Positions 1-64,000 of a DNA stretch of 64,000 bases are shown piece by piece. The DNA is from Humulus lupulus (taxonomy: Eukaryota; Streptophyta; Magnoliopsida; Rosales; Cannabaceae), in assembly GCF_963169125.1 (NCBI RefSeq), contig NC_084793.1, forward strand, positions 40,233,578 to 40,297,577. Direction: 5' to 3'. Under the pieces are notes generated by a model. That model had not been told where the DNA came from. It saw nothing but the letters and a program-made list of their open reading frames with translations, and ran no database searches. Position 1 is the stretch's first letter. The number at the start of each line of letters is the position of its first letter. Position numbers and translations under genes: made by a program.

Positions 1-1483
1 AGATCAAATATTAGCAGGATATCAAATACAAACAAAGCATAAAGTAAAGAGGATAAAAGTGACGGACCTTCTGAATGAGAGTCAGGTTCGAACGTGGCTT
101 CATCAAAATCATTTGAAGTAAGCAGTGAGTGCGCAGATGCACCCACCTCATCACCCTCCTGTCCAGCTAGCACAAGCGACCTTGAAACCATCTTCATCTG
201 GAACATCAAAAATAGTAGAAGGAAACAATCCGACCTTCCTAAGGTTTTCTGAAGTAATGAGGGTCTTGCCATTCTTCTCCTCGGGGGTCATGACAATCAA
301 CGCCTTAGCCCTAACAGTCATAGCCTGGGTCGGGAGCAGTCTATAAAAAGGTCCGACGTGCTTAAACTTGGAGTAGTTGGCCTCTACATCCTTAGTGAAG
401 AAATAGTTGTCGGCATATCTAAATGCTTTGCTATTTCCAGAGATCTCTTCCAAGAAGGTGTCGGTACCCTTGCTCATATAATGGTGGAAGTGGAAGTACC
501 CCGAGTTGCGCTGAGAAGGGTTCGTCTTTAGATCTAATAAATAGTGGATCTCATGAGGAAATGGAGCAGCCCATTTTATACGATGATAGATAATGTATAA
601 TGCAAATAACACCAAGATCGCGTGGGAGCTAGCTGAGAGGGACTAATACCAAAATAATCTGCCACGCTTTGGAAGTATGGATGAAGAGGAAGTAGGGGCG
701 CCAGACTTGATGGCAGAACGTGTCAAGGCGCACATACCCAAGGGGGGTCCTCAGCTCTATCATCTGGACTGGGGATAGAAATAGAAACACCAGAGAGGTC
801 AAAGGTCTTCCTTAAGTTCTTTACCTTCTCTTCAGTCAGGTCCGAGCCAGCCCCTTTGAACCAAACCACCTCATAATCAGCAGGGCGAGGCTTCTCAACC
901 GATTTCCATATGATCTCACTGGCAAGAGTGGCCCCAGATTCTGATGAATGGAACTCTTTTTGTCGTCTCTTCTTCTGCTGCAAAGTTGCAAGACTTTCTT
1001 GCTCTTGGGAGAAGGGCGAACCACCTTAGGCTGAAACCTGTGAATAGAATGCTTTGGAGGGTGAGTAACCTGGCGATGAGAGCCCTCGGTATGTTCTCAT
1101 TGAGAAGAAGAGTGATGGGGAACCTAACTGGTGTCCCGGTTCAACGAGCGTTGCAAGGAGTCTCGTTGACTGGACAGACTCCGCTGAGAAGAATGACTCC
1201 GTTGAGATGTGCCCTGAGAGCCTTGGGGAGTACTATGCTGAGAAGAGATCTGAGAAGAGCCAGGCGAAGAGCCCTGAGTGATGTGCCTGGTAATATGAGG
1301 ATTATCTTCGGAGGGTTGTTAAGTTGTCTGTTTTACTCTTGCCATTGGGCTATACCTTTTCAAGAAATCTTCTTCACTGAATAAATATAAAGCGGAGCGA
1401 GGGAAAATCCTTTTCACCCTTTCGAAGAACCCCTATGGAGTACGCTCGCTTACAGACTTATCTGACGAAGAGGAGTTGGACAT
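1..1483 (-). pseudogene. Decayed retrotransposon ORF (putative gypsy-type transposon N-terminal domain)
   Basis: On the minus strand a probable ATG at 1483-1481 opens a Ser-rich start that soon meets an in-frame stop. A serine/glutamine/arginine-rich low-complexity linker (about 1380-1030) follows, then two conserved-looking blocks at about 980-723 and 615-151. The second block has a pattern with FPHEIHYLLDLK, GYFHFHHY and YFFTKDVEANYSKF, which resembles the plant 'putative gypsy-type transposon' domain found in the first ORF of many plant retroelements. Several stops and frame changes separate the blocks, so it is not expressed as one protein. It runs off the left edge of the window. The family assignment is by recognition only and is moderately uncertain; the non-functional state is seen directly. 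Confidence 0.45.
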
Positions 1484-1653
1484 CTGCAACAAAGGAAAAA
1501 TAAAGAGTAAAGTTAGCATGTCAACATAATGAAGCCAATAGCTGGGGGCATATCCATTACTAAGGAACAAAACTGAAGAAACCGAAGAAAAAAATAATTT
1601 AGGGTCCCAGGTGACCGGCTTATGGTTGGGCTGACCACCATAGATCTTGGACC

Positions 1654-2012
1654 CCTGGAAATCGCCCAGGGAGTATGGTGGTCGACCTATGCTAAGGTTT
1701 GAGCCGACCACCCAGGCCTGGGAACCCTGGAAATTGCCCAAGACATGGGAATGCAGTCTAGAGTTGGATTTTGTAATCCTAGAAATCGCCCAATCATAGG
1801 GTCTATAAGCCTGTAAATCACCCAGGCTAAAAAAGCCTTAGGGGTGGTCGACCCATGATGAACTTCACAAGCCTGGAAATCGCCCAGGCTAAGGGAGCCC
1901 TAGGGGTGGTCAACCCATGATGGAATTTACAAACCTGGAAATCGCCTATGCCTAGATGTGAAGCCCTGAAAATCGCCCAACCTAATTTTTATAAGCTTGG
2001 AAATCGCCCAGG
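1654..2012. repeat. Minisatellite-like cluster: eight copies of a CCTGGAAATCGCCCAGG-type unit
   Basis: Eight copies of a 15-17 bp partly palindromic unit start at 1654, 1726, 1778, 1810, 1872, 1934, 1965 and 1996, spaced 31-72 bp apart. The two best copies (1654-1670, 1872-1888) are identical over 17 bp. Between them a second motif, GGTGGTCGACC or its complement, recurs at least five times. Spacers differ in length and sequence, so this is an interspersed compound repeat and not a simple tandem array. It lies just upstream (minus sense) of the decayed ORF and may belong to that element's leader or LTR. Confidence 0.7.
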
Positions 2013-2239
2013 CCAGGGAAACTTAAGGGTGGTCGACCTGAGGTTTTACAGGGCATGAAAAAAATCCTAAATATTCAAAAGAAATAAACACATGCTTCAC
2101 AGACATTAAATGCATTTATTCCAATCATATAACCTGCAAACGTGTTCCACAATTCACAAAGATATTTATTTCAATCTCACGAATCAATTACACGCCCAGG
2201 AAAATAGCCCTGTCGAACGACCCAACTGCGCGAGATGAG

Positions 2240-3945
2240 TACTCAGGCATTCAGCTTACGGTTCGTGCGGGGCGAGTGGGGACTGCACCCTCAAACCAGA
2301 CTCGCCTTCATGACATGCGTTCAACATGCTTGCTGACCATCCCCACACTCAATACGATGGCTGATCGACCCCACGTTGCACACGATGGCCAAATATAGAT
2401 TATACCGTACATTCACAGATAATTCAATGCTAGTATGCCTAACAACCAATCAGCTCCATGTGCATATGCCAATTTTTTTTACCTTAAGTCCTGAGCAATA
2501 AGGTAAAGCGACTGCGAGCACGATCCTTTCCTCTTGAGCCATACCCTAGCCACAACATATTAAAGAATATCCATCAAGAACTAAACCAATTAAGAGCTTT
2601 AAGATCGAGCCCTAGCCCTTGGGACCTTAGATTACACTAAACTAGGTAGGGGAATCGTTCACGATCCCTCTGATTGGGTTTCCCAAAACCTAAACCCAAC
2701 ATATTTAAAAATCCCCAATTAGCATCGTTGCGCCCCGCATTTGCGCCGCGACCCCACACTAGGCCAAGATGCCCACCTGAATTCCTAGGCATTTTGTGTC
2801 CCGACAACCACCACTAAGGGTCGCGGCGACCCTCTTGGGAGGGAGCTAACCCATAATTTTTTCTTACTTTGAGCTGCGACACTCCCCACTAAGGGACGCG
2901 ATGCAATGGAGGTTCGAGGGAAACCCAACCTTGAGAACTTTCCAACTGGCCGCGACGCTCTTACCAAGAGTCGCGACGCCACCCCGAAAAGCCAGAATTT
3001 CTACAATTATTAGAAATCGCACCATTCCAAAATCCAGATTAAACCCAAATTCAACCCAATTCTGAGCTTAGTCCCGACCACAAATTAGCCCTACAAAATC
3101 ACAGACCCAAACACACTCTAAAACAAAAAATTCTCAACTCAAAAACCAAAATCTTAACTCCTCAAGAACACCACAAAAAAGCTACGAAAAGAGTTTTTAC
3201 CTCTGAATTCCTCAGCGAAAATTAGAATCCCTTAGCTACAGGTACTTCTAGTAGCCTCAAATCCTCAACCACAAGCTCTAACTCCTACTAAGATCCTGTC
3301 TAAGTTCAAAACTTCAAGAACTCCTTCTTGGAACCAAGTATAATGAGAGAGAGAGAGAGAGAGAAAGAGCAGGAAAAATGTGGGAGTGAGGGAGAGTACT
3401 TCTGACTTAACCATATATCATATCCCTTGGCTAAAGACTCTTTTGCCCCTTCCTTTGACCTTGACCTTAAAGCCCCCACAAGGGAAAATGGTCATTTTGC
3501 TTAAATCGCCACTATACCTCAAATTACACTCAAAATTCCCAATTAAATAAACTAATTCCTCTGATTACCAATATTTTCCCAAATATATCTCATACCCCAA
3601 AGATTCCCGGTAAATCACCAAATTGCTAAAATACCCCTAGGCTCACCTCGAGCAGATATTAATCCTCGTTGTCATTTTTTCGCTAATTGCTCAAAAGGAA
3701 CAACTCGTGCTGAATATCTCAAATATATCCACATAATAATGTGGTCTCAAACATATGACACATAGAATTACAGTTATACCCTCAACGAGTCAAAGTTACG
3801 AAAATGCCAATTTTTAACAAAAGCAGGCCTTTAAGCATGTTTAATACATAATCAACAAGTCATATTATTATATAACTCAAATAATTCACATAATCACATA
3901 AATATTCAATAATAACACAAATAAAATAGGTCCTCCCGAGTGAGG
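2240..3945 (-). mobile_element. Degraded Tekay-type LTR, copy 1 (family 1)
   Basis: The order of short blocks matches the better family-1 LTRs of this window read on the minus strand: the TTACCTTAAG block near 2478, the CG-rich word region at 2730-2984, the TTACCTCTGAATTCC block near 3200, the Ser/Thr-like GA-rich tract at 3345, the 'cccctaggctcacctcgagc' block near 3636 and the 'ccacataataatgtgg' block near 3729. Both ends are lost, so no duplication of target DNA can be shown. Boundaries are approximate. Confidence 0.55.
3345..3368. repeat. (GA)n microsatellite inside LTR copy 1
   Basis: A run of GA dinucleotides, slightly interrupted at its right end, in the same LTR position as the longer GA tract at 5150. 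It was probably amplified from a GA-rich leader segment of this LTR family. Confidence 0.8.
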
Positions 3946-5145
3946 CGCGTCTCCCAACACCAAGCTTATGGTCTATGTCGAAGAGTGTACAACACTCCCA
4001 TGGTGGCCCAGCCATCACGACCTACATTCCACATGATTGTAGCCGAATATGGACCATGCTGATCATTCATAGACAATTCAACACAAATAAGCATGTCAAA
4101 CAACATTATGCATAAAAAGGAACTAAGCCCTAAAAAATTCAGATATACGGTCATAGCTGTATTCCAACATAACCGAGAAAACACCCTACTCTATGTTCAT
4201 ATGCCAGTTTTCTTACCTCGAGTCATGTGCTGATGTTTGAACGACCTCGGGTGTGATCCTTTCCTCGAGCCCTTTGGTAATCCAAGTCACAACATTATGA
4301 TATGCTTATTAGGAACTAAATCCAAGTGCGATCTCCAAAATTAAACCGTAGCTCTCAGGACCTCCAATTCCATTTAATAGGGTAATGGAATTGTCCCCAT
4401 AGCCCCCAAAATAGATCCTCAAAACCCCAAGCCTAATTCCCAAAAATCAGAAAAACATATTTTCTGGGCACCTGATGTGGTCGCGCCCTATCCTAGCGCG
4501 GTCGCACTATTACCCAAAATTCTCGAGACACTAGTGTGGTTGCGCTAGGTCCCTGGAAAATTAAATCGTAGCCCAAAATTTGTGTTCTTTCCCAATTCAA
4601 ATCCTTCGATTTCAGCCACCTCAATTCAACCCAAAACCAGATTTCCATCAGTTTTCTCACCACAAATCGACCACAATTCAGTAATACAACCCACAAGCAA
4701 TATCAAGATACCCTAAAGCACACCAATTACGCCTCAAAATGACAATTTGTAAATCTTAGAGTTCTAAACTAAAACTTGCCCCAAAATTTGTGAATTGAAC
4801 CTTAGATTCTCAGTTTTCAATCCGAATTAAAGCCAAAGAACAATTATAGGTATGTTTATATCATCAATACACATACCCAAATAGCCTAGGATCTCTAATT
4901 TCAAAAATCAAGCCCACACCCCTAATTCACCTCAAGAACAAAAGAAGAAGCACTAGTGAAGAGAATCCATACCTCCTCTAAATTTTGAAATTCCTAGGTT
5001 GGAGATGACCCCTTTGATGTTGCTAAACCCCACCTCTTGGACTAAATTCCCTTATAAAATCCTCAAGGTTGAAAGTGCTTGATCTTAGCCTTGGTTGCTT
5101 GGTAATCCTTGTGTGTTTTGATAAGTTTGAAGAAAAGCTAGAAAA

Positions 5146-5199
<54 letters not shown>

Positions 5200-5745
5200 A
5201 TGAATGGGAGGAATTTCCCAGCACTTAGTAGATTTTTGTCTAATTTCATGGCCAAAAGACCAATATACCCTTCCCCAAAATGGTCATTTGCCTATAATTC
5301 CCTCTAAACTCAATTAATTCCACTAGTCTCCAAATTACAAACTAAACCCATCCAACACAATTATTCCACAAAGTAAATTTTATTTCATCAATAATCCCAA
5401 AATATTGAAATTCCCAAAATACCCCTAGGCTCGACCTGAGCCGGACATTTTTTCCCATTGAGACTTTTCTGCTAAAACCACTCGAAAGGATCCACTCATG
5501 TCAAATATCACATATATCCACATAATAATGTGATCCCAAAGCACATAGCACATAATAATCACAATTATACCCTAAACGAGCCAAAATTACAAAAAAGCCC
5601 ATTTTTAACAAAAGCGGGTGTTTAAATACATTTAATACACATAATCATGCATACTCAATTCTGTAATAATATAAATAATTACCCCACGTGCGCTCCTGAC
5701 ACGCTAATCAAAGTACTTAATCTTACTAGGAATTTTGGCACACTG
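3946..5745 (-). mobile_element. Degraded Tekay-type LTR, copy 2 (family 1)
   Basis: A second worn family-1 LTR lies directly beside copy 1 in the same orientation. It shares the TTCTTACCTCGAG block at 4213, CG-rich words at 4471-4556, the 'ataatgtgatcc' block at 5525, and an end near 5740 where 'cacgctaatcaaagtacttaatc' is followed by 'aggaattttgg', as at the ends of the intact copies. The terminal TTACA is lost. It abuts the truncated Athila-like LTR at about 5746. Whether copies 1 and 2 are two insertions or a tandem duplication cannot be decided by reading. Confidence 0.5.
5150..5197. repeat. (AG)n microsatellite, about 24 units
   Basis: An uninterrupted run of AG dinucleotides of about 48 bp, the longest simple repeat in the window. 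It lies within degraded LTR copy 2 and should be highly length-variable between individuals. Confidence 0.95.
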
Positions 5746-5851
5746 CACTGAAACAAGAGGAAAACAAGTGTAAATCTGCACAAACCAAAGTAAAAACATT
5801 TAAATGACATCTAAAATTACTCTCTAAAACTAACCTAGAATCAACCTAACA
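5746..5851 (-). mobile_element. Truncated 3' LTR of the Athila-like element
   Basis: About 100 bp that match 18240-18342 closely, including the block 'gaaacaagaggaaaac' and the end 'tcaacctaaca'. On the minus strand the LTR starts TGTTAGG and is preceded by a purine-rich CAGGGAATT, a plausible polypurine tract. The remainder of this LTR is missing on the left, where worn family-1 LTR sequence begins. Confidence 0.65.
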
Positions 5852-7332
5852 AATTCCCTGAAACTTAACATTTACTCGCCCTCGAGTAAAAAACTAAAAA
5901 CATTTTAAAACAAAAACACAAGCACGAATACGAATCAAGCTAACAACAACAACAATGAAGCCTCAAAATTATGAATATCATGCACATATAATTCTTAGAA
6001 AATTCACCCATCAATAATAATCCAGAATTTTGTTCCAAACACTTCTTTAACATACTTACTTCATTAACATGAATGCTCACCTAATCATGATGAATAAATA
6101 ACAAGCATTTGAATCAATTTATACAAACTAGAATCTCACCTTCAATCCATAAAATCCATTATCCCATCATCTTGCTAACTTACTATTCTACACTAATATA
6201 GACAAGAACATGCTCAAGAATCAAAATGACTTTCAAAGCTTATAATGATCAGCTTAGGTAAAGGTAGATGACATGGAATATTTTAGGCTCAATTATACCA
6301 TAAGCATATAAACCATACAAACCAAACTTGATTCTACGAAACTCTCCCAAACCCTTAGTCCTTTTTATATGTTTCTTTTTCTTTTGAAAGAGAGAAAACT
6401 CATTGATATGCATTGTATATTTTTTTCTTCTTTTATTTTTTTTCAACAACAACTACACTCCCCCAAACTTGTTTATTTTTATAATCATAAGGAGTGTAGT
6501 TTACTATATCTTTCCTTCTTTCTCTCTTTCTTTTGCCATAAACACCAATGAAAAATAAACTCCACTACAATTCATCCCAAATTCAATATTTATATACTTA
6601 TGGTATAACTCAATGAGAAGGAAAAAATAGCAAAGTTTTCATGATAGGCTCAAAATCAGTATTAACAACAAAAAATTCAATATTAGGCTCAAAAGGTAAC
6701 TAAGTATAAAATTTTATCAAAGTTGGCTAGAAAGGCTAAATCGTTCCAAAAATTGCCTAAATCATCTTTCTTAGCATGCATCATCTATGATTTCGTCTCA
6801 AATAGCAAGCAAACAAGTTCTAGAATATCCATACATCCTTCCACAAGCACAATTCAACAAGCATAAATACACTTCAAATACAAGAAATATATAAATCATG
6901 ATTGAATTTTCAATCATTTATTGAATCAAAGTAAACCAAAGACGCATTCAAACCAAGCACACATATCTTTATTGTGCTAATTTTCATCAAATTATGTTAC
7001 ACAACATTCAATTATTCTCATCGGCTATCATTATTAAAATGATTCACACTAACACCCTAAACAAAACATAAACTTAACCAAAAACTAAACAAACACCAAA
7101 CATAGACAACTAAAATATTATACAATGAGTAAAGCAATAAAAATCAAATCCATTCCCCCAAACGTAATCTAAACATTGTCCCCAATGTTTAAATAAAAGA
7201 AAAATAAAATAAAACTTTCCTATAATATAATGCATTCTCCATTGTAGTGACTTTGTTTGTTGTACTCCTTGGGTTCAAAATTTCACAAAAATAAGAAAAC
7301 AAAACAAAAACAAAATATAAACATGAAACTAA
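5852..7332 (-). other. 3' non-coding interior of the Athila-like element
   Basis: No gene is visible. The stretch is AT-rich, rich in 'caaaca' and 'aacaaa' words, and includes CCCCC-containing pyrimidine runs at about 6460 and 7153. Such long non-coding DNA between the last coding segment and the 3' LTR is usual for Athila-type elements. Small reading frames at 6249-6551 consist of low-complexity K/F-rich sequence and are not supported as genes. Confidence 0.6.
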
Positions 7333-7383
7333 ATTGGGTTGCCTCCCAAAAGTGCTTTGTTTTACGTCATCAACTATATGCTT
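7333..7383 (-). pseudogene. Conserved C-terminal pol remnant of Athila type
   Basis: Read on the minus strand this encodes a short stretch with DDVKQ...GRQPN, the recurring end of Athila-type polyproteins. It lies only about 220 bp from the end of the protease, so the 3-4 kb that normally separate them (RT, RNase H, integrase) have been deleted. The call rests on remembered family consensus. Confidence 0.5.
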
Positions 7384-7584
7384 ACCTCCTTATTTTTCAA
7401 AATTAGCTAGGGTCTAATCCACCCCTTAAATCCTTCCACATATTAAACACCAATGAATAGATTTGATTTTTAAAATTGAAAAAATTAGGAATCTACCCAT
7501 CCTCATCCTTCATCTTTCCATAGAAAATCCGCTGCTTCTAATGACGAGCAGAATGAGTACCCCCATGAGTTTTGACCTTCTTCT

Positions 7585-8157
7585 TTTTTGTACTTGTAGG
7601 AGTCTGATCAACATCCACAACATTAACTCTACAGCAAGTAGGAATCTCAATTGTTGCAAACACTTTAAACGTCACTTCCTCTTTTTGAACTCGCAACTTT
7701 AATTCTCCTTTTGTATATCAATCAATGCTCTCCCAGTAGCTAAAAATGGCCTACCAAGAATGATTGGAATATTTTTATCTTCCTCCATATCAAGAATAAT
7801 AAAATCAGTAGGGAAGATAAATTTTCCCACCTTAACTGATACATCCTCAATAATTTTGCGTGGATGCTTGATTGAACAATCCGCCATCTCAAGTGTCACA
7901 GTGGTTGGCTTAGCTTATCCCAAATCCATTATTTGAAATATAGATAAGGGCATTAGATTCACACTTGCCCCTAAATCACATAATTCTCTTTCAAACACCA
8001 CATCCCCTATTGAACAAGGAATGTTAAACCTTCCTGGATCCTTCAGTTTTGGAGGCAACTTCTTCTGAAGAATAGCGTTGTAGTCCTCAGTAAGTGTAGC
8101 AGTCTCATATTCCTCCAATTTCGTCTTCTTTGATAAGATTTCTTTCATAAACTTCAC
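7585..8157 (-). pseudogene. Retroviral-type aspartic protease, Athila-like
   Basis: Two minus-strand frames (8157-7915 and 7899-7699) together show the Athila-like protease domain. First comes a PCSIGDVVFERELCDLGASVN-type active-site region in which the motif is D-L-G-A-S. Then come the PLSIFQ and [17 protein letters not shown] flap and C-terminal blocks. A stop/frame break at about 7910 separates the halves. A Lys-rich tail follows to about 7600 and ends at a stop. The protein would mature the gag precursor inside virus-like particles; with the break it is probably inactive. Confidence 0.75.
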
Positions 8158-8779
8158 TTACATTGGAATTTGTTCAAGTGCCTTGACAAATGGAATATTG
8201 ATATGAAGTTTTCGAAAGAATCCAAATTTTTTTAAAATTGCTTATCAAGTTTACTCTTTCGAAACCTCTGTGGATAAGAGATCTTGATATGGTGATATGC
8301 TTACTTTCAGCTGCTTCTCCAGGTTCTCAGTAACCTTTGACCCACTCTCTTTATTTTTCTTGTCAGACACCCTTTTTTCAGAAATCATTTCTTGCGTAGG
8401 TTCATCTATCACTTTTCCGCTTCTCAAGGAGATTCCGTTGCATTTCTTGCATTGCTCTTCTCAAGGGAAATTACCTTGAGGAAGACTTTGTAACATACTC
8501 GCTAGTTGTCCAACTCTCCAAATTTCTGATTGAGGACCTTGTCTCTGTCATAAATTGGTTCAGGACATCAGACTGAGCATCAACTTTCTTCACTTGAGGG
8601 GGAGGTTGTGGTTTGACAGCAGGTTGATAAAATGCTGGAGGAGGATTTTGGAACGGTTGCTGATGTTTCTGGAATAGCTACGAAATTCCTTGATTATTTT
8701 TCCAAGAAAAATTAGGAGGACTTCGCCACCCTTGATTATAGGTCATAGAGTGGATTGTTAGGCGGTCTTGGAAAATTTC
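8158..8779 (-). other. Gag-protease linker, no intact frame
   Basis: Between the zinc knuckle and the protease. It probably encoded the variable linker of the polyprotein (proline- and glutamine-rich words are visible on the minus strand near 8600-8700), but stops interrupt every frame and no separate gene is supported. Confidence 0.45.
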
Positions 8780-9499
8780 CTATTACTTGAACCTGATCCA
8801 TGGGAATATTATTAACATACCCTGCAGTACACTGACTATATGGATGAGGACCCCAACACAATTCACAAACAACATGCATCTGCATGACATGTGATGAAAT
8901 GTTATTCTGTTGTAGTTATTTTGTCAATGATGCCACTTGAGCAGTAAGCATTGAAATGACATCATATTCATGCACCCCCGTTACTCTCTTAGTATTTTCC
9001 CGCTCAGTAGGCCATTGATAATTATTTATAGACATCTTCTTCAATAGCTCATAGGCTTCATCAACACTCTTGCTCATGAAATCACCTCCTATTGTTACAT
9101 CTATGAGTGTGTGAGTAGTACCACACAATCCATTATAGAAATTAGGGACTAGTATTAACTTTTCGATACCATGGTAGAGACACTTCCTTAATAGTTCCTT
9201 AAAATGCTCTCAGGCATCATATAGTGATTCCCCATCAGTTTGGCAGAAATTATTAATCTCTCATCTCAACCATGCAGCCTTGGCTAGAGTGAAAAATTTG
9301 GTGAGGAACTTTTGAGTGAGCTCCTCCCATGTGGTAATAGAGTTGGCTTGTAAGGAACAAACAACTCTTAGCTCAGTCCCTTAGTGAAAATAGAAACAAC
9401 CTTAATCTTATTGCGTCATCGCTCACCCCATTCATCTTGAAAGTTGCACAAAGCTCCAAGGAATTCGCTATGTACAAATTTAGGTCTTCTACAGGTAAG
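8780..9499 (-). pseudogene. Gag middle and C-terminal part with zinc knuckle, Athila-like
   Basis: Minus-strand frames give a gag-like helical segment, best seen at 9128-8916 (SVDEAYELLKKMSINNYQW, then VTGVHEYD). A zinc-knuckle relative with spacing C-x2-C-x3-H-x4-C follows at about 8880-8840, the form usual for Athila-type gag. Stops and frame changes occur throughout (for example near 9260 and 9390), so no intact gag remains. Its N-terminal part lies beyond the solo LTR at 9505-11766, which split the gene. Confidence 0.65.
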
Positions 9500-9504
9500 C
9501 CACC

Positions 9505-11766
9505 TGTAAAGCCCTGGTTAGCCAACACCGTTACACTGTGTATTTTAAATAGTGCTTAACTTGCTAAACGAGTCATTAGGTCATAAACATGCATCTAAAT
9601 GTGATTAATGGTCCAGGGTTAAAAATTTCAGTCAGAAGGAATGAATATTTCATTAAAACATTAACCTGCACATGGGATCCCATAATAAACGTTTACGAAG
9701 TTGGTTACAGTTCCAAAATAGTCATTACAACTCAAAATTTACAACCCGCCGACCTAAGCGGCAAAAATAGAGTTTAACCCTAGTTCCTCTAGGAAACCTT
9801 GGCTGTGGTGGTCAAGCGGCCGCATATGTACACATCGCCACCTAAGCTCTCCAACTCATGGCTGGTCTAGTTTTCCATTCCCTTTAACTGCACTACATAG
9901 CACCTATAAGCCAAGGCCCAGCAAGAAAACTTAAACATAATAAGCATGCTCAGTAGTAATAACCATACTCATGCATGCATACATTCATATAAATGACTGC
10001 AGTGTCATACAAGGCCGATTGCCATAATTAACTGACTCTTAAGTCAGTTTGAAGCCCAATGCCTAGGATATGAGACTAATAAGTCACCCCGGGACCCTTA
10101 GCCTTATCCAATATATAACTAGCCTTAGGGCTGGCCCTGCGTACCTAGCGCTTAATTTCTCCACAACCAATAGGTCGAACAAGTGTATAATGCGCTCCTG
10201 ATTAGGCCTTACCAATATGACCAACTCTCAGTATGCTATTGTCATCCTTGACTCATAAGTCAATGCTTTTCTCAATTATATAATGTTAATAGGCATTCAT
10301 CATATATCAAAATCCATATACATAGCATTTAGCATGTTTAATCAATCATTCACAGACATAATCATAATCATGCACATTACATAATGAGTGCATTTTTCTT
10401 ACCTCAGGTCCGAGTGGAATGAAAAATAAGAATGACCCTCAAGCACGGTCCTAATCCCGAGCCCCTAGCAATAACCTAGTCACAACCAAGTATAGAATCC
10501 CGTAAAAAATGAGTAAATAAAGGCTTCTGAATCGAGTCCTAGCCTTCGAGACATCAAATCCTACTAAATTGGGTAGTAGGATTGATCCCAAGCCTTTAGG
10601 TTTGAGTTCCCGCACTTAAAGCCTCCCCGAGGCCCAAAATCCCTTAAGTGCTACAGCCTCCAAACTTTGAGCTGCGGCCCGCTCAAGTTAGAGGCCCGAG
10701 CCTCTTCCTTGTATTCAGAAGCGCCGTGACGCACACTCACAGGCACCGCGGCTCAAAAGCCTCAAAAACCACCTGCTTCTCCTTCGCCCAATCTGAGTCG
10801 CGGCGCCCCAAGAACAGGGTCACGGCTCAACCTACAAAACTCAGTTTTCTTCATTTTTCTCATGCCAAATCCCTCCATAAATCTATCCAAACATAGCCAA
10901 ATCCCGTAAACAAAGTTCCCAAACAACTCAGCAACCTAACACCATCAAAACCCAAGTTACAACCCAATCAAAAATTCGTCAAAACTATAAAATCCAATCA
11001 AAGTTTAAAAACTTGAAAACTCAAAACTTAAAGCATAGATTACCTCTGATTGAGTTGTTTTCCAATTAAATCATCCAGATATCAAGCTTCTAATCTTCCC
11101 TAGAATTAATACGACTCTAACCTTGCTTGAATTCGAGTCGTAAAACTCGAGTTTCCTTAGAAAATGCAACGAACGGTAAAAAGGAGAACAGGAGAGAGAG
11201 AGAGAAAAAAATGTTTTGAATGTAAACCTGTTTCTGTCAGGTTACTTCGAGCTCAAGTAACCTTAAGTAAAACTCAATGCTTGGGGTCCCAAAAATGCAA
11301 TTCCTAGAATTTTCTCCTGATCTCACTAACAACCAATATATCATCAAATAATCATTCTCATTACCCAATATCTCGGTAATGTACTAAATACTCAAAATAC
11401 CCCTTGACTCACCCCGAGTCAAGTATTAATCCCGTTGTGACTTTCCCGCTAACTTGCTCTCTAGGATCACCTCGTGCTGAGTAACCAAAATATATCCACA
11501 TAATAATGTGGTCTTACACATATATCACATATATGTCAAATATACCCATAACATGCCAAATTACAAAAATTGTCATTCTGATAAGAAATGGGCCCACATG
11601 CATATTTAATACACCTAAACATGCATATTAAGCCATATCATAATATAACTCACATAATCATGCAATGATACCCATAAATATCACATAAGCACATAATTTT
11701 CATAGTTTGCTATCCTAGCCTCCTAATCAAGGCCCTAAGCCTTATTAGGTAATTTTGGTCGTTACA
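9505..11766 (-). mobile_element. Solo LTR, Tekay-type family 1, inserted in gag (TSD CCACC/CCACA)
   Basis: Starts TGTAAAGCCCTGG and ends GGTCGTTACA in + orientation, the inverted ends of family 1 read on the minus strand; 2262 bp. The flanks are CCACC (9500-9504) and CCACA (11767-11771), a target duplication with one later substitution. Gag coding sequence of the host element resumes across the insertion. It contains the family landmarks: 'gtcattagg' start block, TTCTTACCTCAGG at 10397, CG-rich words at 10670-10830 and 'ccacataataatgtgg' at 11497. No internal domain is present, so the second LTR and interior were lost by LTR-LTR recombination. Confidence 0.88.
11189..11204. repeat. Short (GA)n tract
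   Basis: A run of about eight GA units in the 9505-11766 LTR, in the same LTR position as the GA tracts at 3345 and 5150. Confidence 0.7.
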
Positions 11767-12110
11767 CCACAAAAGTGGACATTAGATTGGACCATTTGCA
11801 GAATTTATGGCTTAATCTCAAAGTTGTTAGCAACAACTGTAGGAGGTCTGATGCAAGAGTGCACTCCTATAACAATGGGGAGTACATAATCCCTCAGACT
11901 TCGTGCCCCTTGATCCCGGGCCTCAACATCGTTGTTGGCGACATTATTAGCTGCATTCCCTTAGTTTGCAGGCATCGTATCCTCGAACCCTTGAGCCTTT
12001 TATTCTTTCGGTTATGTCTGCAGGTCCTTTCAATTTCAGGATTCACCGGTAATATTTCAACTGCTTTACCACGCAACATAAACCAATACTACTTGAAATG
12101 AGAGAATTTA
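11767..12110 (-). pseudogene. Gag N-terminal part, Athila-like
   Basis: The minus strand encodes a block with [30 protein letters not shown] and ILQMVQSNV, the well-conserved N-terminal start of Athila-type gag. It stops at 11767 where the solo LTR begins; gag continues beyond 9504. The ATG region near 12079-12100 is damaged, with a frame change between the basic leader (RHNRKNKR) and the conserved block. Recognition of the block is strong; the exact start is not. Confidence 0.75.
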
Positions 12111-12187
12111 GTCACACACCCAGTTAGAATTATAAAAGAAAAACGACCAAATTAGAATAAAAATTAATTATTTTGATATTAATAAAA

Positions 12188-12203
12188 TGATACCCGGCAA
12201 CAG
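12188..12203 (-). other. Primer-binding site of the Athila-like element
   Basis: On the minus strand the LTR ends TTTTTAGCA and is followed by CTGTTGCCGGGTATC. This resembles the tRNA-Asp-complementary site GCCGTTGCCGGG used by Athila-type elements, with a few substitutions. Confidence 0.6.
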
Positions 12204-12439
12204 TGCTAAAAACTTGTTGTGAAAATTTCAATGCACAAGTATACACAATCGTGGATAAGTAATAATAATGATAAATCAAGATCGTTCCCACAATGACTAT
12301 TTATCAATTACCAATAATTAATGTTTATTTCCATTTGGCTTATAATAATTTCTTAAGAGAATGAATAAAACTAAGAAAATTGAAATTAACACTAGCAAAT
12401 TCAACAAATAACTTTAAAAAGATAATTCAATGGAGATAA

Positions 12440-15400
12440 TGTAAAATCTTGGAATTTGAATCTAGATGCATGCTCCCTATTATTTTTCCAAAAACATAAT
12501 AGAAACATAGAACTGCATAACATATATTTAAACATCATATTCGTAAATTAACATAAACACAAAGATATAGAAAACTTACGAATGCGCACCGGATTAATTG
12601 ACTCATTCCTTTGAACTCCTTAACCTTTTGTACTTATAGAATGCTAGGTATTGCAAGAAATTCAAACTGCTAGAACCAGCACCACAGTCTTCCAAACCTT
12701 TCTCTAATTTAGATCTAACAAAGGGTGGGCTAAGTCTCAACACATGAGAAGACATAAATACAAAGAAAGAGAAAAAGAAAGAGGCGACCTAGTGAGTAAT
12801 GTGACAGAGTTTTCTTTACCTGAATGACTCTATTTTAAAATCACTTCACTTAAGATTATATTTATAGGCAAGTGGTAGGGCAACCAAAATAGAGTAATTA
12901 CCCTTTTGATATAATTAATTAATTAAATAAATAAGTGTATAATTGAAGCAATTACTTCCTCACCAATCTACACATATGGCTGGCCCCATAGGGGCATATT
13001 TGCCATTTTGAATTTTAATTTTGTTTCCAAAATTACCCAAAATCAAATCCTTATTTATTTAGTTTAAATAATAATTAATTAAATACTTGTTCAAAATAAC
13101 TATTATATTTTGAGCCTTTGTTTAATTTATTTTACTAATATTAATACTAACTTATTAGTATCAATAAAATTGCCCAAATGTCTAGAAAAATCTCTTTTGA
13201 GTATTTCCAATTAAATCCTCAAACTTTCTCTTATTTATAATTCTCACCTAATGTTAATAAATAATTCACCATTATTTATTTATTTTGACTCAGTCAACTC
13301 GATATTACTAATTGATAAGTAAATCAATTATTTGAAACTATTATATCTAATTTTACTATAGATGGCATGGGGACAATAAATCCATGAACCCAAGCTTCAA
13401 TAAGTTTTCGTGGGTTTATTTATGATAATAAATTATCTCACAATTTATTAATTCATTGTGACTCCACTATAGACTCGGAATTGAACTCTTGAATTCACTG
13501 AAAGTATTTTCCAAACCAAAAATACGTTATCCATTGTTATAACCATTACAGTCAGTCAATCATCTATTGATGACTTACTAACGAGCTGGATGCAAATAAA
13601 CGTTTTACCCCTCATTAGTATTTTATCCTTAACTCCCACTAAGTTCCTTATAAATGATATTTCCGTGAACTTAATCACAGAAAAGATATCTCAATCATTT
13701 AACCTTTTGAACAAAGCAATTAAGGAAATCATTTTTTCACTTCTCTTACAGAAGTTATAAATTTCATATATATGAATAATACTCCTACTCAATTACACTA
13801 CTAAATCTCCAAGACGTAAGTATGGGCTAGACTGTAGGGTAAGCTGGTAGCAAACAAGTCAAAAGATTTAAATAATATAATTAGTAGAATATTATCACTC
13901 AGAATTAAGATCAACATGACCTATGGTCAACATTGTGACATTGATTAGATTCGATAACAATGATACTTATCTATCTATCAATAATCAATATCGCTCCTAG
14001 TTTGATGTAACCAAATACATCCGATCTTATCTACTTGGTCAATGCCTTGGACAAGACATTATTCCCTGAATGTGTAAGTAGATCATATCGTAGATTACCT
14101 AATCAATGAAAATCCAATGCACTGATTTAATCATAGGACTCAGAACATATAATTACAACTATAATCTACTGTGACTGTAATGCCCCAAATTTCCTAATAA
14201 GGTTTAGGACCTTGATTAGGAGGTCAGGAGGGCCATAATTGATTAATTATGTTATTAAATTATTATATGCATGTTTATGTGAATTATATTATTATATGAT
14301 GATAAATGCATGCATATGGGTCCACATTTAAATATAAGGGCATTTTGGTAATTTGGCCTGTTGAGGGTGTGATTGTGTATTTTCATGCATGTGGGTGAAT
14401 TATAAATAATACCACGTTATATGTGGATTTGTTCGAGCCATTCGGCATGAGACGATCATGGAATGCAAGCCTCCGGTCTAGTCATAACGGGATTAAGTTC
14501 GGAGCTCAGAGTGAGTCTCGGGGTAATTTGGTGATTAGAACGTTGCCGGGAATTAAAGGGTAATGGGATATGAATTATTGGTATTTGAGAATAACGGGAA
14601 TTGGAGGGTGTTAATTATAATTAACGAGATAGGCGGGAAATGATGATTTTAGCCTTGGGAGCCTTTAGAAACCTTTATTTGACCTAGGGGTATTTTAGTC
14701 TTTTCACCCCTAGGATTGATATAAGCCATTAGAAGGCTGTGGAATTGTAAAAAACAGAGCATCATCATCCTTCTCTCTCTCCCTCACTCGTACACCATTT
14801 CTCCTCTTTCTTCCTTTGGAATTTTTGAACCCTACTTGAAGAATCAAGCTAGGAGATCAAAGGTGGGAGTTTAGAAACTTAGTTCATCCATTGACGATGA
14901 CTCAAATCCAACTTGAGGTAAGATTTCTTCCATGAACTTAAGCTTTACCCTATTTTTCTTATGGTTTTCAGTCAAAGGAATTTGAGGTGTTAGTTGTGAG
15001 AATTCATGGAAGTTTTGTGTAAGATTTCTTGGATTTTGATGAGGGTGTAATGTAGATGAAGTTTAAGGATTGAATTTGATGTTTGGGTGAAGTTTGGGAT
15101 TGGTTTGGAGGTTTGGTTTTCAAGGGAAATCGCAGGGGAGAAGACTAGAATTTTCTTTGGTTTGCTGATGGCGCCCCAGCGCTAGGCAGGGCAGGTTCTA
15201 AGCTTCTCTGACTTTGGGGCAGCGTCCCAGCGCCACTAGGCAGCGCCCCAGTGCTAGTGCATTTTCCAGCAGGCCTATTTTAGGCCTCGGGATGACTTTT
15301 AAGGCTCGTGGGTTGGTTCCTTTACCCCGTTTGGGTAGATTAAGAATCCCGAGAGTGTGGGATGGATCCCGGGAGTGAGGTTTTAGATTATAAACCTTTT

Positions 15401-17045
15401 TATGATTTATTTAATTGATGGGATTCCATATTTGGTTATGACTAGGTGACTGCTAAAGGATCAAAGGATTGATCGTTCTCAAGGGTCATTCTTTTATTAA
15501 TTCTTGCTCGAACCCGAGGTAAGAAAACTGCACCCTGTGTATATATGACATGCATGGTTATTCTTGATGCATGTTGGATGTTTAAATGTGACATGCATGG
15601 TTATTGTTGAGGCATGTCAAGTGATTAAATGTGATGCATGTGTTGCATGAGAAATATGTGATTAGGGCATGCTATGAATATTGAATATGAGATTGTTCAG
15701 AGCTTGAGCCTCTGTGTTTATGCATGATCCTAATTATGCTAGAAATGGTTAATTAAGCATGATGAATACCCTATATTAAGATATTTTACATATGATATAT
15801 GTTTGGTAGCATTTCTTACTTGTGTATGGCACTGACTAGTCAGGGTCGGCACTGGTCGCGTATTACTGACCTAAGAGCCGGAAAAGGCATAAACGTCTTG
15901 AACGCAGGGCCGATAAAAGACTAGATCTAATCGATATCAGCGTTGAATGACTCTGGGAGCATTGATGCTGGACCGACCCTAAGGTCGATGAAAATTATAA
16001 GCGCTTGACTAGTCTAGGACTAGCTACTTAGAGCTAGGGCCAAAGGCCTAGGTGACTATTTGTCACATGGCTAGGGAGCGGAATCCTATGGTTGTGACTC
16101 TATGGTCATGCGATAGGTTATATTGGTGACTAGTTCATGGAACACCTATCTTGATAAGCTAGTGAAAGGATCACTTATTTATAAAGGGAACGGAACCCAC
16201 CTTAGTGACTTGTACAACTGTCACTCTTCTACTCAGGGCTATAAGCCCAGTATGGTTACCGGAACCACCAGTGTTAAATTGCTTATCTGATTAGGATTGA
16301 CTTGATAGTAATCCACTCAGGAGGGTAGGATTCTTTATCCAGGATACCCATCATTACATGAACTTATTTGTCTGCTTGAATAGAGCTATGTTTGCTAGGT
16401 ATGTGCCTTATGATTTGATGACATGATATTCCTGTTCATGAGCATATTAAGTTTTCTTGCTTGGCTTCGGCTCACGGGTGCTATGTGGTGCAAGTAAAGG
16501 CAAAAGAAAGCTGGACCATCCTTGAGTTGGAGAGCTTAGGTGGCGATGTGTACATATGCAGCTGTTCGACCGCCACGACCGAGGGTTGAAAGAGGAACTA
16601 GGGTTAAACCCTGTTTTGCCGCTTAGATCGGCTGGTTGTAAATATTTTCTTGTAATAGACCTTTAAATTATATTTTTGGGATCCCAATGTATATAATAAA
16701 CATTCTAATGAAACGTTACATCTTAACCAAAAACTTTAATCCCTAAACCGCTAATCATACTTAGTTACACGATTTTGGCCAAATGACTCGATTTGCGAGT
16801 TTAGCACTGTTTGTAAGACACACAGTAACGGTCCCTGGAGTTTAGGGCGTTACAGTGACCTAGTCACTATAATTTTAACTATCCATATGTTTAGGATTTT
16901 ATGAATGTTTGTATTAATTGAATAAACATGTAATAAAACAGGTGAACAATGCGATTGAATAAACAAAATGATTTCTACTTCTTTGATTGATAATAAAAAC
17001 GTGTCACATGAGAAATATGGTTTTATTAAGGGCATAAAATCCAAC
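12440..17045 (-). mobile_element. Probable Copia-type solo LTR, itself interrupted
   Basis: The right end on the minus strand reads GTTGGATTTTATGCCC, a common start of plant Copia LTRs. The left end in + orientation is TGTAAAATCTTGG. It has a TATA box (minus TATAAATATAATC, about 12852-12870). Without the nested LTR (14176-16854) it is about 1.9 kb. Neither end has a clean 5-bp duplication and the right end lacks the terminal A of CCAACA, so the boundaries may be off by a few bases. It sits inside the Athila-like LTR, whose sequence continues on both sides. Confidence 0.5.
14176..16854 (+). mobile_element. Solo LTR, Tekay-type family 1, with perfect TSD GTGAC
   Basis: Begins TGTAATGCCCC and ends GGGCGTTACA; 2679 bp, flanked by GTGAC at 14171-14175 and 16855-16859. 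Family landmarks in order are the 'aatttcctaataaggtt' start, 'cacgttatatgtgg', a TATA-like GATATAAGCC at 14709, GAGGTAAGAT at 14915, GC-rich words at 15168-15262, GAGGTAAGAAAAC at 15517 and a variable region at 15830-16100. No coding domain is present. It is the innermost of three stacked insertions. Confidence 0.95.
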
Positions 17046-18342
17046 TAATAAAACTAAGGCATTTAACTTCATATTTTATCCACTATAATATTTCATTAAT
17101 ACAATTCCTACTATTCTTCTTCCAATTTTGATAGCGGATTAACAAAAGCAATTTATATTCGTACTAGTATATATAAACCTCAACCTATATGCAAATGTTC
17201 TACATCTCTATGATAAATTTAAACACATAGCAGACATTACATACAACAATCCTAAAGCAACACAAACCATACAAGTACTCTCGTCCAATATCAAAATTTG
17301 TGTTTATTCAATTACAACCTATTTAACTCTCACTTCTCATATTTTGAAATAAAATCATATAGAACATGCAATAGATAACCAATCAATTACAAGCATTAAG
17401 CATGAATTTGAATAAATCACAATTTAGAAGAAGAAGTCATAGAATTTGCATTAAATCAATCAAGAGTTTTAAGAGACTACATTAAAGCCCTAGACTAGAA
17501 AATTAGTTCATATTGAAATCCACAACATCCATTAATTCAGAAGATAACATAGGAAGAAGAAATTAAAGAAGAAAAGAAAAACTCTTGATGAATTCTCCAA
17601 TCTTGGCCTCCAAGTGCTTCAATGTGTTTCCCCTTATTTTTCAGCAGCCAAAAGTACTTAGAATCGCTCATAATTATGTTTTTATAGTAACCCTAGCGAT
17701 TCTATTTGAAAAGACTATTTTGCCCTTATAAAATCAGGTTTCTTGGGATGTACAGACTATGGGCGCTATATCGCCCATTATATAGCGTTGGGGCACTATT
17801 TCGAAACCCCTGGAGCTCTTTTTTGTGACTTTGATAGCGTTGCAGCACTATATGTTAGCATTGAGGCATTAATTGTACAGAACAAGATTGAAACTCGCTT
17901 CGAACAACATGCAACACCAACTGATCATATTTTACCATAACTTTCTTGATATAACTCCAAATTAGGTGATTCAAAAAGCTATAGAGAGCTAAAAGAAAGA
18001 TATACAACTTTTAATTCTAAGAGGTTTTTGAAAAAGTGAAGAAATCATGGTTAAAATGCGGCTTGAGGTTTCAAACTTGCGTTACAGAGCATAAACGACG
18101 CGTGTTGAGCAACTTTAACGTAGCATTTTCCACGCATAAGGTCTTGAAACTCTACACTCAACACTAAATCAATGTTATTTATCATATTTAACATGTTTAT
18201 TCTCATTTCACTCCATATTATGTACTTGACCATTAAAACCTGAAACAAGAGGAAAACATGTGTATATCTACACAAACTAAAGTAAAAACATTTAAAAAAC
18301 ATCTTAAATTACTCTATAAAACTAACCTAGAATCAACCTAAC

Positions 18343-19170
18343 TCTCTCTTCCCTCCTCTCTCAACTTATTTTTTTCTTCAGGTAGCTGGCTGAGCTCATC
18401 GGTGACAGATAGTAATGTTCGTACTTTCCATTTTTAATGTTGGTTCTACAAAATTTTCTTGTTCAAACTTGGTCCTTAAATGGCTTTTTTCTTCAAAATT
18501 ATTTAGTGCTTCTCAACTAACAATATATCTTTTAAATTTTTCTCTAATGTTTTTCATGTCATTGATTTTCTACGGAGAAGGTCCCTCGTCAAAGCACCCT
18601 ACATGAAGGTCATTATCACTTTAAAAACAACTTCATGTAATGAAAAAGCATCATGCTGTAATAATAGTTATTCCTTAGCTTTTAATTGGCATACTCGATT
18701 ATAACATGCTGATGTTGATATTATAAGTAATATTCTCAAGTAATATTTCCTCTTCAAATAATAAAACAAAGGTTTATTACTCTTATCAATTAATATGGTA
18801 TAAAAGTCATCAGATTTCTTTTTCTTTCGAACATCAGTCTCTAGAATTAATAATATACTCAGATATATCAATGCAGACTAACTAACCCCCTTTTTAACCG
18901 CTGATGGCTCACAATACTTCATCCTATTTGTTGATGGCTGCTCTAGATTTGTTTGTTATATCATGTTGGAAAATAGACATATCATATTGCTTATTTTCTT
19001 AAAGAAAATAGTTAAACATAAACATTGTGAAAATAAATATGAAAATTAACTATAATATTATAACAATATTATCAATAAAAATTATCTATAAATTTAAGCA
19101 TATAATATAACAATTCTCGCCGAGTGGTATAGGAATCATACGAGCTGTTATATTATTTTAAACAATATAA
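18343..19170. other. No gene seen; AT-rich DNA between LTR remnants
   Basis: Starts with a CT-rich stretch, then plain AT-rich sequence without coding signatures on either strand. Short frames at 18415-18606 (+) and 18668-18871 (-) have low-complexity composition and no recognisable domain. Confidence 0.6.
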
Positions 19171-20129
19171 TGTTAGATTAAATAATGTGACAAAATGTGA
19201 TTTGTCACACAAATGTGATTTGTTATACTTTGTAACATATTATTGATAGTTACAAAATTAGACACATGTGTGTGCTCAAATGTAACATATTTTGGCATTA
19301 CAAAATCAGTTCCAAATTTGTAACTCACAAATATTACTCAATAATGTGTAGATTAAGAGTTATACATTTGTGTTTGAATTTCATAGGGACATTATGTAAT
19401 ATGGATGTTAAAGACATGTTTTTAAGTCTCATGAGGTGTATAGAGGTTACAAAATCATGTGGGAAGAGATTGAGACGTTATTTGGAAAACTGAAAAATTG
19501 GAAGCTCAAATTGCACTGTGGCCGCGGCTTGGGGGACAGATGCCAGTGGCCGCAACATTGATACTCTTGGTTGCTGCCTGGGGTGCTGACAGCCTATTCC
19601 AATTTTACTTTTTCTCCAATTTAAACGGTTTTAACATCCCAAATAACTCTCAAATCTTCATTTTAATTCCACAAACATCCAATTAGACATTGGTAACAAC
19701 CATGGGGGTTTGTCGAATTTTAAATTCAAAGGGTATCTCAAACTCTATAAATAGAAGTCTAATGCACACTTGTAAGACACAATTTTCTATCCACAAAGCA
19801 CTTGGTTAGAAAATACACCATAAGTTTTTGGACAAAGGTTTTGAATTTTGTTCAAGTTGGTTATCCCCACTACTCTACACTTTGGTTGTGTAAGAGTTTG
19901 AATTCTTTCTATTGTTCTCTTTTCATTCTTTAGTTCTTCTTATTCTTATTTTACTTGTATTATTGTTTTGAGTTTGTGATCTTCATCTTCTACATCTTTC
20001 TATTTACTTGTATTTTGAGCAATTGAGTTGTAACATTACTTTTATCAACCACCTTATCTATTGTATTTTTGCAGAGAGTTGTATTTGGTATTTTCCATAT
20101 TTCCATTGAATATAATATATTTTCCAACA
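19171..20129 (+). mobile_element. Probable Copia-type solo LTR
   Basis: The ends TGTTAGATT and TTTTCCAACA form the TGTT...AACA inverted termini typical of Copia LTRs; 959 bp. A TATA box CTATAAATAG lies at 19745-19754, followed by a T-rich leader, which fits a + strand LTR. CG-rich words GGCCGCGGC and GGCCGC occur at 19520-19552. The flanks do not give a clear 5-bp duplication (AACAATA occurs at 19161-19167 and 20126-20132, overlapping the end), so its status is probable, not proven. Confidence 0.55.
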
Positions 20130-20708
20130 ATACCTTACTTCTACTCCCAACAAATTGACAAAGGACTAAGAAAGCTTCAACCTAGATGGTATGAATTCAG
20201 ACAATGAGGTGAAGCCATCTATTTATAGCCTTCAAGGGGAACAATACATTTAGTTTCAACATTAATGATAAAATATGCTTGATAATCAAGTACATAATCA
20301 TGTGTATATTCTTTCTTGCGAATCAAGCAATTAATGCTTGGTTGTCACACAGTAATGAAATTTAAATAGAATTTGTGGTTGGCATAAAAGAATATTCTCC
20401 ACGTTTTTAATAGGATATATTTTTGGGGATTGCAAAAGAACCCCAACACAAACTAAGCTTTTTGGGTTGTAGACACGAGTCACATGCATTTTTGCTCCAC
20501 TTATGATAATTTGCACCCATGTGCACGCAAGAGAGATCCCCCTTGTTCATCAACTTACTAATCTAAGGATATGAAATTCTATTTATACCCCTCTGAAAGG
20601 GTACTCAAATTTCTACGTAGGACCACCACAAATCCCACTATTTTTTCTTATCATTTTGCCGATTTTAGGTGAGAATTTCTAATTTGCCTCATAATTATTT
20701 TGGGTATA
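20130..20708. other. No gene seen; pre-insertion flank of the large Tekay element
   Basis: AT-rich sequence with no supported reading frame or element ends. Before the Tekay insertion it was continuous with 38523-38833 through the TTAAT target. Confidence 0.6.
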
Positions 20709-20713
20709 TTAAT

Positions 20714-22970
20714 TGTAACACCCTGGATAACCAAGACCGTTGCACTGTGTAGTTGAAATAGTGCAAGACTTGCTAATCAAGTCATTTGGATAAAAATGTG
20801 ATCCTAAGGTCAACCATCAGATTATGGTTAAAAGATTTTGAACATAAACGGTTAATTTTCATTAAAACTGATGTTTAAGACATGGGATCCCAAAAACAGG
20901 GTACAAGTGATAGTTACAATTCTCAACGGTTTTAATACAAACAACAACCACTCTAATGGAAAAACACAAGTTTTAGGCCTCTGTCCTTGTACTTTCCCTC
21001 GGCTGTGGCGGTTGAGCAACTGACTATGTACACTTCACCCCCAGAGCTCTCCAACTCATGGTTAATCCAACTTTCCTTTGCCTTTATTTGCACCACGTAG
21101 CACTCATGAGCCAAGGCCCGGCAAGAAAACCAGAAACAACAAACACATGTAGCAATAAGAATATTCAATCAAGCTTATCTCATTCAAACATAAAACAGAG
21201 TACGAATATTCAACTAATCAATGATAAACACATAATCTCAAGTTCTTAAATAATCAGGGTTGACACACTTAGGCTGAGCCCCCTATTGATCTAGTTGGCC
21301 CCGGCTCGATTAGGCCGGGCTGCGCTCAGTACGCTTACATCAGCCTTAACTCCCTTAGGCTGGTCAGTCTTGTACATCACATCAATCTTATAAGCACATT
21401 GTACAAGAAATCAATAATTGGGAATCTCAGTCCCGTTCACAACCACACAGGGGTGGAATTTTCTTACCTTGAATTCCGAGCGGAGGATACAGAACGGTCC
21501 CGAGCACGATCCTCAGTCCTGAGCCTTGGTGATAAACCTAGTCACAGTGGCCAATGGGTAACCATCAATTTCTAATCCAAATAAATACTTAGGAGAGAAA
21601 TACCAGCCTCCAGGACCTCGATTTATACTAAACCGGGTAGTCGAAATCGTCCTGAGCGCTTAGGTTCGAACCCTCGAGCCTTACCAATCCTAGAAACCAT
21701 CCTAAGGCAAAATCCCTTAGGCAGGCCATGACCTGACCCTAAGGGTCACGGCGCGCCCCCAAGTCAGAGACACAAACTTCAAGCATCAGGGGGAGGCAGG
21801 TCGCGACTTTCCCCCTAGGGCCGTGGCGCGCCCCCAACTCAGAGAGCACACCCAGGTGTTTTGGGCATGCGGGTCGCGGTGCCCATGAGCTGGGTCGCGA
21901 CACACCCTATGAACCCAGAATTTTCTGGGTTTTTCTTAGCATTTTCCCATGAGTCCAGCCCCAAATTTCCATCTCAAATCCTCATCAAATCTCATAATTG
22001 AGCCCAGAAAATCTATCCTTATGTCCCAACCATCACAACCAATCCATAACAATTTTCTTACACTATCAAACACCTAAAATCAACTAGCAAACCCAAACTC
22101 ATGCAAACTCTAACTTTTAACATAACTTCAACATAATTTAGAGATTCTAGCCTAAATTCTTACGTCAAGTAGCAGCCTAATTCCTCAACAAATTTCTCTA
22201 AGTATTCCCAGCTTGAATTCCCTCTGAGTTCCAACTTAATTCACAGCTTGATCACCTTAACTTTTCTTCCAAAATTCAGAACTTCCCCTTATGCTTCTTG
22301 AGAGTAGAAAATGTGATATAGAGAGTGAGCAGGAGTTGAGAGTTCTAAGTGATTTCTAGCTAAGTCTAGAATCCTACAGAGTATACCCCTTTAACCCCTA
22401 AAAAGACTATAATACCTCTTTAAGCTTATTAATCCCCTAAGTATCTCTAGGGGTATAATGGTAATTTCACTCCCAATTCCTGCTAATTCCTCAAGTGTTC
22501 CTAATATTTACCAATTAATCTCGTCATGTCCAATTAATTACCCCAAACTTATTCAATATGTAATAAATCCCAAAATATTCTCTAAATTCCCCAAAATACC
22601 CCTAGGCTCCCCCCGAGCCGGGTATCAAACCCTGTTGTGACTATTTCGCTGATCCGCTCACTAGGACCGTCTCGAGCCATATACTGCAAATATATCCACA
22701 TAATAATGTGGTCTCAACAATTTATCACATATAATCACATTTATGCCCTCAACGAGCCAAAATTATGAATATGCCCTTATAAACTATAAAGGGCCCACAT
22801 GCATATCTAATACTCGTAAACATATTTATCACATATTCATATAATCATATTTAATCATGCATGTCACATAGTCACGTATTTAACCATTTAAACACATAAA
22901 TGAACCAATTATGCCCTCCCGGCACGCTAACCAAGGCGCTAAACCCTATTAGCAATTTTTGGTCGTTACA
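20714..22970 (-). mobile_element. 3' LTR of the large Tekay element
   Basis: In + orientation starts TGTAACACCCTGG and ends GGTCGTTACA; 2257 bp. It matches 36301-38517 throughout. It contains CG-rich words at 21722-21906 and the splice-donor-like GGTAAG complement TTCTTACCTTG at 21466. Confidence 0.93.
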
Positions 22971-22985
22971 ACTATCCCCTCCTAT
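22971..22985 (-). other. Polypurine tract of the large Tekay element
   Basis: Minus strand AGGAGGGGATAGT directly abuts the LTR start TGTAACGACC. This is the expected site of plus-strand priming in LTR retrotransposons. Confidence 0.8.
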
Positions 22986-23007
22986 TGAAAATTTCGTACT
23001 TGAAATT

Positions 23008-23256
23008 TACCTGAATAACTCGGGATATTGATTCCGCATAGCTGATTCAAGCTCCTAGGTCGCTTCCTCAAGCCTGCTATTCCTCCACAATACCTTGACT
23101 AGAGGAATCGTCTTGTTCCGTAGAACCTTGTCTTTCCTGTCTAAGACTTGCACCGGTCGCTCCTCATAAGACAAATCTGTCTGCAACTCTAAATCTTCAT
23201 ACTTCAACACATGAGTCGTATTTGAGACGTATTTCCGAAGCATAGAAATGTGGAAT
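23008..23256 (-). pseudogene. Integrase C-terminus with chromodomain (Tekay)
   Basis: Minus-strand frame with HISMLRKYV, then a chromodomain-like segment: LSYEERPVQVLDRK, VLRNKTIPLVKVLW, and EAT where a conserved Trp codon has become a TAG stop. The remainder to about 23008 reads on in frame to a final stop. The chromodomain of such elements binds histone H3 marks and steers integration to heterochromatin. The upstream half of the same domain region lies at 27565, beyond the LTR insertion that split it exactly in the HxVFHISML block. Confidence 0.85.
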
Positions 23257-26200
23257 TGTAATGCCCCGACTAATTCTAGACCTCAGACCATTAAAAACTA
23301 CTAAACATAACTACTAATTTGAATACATATATAAGAAATAACATAACTTTATTTAAAATCCAAAATATTGTGCCAAATACAAAGTAAAGTATGGATACCC
23401 ATTGCTATGAAACATAAAACATAACTTTAAATTAATTACTTAAATACTAAGTGCGGAAATACATAAAAACATAATTTAAAAGACTTTAAACAACGTCATC
23501 CTTGATCTTCCATTAGTCCATTCATCCTTAACACACATGCCAAGCTGCCACGAATCTTTCCTGCCTTCCATGTTCATTTTCCTGCATCAAGCTAAAAAGA
23601 AAGGAATGAGCCTAATGTCCAGCAAGGAAAATCTACTAATAACATATATCCGAAATCATAAACATAAGACAATATCATATACATATACTATAAAACATAT
23701 GATTATAAAAACGTATATCATATATGTAACGACCCCAAATTTCCTAATAAGGTTTAGGACCTTGATTAGGAGGTCGGGAGGGCCATAACTGATTTATTGT
23801 GCTATTATATGATTATATGCATGTTTATGTGGATAATATTATTATATGATGATAAATGCATGCATATGGGTATATATTTTGTTTTGGGGGCATTTTGGTA
23901 ATCTGGCCCATTGAGGGCGTAATTGTATAATTGTATGCATTTTGGTAAGCTATTGTTGAGGCCACATTATTATGTGGATTCGTTTGAGCTTTTGGACATG
24001 AGACGATCGTTGAGTATTAGTTAGCAGTTTGGTCATAACGGGGTTCGGGGTAAGTCTCGGGGTAATTTGGTGATTAGAATGTTGCCGAGAGTTAAGGGGT
24101 AACGGGATATGAATTAATGGTATTCGATAATATTGAGAATAACGAGAATTAGAGGGTGTTAATTATGGTTAACGAGATAGGTGCGAAAGGACGATTTTGC
24201 CCTTGGTGGCTGTTAAGGACTTTAATTAAACTTGAAGGCATTTAGGTCTTTTTACCTTTAAGGATATATACCAACACTTAGGCTGGAAAATATTAGAAGC
24301 TGAAGGAAAAATAGAGCATCACCTCTTGCCTCCACCGTTCATCATTTTCTTCCTTTTTCTTCTTCAATTTTTGAAGCTTCTTTTGAGGAATTAAGCTAGG
24401 GAATCAAGTGTTGAGGATCTAGGGTAGTGTTCCATCATTGAAGAGGAGTTCATACCGAGCTTGAGGTAAGATTCCAACCACTAGAACTCTGGTTTTCTGC
24501 TCTGTTCCATTACTGAGTTTAGTTGAGATTTTGGGTTTGAAAGTAGAGAATTCAATGGGGGTTTTTGGCAAAGTTTGGGTAGGTTATGATGCCTAGGACT
24601 AGTATATATGGTATTTGGGTTCATTTAGGGTTTTAAATGGTGTTTGGAAGTTTTTGAAACAAGTTGAAAATGGAGAATTCGAAGGAAGAAGAACCAGGGC
24701 CATGTCTGCCTGGTCATAGCGCTATAGCGCCCAGAGGGTAGTGCTACAGCGCTAGCCAGGGCAAAATGTCCTTGGTTGTAGCGCTGGGACGCTAGGGGGG
24801 TAGCGCTGTAGCGCTACCCTGTTTTCTCATATGCATATTTTGGGTGTTTTTAAGGGTTTTTGGCTCGAGGTTTCAATCCTTAAGGCTCGGGATCGAATCT
24901 ACTCACCGTTTGGGAACTATTCGGGGTCCCGGGAGCAAGGTTTAGGTTAAGAATCATTTATTGGTATTTTCATTAATTGGATTCCATATTTGGTTATGAC
25001 TAGGTGACTGCTAAGGGATTAAAAGATCGATCGTTCTCAAGGGTCATTCGTAAAGTGTTTCTCGCTCGAACGAGAGGTAAGAAAACTGCACCCGATTATG
25101 TGGTTAGGTTGGGACTAAGTGTTCCCTATATTTGTATGGATTATTATGTGATTGTGATGGGACTAAGAGCTCCCTATATCTATATGATTTCATAGATGGT
25201 ATTATGCCATGGGACATATGATAAATGACCTAAGAGTGCTGGAATCAATATTTGTGCACATAGCGCGGCACGGACACTGGTAGCCGAGGACAGCTTATTA
25301 ATCACTGAGCTCGGTTAAGCTGGCCGAAGTCAGTGGGTATAACACTGGGGGCGGCCTAAGTGAGCCGAAGACAGTGGGTTAAACAGAGGGAGCGGCCTAA
25401 GGGTGCCAACCCTAAATATTGTGTAGTGATTGAGATAAACTGTTGATTGTGCATATGATTGTTGTTGCAATCTAATAAATATGATATGTTGATTATCTGG
25501 ATGACAAATTGTTAATTTGTTGATTGATATCACTGAATAGGTGAATGTTATGAATTGCTGAATTCTTGGTTATGTATTGTGAAATATTTGGTTATTGATA
25601 TTGATCATGCTATGCTATTATGTTTTCTTGCTGGGCCTCGGCTCACGGGTGCTGCGTGGTGCATGTAAAGGCAAGGGTATGTAGATTCAACCATGAGTTG
25701 GAGAGCTCTGGGGGCGAGGTGTACATTGTCAGCTACTAGGCCACCATGGTCGAGGGATTGTACAGGGACGGAAACCTAAAATGTGTATTTTGCCATTAGA
25801 GTGGCCTGAGTTGTTTATAACTTCTGAAACTTGTGTAAATATGTCATCTAAACCCTGTTTTGAGATTTCGTGTGCTAAACTGTCATTTTTAATAAAACAA
25901 CCTATTTATGACCAAAATCTATTCCTAACCTAAGTTGATGACATTAGATTCACATTTTGTTTAAATAACTTGATTAGCAAGTCTCACACTATTTTAAACA
26001 CACAGTGTACCGGTCTTTGTTACCCAGGGCGTACAATATAGGACTACAATATTAATGGTCATTAACTCATTAACATGGTATGTGATAAAACCATCTAGGT
26101 CCTCTGTCTACTAATCGAGGTAGGTTAGATCACAACTATAGTATATGATAACCCATCTAGGTCCTCTGTCTACTAATCGAGGTAGGGTAAATCATAACTC

Positions 26201-27559
26201 TAAACCATGAAAATGATAAAAATTCTTTTAGTTTGCTATCTAAGCAACTATAAGCCCCAAGTGACTACAAAACATATTTATACATATATATACATAGCAT
26301 ATATCATAGCATAAAACATATAAACACATATAATCTAACCTATTTTCCTTACTAAAAACTGGGATATGGAGACAAGAACGGGATTGGAACACTCCTAAAA
26401 ACCAACAACACAAACCATGAGTTTCTAAAGAAAAAGAGATGAAAAGAAAACTCAACCATCCGAGTAGAAACTTACCGAAAACCTTAATGTTTAAGGAACT
26501 TATACACCTAACCAAGAATCATAAACAAGAGTTAGGATCTGAAAGAAAATGGAATAAAAGAACTATGAAGAATTGAACTTAAGGATAAGAATACCTTGAA
26601 TTACCTATGACTTTGATCTACACCTCGATACCAAAATAACTCTATATCTTACTTCCCAAGTGTTTAGAAAAGCTTAGATTGGAAAAGCTTTTATCCCAAA
26701 ACCCAAGTGTTTTTCTCTATAGTAATCTTAGCAGCTTGGAGGCTCTGAATAATGCTTGAAGAATGAATGAAATGGCTGAGTACTAGGTCATATTTATAGA
26801 GTTCAAGGAGTGAAACTAACCCCTTTTAATATGAATAAATAAATGAATATAAAATGAAAAAGAATTGAAGTTTCGTTCAACAGATGGCCAGAACTCGGTC
26901 AAAATTGTTCAAGGGCAGGTCTAAGTGGTTAAGGTTGTTTTCAAATTTAAAATCCTCAAGTATTCAAAAATCACTTCCAGGGGTGATATATCCCCTACCT
27001 TGGGCAATATATCGCCTAGACCTATATCCCGAGCCCCGTTCGTTCGTTCATGCGAAGTCGACGTGTTTTCCGTATCTCCCGTAGGCGATATATCAGCCCC
27101 TATAGCTGCGATATATAGGCATACGTTGATATATCAAACACGTATTTTCCATTTTTCAGCATATTTTGAATTGATTAAACAGCTTTGACTGAGTCAAAAA
27201 GTGATCCTAACAGCTGCTGGAAGGTTCTAGAGCTTCTAGATCTTTCTTTTAATTAAACTATTCATAAAAAAAATTCTTAAATCCTTAATAAACATGATTA
27301 TGACAAGTGTCATGCTCTTATTAATTCTATCTAAACCTTAGGTTATAATAAATAATATTTCTAGGACCAGCAATATTAATCAAACCTTATGTTATAATTA
27401 ATATTTCTAAACTATAGGTTAAACTTATAAATTCCATAACTGTTGCTATGATTTTCCAACTAAGTCCCAGCTTGAACCAAAATCTACGGAAACTAACATA
27501 CTACAAACTACTACTAACTACTACTACTATCTAGCTAAGTAAAATTCTGAAACACTACA
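23257..27559 (-). mobile_element. Solo LTR, Tekay-type family 2 (TSD GGAAT), itself interrupted
   Basis: Starts TGTAATGCCCC and ends AACACTACA in + orientation, flanked by GGAAT at 23252-23256 and 27560-27564. After subtracting the nested 23725-26035 copy and its duplication it is about 1.99 kb, the length of the family-2 LTR at 61624-63616. It contains the minus-strand TATA box CTATAAATA at 26789-26798 and the word region at 26979-27123. A tandem duplication with CTAGGTCCTCTGTCTACTAA occurs at about 26092 and 26156. Confidence 0.93.
23725..26035 (+). mobile_element. Solo LTR, Tekay-type family 1 (TSD ATATA), nested in a family-2 LTR
   Basis: Begins TGTAACGACCCC and ends CAGGGCGTACA; 2311 bp, flanked by ATATA at 23720-23724 and 26036-26040. 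The end lacks one T of the usual GGCGTTACA. It carries the conserved TTGAGGTAAG at 24471 and GAGGTAAGAAAAC at 25073, and between them a set of TAGCGCTATAGCGC-type words at 24714-24824. This is a third level of nesting: family 1 in family 2 in the large Tekay element. Confidence 0.93.
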
Positions 27560-27564
27560 GGAAT

Positions 27565-27839
27565 ACATCGTGAACTCCTGATAACAACGGTGGCAGTGCC
27601 AACATGTAGGCCACTAGCCCGATCCCCTCCAGGATCTTAAATGGTCCTATGAATCTAGGGCTTAGCTTGCCCTTTTTCCCAAACCTTCTCACTCCTCGCA
27701 GTGGTGAGACTCGCAGAAATACGTGGTCCCCTACCTGGAACTCCACGTCCCTCGCTTAGGATCAACGTAGGTTTTCTGTCTACTCTGTGAAGCGAGCATT
27801 CGAGCTCGAATCTTCTCGATAGCCTCATTAATATTTTGA
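27565..27839 (-). pseudogene. Integrase C-terminal (GPF/GPY-like) segment of the large Tekay element
   Basis: The minus strand first gives an NINEAIEKIRARMLASQSRQ-type helical stretch. After a frame shift near 27750 comes the frame 27746-27555 with FQVGDHVFLRVSP, KLSPRFIGPFKIL and LALPP. This is the integrase C-terminal GPF/GPY module that precedes the chromodomain. Its two ends are cut by the solo LTRs at 23257-27559 and 27845-29750, and the flanking duplications confirm that these pieces were once continuous. Confidence 0.85.
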
Positions 27840-27844
27840 ACCAT

Positions 27845-29750
27845 TGTAATGACCCACTAATCTAGACTAATTGGACCATTATCAAAACTATACATAAAAC
27901 TTACATTTTTACAAAAATACCATAATTTATTGAGTAACTTGAAAAATAAGAGTTATTTACAAAGAAACAGAATACTAAGAAGGATTATGGGATCCCATTG
28001 TTTTTAAAACAAAACATGGTTTAAAATAAAAGACATTACATCATAATGCGGAAAATACACATAAAAACCATAAAAACATAAAAGGAGACTATATCCTCGA
28101 ATCGAATAACGCTCGGCCCCTTGACTCCATTCATCATCGATACACATTCTCGAAGCGTCACGAATCTTTCCGCCTCTAAACTTATTTTCCTGCACATAAA
28201 CAGAAAGGAGTGAGCCTAATGCCCAGCAAGGAAAATCTAACACAAAATCATATACATAAATTCATAAGAAAACATAAAGACTTAACATAACACATATAAC
28301 ATACACTTATTATAATGGCCATTATTACTTGGGGTCCCATAGACTAAACAAGCATATGCCCATGGGATTAGTGGGGTCCTACTAGCTAAGTAGGTCATAT
28401 GCCCATAACCCATTTGGGGTCTTGTTAGTCATATGGGTCATATGCCCAAGCCTACAAACATACACATATATCATAACACTTTTAATAACATAAAACATAT
28501 AGATAACATAATCACATAACATGTTGATTCTAGCCTATTTCCTTACCAAAGTTACCGGGATTATGGACTGAGTTGGGACTTTTGGAACACTCCTAAAACC
28601 ATAAGAAAGAGTGAGTCTAAGAAAGGAGATGAAATGAAAGAGATGGAAAGACTAAACCATAAAAAAAAAACATACTTACCGACTTATATGCTTAAGAGCT
28701 TGGATTCCCTAACCAAAATAAGAATAAGGTTAGGGGACTGAGTAGAAGGTTTTGAGAAAGGAAATAACATAAAATACAGAAAGGAACTAGAGTCTTGGGT
28801 TTACCTCAAAGATTGCAAGACCAATCTAACATCCACCGAAATACTATAGCACTCACTTCCCAAAGTGTTTGATAAGCTTATGATGTTTAAGCTTATAGTT
28901 TTTCCCAAAACCAAGTGTTTACACTCTCACACTCACTTAACACTAGCAGCCTCTGAACTTAGAGCAAATGGTGAATAATGGATGGGTACTAAGTCCTATT
29001 TATAGAGTTTGGGAATGAAAATATCTTGATTTTACTTGAATAAAAATAATGGCTTTTTAAGTGAAAATCATTTGAATAATCGTTCAGCAGAGGCTGAAGA
29101 CTCGTTCAAAAGATGCTGGACTGTTGAAGGAGTTTGAATGGCTGAAGGGAAAAGAATTCAAAAGTATTTGAATTCATGCTGGTGGAGGCGATATATCGCC
29201 CCCTATAGGCGATATATCGCCTGGACCTTTGTTCCCGAGGCGACCGTGCATCGATTCGTGTTTTCCGTATCTACGTGCTGCGATATATCGCCCACTATAG
29301 CTGCGATATATCGGCATACGCTGAATATTTAAACACGAATTTACACATTTTTAGCTGAGTTTGAATGGAGTAAACAACCTTGACTAAGCCCTCAACGTGC
29401 TCAAAGCTGCTGACTGACCCTATACATTCAAACTTTTACCCTTATTTAATTTAATCCTCAAAAATACTTAATCCTTAATTACCATTCAAAACATGTGCTT
29501 AAAATCCTATTGGTTGATGTCTAGACCTTATAATATAATAATATAATCCTTAATATCAGTCACATTAATCAAACCTTAGGTTATACTTAATATTCTTAAA
29601 CTATAGGTTAAACTTAGAAAATCTATAAGTACTACTATGAGTGTCCAAATAACTCCCGGTCTGAACCAAAAATCCAAAGTAACAATGATAACACTAAACA
29701 TACTATAATACTACTAAACAATTAGCTAAGTAAAGTTCTTGGACTCTACA
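27845..29750 (-). mobile_element. Solo LTR, Tekay-type family 2 (TSD ACCAT)
   Basis: In + orientation starts TGTAATGACCC and ends GGACTCTACA; 1906 bp, flanked by ACCAT at 27840-27844 and 29751-29755. The minus-strand TATA box CTATAAATAGG is at about 28995-29005. The perfect 14-bp palindrome GGCGATATATCGCC occurs at 29187-29200 and 29208-29221, and related words at 29279-29314. A CATATGCCCA-type repeat occurs four times between 28350 and 28460. Confidence 0.95.
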
Positions 29751-29755
29751 ACCAT

Positions 29756-29946
29756 CTCCGGTCCTAAATAATTCCTCTCACTCATCTCATCCCAATGAAT
29801 GGGTGATCTACACCTCCTTCCATATAACATCTCGTACGGAGCTACTCCAATCATTGATTGATAATTGTTTTTGTTTGAAAACTCAATCAACGGGAGATAC
29901 TTACTCTAAGACCCCTCAAAGTCTATTACACATGCCCAAAGCATAT
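29756..29946 (-). pseudogene. Integrase core fragment of the large Tekay element
   Basis: Minus strand encodes a stretch with YLPLIEFSNKNNYQSMIG, APYEMLYGRRCRSP and a following WDE. This is the conserved C-terminal part of the Ty3/gypsy integrase core. It has at least one in-frame stop, and it is isolated between two solo LTRs. Confidence 0.85.
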
Positions 29947-32131
29947 TGTAACGACCCAAATTTGCTAGTAAGGCTTAGGGCATTGATTAGCGTGCCTGGA
30001 GGGCAATAAGTGAATTAAGATATAATATGTGAATTTATGTGAATATGTGATAGAGATGCATGTTTAGTTGAATTAAATATGCATGTGGGCCCAGTTTGAA
30101 TATTAGGGGTATGTCTGTGATTTTAGCCTGTTGAGGGTATAAATGTGATAAATAATATATGTGTGTGATATATCTGTGTAGCACGATCCGAGACAGTTCT
30201 AGGGAGTAGTTAGCCGGAAAGTCACAACGGGGTTGAGAATTTGACTCAGGGCGAGTTGAGGGGTATTTTGGGTACTAGATGTCTTATGGGGTTATAGAAA
30301 TAAATATTTGGAGATATATTTGAGGTTAGAATGTCTAGGAAGGAATAGTAGGGAAATTTACCATTTTGCCCTCGGGGACGTTTTGGTACCCCGAGCCTTG
30401 AGGTAACCATATAAGCTTAAGTTGAATAAAGCAAAACAAAGGAAATATTGGGAAACTTCGAGAAACCGACTTTATCTTCTTCCATTCACTCTCTTTATTC
30501 TCAAAAACCACACTAAGGGGGAAAACTTGAGGAAATGAGCTAGGAAAATTCAGAGTTTCAAGCTGGGACTTTGGAGAATGAAGCTTGGAACTTAGAGAAT
30601 CTACATAGAAACATAACTCATCAAGGTAAGCTCCTAATATGTGGAATTGTGTTGATTTACAGCTGGTTTTAAGGTTGAATATTAGAGTTTTGCATTTTGG
30701 AGGGATGAGGATTCAACTTTGTTTTTATAAGGTTTTGGCTTGAGTTTTTGTTGGGTTTTGCTGTTGAATCTATGGTATAACCTTTGAGATGATTAGTTAG
30801 GATTGTTGGCTTGATTTTGGGGATACTTGGATTGATTTTTGAGGTGAAAATGGTGTTTTTTCTGGGCATGAAGGATTGGGCCGCGGCTCTGTTCTTGAGT
30901 GCTGCGGCCCTACGAAGCTGAGGAGCCAGGGAGGCTCTGCCTCTGGGGAGCGCCGCGATGCCATAGGGCAGGGTCGTGGCTCAAATGGGCATCAGATAGG
31001 TTTTAGCCTCTGTTTTGGGGGCGGGCTGCGGTGCCAGTTCTTAGGGCCGCGACTCAAAAGGGAAATTTTGGCTAAATGGAGGTTTTAAGCACGGGAACCT
31101 AACCGCTCGGGATTGATTCCACCACCGTGTTTGGTGGAATTTGATGTCTCGGAAGCTAGAATTATATCTGGAAATCGTTACTCGAATATTAATGGAATCC
31201 TTTATCATGCGTTGTGACTAGGTTTTCTTCTAAGCTCGGGATAGAGGACTTTGCTCGTGATCGCGGTGCTTGAGAAGCTCGGGTTACAGGTAAGAAAACC
31301 ACTGTTCCCATAGAGCTTGTGTGCAAGGCTGAGCCCTATGTGAATGTGTTGCAGGGCATAGCCCTTTGATTGAATTTGTTCAAGTTTAGTATTTGCTTTA
31401 TTATGCTATGGTTGCATATGTGTAAATGTTCGGCAAGAGCCGGGAACGGTGCAGGCCGAGGTCGGCAAGGCCGGGAACGGCAAGGGGCCGGGAATGGCGT
31501 TAGGCACGTGGAGTGCAAGGCCGAGTGCGACAAGGGGCCAGGAGCAGCATTGAGCACGTGGAGTGCGAGTTGCCAGGACGAGACCCTAAAGGATACCTGG
31601 GATATCCTCACGGTGTGGACTGCGAACCCAGGGCCTAGTAAAGCGCCTAGGACGGCTTGGCCGTATGTGTTTAGCCTATTGATGACCTGTTTATATGCTA
31701 AGTGTTTGTTGTGCATATGTTGTCTGCTTGTGAGGGTTTTCTTACTGGGCTTCGACTCACGGGTGCTCTGTGGTGCAGGTAAGGGCAAGGGGAAAGTCGA
31801 CCAACCATGAGTACGGAGAGCGTGAAGCAGCGCGTACATGTTTGGCCTGTCTGGCTGCCACTGCCAGTGATTTTGTGAGATAATTGTATTAAAACCTAGA
31901 TTTTGTCGTCTAGTTGACTTGGTTTGTACTTATATGTTATAAATATTTCTAAACAGTATTTTGGGATCCCAAGTGTCAAACACTTTATGATTTTTAGAAA
32001 ATGGAATTATTTTCAAAGTTTGTTTCTCTGTTTATGATTTGATTACACTTTTTACTTAAAACCTCGATTAGTGAGTTAAATGCACGTTTAAAACTCACTT
32101 AGTAACGGCTCTAAGGAAATAGGGCGTTACA
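29947..32131 (+). mobile_element. Solo LTR, Tekay-type family 1 (TSD CATAT)
   Basis: Begins TGTAACGACCC and ends GGGCGTTACA; 2185 bp, flanked by CATAT at 29942-29946 and 32132-32136. Conserved AAGGTAAG at 30623 and CAGGTAAGAAAACC at 31287 lie on either side of the GC-rich word region 30879-31055. A GC-rich repeat of GGCCGGGAACGG-type words at 31436-31500 creates long overlapping frames on both strands (31336-31839) that are not genes. Confidence 0.94.
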
Positions 32132-32136
32132 CATAT

Positions 32137-32614
32137 CCTCCAACACCTAAATCGTCCTCCTAGAATGTCCATCAATCTGAGGATGAAAGGTCGTACTGAA
32201 CTTTAGGTGAGTTCTCATAGCCTTCTGTAAACTACCCCAAAACTTGGAGGTAAATATATGATCCTGATCCGATACTATAGACTTGAGAACCCCATGGAGA
32301 CGTACAATCTCCCTCACGTACAACTCTGCATACTAATCCACAATATAGGTCGTCTTCACTAGCAGAAAGTGAGCTGACTTGGTGTATCTGTCTACTAACA
32401 CCCACACCGAGTCATGTAATCCCACTGTCCTGGGTAAACCTCCCACAAAATCCATGGTAATGTCCTCCCATTTCCTCTCGGGAATACCCAAAGGCAGTAG
32501 TAACCCCACTGGTCACTGATGCTCAACCTTCACCTGCTGTTAGGTCAAGCACTTGGCCACGTACTCCACTACATTCTTCTTCATCCCATGCCACTAATAT
32601 AACGTCCGTAGATC
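32137..32614 (-). pseudogene. Integrase core (N-terminal half) of the large Tekay element
   Basis: The minus strand shows ERKWEDITMDFVGGLPRT, LVDRYTKSAHFL, REIVRLHGV, a block related to SDRDPKFTS, and FSTTFHPQIDG, in the order of the integrase catalytic core. At least three in-frame stops lie within it. The core continues at 29946 beyond the family-1 solo LTR. Integrase would join the cDNA ends to target DNA; this copy cannot be made. Confidence 0.85.
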
Positions 32615-33582
32615 CTAATACATCTTTGAGGTGCCTAGATGGAGTGAGTACGGTGTAGTATGAGATTCATTTAATATCTCTCCACTAATACCCATATCTT
32701 TCGGGACACAAATCTGACCCTTATACCGTAGTAACCCTATCTCTGAAATAGAATAATCCTTAGCTATCCCAGCTAGGACATTCCCTCTAGCCTCCTGAAA
32801 CTGTGGATCATCCATCTGACCCTCTCTTATCCTCTCCAAGAGAGTAGACTGCAAGGTAATATTGGCCAACCAGCCCACAATCAACTCTATCCTCGCTCTA
32901 GTCATCTCCTTTGTCAACTCTCTCGATCTCTGTGCTGAGCTAAACAACTGTCCCGGGCCCCTCCAGCTCAACGCGTCTGCCACTACATTGGCTTTCCCTG
33001 GGTGGTAAAGGATATCACAAGCATAGTCCTTTACCAACTCTAGCCAATGCCTCTGCCTCATATTCAGGTCCTTCTGGGTGAAGAAGTACTTCAAACTCTT
33101 ATGATCGGTGTATATCTCGCACTTTTCCCCATACAAGTAGTGTCGCCAAACTTTCAGTGCGAATACCACTACTGCCAACTCTAGGTCATGGGTAGGGTAC
33201 CGCTGCTCATACTCTTTTAGCTGCCGTGACACATAAGCAATAACCTTCTCATCTTGCATCAACATGCATCCCAAACCCAACCTCGATGCATCACAATGTA
33301 CGAAAAACTTCCCTTCCCTTCAAGGAAGACTCAACACTGGAGTAGTAATTAGCCGTTGCTTCAATTCTTGGAAACTATTCTCACACGTATCTGACCAGGT
33401 GAACTTCAAATTCTTCCGTGTTAATTCTGTCATCAGTGCAGCAATCTTCGAGAACCCTTCCACAAACCATCTGTAATATCCCGCTAATCCAAGAGAGCTC
33501 CTAACCTCTGAGGCAATCCTTGGCCTCGGCCAATCTCTCACTACCTCTATGTCCAAGGAATGTCACTTTTGGTAGCCAAAAC
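32615..33582 (-). pseudogene. RT thumb and RNase H of the large Tekay element
   Basis: Frame 33556-33320 carries the RT connection region (SSLGLAGYYRWFVEGFSKIA, LTRKNLKFTW). Frame 33280-32615 carries RNase [49 protein letters not shown], and [15 protein letters not shown]. The linking residues are shifted out of frame at 33300-33320. The usual DALSR box has an extra Trp codon here. After RNase H come the HHCC-type integrase N-terminal region and the core. Confidence 0.85.
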
Positions 33583-34270
33583 TCACACTTCTTGAACTTG
33601 GCATACAACCGATGCTCTCTTCTGTCTCTGCAAGACCTGTCGGAGATGCTGTTCATGCTCTGCCTCTGAACTGGAGTAAACCAAAATGTCGTTGATGAAG
33701 ACAATCACAAACTGATCCAAGAAGTCCTTGAACACTTTGTTCATCAATTCCATGAATGCTGCTGGGGCATTGATCAAACCAAATGACATGACGAAGAACT
33801 CATAATGCCCATACCTATTTAGGAAGGCCATCTTCGATATATCCTCATCCTTAATCCTCAGCTGGTGATAACCAAATCGAAGATCAATCTTCGAGAATAC
33901 TGTCTTTCCCTGCAGCTGATCGAACAGGTCATCGATCCTTGGTAAGGGATATTTGTTCTTAATGGTCAACTTTTTCAAATCCCTGTAGTCTATACACATT
34001 CTCAGAGTCCTGTCCTTCTTCTTCACAAACAAAACTGGAGCACCCCATGGCGAGAAACTAGGTCGGATAAATCCCAAATCAAGAAGCTCTTGTAACTGTA
34101 TCTTCAATTCTTTCAGTCGTGCCAGAGCCATCCTATATGGTGCCCTAAACACTGGCTCTGTACCCATCGCTAACTCAATAATTAATTGAATCTCCCTATG
34201 TGGCGGCAGTCCTGGTAAATCCTCAGGAAACACATCTAAGAACTCGTGCACCAATCTAGTCTCTCCCGAC
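33583..34270 (-). pseudogene. Reverse transcriptase palm/fingers with altered active site
   Basis: Minus-strand frame (34527-33583) runs from the protease end into [60 protein letters not shown] and [11 protein letters not shown]. At the catalytic site F-I-N-D replaces the expected F/Y-x-D-D, so one metal-binding Asp is Asn (about 33686-33690). The frame then shifts near 33600 and the rest of RT continues in other frames. The domain belongs to the Ty3/gypsy polyprotein; this copy cannot polymerise. Confidence 0.9.
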
Positions 34271-34800
34271 CCTACTGACATAACCCTGGTGGTATCCACC
34301 ACACTAGCTAGAAAACCTATACAACCTCCCTGCAATTGGTCCCTAGCCCTCAAATCTGATATCATGGGTATGCGGGGTCCATGCACAACACCCACAAAAA
34401 GAAAGGGATCCTCTTCCTTAGGCTCAAAAGTCACCATCTTCTTCCTGCAGTCTATAGTAGCCCCATATCTGACCAACCAATCCATCCCTAAGATCATATC
34501 AAAATCATCCATACCCAACTCGATCAAATCTACTGAGTTCCCTACTATCTACCATCACTGGCAATAATCTAATCCATCTCCTAGAAACTACCAGTTCCCC
34601 TGTAGGCAGTATAGTCCCAAACCCCGCAGTATAATACTCACTAGGTCTACACAATCTATCAATCACTTTACTAGAAACAAACGAATGTGTAGCACCAGAG
34701 TCAATCAATATAGTATAAGAGGAGCCAGTGCTAAAAAGCTGACCTGTCATTACCGAGGGCCTAGCCTCGGCCTCCGCCTGCGTCAAGGTGAACACTCGAG
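34271..34800 (-). pseudogene. Aspartic protease of the large Tekay element
   Basis: Minus-strand frames 34957-34505 and 34527 onward show the protease. The active-site block YTILIDSGATHSFVS has an intact D-S-G-A. It is followed by LPTGELVVSRRW and the C-terminal [19 protein letters not shown] region. A one-frame break at 34505-34527 separates the active-site half from the DMILGMDWL half. Confidence 0.85.
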
Positions 34801-34806
34801 CTGGAG

Positions 34807-35914
34807 TCAAGCTGTCCACCTTCCTTGGTTCCTCTTTCTTCGTGTTGGGAAGTCTTTCTTGAGGTGTCCCACCACCCCGCACAAATAGCAAGCCTTTGCC
34901 CGACATTCGCCCAGATGGAGCTTCCTGCACCTCATGCATTCTGGGTAACTCCTCCATGTCTCACCGCCTCCTTGGCGGCCACCCTGAGGACCTCGACCTC
35001 TCTTATCAGGACCAGAAGTGGTCGAAATGTCAAGGGTCTTCCTCTTCAGATCACTGGGGCCTCCGCCCCAACCAAATCCTGTGAATGGAGGCACTGCCCT
35101 GCGAACATCCCGTCTTGCAGCGTTCTCCCTCCATATCTTGTTTTCTGCCTCTTCAGCGGTAAGAGCCTTCTCAATAGCCTAGGCATAAGTCGTCTGCCCA
35201 AGTACCGAGGTAATCCTCACATCCTGGCCTATCATAGCATCGAACCCTCAAATAAACTAGTCCTGTCTGGCCGCATCTGTAGGCACCAAGTCTAATGCAA
35301 ACTTTGCCAGCCTATCAAACTTCAAGACATACTCTGTAACTGTCATGCTGCCCTGTACCAGCCCTGTGAGTTCATTTACCTTTGCTGCTCTGATGGCAAC
35401 ATTGTAATACTTCTGGTTGAACAGATCTCTGAACCCATCCCAACTCAAGGTATAAATATCCCTGGTCTATGATGCCACCTCCCACCAAATACGTGCATCC
35501 TCTCTAAGCATATAGGTGGCACAGGCCACCCTGTCATTATCTTCCACCCTCATGAAATCCAGGATAGAAGTGATCATACTCATCCACTGTTCAGCCTTTA
35601 GTGGATCCGGTCCTCCCTCAAAGATTGGAGGATGTTGTCTCCTAAACCGCTCATAAAGTGGCTCCCACCTATTCCCAACCTCAGGTGGCTGTACTACTGG
35701 TGCCACAACAGGTGGAAAAATAAGGTGCAGCACTCCCTGACAGAGCCTGCTGTCTCAAGAGGCGAATATGTTCTTCTTGACTCTGTAATCGGGCTTGCAT
35801 ATCTATAAGTATATGTTGCCATTTCTCATGGACTGGCAGAGGGTTCTGGCCATGCTCATCATCTCTAACCCTAGACCCTACGCCGGCTAGTCGTATAGAT
35901 CGCCTTGGACGCAT
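34807..35914 (-). pseudogene. Gag of the large Tekay element with defective zinc knuckle
   Basis: ATG at 35914 (MRPRRSIRL...) opens gag. Frames 35733-35467 (YERFRRQHPPIFEGGPDPLKAEQW, ILDFMRV) and 35448-35257 (FNQKYYNVAIRAAKVNEL) are the conserved capsid-like helices. The zinc knuckle at about 34895-34865 reads C-x2-C-x4-H-x4-F, with the last Cys lost. Frameshifts occur near 35700, 35455 and 35250. Gag would form the virus-like particle that packages the RNA. Confidence 0.88.
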
Positions 35915-36283
35915 AGCTATCCAAGTTTATCTGCTATCAATGACTCGACGGTCAGGCAATGATAATAGGTTAACAATCTTTCCATAGTCCACCATTGAAA
36001 CTCAACCAACATCATGCAATCAAGATACAAGAAAGCATTCAAATATTCACTCACATGCAACAGCAATGCTAATAAGCACGCCTCATTATAATCACACAAC
36101 AGTCAAGGGCCAGGCCCTATCAGTATCTCATACTCCCTATTACTCATGCAGTAAAGCATTTATATTCCATTCAGGCATTTAGGCATATACTCACATATAT
36201 ACAATTACCAAACCCTGAGTTGAGCTTGTCTTTAGCGGCGAGTGTACATGTCCAGCCAGTCTTCAGAAACCCTTAAACATATA
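35915..36283 (-). other. 5' leader of the large Tekay element
   Basis: Non-coding stretch between the primer-binding site and the gag ATG, as expected for a Tekay-type element. No separate gene is seen. Confidence 0.7.
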
Positions 36284-36297
36284 CGCCTCTAATATCA
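36284..36297 (-). other. Primer-binding site, tRNA-iMet type, diverged
   Basis: Three bases inside the 5' LTR, the minus strand reads TGATATTAGAGGC, close to the initiator-Met complementary TGGTATCAGAGC with mismatches. Position and partial match support it. Confidence 0.7.
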
Positions 36298-36300
36298 AGT

Positions 36301-38517
36301 TGTAACACCCTGGATAACCAAGACCGTTACACTATGTAGTTGAAATAGTGCAAGACTTGCTAATAAAGTCATTTGGATAAAAACGTGATCCTAAGGTCAA
36401 CCGTCAGATCAGGGTTAAAAGATTTTGAACATAAACGGTTAATTTTCATTATAAAAGATGTTTAAAACATGGGATCCCAAAAACAGGGTACACGTGATAG
36501 TTACAATTCTCAACAGTTTTAATACAAACAACAACCACTCTAATGGCAAAATACAATTTTGAGGCCTCTGTCCCTGTACTTTCCCTCGGCCGTGGCGGTC
36601 GAGCAGCTGACTATGTACATTCCGCCCCTAGAGCTCTCCAAGTCCAGCTTCCTTTTTCCTTTACCTGCACCACGTAGCACCCGTGAGCTAAGGCCCAACA
36701 AGAAAACCAGAAACAACAAACACATGTAGCAATAAGAATATTCAATCAAGCTTATCTCATTCAAACATAAAACAGAGTACGAATATTCAACTAATCAATG
36801 ATAAACACATAATCTCAAGTTCTTAAATAATCAGGGTTGACACACTTAGGCTGAGCCCCTTATTGATCTAGCTGGCCCCGGCTCGCTTAGGCCGAGCTGC
36901 GCTCAGTACGCTTACATCAGCCTTAACTCCCTTAGGCTGGTCAGTCTTGTATATCACATCAATCTTATAAGCACATTGTACAAGAAATCAATAATTGGGA
37001 ATCTCAGTCCCGTTCACAACCACACAGGGGTGGAATTTTCTTACCTTGAATTCCGAGCGGAGGATACAGAACGGTCCCGAGCACGATCCTCAGTCCTTAG
37101 CCTTGGTGATAAACCTAGTCACAGTGGCCAATGGGTAACCATAAATTTCTAATCCAAATAAATATTTAGGAGACAAAAACTAGCCTACGGGACCTCGATT
37201 TCTACTAAACCGGGTAGTTGAAATCGTCCCGAGCGCTTAGGTTCGAACCCCCGAGCCTTACCAATCCTAGAAACCATCATAAGGCAAAATCCCCTAGGCG
37301 GGTCGCGGCGCGCCCCCAGGTCAGAGACAAAAACTTCAAGCATCAGGGGGAGGTGGGTCGTGACTTGCCCCCTAGGGCCGCAGCGCGCCCCCAAGTCAAA
37401 GAGCACACCCTGGCGTTCTGGGCATGCAGACCGCGACGCCCATGAGCTAGGTCGCGGCGCGCCTTACGAACCAAAAAATTTCTGGGTTTTTCTCAGCATT
37501 TTCCCATGAGTCCAACCCCAAATTTCCATCTCAAATCCTCAGCAAATCTCATAATTGAGCTTAGAAAATCTATCCTTATGTTCCAACCATCACAACCAAT
37601 CCATAACAATTTTCTTAAACTATCAAACACCTAAAATCAACTAGCAAACCCAAACTCATGCAAACTCTAACTTTTAACATAGCTTCAACATAATTTAGAG
37701 ATTCTAGCCTGAATTCTTACCTCAAGTGGCAGCCTAATTCCTCAACAAATTTCTCTGAGTATTCCCAACTTGAATTCCCTCTGAGTTCCAGCTTTATTCA
37801 CAACTTGATCACCTTAACTTTTCTTCCAAAATTCATAACTTCCCGTTATGCTTCTTGAGAGTAGAAAACGTGATATAGAGAGTGAGCAGTAGTTGAGAGT
37901 TCTAAGTGATTTCTGCCTAAGTCTAGAATCCTACAGAGTATAATCCTAAAAAGACTATAATACCTCTTTATGCTTATTAATCCCCTAAGTATCTCTAGGG
38001 GTATAATGTTCATTCCACTCCCAGTTCCCGCTAATTCCTCAAGTGTTCCTAATGTTTACCAATTAATCCCGTCATGTCCAATTAATTACCACAAACTTAT
38101 TCAATATCTAATAAATCTCAAAATATTCTCTAAATTCCCAAAAATACCCGTAGGCTCCCTCCGAGCTGGGTATCGAACCCCATTGTGACTATTTCGCTAA
38201 TCCGCTCACTAGGACTGTCTCGAGCCATATATTGCAAATATATCCACATAATAATGTGGTCTCAATAATTTATCATATATAATCACATTTATGCCCTTAA
38301 TGGGCCAAAATTACAAATATGCCTTTATAAGCTATAAATGACCCACATGCATATCTAATACTCGTAAACATGCTTATCACATATTCATATAATCATATTA
38401 ATCATGTATGCCACATAGTCACGCATTTAACCATTTAAACACATATATAAACTAATTATGTTCTCTCGGCACGCTAACTAAGGCGCTAAACCCTATTAAC
38501 AATTTTGAGTCGTTACA
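36301..38517 (-). mobile_element. 5' LTR of the large Tekay element
   Basis: In + orientation starts TGTAACACCCTGG and ends GAGTCGTTACA; 2217 bp. Followed by TTAAT (38518-38522), the same target duplication as at 20709. It differs from the 3' LTR by scattered substitutions and short deletions, including one within the GC-rich word region (37299-37466). Confidence 0.93.
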
Positions 38518-38522
38518 TTAAT

Positions 38523-38833
38523 ACTTGATTTTTATGTATGTAATGGGAAAAAATACAAATCTCCAAAGACATCTCACTAATAACAATAACAAGTGAGTCT
38601 CAATAAAAATCATGTCTCAAAATGTCACTTTAATATTTTCTCCAAACCAATAGTCAAGCACTCAAACGTATTCCAACAGTTTAAAATTCTAATTGAAAAT
38701 CAGTGTTCATCCAAAATCAAGTTCTTCCAATGTGATGATGATGATGAATATAGGCCAATTCCACCATTTCTCAACTCACGTGGCATCTTTCTTACAAAAC
38801 CTCGTCCCTGTACATGGCCGTGAAAAAGAAAAC
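38523..38833. other. Short spacer between the Tekay and Copia elements; no gene seen
   Basis: AT-rich, with a short (GAT)n-like run at 38736-38748. It is original host sequence, continuous with 20130-20708 on the left and 44164 on the right before the two insertions. Confidence 0.6.
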
Positions 38834-39414
38834 TGTCGTGGTAAAGCAATCCACGACCCCAAGGCTCCAAGATTCACCTGCAAAACAAACCAAGAACAAA
38901 TATACACAGAAAAGTGTACTAAAACACAAACACTTAGAGAACAACAATAAGAAAGGGGAAGAAAACGAATCACACAGAGAGATTTATACTGGTTCAGCCT
39001 TAAAATAAGGCCTACATCCAGTCCGAGCACTTCTCCTCTATAATGAATCAATGTTACAATACAAAGCAACCCTTCTTCCTCTCCAAAGGTTCTTAAACAC
39101 TCTGTACAACTAAAAAATGAGCACTTAGTTTACACCACAGTAAACTCTCACACACTCAACAATGTACAAAGAAAATTAACCCTTGTTCTCTCTTTTCTAA
39201 AACCTCTGAATTTCTTGTCTCTTCAACTAATGAAACCCCTGGATATATATAGCTGCAGCTCCAGTTCTTTCACGTGCTGAAAGGAAAAATCAGTTCTGTT
39301 TTAACTGACTAAAAATCTGTTGTAACTGGCTAGATTAAAAAAGAGTAACAGAAGAGAAAAGTTGTTAAATGAAACAACACGTCATTTGCCAGTTAATTTA
39401 GGATTACTCCAACA
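38834..39414 (-). mobile_element. 3' LTR of the Copia element
   Basis: 581 bp; + strand starts TGTCGTGG and ends ACTCCAACA. On its interior side, minus-strand AAGGTGGAATA forms the polypurine tract. A TATA-like sequence (minus TATATATATCC) is near 39243-39253. Confidence 0.93.
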
Positions 39415-39518
39415 TATTCCACCTTAATCCTCATATTAATGGCAAAAGACACTTCCTTAGATCAGTGGAGAAGTATACTCGAATTTTGGTCTTCATCATT
39501 CTTCAAGACCAATCAAGT

Positions 39519-40553
39519 TCAAACAATGTTGAACTTGTTCAAAGGCAACACCTTAGTACCCAAGTCTGTTGCATTTTCTTCAGTAGGGACCTTTTCCAAG
39601 TCAATCTCTTTGTTTTCAATTTTCTCCCTTATCCAGTACATCCTAATGTCAATGTGCTTTGAACGCTCATGGTACACTGGATTTTTGCTGAGATGAATTG
39701 CTGACTGACTATCTGAATATACAGTAACTCTTCCCTTCAACATCTTTAGCTCTTTGAGTAAGCCTTGAAGCCAAATTCCCTCTTTAATAGCTTCAGTTAC
39801 TGCCATAAATTCTGCCTCAGTTGTAGATAATGCCACCACAGGTTGTAGTTGAGTTTTCCAGCAAATACAATTTCCATTCAACAAGAAAATAAATGAAGTT
39901 ACTGACTTCCTATTGTCTCTATTTGCTGCATAATCAGAATCCACGAATCCTTCCAATTGAATCTGTCCCTTGGCTTTCTTGAAGTGCAATCCATAATTCA
40001 AAGTGCCTTTGGTGTATCTTAACAACCATTTCAAACCTTCCCAATGAGGTTCGCCTGGATTAGCCATATACCTACTTAGTACACTTATAGGATAGGCTAG
40101 ATCAGGTCTGGTACTCACCATTGAGTACATTAAGAAACCTATTGCTTCTGAATAAGGAACACTTTCCATTCTTATTGTATCTTCATTAGTCTTTGGGCAT
40201 TGATCATTTGAAAATTTGAAATGCCTAGCAATAGGCATGCTGACAGGTTTACAATTACTCATGTTGAATCTGTCAAGCACCTTTGACAAGTATCCAGTTT
40301 GAGAAATAATTAACTTCTCCTCTTTGTTCTTCCTTATAATGACCATGCCAAGAATTTTCTTTGCTGTACCCAAATCCTTCATTTCGAACTCCATACTGAG
40401 TTGTCCTTTTAACCAAACAATTTGTTGCTTTTCTTTTCCAATTAGTAACATATCATCCACGTATAAGAGTAAGAAAACAACATCACTTGTTTCTAAATTC
40501 TTGTAGTATAAACAAGTATCAAACTCAGACCTTTTGAACCCCAAACCAGTCAC
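39519..40553 (-). CDS. Copia reverse transcriptase and RNase H segment
   Basis: A 344-residue open frame on the minus strand covers the C-terminal half of Copia pol. The RT active site LLLYVDDMLLIG is intact (about residues 27-38). It is followed by QTGYLSKVLDRFNM, SVPYSEAIGFLMYSMVSTRPDLAYPISVLSRYM-type motifs, and RNase H with GFVDSDYA, ALSTTEAEFMAV, VYSDSQSAIHL and SKHIDIR. The domains are well conserved for a transposon, but the upstream RT fingers (40556-40950) contain stops, so the full polyprotein cannot be made. The frame ends near the polypurine tract. Confidence 0.9.
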   Translation of the reverse strand: MTGLGFKRSEFDTCLYYKNLETSDVVFLLLYVDDMLLIGKEKQQIVWLKGQLSMEFEMKDLGTAKKILGMVIIRKNKEEKLIISQTGYLSKVLDRFNMSNCKPVSMPIARHFKFSNDQCPKTNEDTIRMESVPYSEAIGFLMYSMVSTRPDLAYPISVLSRYMANPGEPHWEGLKWLLRYTKGTLNYGLHFKKAKGQIQLEGFVDSDYAANRDNRKSVTSFIFLLNGNCICWKTQLQPVVALSTTEAEFMAVTEAIKEGIWLQGLLKELKMLKGRVTVYSDSQSAIHLSKNPVYHERSKHIDIRMYWIREKIENKEIDLEKVPTEENATDLGTKVLPLNKFNIV

Positions 40554-40961
40554 AAAATTGTCAAACCTTCTATTCCATTGATGAGGAGATTGCTTCAGAC
40601 CATATAAAGACCTCTATAGCTTGCATACAAGTTCACCACCTGGTTGTTCCACCTCAAAACCTTCAGGCTGACTCATGAAAATGGTTTCTTCAAGCTTTCC
40701 ATTCAAAAACGCTGTTGTAACATCCATTTGTTCCACCTGAAAATCTAGTTAGGTTGCTAAAGCTAGCATGATCCTTATAGTCTTATACTTAACTACTGGT
40801 GAGAATACTTCATTATAGTCTATCCCCTCTTCTTGTGTAAAGCCCTTTGCCACAAGTCTTGCTTTATACCTTTTTGCCTCATCATTTGTTGCCCCTTCTT
40901 TTAGCTTATAAATCCATTTACAAGCAATTATCTTCTTGTCTTTAGGCTTTGAAACTAACTC
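40554..40961 (-). pseudogene. Copia RT N-terminal part, disrupted
   Basis: Minus strand encodes fragments of the RT fingers ([21 protein letters not shown], [19 protein letters not shown], [19 protein letters not shown]), with stops near 40617, 40750 and 40962. It bridges the integrase frame and the open RT frame, and shows that the polyprotein is interrupted. Confidence 0.75.
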
Positions 40962-41861
40962 TCATGTCTTATTCTTCCTTAAGGAGTCCATTTCTTCATT
41001 CATAGCTTTAATCCACCACTTTGAATCTCTGCTTTTAATTGCTTCCAGATATGTTGATGGCTCACTTTCATCAAGTTGTCTCGCCACATTTAGAGCATAT
41101 GAAATGACATCTGCTTCTCCCAATCTGCAAGGAACACGAATGACCCTTCTGGTTCTATCTCTAGCTAATTGATAATTAGCAAGAGTTTCTTGAGGTTTCC
41201 CATCATCAGGATGTTGCTCTGGTTCCTGACTTCCACTTTGACTAGTAGACTCGTCTTCTTTTCTTTGAGACTTAACTGACGTAAACTCTATCTCTGTACT
41301 GGTACTTTGTTCACCTGGGTTTCCTGCATCACATGAAACACTACCTTTCTCTTTCAAGTGTGGAAATTCTTTCTCATTAAAAACAGCATTTCTACTGTTA
41401 ATTATTTTGTACCCTGGTTGTTCTAATGAGCATAGCCTAAAACCTTTAACACCACTTGGATATCCTAGAAACAAACATTTTACTGATTTTGAACTTAGTT
41501 TATCAGTGTCTTGGTGTGCATATGCTGCACAACCAAATATTCTCAAATGACTTAGGGATGGGGGATGACCAGACCATTTTTCTTCAGGGGTTTTTAGGGC
41601 AATTACTCTGTTTGGACTTCTATTTACTAAATAGGCAGCTGTAGTGACAGCTTCACCCCAAAATTGTTTAGGCAAACTAGAGTTTATAAGTATGCATCTT
41701 ACTTTATTTAAAAGAGTTCTATTCATTCGCTCAGCCACCCCATTTTGTTGTGGTGTGTGAATTATTATTCTATGCCTTTCTATCCCCTCCCTTTTGCACC
41801 AAGTATTAAATTCCTTATTATCAAATCCTAGGCCATTATCTGTCCTAATAACTTTCAGCAA
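40962..41861 (-). pseudogene. Copia integrase core, C-terminal part and pol linker
   Basis: 299-residue open frame on the minus strand: VIRTDNGLGFDNKEF, HTPQQNGVAERMNRTLLNKVRCIL and FWGEAVTTAAYLVNRSP mark the integrase core, followed by CLFLGYPSGVKGFRL and a Ser/Glu-rich linker to RT. The glutamate of the catalytic triad is in the AERMNRT block. The N-terminal core (41862-42158) has stops, so a whole integrase is not encoded. Confidence 0.88.
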
Positions 41862-42158
41862 CTTACCAATTTGTTTCTCAACATAATTTTTCCACTCTTA
41901 AAATTTTTCAAATCAATCACTCTTGTGCTTTAAAAGATAAATCCATACCTTTCTGATGTAGTCATCTACTATGGACAAAAAATAGCGATTTCCACCTTGA
42001 GTAGCTACTTTGCTCGGCCCCCAAAGATCCGAGTGAACATACCCCACAATCTGAGATGCTTTATGTTTTCCAACTCCAAATTTGACTTTGTGTTGTTTAC
42101 CTCTAATGCATGTTTCACAAAAAGGCAGAGAAGAAGATTTTATGTTAGTTAATAAACC

Positions 42159-42734
42159 TTATTTACAAAGTTCAGTCATACCTCTTTCACTCATGTGGCC
42201 TAGCCTTTGATGCCAAACTACTATCTCTGAGCTATCATGTTTGGCCATTGATGCTTCACCAGCTGTGATAGTACTACCAACAAGTACATATAAACCATGT
42301 TTTTTGATGCTTTTCATTATTACTCTTGAACCTTGTGAGATTCTAAAATTTCCATCACTTCCTTTGAAGCACAACCCTTGAGAATCCAACGCACTAATTG
42401 ATATTAAATTCCTTCTTAAATCTGGTATATACCTCACATTTTCAAGAATCCTTATTACCCCATCAAAGTGTTTTATTGCTATAGACCCAATTCCTTCTAC
42501 TTGACAAGCTTGATCATTTCCCATGAGTACTTTGTTATTGTGCAATTTCTTGAAATAAAAAAACCATTCTTTTACTGGGCTCATGTGATAGGTACATCTT
42601 GAGTCAAGTATCCATTCAGTTATGTCTCTTGTTGATGTCACGTTGAACATTTCTCCATCAGAATATTCCAGACTTGTTCCATCTACAAGTGCAGTAGTTT
42701 CATCTGTGTGTTGATTGTCTCTTTTCTTCTTCAA
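42159..42734 (-). pseudogene. Copia protease and GAG-pre-integrase domain
   Basis: 191-residue frame on the minus strand: TEWILDSRCTYHMSP is the protease active site, in which the usual D-S-G/A-x-T triad reads D-S-R-C-T. Then NVRYIPDLRRNLISISALD, and the GAG-pre-integrase zinc-binding segment VVWHQRLGHMSERGM. The Arg at the third active-site position probably abolishes cleavage activity. The frame ends in a stop at 42159 and integrase sequence continues in disrupted form. Confidence 0.88.
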
Positions 42735-42791
42735 ATCCCAACAAAACCTTCTAAGGTGTCCAATTTTTCCACAGTGGTGACACCTTCTTGT

Positions 42792-43496
42792 TTATTTTCC
42801 TCTTGACTTTGATCGAGCAGGAGACCTCCGATTTGAGTTGTCTTTCCCTTTACTGAAAGATCTTCTTGGTTGTCTTCCCCTCATGAACAAAGACTCATCT
42901 TTTTCTTTCTTGCCTTTCTCAACATTCAACTCAAATTCTTTAGTCTTCAAAATAGACAGAACATCTTCCAAACTCAGAGTTTCTTTACCATACTGAATCA
43001 CTGTCTTGAGTTCTCTAAATTGATCAGGTAAGCTATATAACAGTATTATAGTTTGGTCTTCTTCATCAACCTTCTCACCTATATTACTCAAATCTAAAAC
43101 AATCTTGTTAAAATCATCAAGATTCTGGTTTAAGGTTTTAGAAGAATCCATTGTGAATCTATAGAATTTTCCTTTCAGATATATTTTGTTAGATGTAGTC
43201 TTAGTCATATATAATTGTTCAAGTTTCAACCACATACCAGCAGGAGACTCCTCTCCTATTACCTGTCTCAACACATTATCTGATAGATGCATCACAATTG
43301 CATATCTGGCTTTCTTCATCATCACCTTTGTATCTTCAGATGTTTCTTCAGACTTCTTTTTCTCACCAAGCTTGGTTTCTCCCATAAGAGCACCATCAAG
43401 ATTCTGATGTATGAGAACAGCCATCATTTTCTCCTTCCAAAGACTGAAATCCCCAGTTCCGTCAAACTTGTCGAGATCGAAACGCAATGTCGACAT
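42792..43496 (-). CDS. Copia gag (capsid region), open frame ended before the zinc knuckle
   Basis: 234 residues from ATG at 43496: LDKFDGTGDFSLWKEKM start, LYMTKTTSNKIYL, FRELKTVIQYG and SLEDVLSILKTKEFEL are classic Copia gag (UBN2-type) blocks, then a basic RRSFSKGKDNSNRRSP tail. A TAA at 42792-42790 stops the frame. Immediately after it, in the same frame, lies an intact C-x2-C-x4-H-x4-C zinc knuckle (about 42786-42745). The stop therefore removes the knuckle from this gag and the rest of the polyprotein, unless it is read through. Confidence 0.88.
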   Translation of the reverse strand: MSTLRFDLDKFDGTGDFSLWKEKMMAVLIHQNLDGALMGETKLGEKKKSEETSEDTKVMMKKARYAIVMHLSDNVLRQVIGEESPAGMWLKLEQLYMTKTTSNKIYLKGKFYRFTMDSSKTLNQNLDDFNKIVLDLSNIGEKVDEEDQTIILLYSLPDQFRELKTVIQYGKETLSLEDVLSILKTKEFELNVEKGKKEKDESLFMRGRQPRRSFSKGKDNSNRRSPARSKSRGK

Positions 43497-43572
43497 CCTT
43501 GCTTCTCCTTTCTTTCTGTGTAGTAATCAAGAATCTAATCTGAGCCTTGTTCTTCAATCTCCGAAACCTGGG

Positions 43573-43584
43573 CTTCTGATACCA
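43573..43584 (-). other. Primer-binding site of the Copia element (tRNA-iMet)
   Basis: One base inside the 5' LTR the minus strand reads TGGTATCAGAAG, matching the initiator-Met complementary site in ten of the first eleven bases or better. This fixes the orientation of the element. Confidence 0.9.
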
Positions 43585-43585
43585 C

Positions 43586-44158
43586 TGTCGTGGTAAAGCA
43601 ATCCACGACCCCAAGGCTCCAAGATTCACCTGCAAAACAAACCAAGAACAAATATACACAGAAAAGTGTACTAAAACACAAACACTTAGAGAACAACAAT
43701 AAGAAAGGGGAAGAAAACGAATCACACAGAGAGATTTATACTGGTTCAGCCTTAAAATAAGGCCTACATCCAGTCCGAGTACTTCTCCTCTATAATGAAT
43801 CAATGTTACAATACAAAGCAACCCTTCTTCCTCTCCAAAGGTTACTAAAAAATGAGCACTTAGTTTACACCACAGTAAACTCTCACACACTCAACAATGT
43901 ACAAAGAAAATTAACCCTTGTTCTCTCTTTTCTAAGCCTCTCAAAACCTCTGAATTTCTTGTCTCTTCAACTAATGAAACCCCTGGATATATATAACTGC
44001 AGCTCCAGTTTTTTCACGTGCTGAAATGAAAAATCAGTTTTGTTTTAACTGACTAAAAATCTATTATAACTGGCTAGATTAAAAAAGAGTAACAGAAAAG
44101 AAAAGTTGTTAAATGAAACAACACGTCATTTGCCGGTTAATTTAGGATTACTCCAACA
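43586..44158 (-). mobile_element. 5' LTR of the Copia element
   Basis: 573 bp, + strand TGTCGTGG to CTCCAACA. Same sequence as 38834-39414 apart from about ten substitutions, one 18-bp deletion near 43843 and one 9-bp insertion near 43936. Followed by the target duplication AAAAC. Confidence 0.93.
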
Positions 44159-45355
44159 AAAACACATATTGTTGAATCAGGTCTACCAATGCTTGCACAG
44201 CCTCTCTACCTCTTAACTTTTGGTCATTTGCCTTTAATTAGAACAACTGTTTATGCTATAAATAGACTACCGTCCTCGATTTTGCAATTCATATCCCCAT
44301 ATTACGTTTTATAATAGGTCACTTGATTACTCTTTACAAGAACTTTTGGTTGTTTATGATTCCTATACTTTAGTTTTACAACAAACACAAAATAGAATTT
44401 CAGTAAATAAAATATCTTTTTGTAGGATAGAGTACTATGCACAAAGGCTACATAAGCCTATATTACTCTTTTAGTCGAATGTATGTCACTAGAAAGAAAT
44501 GTTGCATTTGATGAATTCATTTTGTGCCACAATAGAATCAACTCCTAACCCCAAACACCTGTTCATTTTTTAATTTTTTTTTTGGGTCAAATGATTTCAT
44601 AAATTTTTATGATATTTAAAAAAAATAAAACTAAATGCATGATAGAGACAAATATCATTAAAAAAACAAAAATGAGATTAAAAAAAATCAGTACCAAATA
44701 ATAAGCAATTAAAGACTGCAGATATATAAAAGAAACAGGTGATGACGACCAGTGGCGTGTGGTGGATGACAAATAAAAGAAAAGAAAGTAAAGACAAATT
44801 AGAACTGAGGTTGACCCCAAAATGGAAATAGCTATAGCTATTGCTCTATCCCAAAACCACAAACAATGATGTAACTGATTTGAATTCTCATTTATTACCT
44901 GTCCAAAATTCCATGCATTTATTACTCTCTCTCTCTCTCTTATATGTGTATATATAATATACATTTGACTCAGCCCAAGGCCCAACCCATTCTCATTTGT
45001 AATGGAAGTTTATTACTACTTGATGAGAAGTTGAGGCATTAGTGCATTTAAGAAGTTTGGTCCATAAAAATGAGAATTACTTTTGGGGTTAAATGACTTC
45101 TTCACTCACTAATGGTTCATAAGAAGCAAACTTTGGTGTAAACTCTATACTACAGGATTACTTGTGGCATTTGTCCTCTACTTGGTGAATTCTCTTTTTT
45201 ACTTTTTAACTACTTATAGACTATTTTTTCACTAATTTATCTAAAGGAGTATGAGGAAGAACACTCCTCCATTTGTTTATTTAGCCAACTTCTGGTTTCA
45301 AATCAGAGTATTATGTAGATTTTGCTTTTCAATGCAAATTGAAACATTGTGAAGA

Positions 45356-45380
45356 ATGTATATATATATATATACATATA
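45356..45380. repeat. (TA)n microsatellite
   Basis: A TATATATATATATATA run followed by CATATA in intergenic DNA. Confidence 0.85.
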
Positions 45381-46771
45381 GAACATTGAATTAAATTTAT
45401 ATGATAATATATAATGACCTCACGATTTGATGGAGCCTGATAATTATTTTTACATTTGACTGATACTTGTTTTACTTTTGGATGTGCTATTACCATTGAA
45501 AGTAATAATTTGCTATCAACAATCAATTATAATATAATATATTATTATTAATTGTGTCTTTATGACTTATGGGTCCTCTATTATTTTTATTTTCTGTGTG
45601 CACATACATAATTTGAAGAGGGTGGGGGTTGACAGGTGAGATGAAATTGAAGTGGCAGGACAGTGATAATATGTTTTGGTCAGTTGACTGAAGTAGAAGA
45701 AAATTAACACATCAACCCATTTTGGTGCTTCAATTCCTCCTTCATTTTTCTTTCTTACTCCAAAGTGAAACCCTTCACGTCAACTTCTCTTGTTTATTAT
45801 TTATTGAAGAATATTGTGCTTTTATGTTGTTGTTGTGTGAATTAAATTGGTAATAGGGACTGAAGTTGACACTGGTTAATTCTTCTTTATTAAATGACCA
45901 ATTTATGATCTTTAACTCCATTTCACTCTATAAATGTTCAAGCCCCACTCTCTTATTCAATGAAATGTATAGAAAACAAAGTTAAAAGTATCTTCAAAGC
46001 AAAAGAGTTCACTTATTCACTTCCCATTGTTATATTATTGCATGTTTGAACCCAAAACATTATTTTTTTTGTTTTGTTTTTGTCCTTCGACCCCACTTAT
46101 CATGGGCCGTATTGGCCCCATATACTCTTTCAGCGTACATCAAGCCCATCGCTATAAAAGCCCAGATCGTATAACAAATTATACTTTTAGAAAGAAAAAA
46201 AAAATAGAAAAAAACAAATTATATTATACAGATTATGGGATGATTGAATCTTGATCCTATAATCTTTAAAAGACTTCAAGGGCATGTATGTAAAGTAGCC
46301 AATACTGTTTCAATTCCAGAAGTATAATTTTATGTTACCTTTTATTTACTTATTTATTCAACAAGGAATATTTTATTTTTAGTAGTGAAGAGAAGAGTGT
46401 GAAACCCATTATACAGCTAAGCTAAAGTACATTTTTAAAACGCAAATACCGTATGTACGTAGAAATACATGTTGGAGAATTGAACGACAGAGAGACTGCA
46501 TCAGAAGACACATCAGCAGGTACAGAGAGAGAGAGGCCCCAGACCCAGTTGGGTTTAGCTTTGGAAATACTTGTTTCTTTTGCCAAAATATTTAGTAGGA
46601 GAGATTGGAAAGCCTCCTCATCTCAACATTAAAATCCAGAAACTATTGTATGTGTATATGTATACACATACAACAGTGCCAAAAAGAAGAGCCTAAAATT
46701 TGACGCCTTAGCCTTGAAATTATGTGACCAAGAGATAGATTGATTGGGGTGAGTGACTTAAGAAGAGGAGG

Positions 46772-46799
46772 GAGTGAGTGAGTGAGTGAGTGAGTGAGT
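46772..46799. repeat. (GAGT)n microsatellite, about seven units
   Basis: A near-perfect tetranucleotide repeat GAGTGAGT... in intergenic DNA, about 3.5 kb upstream of the 5-phosphatase start codon. Confidence 0.9.
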
Positions 46800-48141
46800 A
46801 TTGTGAGAGTTTTGTTATAAAGCTGAAAAAGCAAAAGAAACAAAAAATAAATATATAAAGAAAATGAAATTCCTTCCAAGAGAGGAAGAAGATACTTTAC
46901 CCAAAGTACAAATCAAAGATCATGCTTTGACTGCCTCGTTTGTCTATCTTTCTTTCTCAAATTTTTGTTCTCAATTTAATTTTGAATTAAGGGCAGTCTT
47001 TAAAAATCGAAGTAGTCCTCTAGCAATAGGTACACACAAGGCTTAAAGACTTTAAGTCTCCAAATAAAATTTCCCTTTTGTTATTATTATATTCACTGCT
47101 TTTATGGTACTATTCATTTCGTATTGTTGTTGTAGTATAGGTCTTATTTTAAAGCTCTAGTCTTTTTGTGTTTTGATTGAAGGTCAATATAGTCAAATAC
47201 AATAAAAAATAATATGTGAATGACAATTGAGGAAAGTGGTTAAGCATGGGTTAACTAATCTCACACTAATCAGCACAACTCATAAAATTCATTATATAGT
47301 TATTGGAATGTATCTCTTTTGATCCCATTTTATTCATACCCTTTTCACCATGAAAACGATTTTTTCTCCTATGCATAATACATAGATAGGCATTTGTTCT
47401 AATTATGGACACTTGTCCCTTTTTATAAGTTGGGAAAAGTATGTACCAATAGTAGGGAGAATTCCCCTATGGGAAAAAAATATGTGGTTTTGTCAAATCC
47501 ATGGCCCTACCTAATGCCACCCAGATTGTTATTATTTTCTGTTTAAGAAAAAACCTTACAAAGAGAAGGAGTGTTACTCACTCACCAATAGAAATATTTT
47601 CCATCTTTGTGATCATGTTTGGTCAGCTGTGAAATCAACTTAACTGGTTTTATATGAGCTTTTATATATGTGATGTATGAGGACAGTAAGGTGATTCTGA
47701 TTCCCAATACACCTCAATAAGAGAAACAAACATGAGTGCATTGTTGAATGGTTTTCATACATATTTAGCTCCTTTTCTCAACTATATGTACCAATATTCT
47801 TCTACTCAATTATACAGCTATAGTAAGATTCTATAAGCACCCGGGTGACAATGTTTATCCACTTTCTTTTCTTTTCTTTTTAGTAAGTCATGTAGAGAGA
47901 TTTTTAGAAATCGAGTGTACACTTTCTTTTGTCCAAGTGAATATTAAAAAACAAAAAAACAGTTTTTGCTTTGAAGTGAAAAAGTGTTACCCCATTGAGT
48001 GATATTTGGTATATATAACAATTTTGGATTATCAGCTTCTATCAACTTCATGTTTTAAGGAAGAAAATAAAAAATTCTCAAACTCTGAACTTTTTCATTT
48101 GGTTTAAAGGAAACTCTCTCTATGTGCATACCTGGCTTAAG

Positions 48142-48168
48142 GAAACTCTCTCTCTCTCTCTCACACAC
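48142..48168. repeat. (CT)n/(CA)n compound microsatellite
   Basis: AACTCTCTCTCTCTCTC followed by ACACACA. An almost identical AAGGAAACTCTCTCT segment occurs 40 bp earlier (48110), so the flank is locally duplicated. Confidence 0.8.
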
Positions 48169-49360
48169 AGTGATCTTGGGTGCCACGTGGAAGAAGAAGA
48201 AGCTTTTTGGTCGAGGCGAAATGGCCTATAATGGTAGTGGAAGCTTCACTAGGCGTAATGGTGTTGAATTGGAAGGCCCTTAGGATAAGAGTAACCCATT
48301 TTAATGTGGGATATTTCAAGATTGGAGAATAGAGCATATAGATAATAGATCATATTTTTTTTTTTTTGAGATCTCAGTTTTATCACTTTAATTAATCCCT
48401 TACTAGTATTAAATTAATGTTATGATTGAATGCAAAGTGCTTTGAAATATGAAGCTGAGCTAAGGGAATCATGCACAGGCCCCCACATGTGGCATGTGTA
48501 AAATTAAAGATTAGTCAATTAAGAAATCAAGCCTTGAGAGCTTAATCCAAGAAGTTACTTTGTTCTCTGCCTATCTAATAAACTAAAACAAGATTAAAGA
48601 GTGTTTTACTCGAAAACCTATGAGATTTCGTGGGGTTTGGTCATGTTGAGGAGGCAAAGCCAGCTCTACTAGAGTTATAGGACCTAAACAAGATCCTAAC
48701 TTAGTGCAAAAATTAAACAATTAATTTTTTTTTTCGAAGTAGGCACTTCCCAAACACTAAAAAATTTTCACATTAACCAATGAGTAGTAGTAAGAGGTGA
48801 GCTAATATTATGTTACCAAATGAATTTGCTCAAAACTAAGACCACCCCAAAGTTGGGACATTTGCGTTGGTTGTCTTGGACACGAGTCTTGTGAATACCA
48901 TAGTAACACATTGTTATGCTTAAAAAGCAACAAATGAAGTTTTTATTGAGATAATGAATATTGCTTCCAATGCTAGGATTAGGTTTAGGACCACAAAAAC
49001 AATATTACAAAATCTCTCCCAAAACCCCAAAAACGCATGCATTACAATGCAAAAAACATCCCCTTTCCATACAAAAAACTCCCACTATCAAACCTTGTAT
49101 ATATTAAGGTACAATTCTTCAAAGGCTAAATGCATACACGTCTTTGATTTATTCATTTCAAATAGTACCAACACGTCTTTAAAGATAAATCAAATAATGA
49201 TACTACATATATATTTTCATATACAAAATAGTATAATAAATAATAAACCGTCAATTTAAAAAAAAAAAAAAACAAAAATAAATTATACTGTCAAAGACAG
49301 GGAAACAAACTCTCACTTTTCCCCTTTCTACCCTCTGCTCTCTCTCTTCTTCTTTTCAAG

Positions 49361-49410
49361 TGAAAATATAAATAATTTGTTTCTCTCCTCCATAGAAGAC
49401 CAAACAGAGA
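49361..49410 (+). promoter_or_regulatory. Likely core promoter of the 5-phosphatase gene
   Basis: A TATA-like AAATATAAATAAT at about 49365-49376 lies 890 bp before the start codon, preceded by a CT-rich stretch (49318-49356). Downstream sequence is CT- and GA-rich (GA repeat 49485-49506, CT repeat 49726-49745), common for plant 5' leaders. The transcription start is inferred, not shown. Confidence 0.4.
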
Positions 49411-50260
49411 AATGGGTACACGAAAGTACAGTGCTACTTGGGGTAGTAGATCAAGCCTAACTTAGCTGACCGCGGGCAGCAGTAGAGAGAGAGAGAGAGA
49501 GAGAGACGGGTTCGGTCAGGTCAATTTGGGTAGCTCTGTGTTTTGGTGGCCAAAGTATTAACCCATTGCCCCTCCCCAAGTCCCGAGCTTAGGTGGGTCG
49601 ACCTTGGATTTTGGGTAAAAAGCCTCGAGGGACCGAAACTCTCTCTTCCTTCATCTCTGCACTTTATTCTCTTCAAATTCGATAGTTTTACTCTGTGCCC
49701 TCGAACGAGGTTTCCTTTGAGACAAAACTCTCTCTCTCTTCTCTCTTCTGCATTGTCGTCTTCTAACACTCAGAATCTCATATCTTACTTCTATGAATAA
49801 GGGCTGTACCTCTCTGTTCATTTCCGTTTGAGTTTCTTTTTGCTTGAAAAAAAAACTGTGTTCCTCTGTTGACTGAGCTCGGTCCACAAATCATAGAACC
49901 AAAATGCATATCTGGGTCTTTCGAATCATAAACTGAAAATGCCGTGAGTCATGAGAATGGGATGTTAAAAGTTGTTCTTTTTTTTTTAGTTGTGTTTTCA
50001 TAACATGAAGGAAAACAGAGGACTGCCCTTTTATTGTTTTCTAAATCAGTAACCAGTTCCCATTGTTTTGAGCAATAACCATTGCTTGAGCTTCTATTTC
50101 TTATTTCTATTTTTCACTTTTGTTTAAAACCCAAGTTTTTTTTCCTCCATTTTCTTCTAAGAAGTACAATCATTGAAAGTATCGGAGAGTTCAAAGAAGG
50201 AAAAAAAACTGAAATCGCATTGTTGCTATAAATCAAGCTTGCTATATGAAGTTGTGAACA
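49411..50260 (+). other. Probable 5' untranslated region of the 5-phosphatase gene
   Basis: Contains (GA)n at 49485-49506 and pyrimidine-rich runs. Overlapping small frames on both strands (49521-49887) come from the repetitive composition and show no domain. A leader intron is possible, but no donor/acceptor pair can be chosen by reading. Confidence 0.4.
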
Positions 50261-53210
50261 ATGAGAGATGAGAATTCCAAGAAAAGCAAGGTTTGAGAAA
50301 TGGCATCATCCCCATATATATTTTTTAATTTCTTTTTTGATTATAGCTTTGTACTGAATGAATCTGTTTCTCGATGAAGCTTTCATGGCCTAAGACACTT
50401 GTGAAGAAGTGGTTCAATATAAAAAGCAAAGCTGAGGATTTTCAGGCAGATGATGTCATTTACGGAGGTGATTGGTCCAACTTTTTCGTCTGTTATCTGC
50501 ATTTTTCGGGTTTAGGAATCTTGGAGTTTTATACCAAAAAACTTAACTGGGATTTTTCTTCTAGACCCTGAAATCCGTTTTATTGTGTTCTAGTTCTAGT
50601 CTCCATCACAGTTTGTCTTGTATTTTGCAGTTCTAAGATCTGCTGTTTGTTTTCTTCCTCTTCCTGAAATAACTCTCTAAATTTGGATTTTTGGCAAGAG
50701 AGGGACTGAAGTTTTTTTGTTTTTTGTGGCGTTTGAATGCGTGAAATTGATACATCAACTGTGGAAAAAACATAGCTTTAGTTAGTAACTTTAAGAAATT
50801 TCTTTTCTCAGGTGTTGATGAAGAGTGGAGGAACACCTATTCAGAGAGGGAACCATGCACAATCAAGAAAAGTAAAACAGGTTCAGTCTCAGATACCTAT
50901 GCTATCCTTTGGACCACATACAAAGACAATTAAGCTCTTTGAACTCGCTAATTTCATATCATTTTCCGTTTAATCTTCATTATCCATCTGAATATCCCTT
51001 CCTCAATGCACAGAAAGATTCAGCAAAAGGCACTCTGATAGAGTCCGCCGAGGTAAAATCGATCTAGACTCCTCCCAAGTTACTGATGTGCATAATTATA
51101 GGTATGTATATTCCTTCTCCTTTTTCCTATTCACTAAATATATAATTATATTAAATCTTCTTCTTCAAAGTGGGTTTTCGATTTTTTTTTTCATGTGAGA
51201 AGGGTCTTTGTAGCAACATGGAATGTGGCTGGAAAATCTCCTCCAAGTAATTTGTGTCTTGAGGACTGGCTTCACACCTCGCCTCCGGCTGACATATATG
51301 TTCTTGGGTATTTCCATTAATCAAAATTTTCTGTTCTATCTTCCTTTTCTAATGGCGACATCTCACTTTAACGCGAAGTCATTTCTGGGTTTTGTTTTTT
51401 TTTCCCTCAGGTTTCAAGAAATAGTCCCTTTGAATGCTGGAAACGTTTTGGGCACAGAAGACAATGGCCCAGCTAGAAAATGGCTAGCCCTTATTAGAAG
51501 GACCCTGAATAGTCTTCCAGGGACCAGTGGAGCTTGCCATAATACCCCATCACCTGTTCCTGATCCAATAGTTGAAATAGATGCAGATTTTGAAGGGTCA
51601 ACAAGGAAGAAAGCATCGGCTTTCTTTCACCGCCGGTCGTTCCAGTCATTGAGCCGGAGTATGAGAATGGACAATGACATGTCAGTCATAGAACCCCGTC
51701 TCGATCGACGGTTCAGTGTTTGTGACCGGGTCATCTTCGGTAACAGGCAAAGTGATTATGATCCAAATTACAGATGGGGTTCCTCGGATGATGAGAATGG
51801 ACCCGGGGATTCCCCGATGGCTGGTCACTATTCACCAATGTCCTTCAATGGCTCTTTGTCCATGGAAGATAGAGACAAACAGACAGGGCACTCTAGGTAC
51901 TGTCTGGTGGCTAGCAAGCAAATGGTCGGGATTTTTTTAACTGTGTGGATGAAAAGTGATTTAAGAGACGATGTTCGAAGCTTGAAAGTGTCTTGTGTTG
52001 GCAGAGGATTAATGGGCTATCTCGGAAACAAGGTATGATGTCTGTTTTAATTCATTATTTGTTGTTGGGATCTAAAATGGTGACAAAATGAAGAAAAGAA
52101 AAAGAAAAAGCTGCAGTCTCATACCTTTTGGGGTCTTTCAGGGCTCCATTTCAGTTAGCATGTCTTTGCACCAAACAAGCTTTTGCTTCATCTGTAGTCA
52201 TTTGACATCTGGGCAGAAGGAAGGAGATGAACTTCGAAGAAATTCTGATGTCATGGAGATCCTAAGGAAGACAAGGTTTCCCAGGGTTCATGGCATTGGA
52301 GATGAGAACTCCCCACAGACAATATTGGACCACGAGTAAGTTCATGAGATCTTCCTCTTGTTTGTTTATTTGGTGTTCCTGTGTTTTTTTCCCTAATGAA
52401 TTTACTTGTGTACAGTCGAATCATTTGGCTTGGAGACTTGAATTATCGTATTGCCCTTTCTTACCGTTCTGCAAAGGCTTTAGTTGAGATGCGCAACTGG
52501 AAGGCATTGTTAGAGAAAGATCAGGCACGTTGCATTGTTGCCTAAACTAAATACTATAACACACATAGTACAATGTTTGTTGAATTTGAAAGGATGATTC
52601 TTTTAATGCTTATGCAATTTATTTTAGGAAGTTCTTTGTCTGAAAGGCTGATTTTGTATTTCAGTTGAGGATAGAACAGAGATGGGGGCGAGTTTTCGAT
52701 GGTTGGAGTGAAGGAAGAATATATTTTCCTCCAACATACAAGTACTCTAATAACTCAGACAGGTATGCGGGAGAGGATAGACACCCTAAAGAGAAAAGAA
52801 GAACTCCAGCATGGTAAATAGTCCTTTTCTACCTCAGAAAAAAGTGTTGGATAACTAAATTGACATGACTACATAAAATGAAAAAAAAAATTGCAGCAAC
52901 TATGTCTCAATATAGTTGTGTTGATATGGTTTTTCTTCTTTTTAGGTACATGCGAATTAATTTTGGTGTTTTTTTATTGTGAAGGTGTGATCGTATACTA
53001 TGGTATGGAAGAGGCCTGCATCAGTTGTCTTATGTTCGTGGCGAGTCAAGGTTCTCAGATCATAGACCAGTTTACAGCATTTTTGTGGCAGAAGTGGAGT
53101 CATTAAATCGTAACCGGATAAAGAAAAGCATGAGTTGTTCTAGCTCCAGGATTGAAGTAGAAGAGTTGTTGCCACACTCGAATGGATACACTGAACTCAA
53201 TTTCTTTTGA
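50261..53210 (+). CDS. IP5P4: Type I inositol polyphosphate 5-phosphatase, ten coding exons
   Basis: Removes the 5-phosphate of inositol polyphosphates such as Ins(1,4,5)P3, and in some family members of phosphoinositides, damping Ca2+-linked signalling. Exons: 50261-50290, 50380-50467, 50812-50880, 51014-51101, 51203-51307, 51411-52032, 52142-52335, 52416-52524, 52665-52813, 52985-53210; together 1680 nt, 559 residues, always in frame. ATG chosen because [10 protein letters not shown] matches the start I recall for Arabidopsis IP5P4. Motifs: [11 protein letters not shown] (93-103), [11 protein letters not shown] (128-138), SHLTSG (353-358), IWLGDLNYR (402-410), PAWCDRILW (483-491), SDHRPV (509-514), end YTELNFF. 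The two signature motifs of the family, WxGDxNYR and PAWCDRIL, are intact, so it should be active. Intron 8 has a GC donor. Subfamily (IP5P4 versus IP5P5/BST1) is by recognition. Confidence 0.93.
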
Positions 53211-54640
53211 GGGTGGATTTTTCTCTATTCATCTCTTGGATCAAGATTATACAACAAGGGTCTCATGTTGCTTGCAACTCTTGGTACTTTCCCAAGATAT
53301 TGAAGTGAGTTGGCCATTGTCGTCCCTGTTCCCATATGTTTTGTGCCTTTACTCTATTACTTACTCAAGTTTTAATGGATTGTAAACAGGAGCTCTATGG
53401 CTAAAAAAAAAGATTCCCTAAATGAATTTCAAATTCTTAGGATCTCAGATCCTAGTTTGCAACCCTACTCAAGTCAGGAGGTACCTTTTCTTTTTCCTCT
53501 AATTTTTTTCCCCTTTTCCCTTTATGCTCATAGCCCTGTAACACATTTTTAAATTGTTTATGAAAATATTTGAACTGGTCCCTGTTTTGCTTTCAAGATT
53601 TTACATGAATAGCCCCTCAAATGCTACACACTTTTATGATAATTTTTTTTTAAGTGAAATGGAATTTGCACCATGGATATTTTTGTTTAGTATCAATAAA
53701 TCTTCGTAAAACCCATCCTCTTTCGCATTAAAGTCGATATAGTTGAATCCTCCTCCTGCCTTGGTTCTCATGTATATCAGTTATTTGGTCCCCATTTGCA
53801 GGTGATCACGGCTTGCAAAGGAACCTTACCTTGATGGTGATAAAGACATTATGACTGTGTTTGCATACAATCCTAAAAGCAGGTTGGTTCTTTGTTTTTC
53901 TCAAATGGGGCTCTTAAACATTCATCCTAATTCCATCTGAATCTAATGCTGTCCATTCTTTTCATAATAGGTACATAGTTCAAACTCTCTGACTCCATAT
54001 ACCACAACTTACAAATTCTTTTTTACGACTAGAAAAGCAAAACCAATTCAGACAAATCTCCAAACACTGACATTGTTTATATTCATTATTAAGGTAAGAG
54101 AGATTCATCCATTGTCTTATTATCTGCATCAAAATCTTTGAATGTTCTTATAGCTGGTTGTGTAAGGCTTGAAACCAAGATTTGGTATCACTGTTCCAAA
54201 GGGCTCCTCAATCTATATAATAATTGACTTAATTCTTTGCGACTTTGCAGAAAAGGGATTCAACCAGTTTTGGAGGCTCCAAGTCAGTTGGGCATCTATC
54301 TAATTTGTTTGGCAGTTCTTTTGAATAAAGAAAATGAATAAACTTGGAATATATTAACAGCTTAAGAAGATCATAGAATCAACAACTTTTTGAGGATATT
54401 TTCCCCCTTTTTTTTATTTGGGTTTCTCCAATTTTGTTTACTTGTACTAAGTAGATATAATTTATATAAGGATAAAAGAGCTTGGAGATGTGATGTGGTC
54501 TCTGATTGATACTTAATGCAAGAGAAGAAAAGAGAAGTGCAACTTCTGATGTAAAAGTTTTTTTTTTAAATTTTCTGTTGTTGCTAATACTAATGATTCT
54601 ACTAAAAGAATAAAATAAAGCTAGTTTCGTAAACTGCTGC
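53211..54640 (+). other. 3' untranslated region and possible poly(A) sites of the 5-phosphatase gene
   Basis: After the TGA no domain-bearing frame follows. AATAAA-type signals occur in GAATAAAGAAAATGAATAAAC at about 54326-54346 and again near 54611. Segments flanked by TTGCAG/GT-like sites (about 53803-53881) may be 3' UTR exons. The end of the transcript cannot be set from sequence alone. Confidence 0.4.
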
Positions 54641-57600
54641 TCTTTTTTTTAATATTTTATGTATATATATATTTTGCATAACCAAAGTAAAAGCATGAAA
54701 AAAGAAACATATGATATCAGTATCTTTTTCTTAGAGGTCAGAAGACGAACAAAACGTACTCCATCTCCATCTCCATCAACATCAATTATTTTGCTTTTTT
54801 GTTTGTTTTTCTAAAAATTGAGCTTTTTTGTTTGTTTTTGTTTTGGTGTTACTAGTTTGGGAGTTCTAACGTACTGTTACACATAATAATAAAGTGCCTT
54901 AATTGTATTAATTTCATACTGATTTTAATATCATTTTGATTTGACTTAAGCTTTCGTCCCAACCATGACTGTTGAGTGTTGATACAAATAGCAAATGCCA
55001 ATGGAGGCTAATATTCTTCTACCGTCGCTACTCACCACAACAAACGTGCCCTATCATTTTTTTTTAAATAATAAATTTATTTTGTTAAATGCAGTGTCTC
55101 AATCAGTAGTCCGTATGATAAGAAGGGTGGTCCATAGTTTTTGGAAGTAGCTCCAGCTCTAGCTATAGCTCTAGGTAGACACATTAATTTAATTTTGGCA
55201 AAATGAGTAGCGCCCACATACCATACCACATACCCAATATAATAATAATATGCCCGTCCCCAACAATTTAAGGAATTTTAACCGTATTTTTTTTTAGGAG
55301 TAATTATACATGCATTTAAAATATCTATTTAAGTGATCTGTTATTGATTTTTAAAATAGTGAGTGACAATTTTAATAAACTTGATTGGTTAGACTAAATT
55401 GTTATATTATTGTGTGTAATATTTAAGTGTATATTTTGAGTCCAGATATTATTACTCATTTTTTATTTAATTCAAGTATCTACCCTTTATACAGTTGCAT
55501 CAACGTTTTCAAGCCAAATTATTCACACCCACACTAAGAAATTATTATTTATTATTACTCATGTGACTTTGGCAGCATATATATTTTATATAATTTTAAT
55601 GGGTGAGTACAATTTTAGGTATACAATGGATTATGGATGAATAAATTAGGAGCACAGCCAGGTTTTCACAACTTTGAATATTATTTTTAATTTGTACAAG
55701 ATTTTTAAATTTTTACCCAAAGGAAAAAGTGGAAATTAGTTTAAAATGAAGTCATTTCTACTTATTGGTTTTCTGTCCCCCACTCCACATCTCCACCTAT
55801 GGTTAATCGTTCATCGTTATTTCATACTTGTCTATCTTTAGTTCTCTTAATCTTTTTGTGTGAATCACTTTCCAATAATTCAACATCATTTAGCTCATTT
55901 TAAAGATTTTTTCACCGAATGTTTGTCACACATGAACTTAAGTATGATACTTATGGATCATTGTGTTCGTCTTAACTTTTATTATATTACATGTACACGT
56001 GGCAAGATAATCAGAATGAAAAGCGGATGTAACAAATTTGCCAATTATTTTGCCATGTGGCATAGGACCCTATATAGTACACTTGGACAACAATTCAATT
56101 ATCTTCATTTTCATCCCTATTATTATTCTTCAATTCGCATAAATTGAATGAAATTTTCAAATTAATCTTCTTAAAATAGGAAATGTAATGCTTACTTTTA
56201 CTTATTTGGCTTCAAACAATTTCAGTCTTTTTCAATGATTGAAGAGTTTTTTTTTTCTTTTTTCCAATTTGTTTGGACAAGCTTGACTAATTACACTATA
56301 TTTACAACAAAAGATATTTGTGACACCTATAAATAGTCTTCCAAACTGAATTAAATATAACTAATTCAATAAGAAACAAAGATGTAGTTTTGGCTATTGG
56401 GTTTACTTATGTATAAGTCTGCTTCTCAATTTGAATATTTCTCACTTAATTTCGTTTGGACTTGTGATTTTATTCCTCAAGGATATTCTAATTAGTTAAC
56501 TTGAATTACAATAATAATAATTTGTTTTATTTATTGTTTTGCATAACAAGTGTCAAAGAAGTGATGTATGTTATTTATAATGCATGTAATAGTAGTGCAA
56601 TTGGTTATTAAGTTTCAACTTTATGAACAATCTTAATAGTTTAATCTTCATTTAAAGTTTGCTAATGGCCTGTTTCCGTCACCAGGAAAAAAAATGGTAA
56701 TGGTGTTTTCAGTTTATTATTATTATTTCCACAAAGCAACAAGACTCAAAACGACATGTTTGAAAGCTCATAGATTTTAATTGGAGAAGATTCCCATAAA
56801 GGCTGCCTTGGTCCCGGCTGAACGTGACATTTGGCAAATGATTTTTTTTTTCGGTAAAGGCCATGTCAATTTCCAAAGATCTATACAGCTGTATAAAACA
56901 TCTATTTTGTTTATTAATAGCTTAATATATATTTAGTTTATTTATTTATATTTTTCATTGATTCCCTAATAAATATTTATTTTTCAATAGTAAACTTGTT
57001 TTTTATTTTGTCTTCATTTTATATAAATGAGAAGTAGTAAATTGATCTCTTTTGGCACTTCCTGTGCCCCCGTCCAATTTGATTCATCAACCCCACTCAT
57101 TCTTGTGTTTTGATAATAAATATACCTTCCTACTACTTAATGTCATTGATTTTCTTATTATTCTTTTTTGGGGAGTTGAGCGATTTAGGATAGTTTGGAT
57201 TGAATTGCCATATGGGTGGGAACCAATTATCATAATATATAAAACATTGAATATTTCCAATATTACTCTTCTTATTCAAAAGATAAAAAGTTAGTAAAAT
57301 AAAATATAAGAATGTTTCAATCATGTGAAGTGAAAATCTTTCCAAAGATTGGATTCTAATTGCTATATACATTATATTATCTATTTGCATTATCTTATTA
57401 TAGGACCCCAAAATAGTGGTGAAGTCTTATAAGGGGGTTGAATTGTTTTTTCCAAGGGAACACTAATATCTTATAATGACCAACCAATTTTTTTTGGTTC
57501 TTTCTTGTTTGGACACATTCCTAAATGTTATTTTAATGATGGTCAAGCATTAGTCATGAGAAATAGTAGAAAATAATAAAAGAAAAAATATAACAAAGAA

Positions 57601-59588
57601 CATAGAACATAGAACATAGAAATACACTTAATTAATTATATGTATATGTGTAAAAATGTTTAATTCTAATCTAGGTGTAACAACTTCCAGAATCATTATG
57701 ATGTGATAATACATAACAGAAAACTGAGAAAAGTGATGATCTTCCCAATCCAAACAAATTTCAAGTACTAATATTTTAATTTGTTATATTATTAAGACGA
57801 AACTATCAAATCAAACCTGAAGAATTTGGTCAAGCAAACAGCTAAACTTAAGTCCAGTTCTTCACTTAGCTTTAGCTTTGTGTTTGGAATATTAAAGTGC
57901 GGCAAAAAATCCAATGTGGGGATGGGAGGTCGGCACATTGGTTTCTGTTCTATGATGCAAACCATCGCTTTTGAAAGAGACCCCAAAATTTCAACAATCA
58001 TATCAGATAGATTTCATGCAATTTTTCAACTTAGTAAAAAGGAAAGTATGAACAAAAATAAATAAAGAAAAAACGTTAAGACCAAACTAGGTAAGGGCTC
58101 ATCTTCCCACAAAAAACCATAATACTTTTTTCTAGTAAATAGATTGGTTTTTTGTCCCATTAATTATCGCAAAAAAAAAAAGACAAGAATAAGTGTATAT
58201 CACACCAAGAAATTAATAGACCATACCGTTTGACCCTTGTCTTTTTTTCCCAATGTGTTGATGCAAAAACTACCCAAGAGACAAGGAAAGATTTCACAGC
58301 TTATATAAAGCCAAAGCATACGACTGACCCCAAGTTACTAAGGAAAGTTTACCATATATATTGAGTAGTAGATTTCAAGTCACATAAAAAAAAAAGGCTG
58401 AATTTACAATTTAAATAACTCTCAGTGGAAGAAATACTAGTTTTGTACAAAATGGAATGGAATGTCTCTAGCTCTGCCTTATCAAATGCATACTTTGGCC
58501 TTGATGGACTCACTTCTATAATGGTTGGTCACTCTTTCCTTCAATATTCATTATAACTTTGTAGCCTGAAATTTCTTAGATGAGAAGGCTCACACCCTTA
58601 ATTATTTTTGTACATATTTAGGTCTAATAATGTCCGATCGATAATATCATAATCAATTAATATGTTTGTTCAGAAAAATCATATGATATTGATATTTTTT
58701 TTCCAATACCCTACCAAATAATATTCTTATATTAAGTTCAAGATTTTGTTTTAATTTTATTTGAGGATATTGAAATAATTTCAGGTTAAGTTGCCTCTGT
58801 TTCAGATTTTATACTTTGTCCCGAAAAGTGAAAAAGAAAGACAGAAAGAAACTTCTTCTAACATGGTCGGGTTGATGGGTCATTGGACCAAAATGACCCA
58901 ATGACAACTCCACCCCACTAAATTGCTCCATTAGTTTAATATTTGGTCTGTAAAATAGAAGACACGTTAAAGTTTTTGATAGCAAATATCATATTTTAAT
59001 TTCAGGAAAATCCAAAAATTAAAAGAAAACTTCATAACTCTATCTTTACTTAGGTAGTCTGTAATACTCACATGCACCTGTAGAGCCAAGATGCCCACTA
59101 GGGAGACCAGTGCCCTGAGTTAGTTCTGAGTCCTCTGTCTACAATTAAAAGACCCCATCATCAATAAAGTATTTAATCATTAATAAGTTGGTTATGTTTA
59201 TAATTCATGTTTCCAAAGAAAAACTCCACAAAAATATCCTCCACAACACTCATAATAATAAGTCTATCCTTTTATTAATGTTTATCACAAAACTATCCCC
59301 CAACTCACTTAAAATAACCTTAGTACCTCTAAAAACATAACACCAAAAAATAAAGAAAATACAGCTAAAAAAATAATATTGTTATTTATAGTTTATGATT
59401 GTATTATAAAATAGTTTATATCCATTTTTTGAGCTCTTTTGTGCTAAAAAACGATTAAAAAATAAAATTTGTATTAAGATAATGAACTTTCATTTGAATT
59501 TTTTTTTTGGTTCGGTCGTTGTTGAGACCATGTTCGGACATGCGATTCTAATGTAATTCAAACCATGTTCAAACGTGGTTCGAACCAT
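54641..59588. other. Intergenic AT-rich DNA; no gene seen
   Basis: Nearly 5 kb with long A/T runs and no recognisable domain. Small items: a 9-bp tandem ACATAGAAC repeated about three times near 57600-57622, and an inverted repeat TGGGTCATT/AATGACCCA around 58877-58901. A minus-strand frame at 57792-58001 has non-repetitive composition but no match I can recognise. From about 59500 a GACCATGTTCGGAC-type motif is repeated three times, possibly the edge of another repeat. Confidence 0.55.
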
Positions 59589-59593
59589 GTCCC

Positions 59594-59917
59594 TATAACG
59601 CCCCACGTTATTGTGGCAGCTTCCTGGAATGACGATTGGCCCTGTAAACCAACACGAGTCTTTCCAGCGTGCTTTGTCCTAATTTCCACGCTTCTTGGGA
59701 AAACTTCTTAGGAGGTCACCCATCATGAGACTACTCCAGGTCAAGCACGCTTAACTTTGGAGTTCTCAAGTGATGGGCTACCGAAAAGAAGATGCATCTT
59801 GTTGGCATAGGTATGACTCATCAATCCATTTAAGTCATCTTCAACTGTATAGTCTCATACCTACACAGTCTTAGAATCATCACACTTGACCTTCCCCAGG
59901 CGATGTGGGATTGCACA
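59594..59917 (-). mobile_element. Cassandra-type TRIM LTR carrying a 5S rRNA-derived segment
   Basis: + strand starts TATAACGCCCCACG (canonical TGTAACG with G to A) and ends GATGTGGGATTGCACA; 324 bp, within the Cassandra LTR size range. In the middle, on the minus strand, is a 5S rRNA-like block (59706-59766). On the right side, minus AGGGGGAAAGACCGGG lies about 8 bp before the LTR start, a possible polypurine tract, suggesting the remains of a 3' LTR and not a clean solo LTR. No target duplication is found. Cassandra elements are non-coding and depend on enzymes of other elements. Confidence 0.85.
59706..59766 (-). other. 5S rRNA-derived segment with pol III internal promoter boxes
   Basis: Minus strand reads AGAACTCCAAAGTTAAGCG, then TGCTTG, and, after a diverged middle, GATGGGTGACCTCC. 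These correspond to 5S rRNA from about the middle of the gene through box A, the intermediate element and box C. Box A (AGTTAAGCGTGCTTG) and box C (GGGTGACC) look intact. It is not a 5S gene: the 5' third of 5S is absent and the flanks are Cassandra LTR. Confidence 0.85.
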
Positions 59918-59981
59918 ACATTTACCCGGTCTTTCCCCCTGACTGTCATAATTAAAATATTATGTATTTTCCTTAAAAGAC

Positions 59982-61320
59982 TGATCGCTAAAATCTGCAC
60001 GCAAGTATACGTGGTCGTGTCAAGTAATAAATTCTATAAGAACAGAGATCGTCCCGCATAGACTATTAAGCAATTACCAATAATCGCTTTTCACTTTCTA
60101 TTTGCTGATTAAAATTAAGATGAATAATTATAAAATACGAACACAATTTAAATAACTGTAAACAAAACAATGAATTAGTGAATTAAAAATCAATAATAAA
60201 AAGCCTAGGAATTAATTTCGTCAACTTTTCATTCTATTAATTTTACTAATCAGTTCTAAATCTCTTATTCTTATTCTAATAGTAGGTTAACATAAATTGA
60301 TTCCTATTCTTTTTCAAATATAAGATCTCAGCATAAATGCATGTTTTCTACATTTCTGTGATAAACTTGAACATATAGAAGATATTAAGCATGGAAACCT
60401 AATTAATACACAAGTCATACAGGTACTTTCGTCCAATATGCAACTTATGTCTATATAATGATAGCATATTCAATTCTCATATTTCGAATTTTGAATCAAA
60501 ACCATTAAAACAAGTAAATAGTGATAAAGTATTTACTAGCATTAAGCAAACATCATATAGATTAGAATAAAGAAGAAGTATCAATAGAACATCATAATAA
60601 AATTAAATTGAAATTCAAACAACTACATTAATTCCTAGATAAAGGATTTAGTTCATAGATAACATGATAACAATAAAATTCAGATAATTGCTCATAGAAA
60701 ATAACCTAAAGAATTAAGATGAAGAAGAAATCTAGAAAGTCATAAACCAGAAAAAGAAATCTAAATACAATAATCACATCAGTTTTTTTCTAGATCTAGG
60801 GTTTATAAAACTAAAACTGCCTCTCAAATTCGCAGATTAATGTCACTTAAATAGTTTTCCAATGCTCCCAAGTGAAAAGACTGTTTTGTCCTTTTAAAAG
60901 TGGCTTAAGATTTCAAAATCGCGCCGATAGCGCTGTAGCGCTAGGTTTTGAGCGATGTAGCGCTGACAACATAGCCAAATTCTATAAAGAATTTACGTAC
61001 TAGAGCTATAGCTCTAGTTTTGTAGTGTTGTAGCGCCACAATCAAATTCCAACTAAATATCAATTAGCGCTATAGCGCTAGTGTTGTAGCGCTATTGTGC
61101 TAGCACTGGGGCGCTAGTCACAGTGACTTAACTCGAACTCCTTACTTCCAAAACGAGTCGATTTTCTCCCAAATCGCTCCATTTTCTCCCACTTTTCACC
61201 ATCTTAGCATCAAAAACTTAAAACATGAACAAACAAGCATAAATCTGCAATAAAATAACCCTAAACTAATGAAAACCTTCCTAAAACTAGACCATAAACA
61301 AGCCTAAAACTCATCTATCA
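59982..61320 (-). mobile_element. LTR of an Athila-like element
   Basis: The ends TGATCGCTAAAA and ACTCATCTATCA give TGAT...ATCA termini; 1339 bp. On the right, minus GTTTGGGGGAGTT is a clear polypurine tract, making this a 3' LTR of a minus-strand element. It is related to 12204-18342 ('gcaagtatacgtgg', 'acaggtactttcgtcc' blocks). TATA-like TTTTATAAAC (minus) at 60801-60810, with GC-rich words at 60921-61112. Confidence 0.75.
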
Positions 61321-61334
61321 AACTCCCCCAAACT
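61321..61334 (-). other. Polypurine tract of the Athila-like element
   Basis: Minus strand GTTTGGGGGAGTT directly before the LTR start TGATAGATGAG. Confidence 0.75.
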
Positions 61335-61618
61335 AATCCTTTACTCACCCTCGAGTAAAGAATCTAACTAGACTCAAACATAAGCAAACCAAGTTGACAT
61401 AACTAACCAATTCCAACAATCAAGACTACTATGCACATATAATTCTCAGGAAAGCAACATGCTATTTAAAATATTAATCTAGATTTTCAATCAAAATACT
61501 TCACCCTTTCACTGCAATTTATTAACGCCAAAGTTCATTTACTCATAACTCGCAAATAAAATAATTGATCCACTTTATGCACATCAAATTCTCACTAACT
61601 AACCACATAACCAAGTTA
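61335..61618 (-). other. 3' non-coding interior of the Athila-like element
   Basis: Similar in wording to 5852-6180 of the first Athila-like element ('tactc(a/g)ccctcgagtaaa' block). It ends where the next element was inserted at 61624, so the remainder of this interior should lie beyond the right edge of the window. Confidence 0.6.
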
Positions 61619-61623
61619 TTTCC

Positions 61624-63616
61624 TGTAACAACCCAACTTATTCTAGACTTTGGACCATTAATAACTACTATTCATAGATACTAATCTTAAGAAAACTTAC
61701 ATACAAAATAGTCGTCACTTTATTAGAAAACTGTAAAACCAGGGTTAAAATACATAAAATTCAGTTAGGATATGGGATCCCATTGTTTGAAAATAAAATA
61801 GAACATAACTTAAATAAATTGGTTACAAAATTAAGTGCGGAAATACATAGAAATCATAATTTAAAAGACTTAAACAACTTCATCCTCGAATCGTTCATGC
61901 AGTCCATCGATTTCATTTTTCCTCAATACACATTCCCAAGCTGCCAAGAACCTTTCCGCCGCCATACTATTTTCCTGCACATAAAAACATAAAGGAATGA
62001 GCCTAATTCCTAGCAAGGAAAATCTACTACAAGCATGAAACATAATCATACACATAAACTATGAACATATATCAAATACTATAACACATATCATAATTCT
62101 AACCCATGTACATGGTGACTATTGGGGTTTGCTAACTAAGCAACTATAAGTCTCAGACTACAATGAGGTTTGCTAGTTAAGCAACTATAAGCCCCAAAAA
62201 CATAAAAGTGTTAGGGTTTGCTATATAGCAACTATAAGCCCCAAAACATAAAAGTGATAGGGTTTGCTATATAACAACTATAAGCCCCACACATACATAT
62301 ATCATAACACATAAAGTCGTAATATAGCATAATCATAACACTTTTATATAAACATAGCACATATCACATAATAACTACCCTATTTTCCTTACCAAAAATA
62401 CCGGGATGATGAGAACAAGGTTGGGATTTTGGAACACTCCTAAAAACCATTAATAGAGAGGTGAGTATTCTAAAAGAAAAAAAGATGAAAATAATGAACT
62501 AAACCATCGGGAAGATACTTACCAACAAGAACCTCAAGTTCAGAGAACTTAGATGCCTAACCAAGAATAAAGAATAGTTAGGATTTGAGTAGAGAAAAAC
62601 TATAAAACTAATGAAACAATACTGAAAGGAACTAAGAATAGGGATACCTTTGAAATTGCTATACCCGAACTACACCTCGAAACCGAAATACACTATGAAC
62701 CTTACTTCCTAAGTGTTTAATAAGCTTATAATGATAAAGCTTATAACCCCAACCCAAGTGTTTAACACTCTAAAGTAATCCTAGCAGCTTGTAGGCTCTG
62801 AACTCAGCTTGAAGAACGAAGAAATGGTTGGGTACTAGGTCCTATTTATAGAGTTCAAGAATGAAAAGATCTTCATTTAGCTTGAATAAAATAATAGCTT
62901 TTCAATTGAAAAACATTTGAATAATCGTTCAACAGAGGCTGAAGACTCGCTCAAAAAGATTCTGGACTTATCAAGAGGTTAAGGATTAAAATGAGCTCGG
63001 TTTCAAAATTATTCAAAAATCACGCACTGCAGCCGATATATTGCCCATGCTAGGCGATATATCGCTTGGTATGATATTCCTAAGGCTCGTCAAAGTTGTC
63101 GTGCGAAGTTACGTATTTTTCGTATCCCTGTGTGGCGATATATCGCCCCCTAGAGCTGCGACATATCAGCATACGCTGAAATATTATACACGTAATTACA
63201 CTTTTTCAGCCTAATTTGAATTGAGTAAACAACCTTGACTGAGTCTAATAACGATTTCAAAGCGCCTGGCAGACTCTGGGATTTTCAAATATTACTCTTA
63301 ATATACTTATTCCTAAAAAATACTTAATTTCTCATTAATCATACACATGGCAAGTGTTAATATCTTGTTGGGTCTATCTAAACCTTATAGTATACTAATT
63401 ATCATCTTCATAATCAGTCATATTAATCAAACCTTAGGTTAAAATTAATATTCTTAAATTATAGGTTAAACTTATAAAATCTACATGTGTTGCTACGAGT
63501 GTCCAACTAAGTCCCGACTTGAACCAAAATCCACAGTAATAAAGATACTATAACTACTACTAGTTATTACTATTACTACTATCTAACTAGCTAAGTAAAG
63601 TTCTTGGACTCTTACA
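61624..63616 (-). mobile_element. 3' LTR of a second Tekay-type element (family 2)
   Basis: + strand starts TGTAACAACCC and ends GGACTCTTACA; 1993 bp. It is the reference for family 2 (copies at 23257-27559 and 27845-29750). TATA box on the minus strand (CTATAAATAGG) at 62841-62853. CG-palindromic words at 63031-63065 and 63133-63170. A private tandem repeat with AACTATAAGCCCC lies at 62130-62290. The left flank is TTTCC (61619-61623); the partner copy should lie outside the window. Confidence 0.92.
62130..62290. repeat. Tandem repeat inside the family-2 LTR, four units
   Basis: Four units of about 40-50 bp, each with GTTTGCTA...GCAACTATAAGCCCC or a variant. The last two units are almost identical. 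Other family-2 copies have different repeats in the same place. Confidence 0.85.
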
Positions 63617-63629
63617 ATTCTCCCCTAAT
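63617..63629 (-). other. Polypurine tract of the second Tekay-type element
   Basis: Minus strand TTAGGGGAGAAT directly before the LTR start TGTAAGAG. Confidence 0.8.
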
Positions 63630-63652
63630 AAAAAGAATTTCGTCCTCGAAAT

Positions 63653-64000
63653 TTACTTACCAAAAATTTCTGGATACCGGCCTCGCATGTCTTCCTCCAA
63701 CTCCCATGTTGCCTCCTGTTCAGAACTATAATTCCATAGGACTTTGACTATTGGAATACTCTTGGACCGTAACTGCTTCATCCCTCTATCTAGGATGCTA
63801 ATCGGTCGTTCCTCGTAACTCAAGTCTTTCTGGAGTGTTATCTTATCGTACTTGAGGACGTGAGATGGGTCTGACACATACTTGCGTAGCATTGAGATGT
63901 GGAACACGTTGTGGCTATCTGCTAGTGCTGGCGGTAGGGCTAGTCTATACGCAATTGCTCCCACTTTCTCCAATATCTCAAAAGGACCTATAAATCGGGG
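63653..64000 (-). CDS. Integrase C-terminus with chromodomain, partial (second Tekay-type element)
   Basis: Open minus-strand frame from the window edge to a stop at about 63653. It reads from the GPF-type module (PRFIGPFEIL at the edge) through LALPPALADSHNVFHISML to an intact chromodomain: DLSYEERPISILDRG, LRSKSIPIVKVLW, EATWELEEDM and the final YPEIFGK. Unlike the copy at 23008-23256, the conserved Trp is present and there are no breaks. It stops 37 bp before the LTR. The frame extends beyond the window, so its start is unknown. This element may be younger than the others. Confidence 0.92.
   Translation of the reverse strand, partial: PRFIGPFEILEKVGAIAYRLALPPALADSHNVFHISMLRKYVSDPSHVLKYDKITLQKDLSYEERPISILDRGMKQLRSKSIPIVKVLWNYSSEQEATWELEEDMRGRYPEIFGK

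What the first reader, a model, noticed from the sequence alone, without database searches (positions are those of the whole stretch)
24714..61112. Identical GC-palindromic words in unrelated LTR families
The Tekay-type LTR at 23725-26035 has TAGCGCTGTAGCGCTA (24801-24816) and TAGCGCTATAGCGC (24717-24730). The Athila-like LTR at 59982-61320 has the same 16-mer at 60928-60943 and the same 14-mer at 61065-61078. The flanking LTR sequences share nothing obvious. Likewise GCGATATATCGCC of family-2 Tekay LTRs differs by one base from GCGCTATATCGCC in the other Athila-like LTR (17763-17775). Either the module moves or is copied between families, or both are pulled to the same words by selection.
Basis: seen in the sequence. 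Interest (0 to 1): 0.88.

Follow-up and report, generated by a model that had tools for sequence, protein, structure and literature searches.

The report
Paired palindrome arrays in retrotransposon LTRs
Two distantly related families of plant jumping genes carry, in their control regions, the same short mirror-symmetric DNA words in pairs set exactly 22 letters apart, which looks like a shared docking site for a DNA-binding protein.

Summary
The words are forms of a 16-bp CpG dyad, roughly TAGCGC-N4-GCGCTA, set in arrays in the LTRs. A matrix from Athila-like units alone ranks Tekay LTR modules first among other places in the 64 kb. A second shared 16-mer is AGCGCCCCAGTGCTAG. In the host genome (2.48 Gb) TAGCGCTRTAGCGCTA has 6,530 forward matches; its backward control has 0. 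Of 60 copies examined, 53 lie in Tekay-type and 6 in Athila-type LTRs; 1 is unplaced. The new finding is geometry: units pair exactly 22 bp apart (103 of 107 gaps of 20-25 bp), and pairs repeat mostly every 71-75 bp in both clades. Other Tekay LTRs keep similar pairing with different words. Between Tekay LTRs whose flanks are near the shuffle baseline, units are 77-78% identical, while the 6-bp spacer is random in sequence. That argues against copying of longer tracts and for selection on words and spacing, most simply as a protein-binding array. Copies were chosen by a word, so unit identity is inflated. Sirevirus palindromic CpG repeats are the nearest known thing. The binding factor and function are untested.

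The parts
23725..26035 (+).
   Evidence: boundaries and TSD read by eye; family-2 similarity on both sides
24717..24816 (+). class A module of T24k: dyads at 24717, 24739, 24779, 24801 (gaps 22, 40, 22)
14176..16854 (+). T14k: Tekay-type solo LTR, TSD GTGAC; abuts an Athila-like LTR stretch on its right side
   Evidence: read by eye
15169..15256 (+). class A module of T14k: dyads at 15169, 15220, 15241 (gaps 51, 21); carries AGCGCCCCAGTGCTAG
59982..61320 (-).
60928..61116 (-). class A module of A60k: 7 dyads (60928, 60950, 61001, 61023, 61065, 61079, 61101; gaps 22, 51, 22, 42, 14, 22)
17761..17871 (-). class A/C module of the Athila-like LTR A17k: dyads at 17761, 17783, 17835, 17856 (gaps 22, 52, 21)
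29188..29314 (-). class C module (GCGATATATCGC, up to 3 mismatches) of family-2 Tekay LTR F2b; gaps 21, 71, 23
63033..63169 (-). class C module of F2c; gaps 21, 81, 23. Adjacent integrase end has SH3_Tf2-1 and a weak Chromo hit
26983..27119 (-). class C module of F2a; gaps 21, 81, 23
2715..2990 (-). class B module (GYCGCGRC boxes, up to 2 mismatches) of Tekay-type LTR T3k; gaps 21, 54, 22, 53, 22, 53, 18
4460..4560 (-). module of Tekay-type LTR T5k: class A arms with class B-like centres; found by the Athila matrix; gaps 38 and 21 read by eye, left out of the spacing tests
10655..10850 (-). class B module of T10k; gaps 22, 52, 22, 52
21715..21920 (-). class B module of T21k (LTR 20712-22970); gaps 21, 53, 20, 55, 20
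37290..37470 (-). class B module of T37k (LTR 36297-38517, partner LTR of T21k); gaps 21, 53, 20, 55
30865..31065 (+). class B module of T30k; gaps 21, 51, 21, 52, 21

Best explanation
Each module is a double-stranded cis-element array. Its unit is a short CpG-rich dyad (16 bp in class A). Units are used in pairs exactly 22 bp apart in class A (20-23 bp in the other word classes; about two helical turns), and pairs repeat mostly every 71-75 bp (92-102 bp in family 2). I infer that each dyad binds a dimer of a host (or element-encoded) DNA-binding protein and each pair two dimers on one face of the helix, making an LTR enhancer or an anti-silencing element. Tekay-type and Athila-type elements in this genome share the words because they use the same or a closely related binding specificity. 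Other Tekay subfamilies keep similar pairing with other words, which would fit other factors or drifted specificity. Shown: the words, the pair geometry, recurrence in both clades, and turnover of spacer sequence at nearly fixed length within Tekay. Inferred: protein binding, transcriptional role, selection as the cause.
For: Genome: 6,530 forward matches, backward control 0. 60 copies: 53 Tekay-type, 6 Athila-type, 1 unplaced, flanks classified with the centre masked. Unit gaps: 22 bp 86 times in Tekay-type and 17 times in the 7 others; 20, 21, 23 and 25 bp once each, all in Tekay-type. Matrix-free check: a core dyad at exactly 22 bp from the anchor word in 32 of 53 Tekay-type and 5 of 7 other copies, against means of 1.2 and 0.3 copies per offset over 12-100 bp. 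Pair gaps in the window: class A 8 of 14, class C 6 of 9, class B 13 of 25 gaps in 20-23 bp, none of 20,000 random placements reaching these; for Athila alone 5 of 9 gaps, 49 of 20,000. CpG lag peak at 22 bp in 13 modules, 0 of 1,000 shuffles over all lags 13-57, none in 12 CpG-dense control windows. Units 77-78% identical between LTRs with flanks at .58-.66 (shuffle baseline .57) while the 6-bp spacer is below its baseline; 37 different spacers in 86 pairs. Athila-only matrix: 7 of 7 non-Athila hits above the maximum of 10 shuffled windows lie in Tekay modules. In the window sense and antisense fold equally well (mean z -2.45 and -2.56) and G-U does not exceed A-C (10 against 13), as expected for a DNA element.
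Against: No protein, chromatin or expression data. The array lies upstream of the TATA-like box in Athila and family-2 LTRs and about 450 bp downstream of it in three other Tekay LTRs (read by eye), odd for a promoter-proximal enhancer. In the 53 Tekay-type copies the paired units as an RNA hairpin show G-U 158 against A-C 75, and single units G-U 92 against A-C 71, which favours RNA; the copies are related and partner shuffles show no covariation. The 60 copies were chosen by an exact word and units by a matrix score, which inflates unit identity. A first matrix-free test with longer arms found only 8 of 53 and 4 of 7 copies at 22 bp. A CpG-cluster placement null finds the pair spacing in the main Tekay group only, not in family 2 or Athila, and the CpG-lag test is not significant for the two Athila-like modules alone. 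Phasing between pairs is not shown beyond the fixed pair spacing (129 of 1,000).
Confidence: 0.5

Rival explanations
1. The module, or single units of it, moved between Tekay and Athila LTRs by template switching in mixed particles or by ectopic conversion, and flanks and spacers later diverged.
For: Arms, three loop types (CCCA, TACA, TATA), pair spacing and a pair-to-pair distance near 71-75 bp are common to both clades. T14k abuts an Athila-like LTR stretch.
Against: No exact shared word longer than 16 bp between the families in the window. Within Tekay the 6-bp spacer inside a pair is random between subfamilies although units are 77-78% identical, so recent copying of longer tracts is unlikely there; not tested between Tekay and Athila.
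Confidence: 0.22
2. Mutational self-maintenance: palindromes are corrected and duplicated by hairpin template switching, and the array grew by tandem duplication, without function.
For: A unit that appears inverted in place between T14k (CAGCGTCCCAGCGCCA) and T24k (TAGCGCTGGGACGCTA). Best self-identity at a lag of 73-75 bp in 6 of 13 modules. Modules differ as much as or more than flanks in 4 of 4 LTR pairs compared.
Against: Does not explain the same words in two clades, nor a spacer of nearly fixed length and free sequence.
Confidence: 0.13
3. An RNA element: each pair is one stem-loop (16-bp arms, 6-nt loop) acting in packaging, dimerisation or small-RNA production.
For: Arms of a pair are largely complementary; G-U 158 against A-C 75 in the sense strand of 86 pairs. 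Sense strands of 11 of 13 modules fold better than their shuffles (mean z -2.45).
Against: Antisense folds as well (-2.56). Window units show G-U 10, A-C 13. Partner shuffling shows no covariation (1,646 of 2,000 shuffles reach the observed pairing over all 16 positions, 565 of 2,000 for the loops). The module is not in the same part of the LTR in all families (by eye).
Confidence: 0.13
4. Chance sharing of short GC-rich palindromes.
For: Under a null that grants both families CpG dyads with the letters of TAGCGC, equal arms have a chance of 1 in 108.
Against: Thousands of matches against 0 for the backward control; 22-bp geometry in both clades.
Confidence: 0.02

Closest known systems
Repeated motif (RM) boxes of Sirevirus (Ty1/copia) LTRs (PMC2829016, passages read)
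   Same: Many copies of a short palindromic CpG-rich box in the LTR, forming CpG islands; near-identical boxes in elements that share little else; words differ between elements; function suggested but unproven.
   Different: Here the elements are Ty3/gypsy (Tekay-type and Athila-type); the core is GCGC-N4-GCGC, GYCGCGRC or GCGATATATCGC, not CGG-CCG; boxes are fewer and in pairs 22 bp apart; words are shared between two clades of one genome. The passages read mention no pair spacing.
Maize Sirevirus palindromes as small-RNA hotspots and variable cis region (passages of PMC5311732, citing Bousios 2016, which is not held and was not read)
   Same: Palindrome-rich, variable cis region of LTRs.
   Different: Copia; no small-RNA data here.
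TRAYC-like satellites of Silene (PMC3212565, passages read)
   Same: A GC-rich imperfect palindrome of 73 bp is the only similarity between two otherwise different repeat families.
   Different: Satellites, not LTRs; no 22-bp pairing described in the passages read.
VANDAL/VANC anti-silencing motifs (recall; one search gave a listing only)
   Same: Short motifs repeated in transposon non-coding DNA and bound by a specific protein (recall).
   Different: DNA transposons with an encoded VANC protein (recall); none was looked for here.

Membership tests
Sirevirus RM boxes | carried by Ty1/copia Sirevirus elements | tested here: not met
   The T21k/T37k element has RVT_1 and RT_RNaseH domains of Ty3 type; F2c is beside SH3_Tf2-1 with a weak Chromo hit. 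Solo LTRs T14k and T24k and A60k could not be tested by their proteins.
Sirevirus RM boxes | palindromic box with dyad symmetry | tested here: met
   18 class A units: 81 of 108 arm pairs Watson-Crick
Sirevirus RM boxes | CGG-CCG core | tested here: not met
   CGG-N0-9-CCG in 1 of 13 modules
Sirevirus RM boxes | cluster forms a CpG-rich island in the LTR | tested here: met
   11 of 13 modules (not T14k, A17k) overlap one of the 25 most CpG-dense windows of the 64 kb; window mean CpG o/e 0.51. No formal CpG-island caller was run.
Sirevirus RM boxes | at least 8 copies per element | tested here: inconclusive
   2-8 class A units per LTR seen; whole elements not counted
Sirevirus RM boxes | shortly upstream of a TATA box | tested here: inconclusive
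   By eye upstream in Athila-like and family-2 LTRs, downstream in T14k, T24k and T30k
Tekay (chromovirus) LTR | chromodomain integrase in the same element | tested here: inconclusive
   Chromo E 0.0061, below Pfam's cut-off, next to F2c only; solo LTRs T14k and T24k have no internal region
Athila LTR | Athila gag-pol in the same element | tested here: inconclusive
   Protease fragment 7702-7914 matches RVP_2 at E 0.0035 (below cut-off), 7918-8157 has no such match; Athila type and the link to A17k are recall and inference

The most novel reading that the evidence does not exclude
A portable LTR control element, a 22-bp doublet of CpG dyads repeated about every 7 helical turns (near half a nucleosome), is used by two clades of Ty3/gypsy elements in the same plant and read by a common host factor, so that unrelated retrotransposons compete for or exploit one regulator while their words diverge family by family.
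Probability: 0.35. Interest if true: 0.85.

Novelty: new variant of a known kind. Interest (0 to 1): 0.7.

Why it matters
If the doublet is a binding site, it offers a direct handle on how thousands of LTRs in a large plant genome are controlled, and on whether distantly related retrotransposon clades converge on one host factor. The 22-bp rule is testable with a handful of DNA probes.

Tried and rejected
Chance: rejected. LTR homology as the cause of sharing: rejected. RNA hairpin: weakened, not excluded. Sirevirus membership: rejected on clade and core. Phasing between pairs beyond the pair spacing: not shown. CpG-cluster null for family 2 and Athila: negative. A first matrix-free test with full 6-bp arms gave 8 of 53 Tekay-type and 4 of 7 other copies at 22 bp, because many partner units have edges such as GG against TA; the core-arm test was made after seeing it. 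Reverse transcriptase piece in viral contigs: none; in genome contigs: one 34% hit, L001, not used. Never answered: genome counts for a permuted-palindrome control and for GGCGATATATCGCC, and flank-anchor searches for Tekay and Athila; the only genome-wide control is the tool's backward pattern. Literature: no relevant paper with the words themselves (three unrelated hits); none on paired palindromes in Tekay or Athila LTRs among the titles and abstract starts listed; subscription journals and supplements were not searched. PMC6911290 (passages) is about insertion into palindromes and did not explain the arrays; PMC11963269 (passages) names palindromes only in its reference list. Host species not identified; a likeness to hop is recall only (one search is a listing, not read). 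T5k was left out of the spacing tests.
Full report
What was checked. The five words are present at the given coordinates. The LTR at 23725-26035 is a solo LTR with target duplication ATATA, and the related LTR at 14176-16854 is a solo LTR with GTGAC (read by eye). Among 13 LTRs the longest words shared between families are two 16-mers, both between the Athila-like LTR A60k and Tekay-type LTRs: TAGCGCTGTAGCGCTA (T24k) and AGCGCCCCAGTGCTAG (T14k). For these two pairs none of 200 module shuffles passes 12. The elements point in opposite directions, so the first word reads TGTA in the centre in Tekay sense and TACA in Athila sense.

What it is. Both words are forms of one unit, roughly TAGCGC-N4-GCGCTA. 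A matrix from the 11 Athila-like units, scanned over 64 kb on both strands, ranks Tekay modules first among non-Athila places: T24k 25.5, 23.9, 20.6 and 19.1; T14k 22.7 and 19.2; then 15.9 in a Tekay-type LTR not considered before (T5k). The maximum in 10 shuffled windows was 15.2, so 7 of 7 non-Athila hits above it are in Tekay modules. Information lies in the 16 positions (1.17 bits on average over 20 units) and little in the flanks (0.29 and 0.20).

Geometry in the window. Unit gaps are T14k 51, 21; T24k 22, 40, 22; A60k 22, 51, 22, 42, 14, 22; A17k 22, 52, 21; family 2: 21, 81, 23; 21, 71, 23; 21, 81, 23. Tekay-type LTRs with a different word (GYCGCGRC, up to two mismatches) give 21, 54, 22, 53, 22, 53, 18; 22, 52, 22, 52; 21, 53, 20, 55, 20; 21, 51, 21, 52, 21; 21, 53, 20, 55. 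In all 27 of 48 gaps are 20-23 bp. LTRs of one family are related, so these are not independent events. I drew up the class B motif after looking at these sequences, so that test is partly post hoc; the CpG-lag test needs no motif and peaks at 22 bp (54 against 28.7 expected; 0 of 1,000 shuffles over all lags 13-57; 12 control windows show no peak; Tekay group alone 25, family 2 alone 22 of 1,000). For the two Athila-like modules alone that test is not significant, and a stricter null that keeps CpG clusters finds the spacing in the main Tekay group only. In six Tekay modules CpG lags also peak at 74 bp (30 against 9.9).

The genome. The window lies in a 2.48-Gb genome. TAGCGCTRTAGCGCTA has 6,530 forward matches (the TATA form counts on both strands) and the backward control none; AGCGCCCCAGTGCTAG has 84 forward and 76 reverse, control none. 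I took 60 places between 4.8 and 28.1 Mb of contig 1 from the listing, so they are not a random sample. With the centre masked, flanks put 53 in one Tekay-type cluster, 6 in one other cluster and 1 nowhere. Of the 6, three hit A60k best, one hits F2c and A17k about equally, and two have no direct hit to a window LTR but match others of the cluster at about 89%; I call this cluster Athila-type. Of 20 places of the second word, 16 are Tekay-type and 4 Athila-type, the window's own two included. So both words recur in both clades.

Geometry in the genome. Gaps between neighbouring units are 22 bp 86 times in Tekay-type and 17 times in the 7 other copies; 20, 21, 23 and 25 bp occur once each. Gaps of 46-53 bp occur 43 and 14 times, and of 40-41 bp five times in Tekay-type. 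The rest are 12, 14, 72 and 73 bp and eleven of 176-210 bp in Tekay-type, and 31 and 77 bp in the others. Two Athila-type copies, near-duplicates of each other (99.6% over 744 bp), run 22, 49, 22, 49, 22, 49, 22. Without any matrix, a core dyad sits exactly 22 bp from the anchor word in 32 of 53 and 5 of 7 copies, against means of 1.2 and 0.3 per offset; a first version with longer arms had given 8 of 53 and 4 of 7.

Copying or selection. In 35 of the 53 Tekay-type copies the full 22-g-22 pattern is found. Pairs of copies with flank identity .58-.66 (shuffle baseline .57; 210 pairs) have units .77-.78 identical (baseline .27), 6-bp spacers .17-.19 (baseline .26) and middle spacers .59-.60 (baseline .55); the 4 pairs with flanks below .58 have .71.08 and .52. 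There are 37 different spacers among 86 pairs. A recently copied tract that carried both units would have carried the spacer. Unit identity is inflated because copies were chosen by a word and units by score; spacer identity is not, but the 22-bp requirement was imposed on these 35. This comparison is within Tekay; I did not run it between Tekay and Athila.

DNA or RNA. In the window, units have 10 G-U and 13 A-C pairs and both strands fold equally well, which suits DNA. In the genome sample the pair taken as one stem-loop has G-U 158 and A-C 75, and single units 92 and 71; this is against my reading, but copies are related and partner shuffling shows no covariation.

Mechanism. I think a dimeric DNA-binding protein reads each dyad and two dimers sit 22 bp apart. 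Whether this activates, insulates or resists silencing is unknown. CpG in the intact words makes the sites methylation-sensitive in principle (inference).

Known relatives. Sirevirus RM boxes are the nearest kind (passages of PMC2829016): palindromic, CpG-rich, differing between elements, in some cases nearly identical between divergent elements. The present arrays differ in clade, core and strict pairing. I therefore call it a new variant of a known kind.

Noticed in passing
20712-38517: T21k and T37k are probably the two LTRs (91% alike) of one broken Ty3-type element that carries several nested LTR elements; its pol is in pieces at 32618-34960 on the minus strand.
   Followed up: partly
38832-44158: Copia element with LTRs 94% alike and long ORFs; no CpG-dyad module noticed in its LTRs, and no word of 13 or more bases shared with the other LTR families.
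   Followed up: partly
15220-15235 and 24779-24794: At aligned places in T14k and T24k one unit appears inverted (CAGCGTCCCAGCGCCA against TAGCGCTGGGACGCTA), as hairpin-mediated inversion would leave it.
   Followed up: partly
62167-62289: 46-bp tandem repeat with the palindrome TTGCTATATAGCAA inside the F2c LTR region.
   Followed up: no
L044, L046 (host genome contig 1): Two near-identical Athila-type copies about 10.5 kb apart with eight dyads in strict 22/49 alternation.
   Followed up: partly
L001: A contig filed under an Acholeplasmataceae bin encodes a Ty3-type reverse transcriptase (34% identity), so possibly a contaminant.
   Followed up: no
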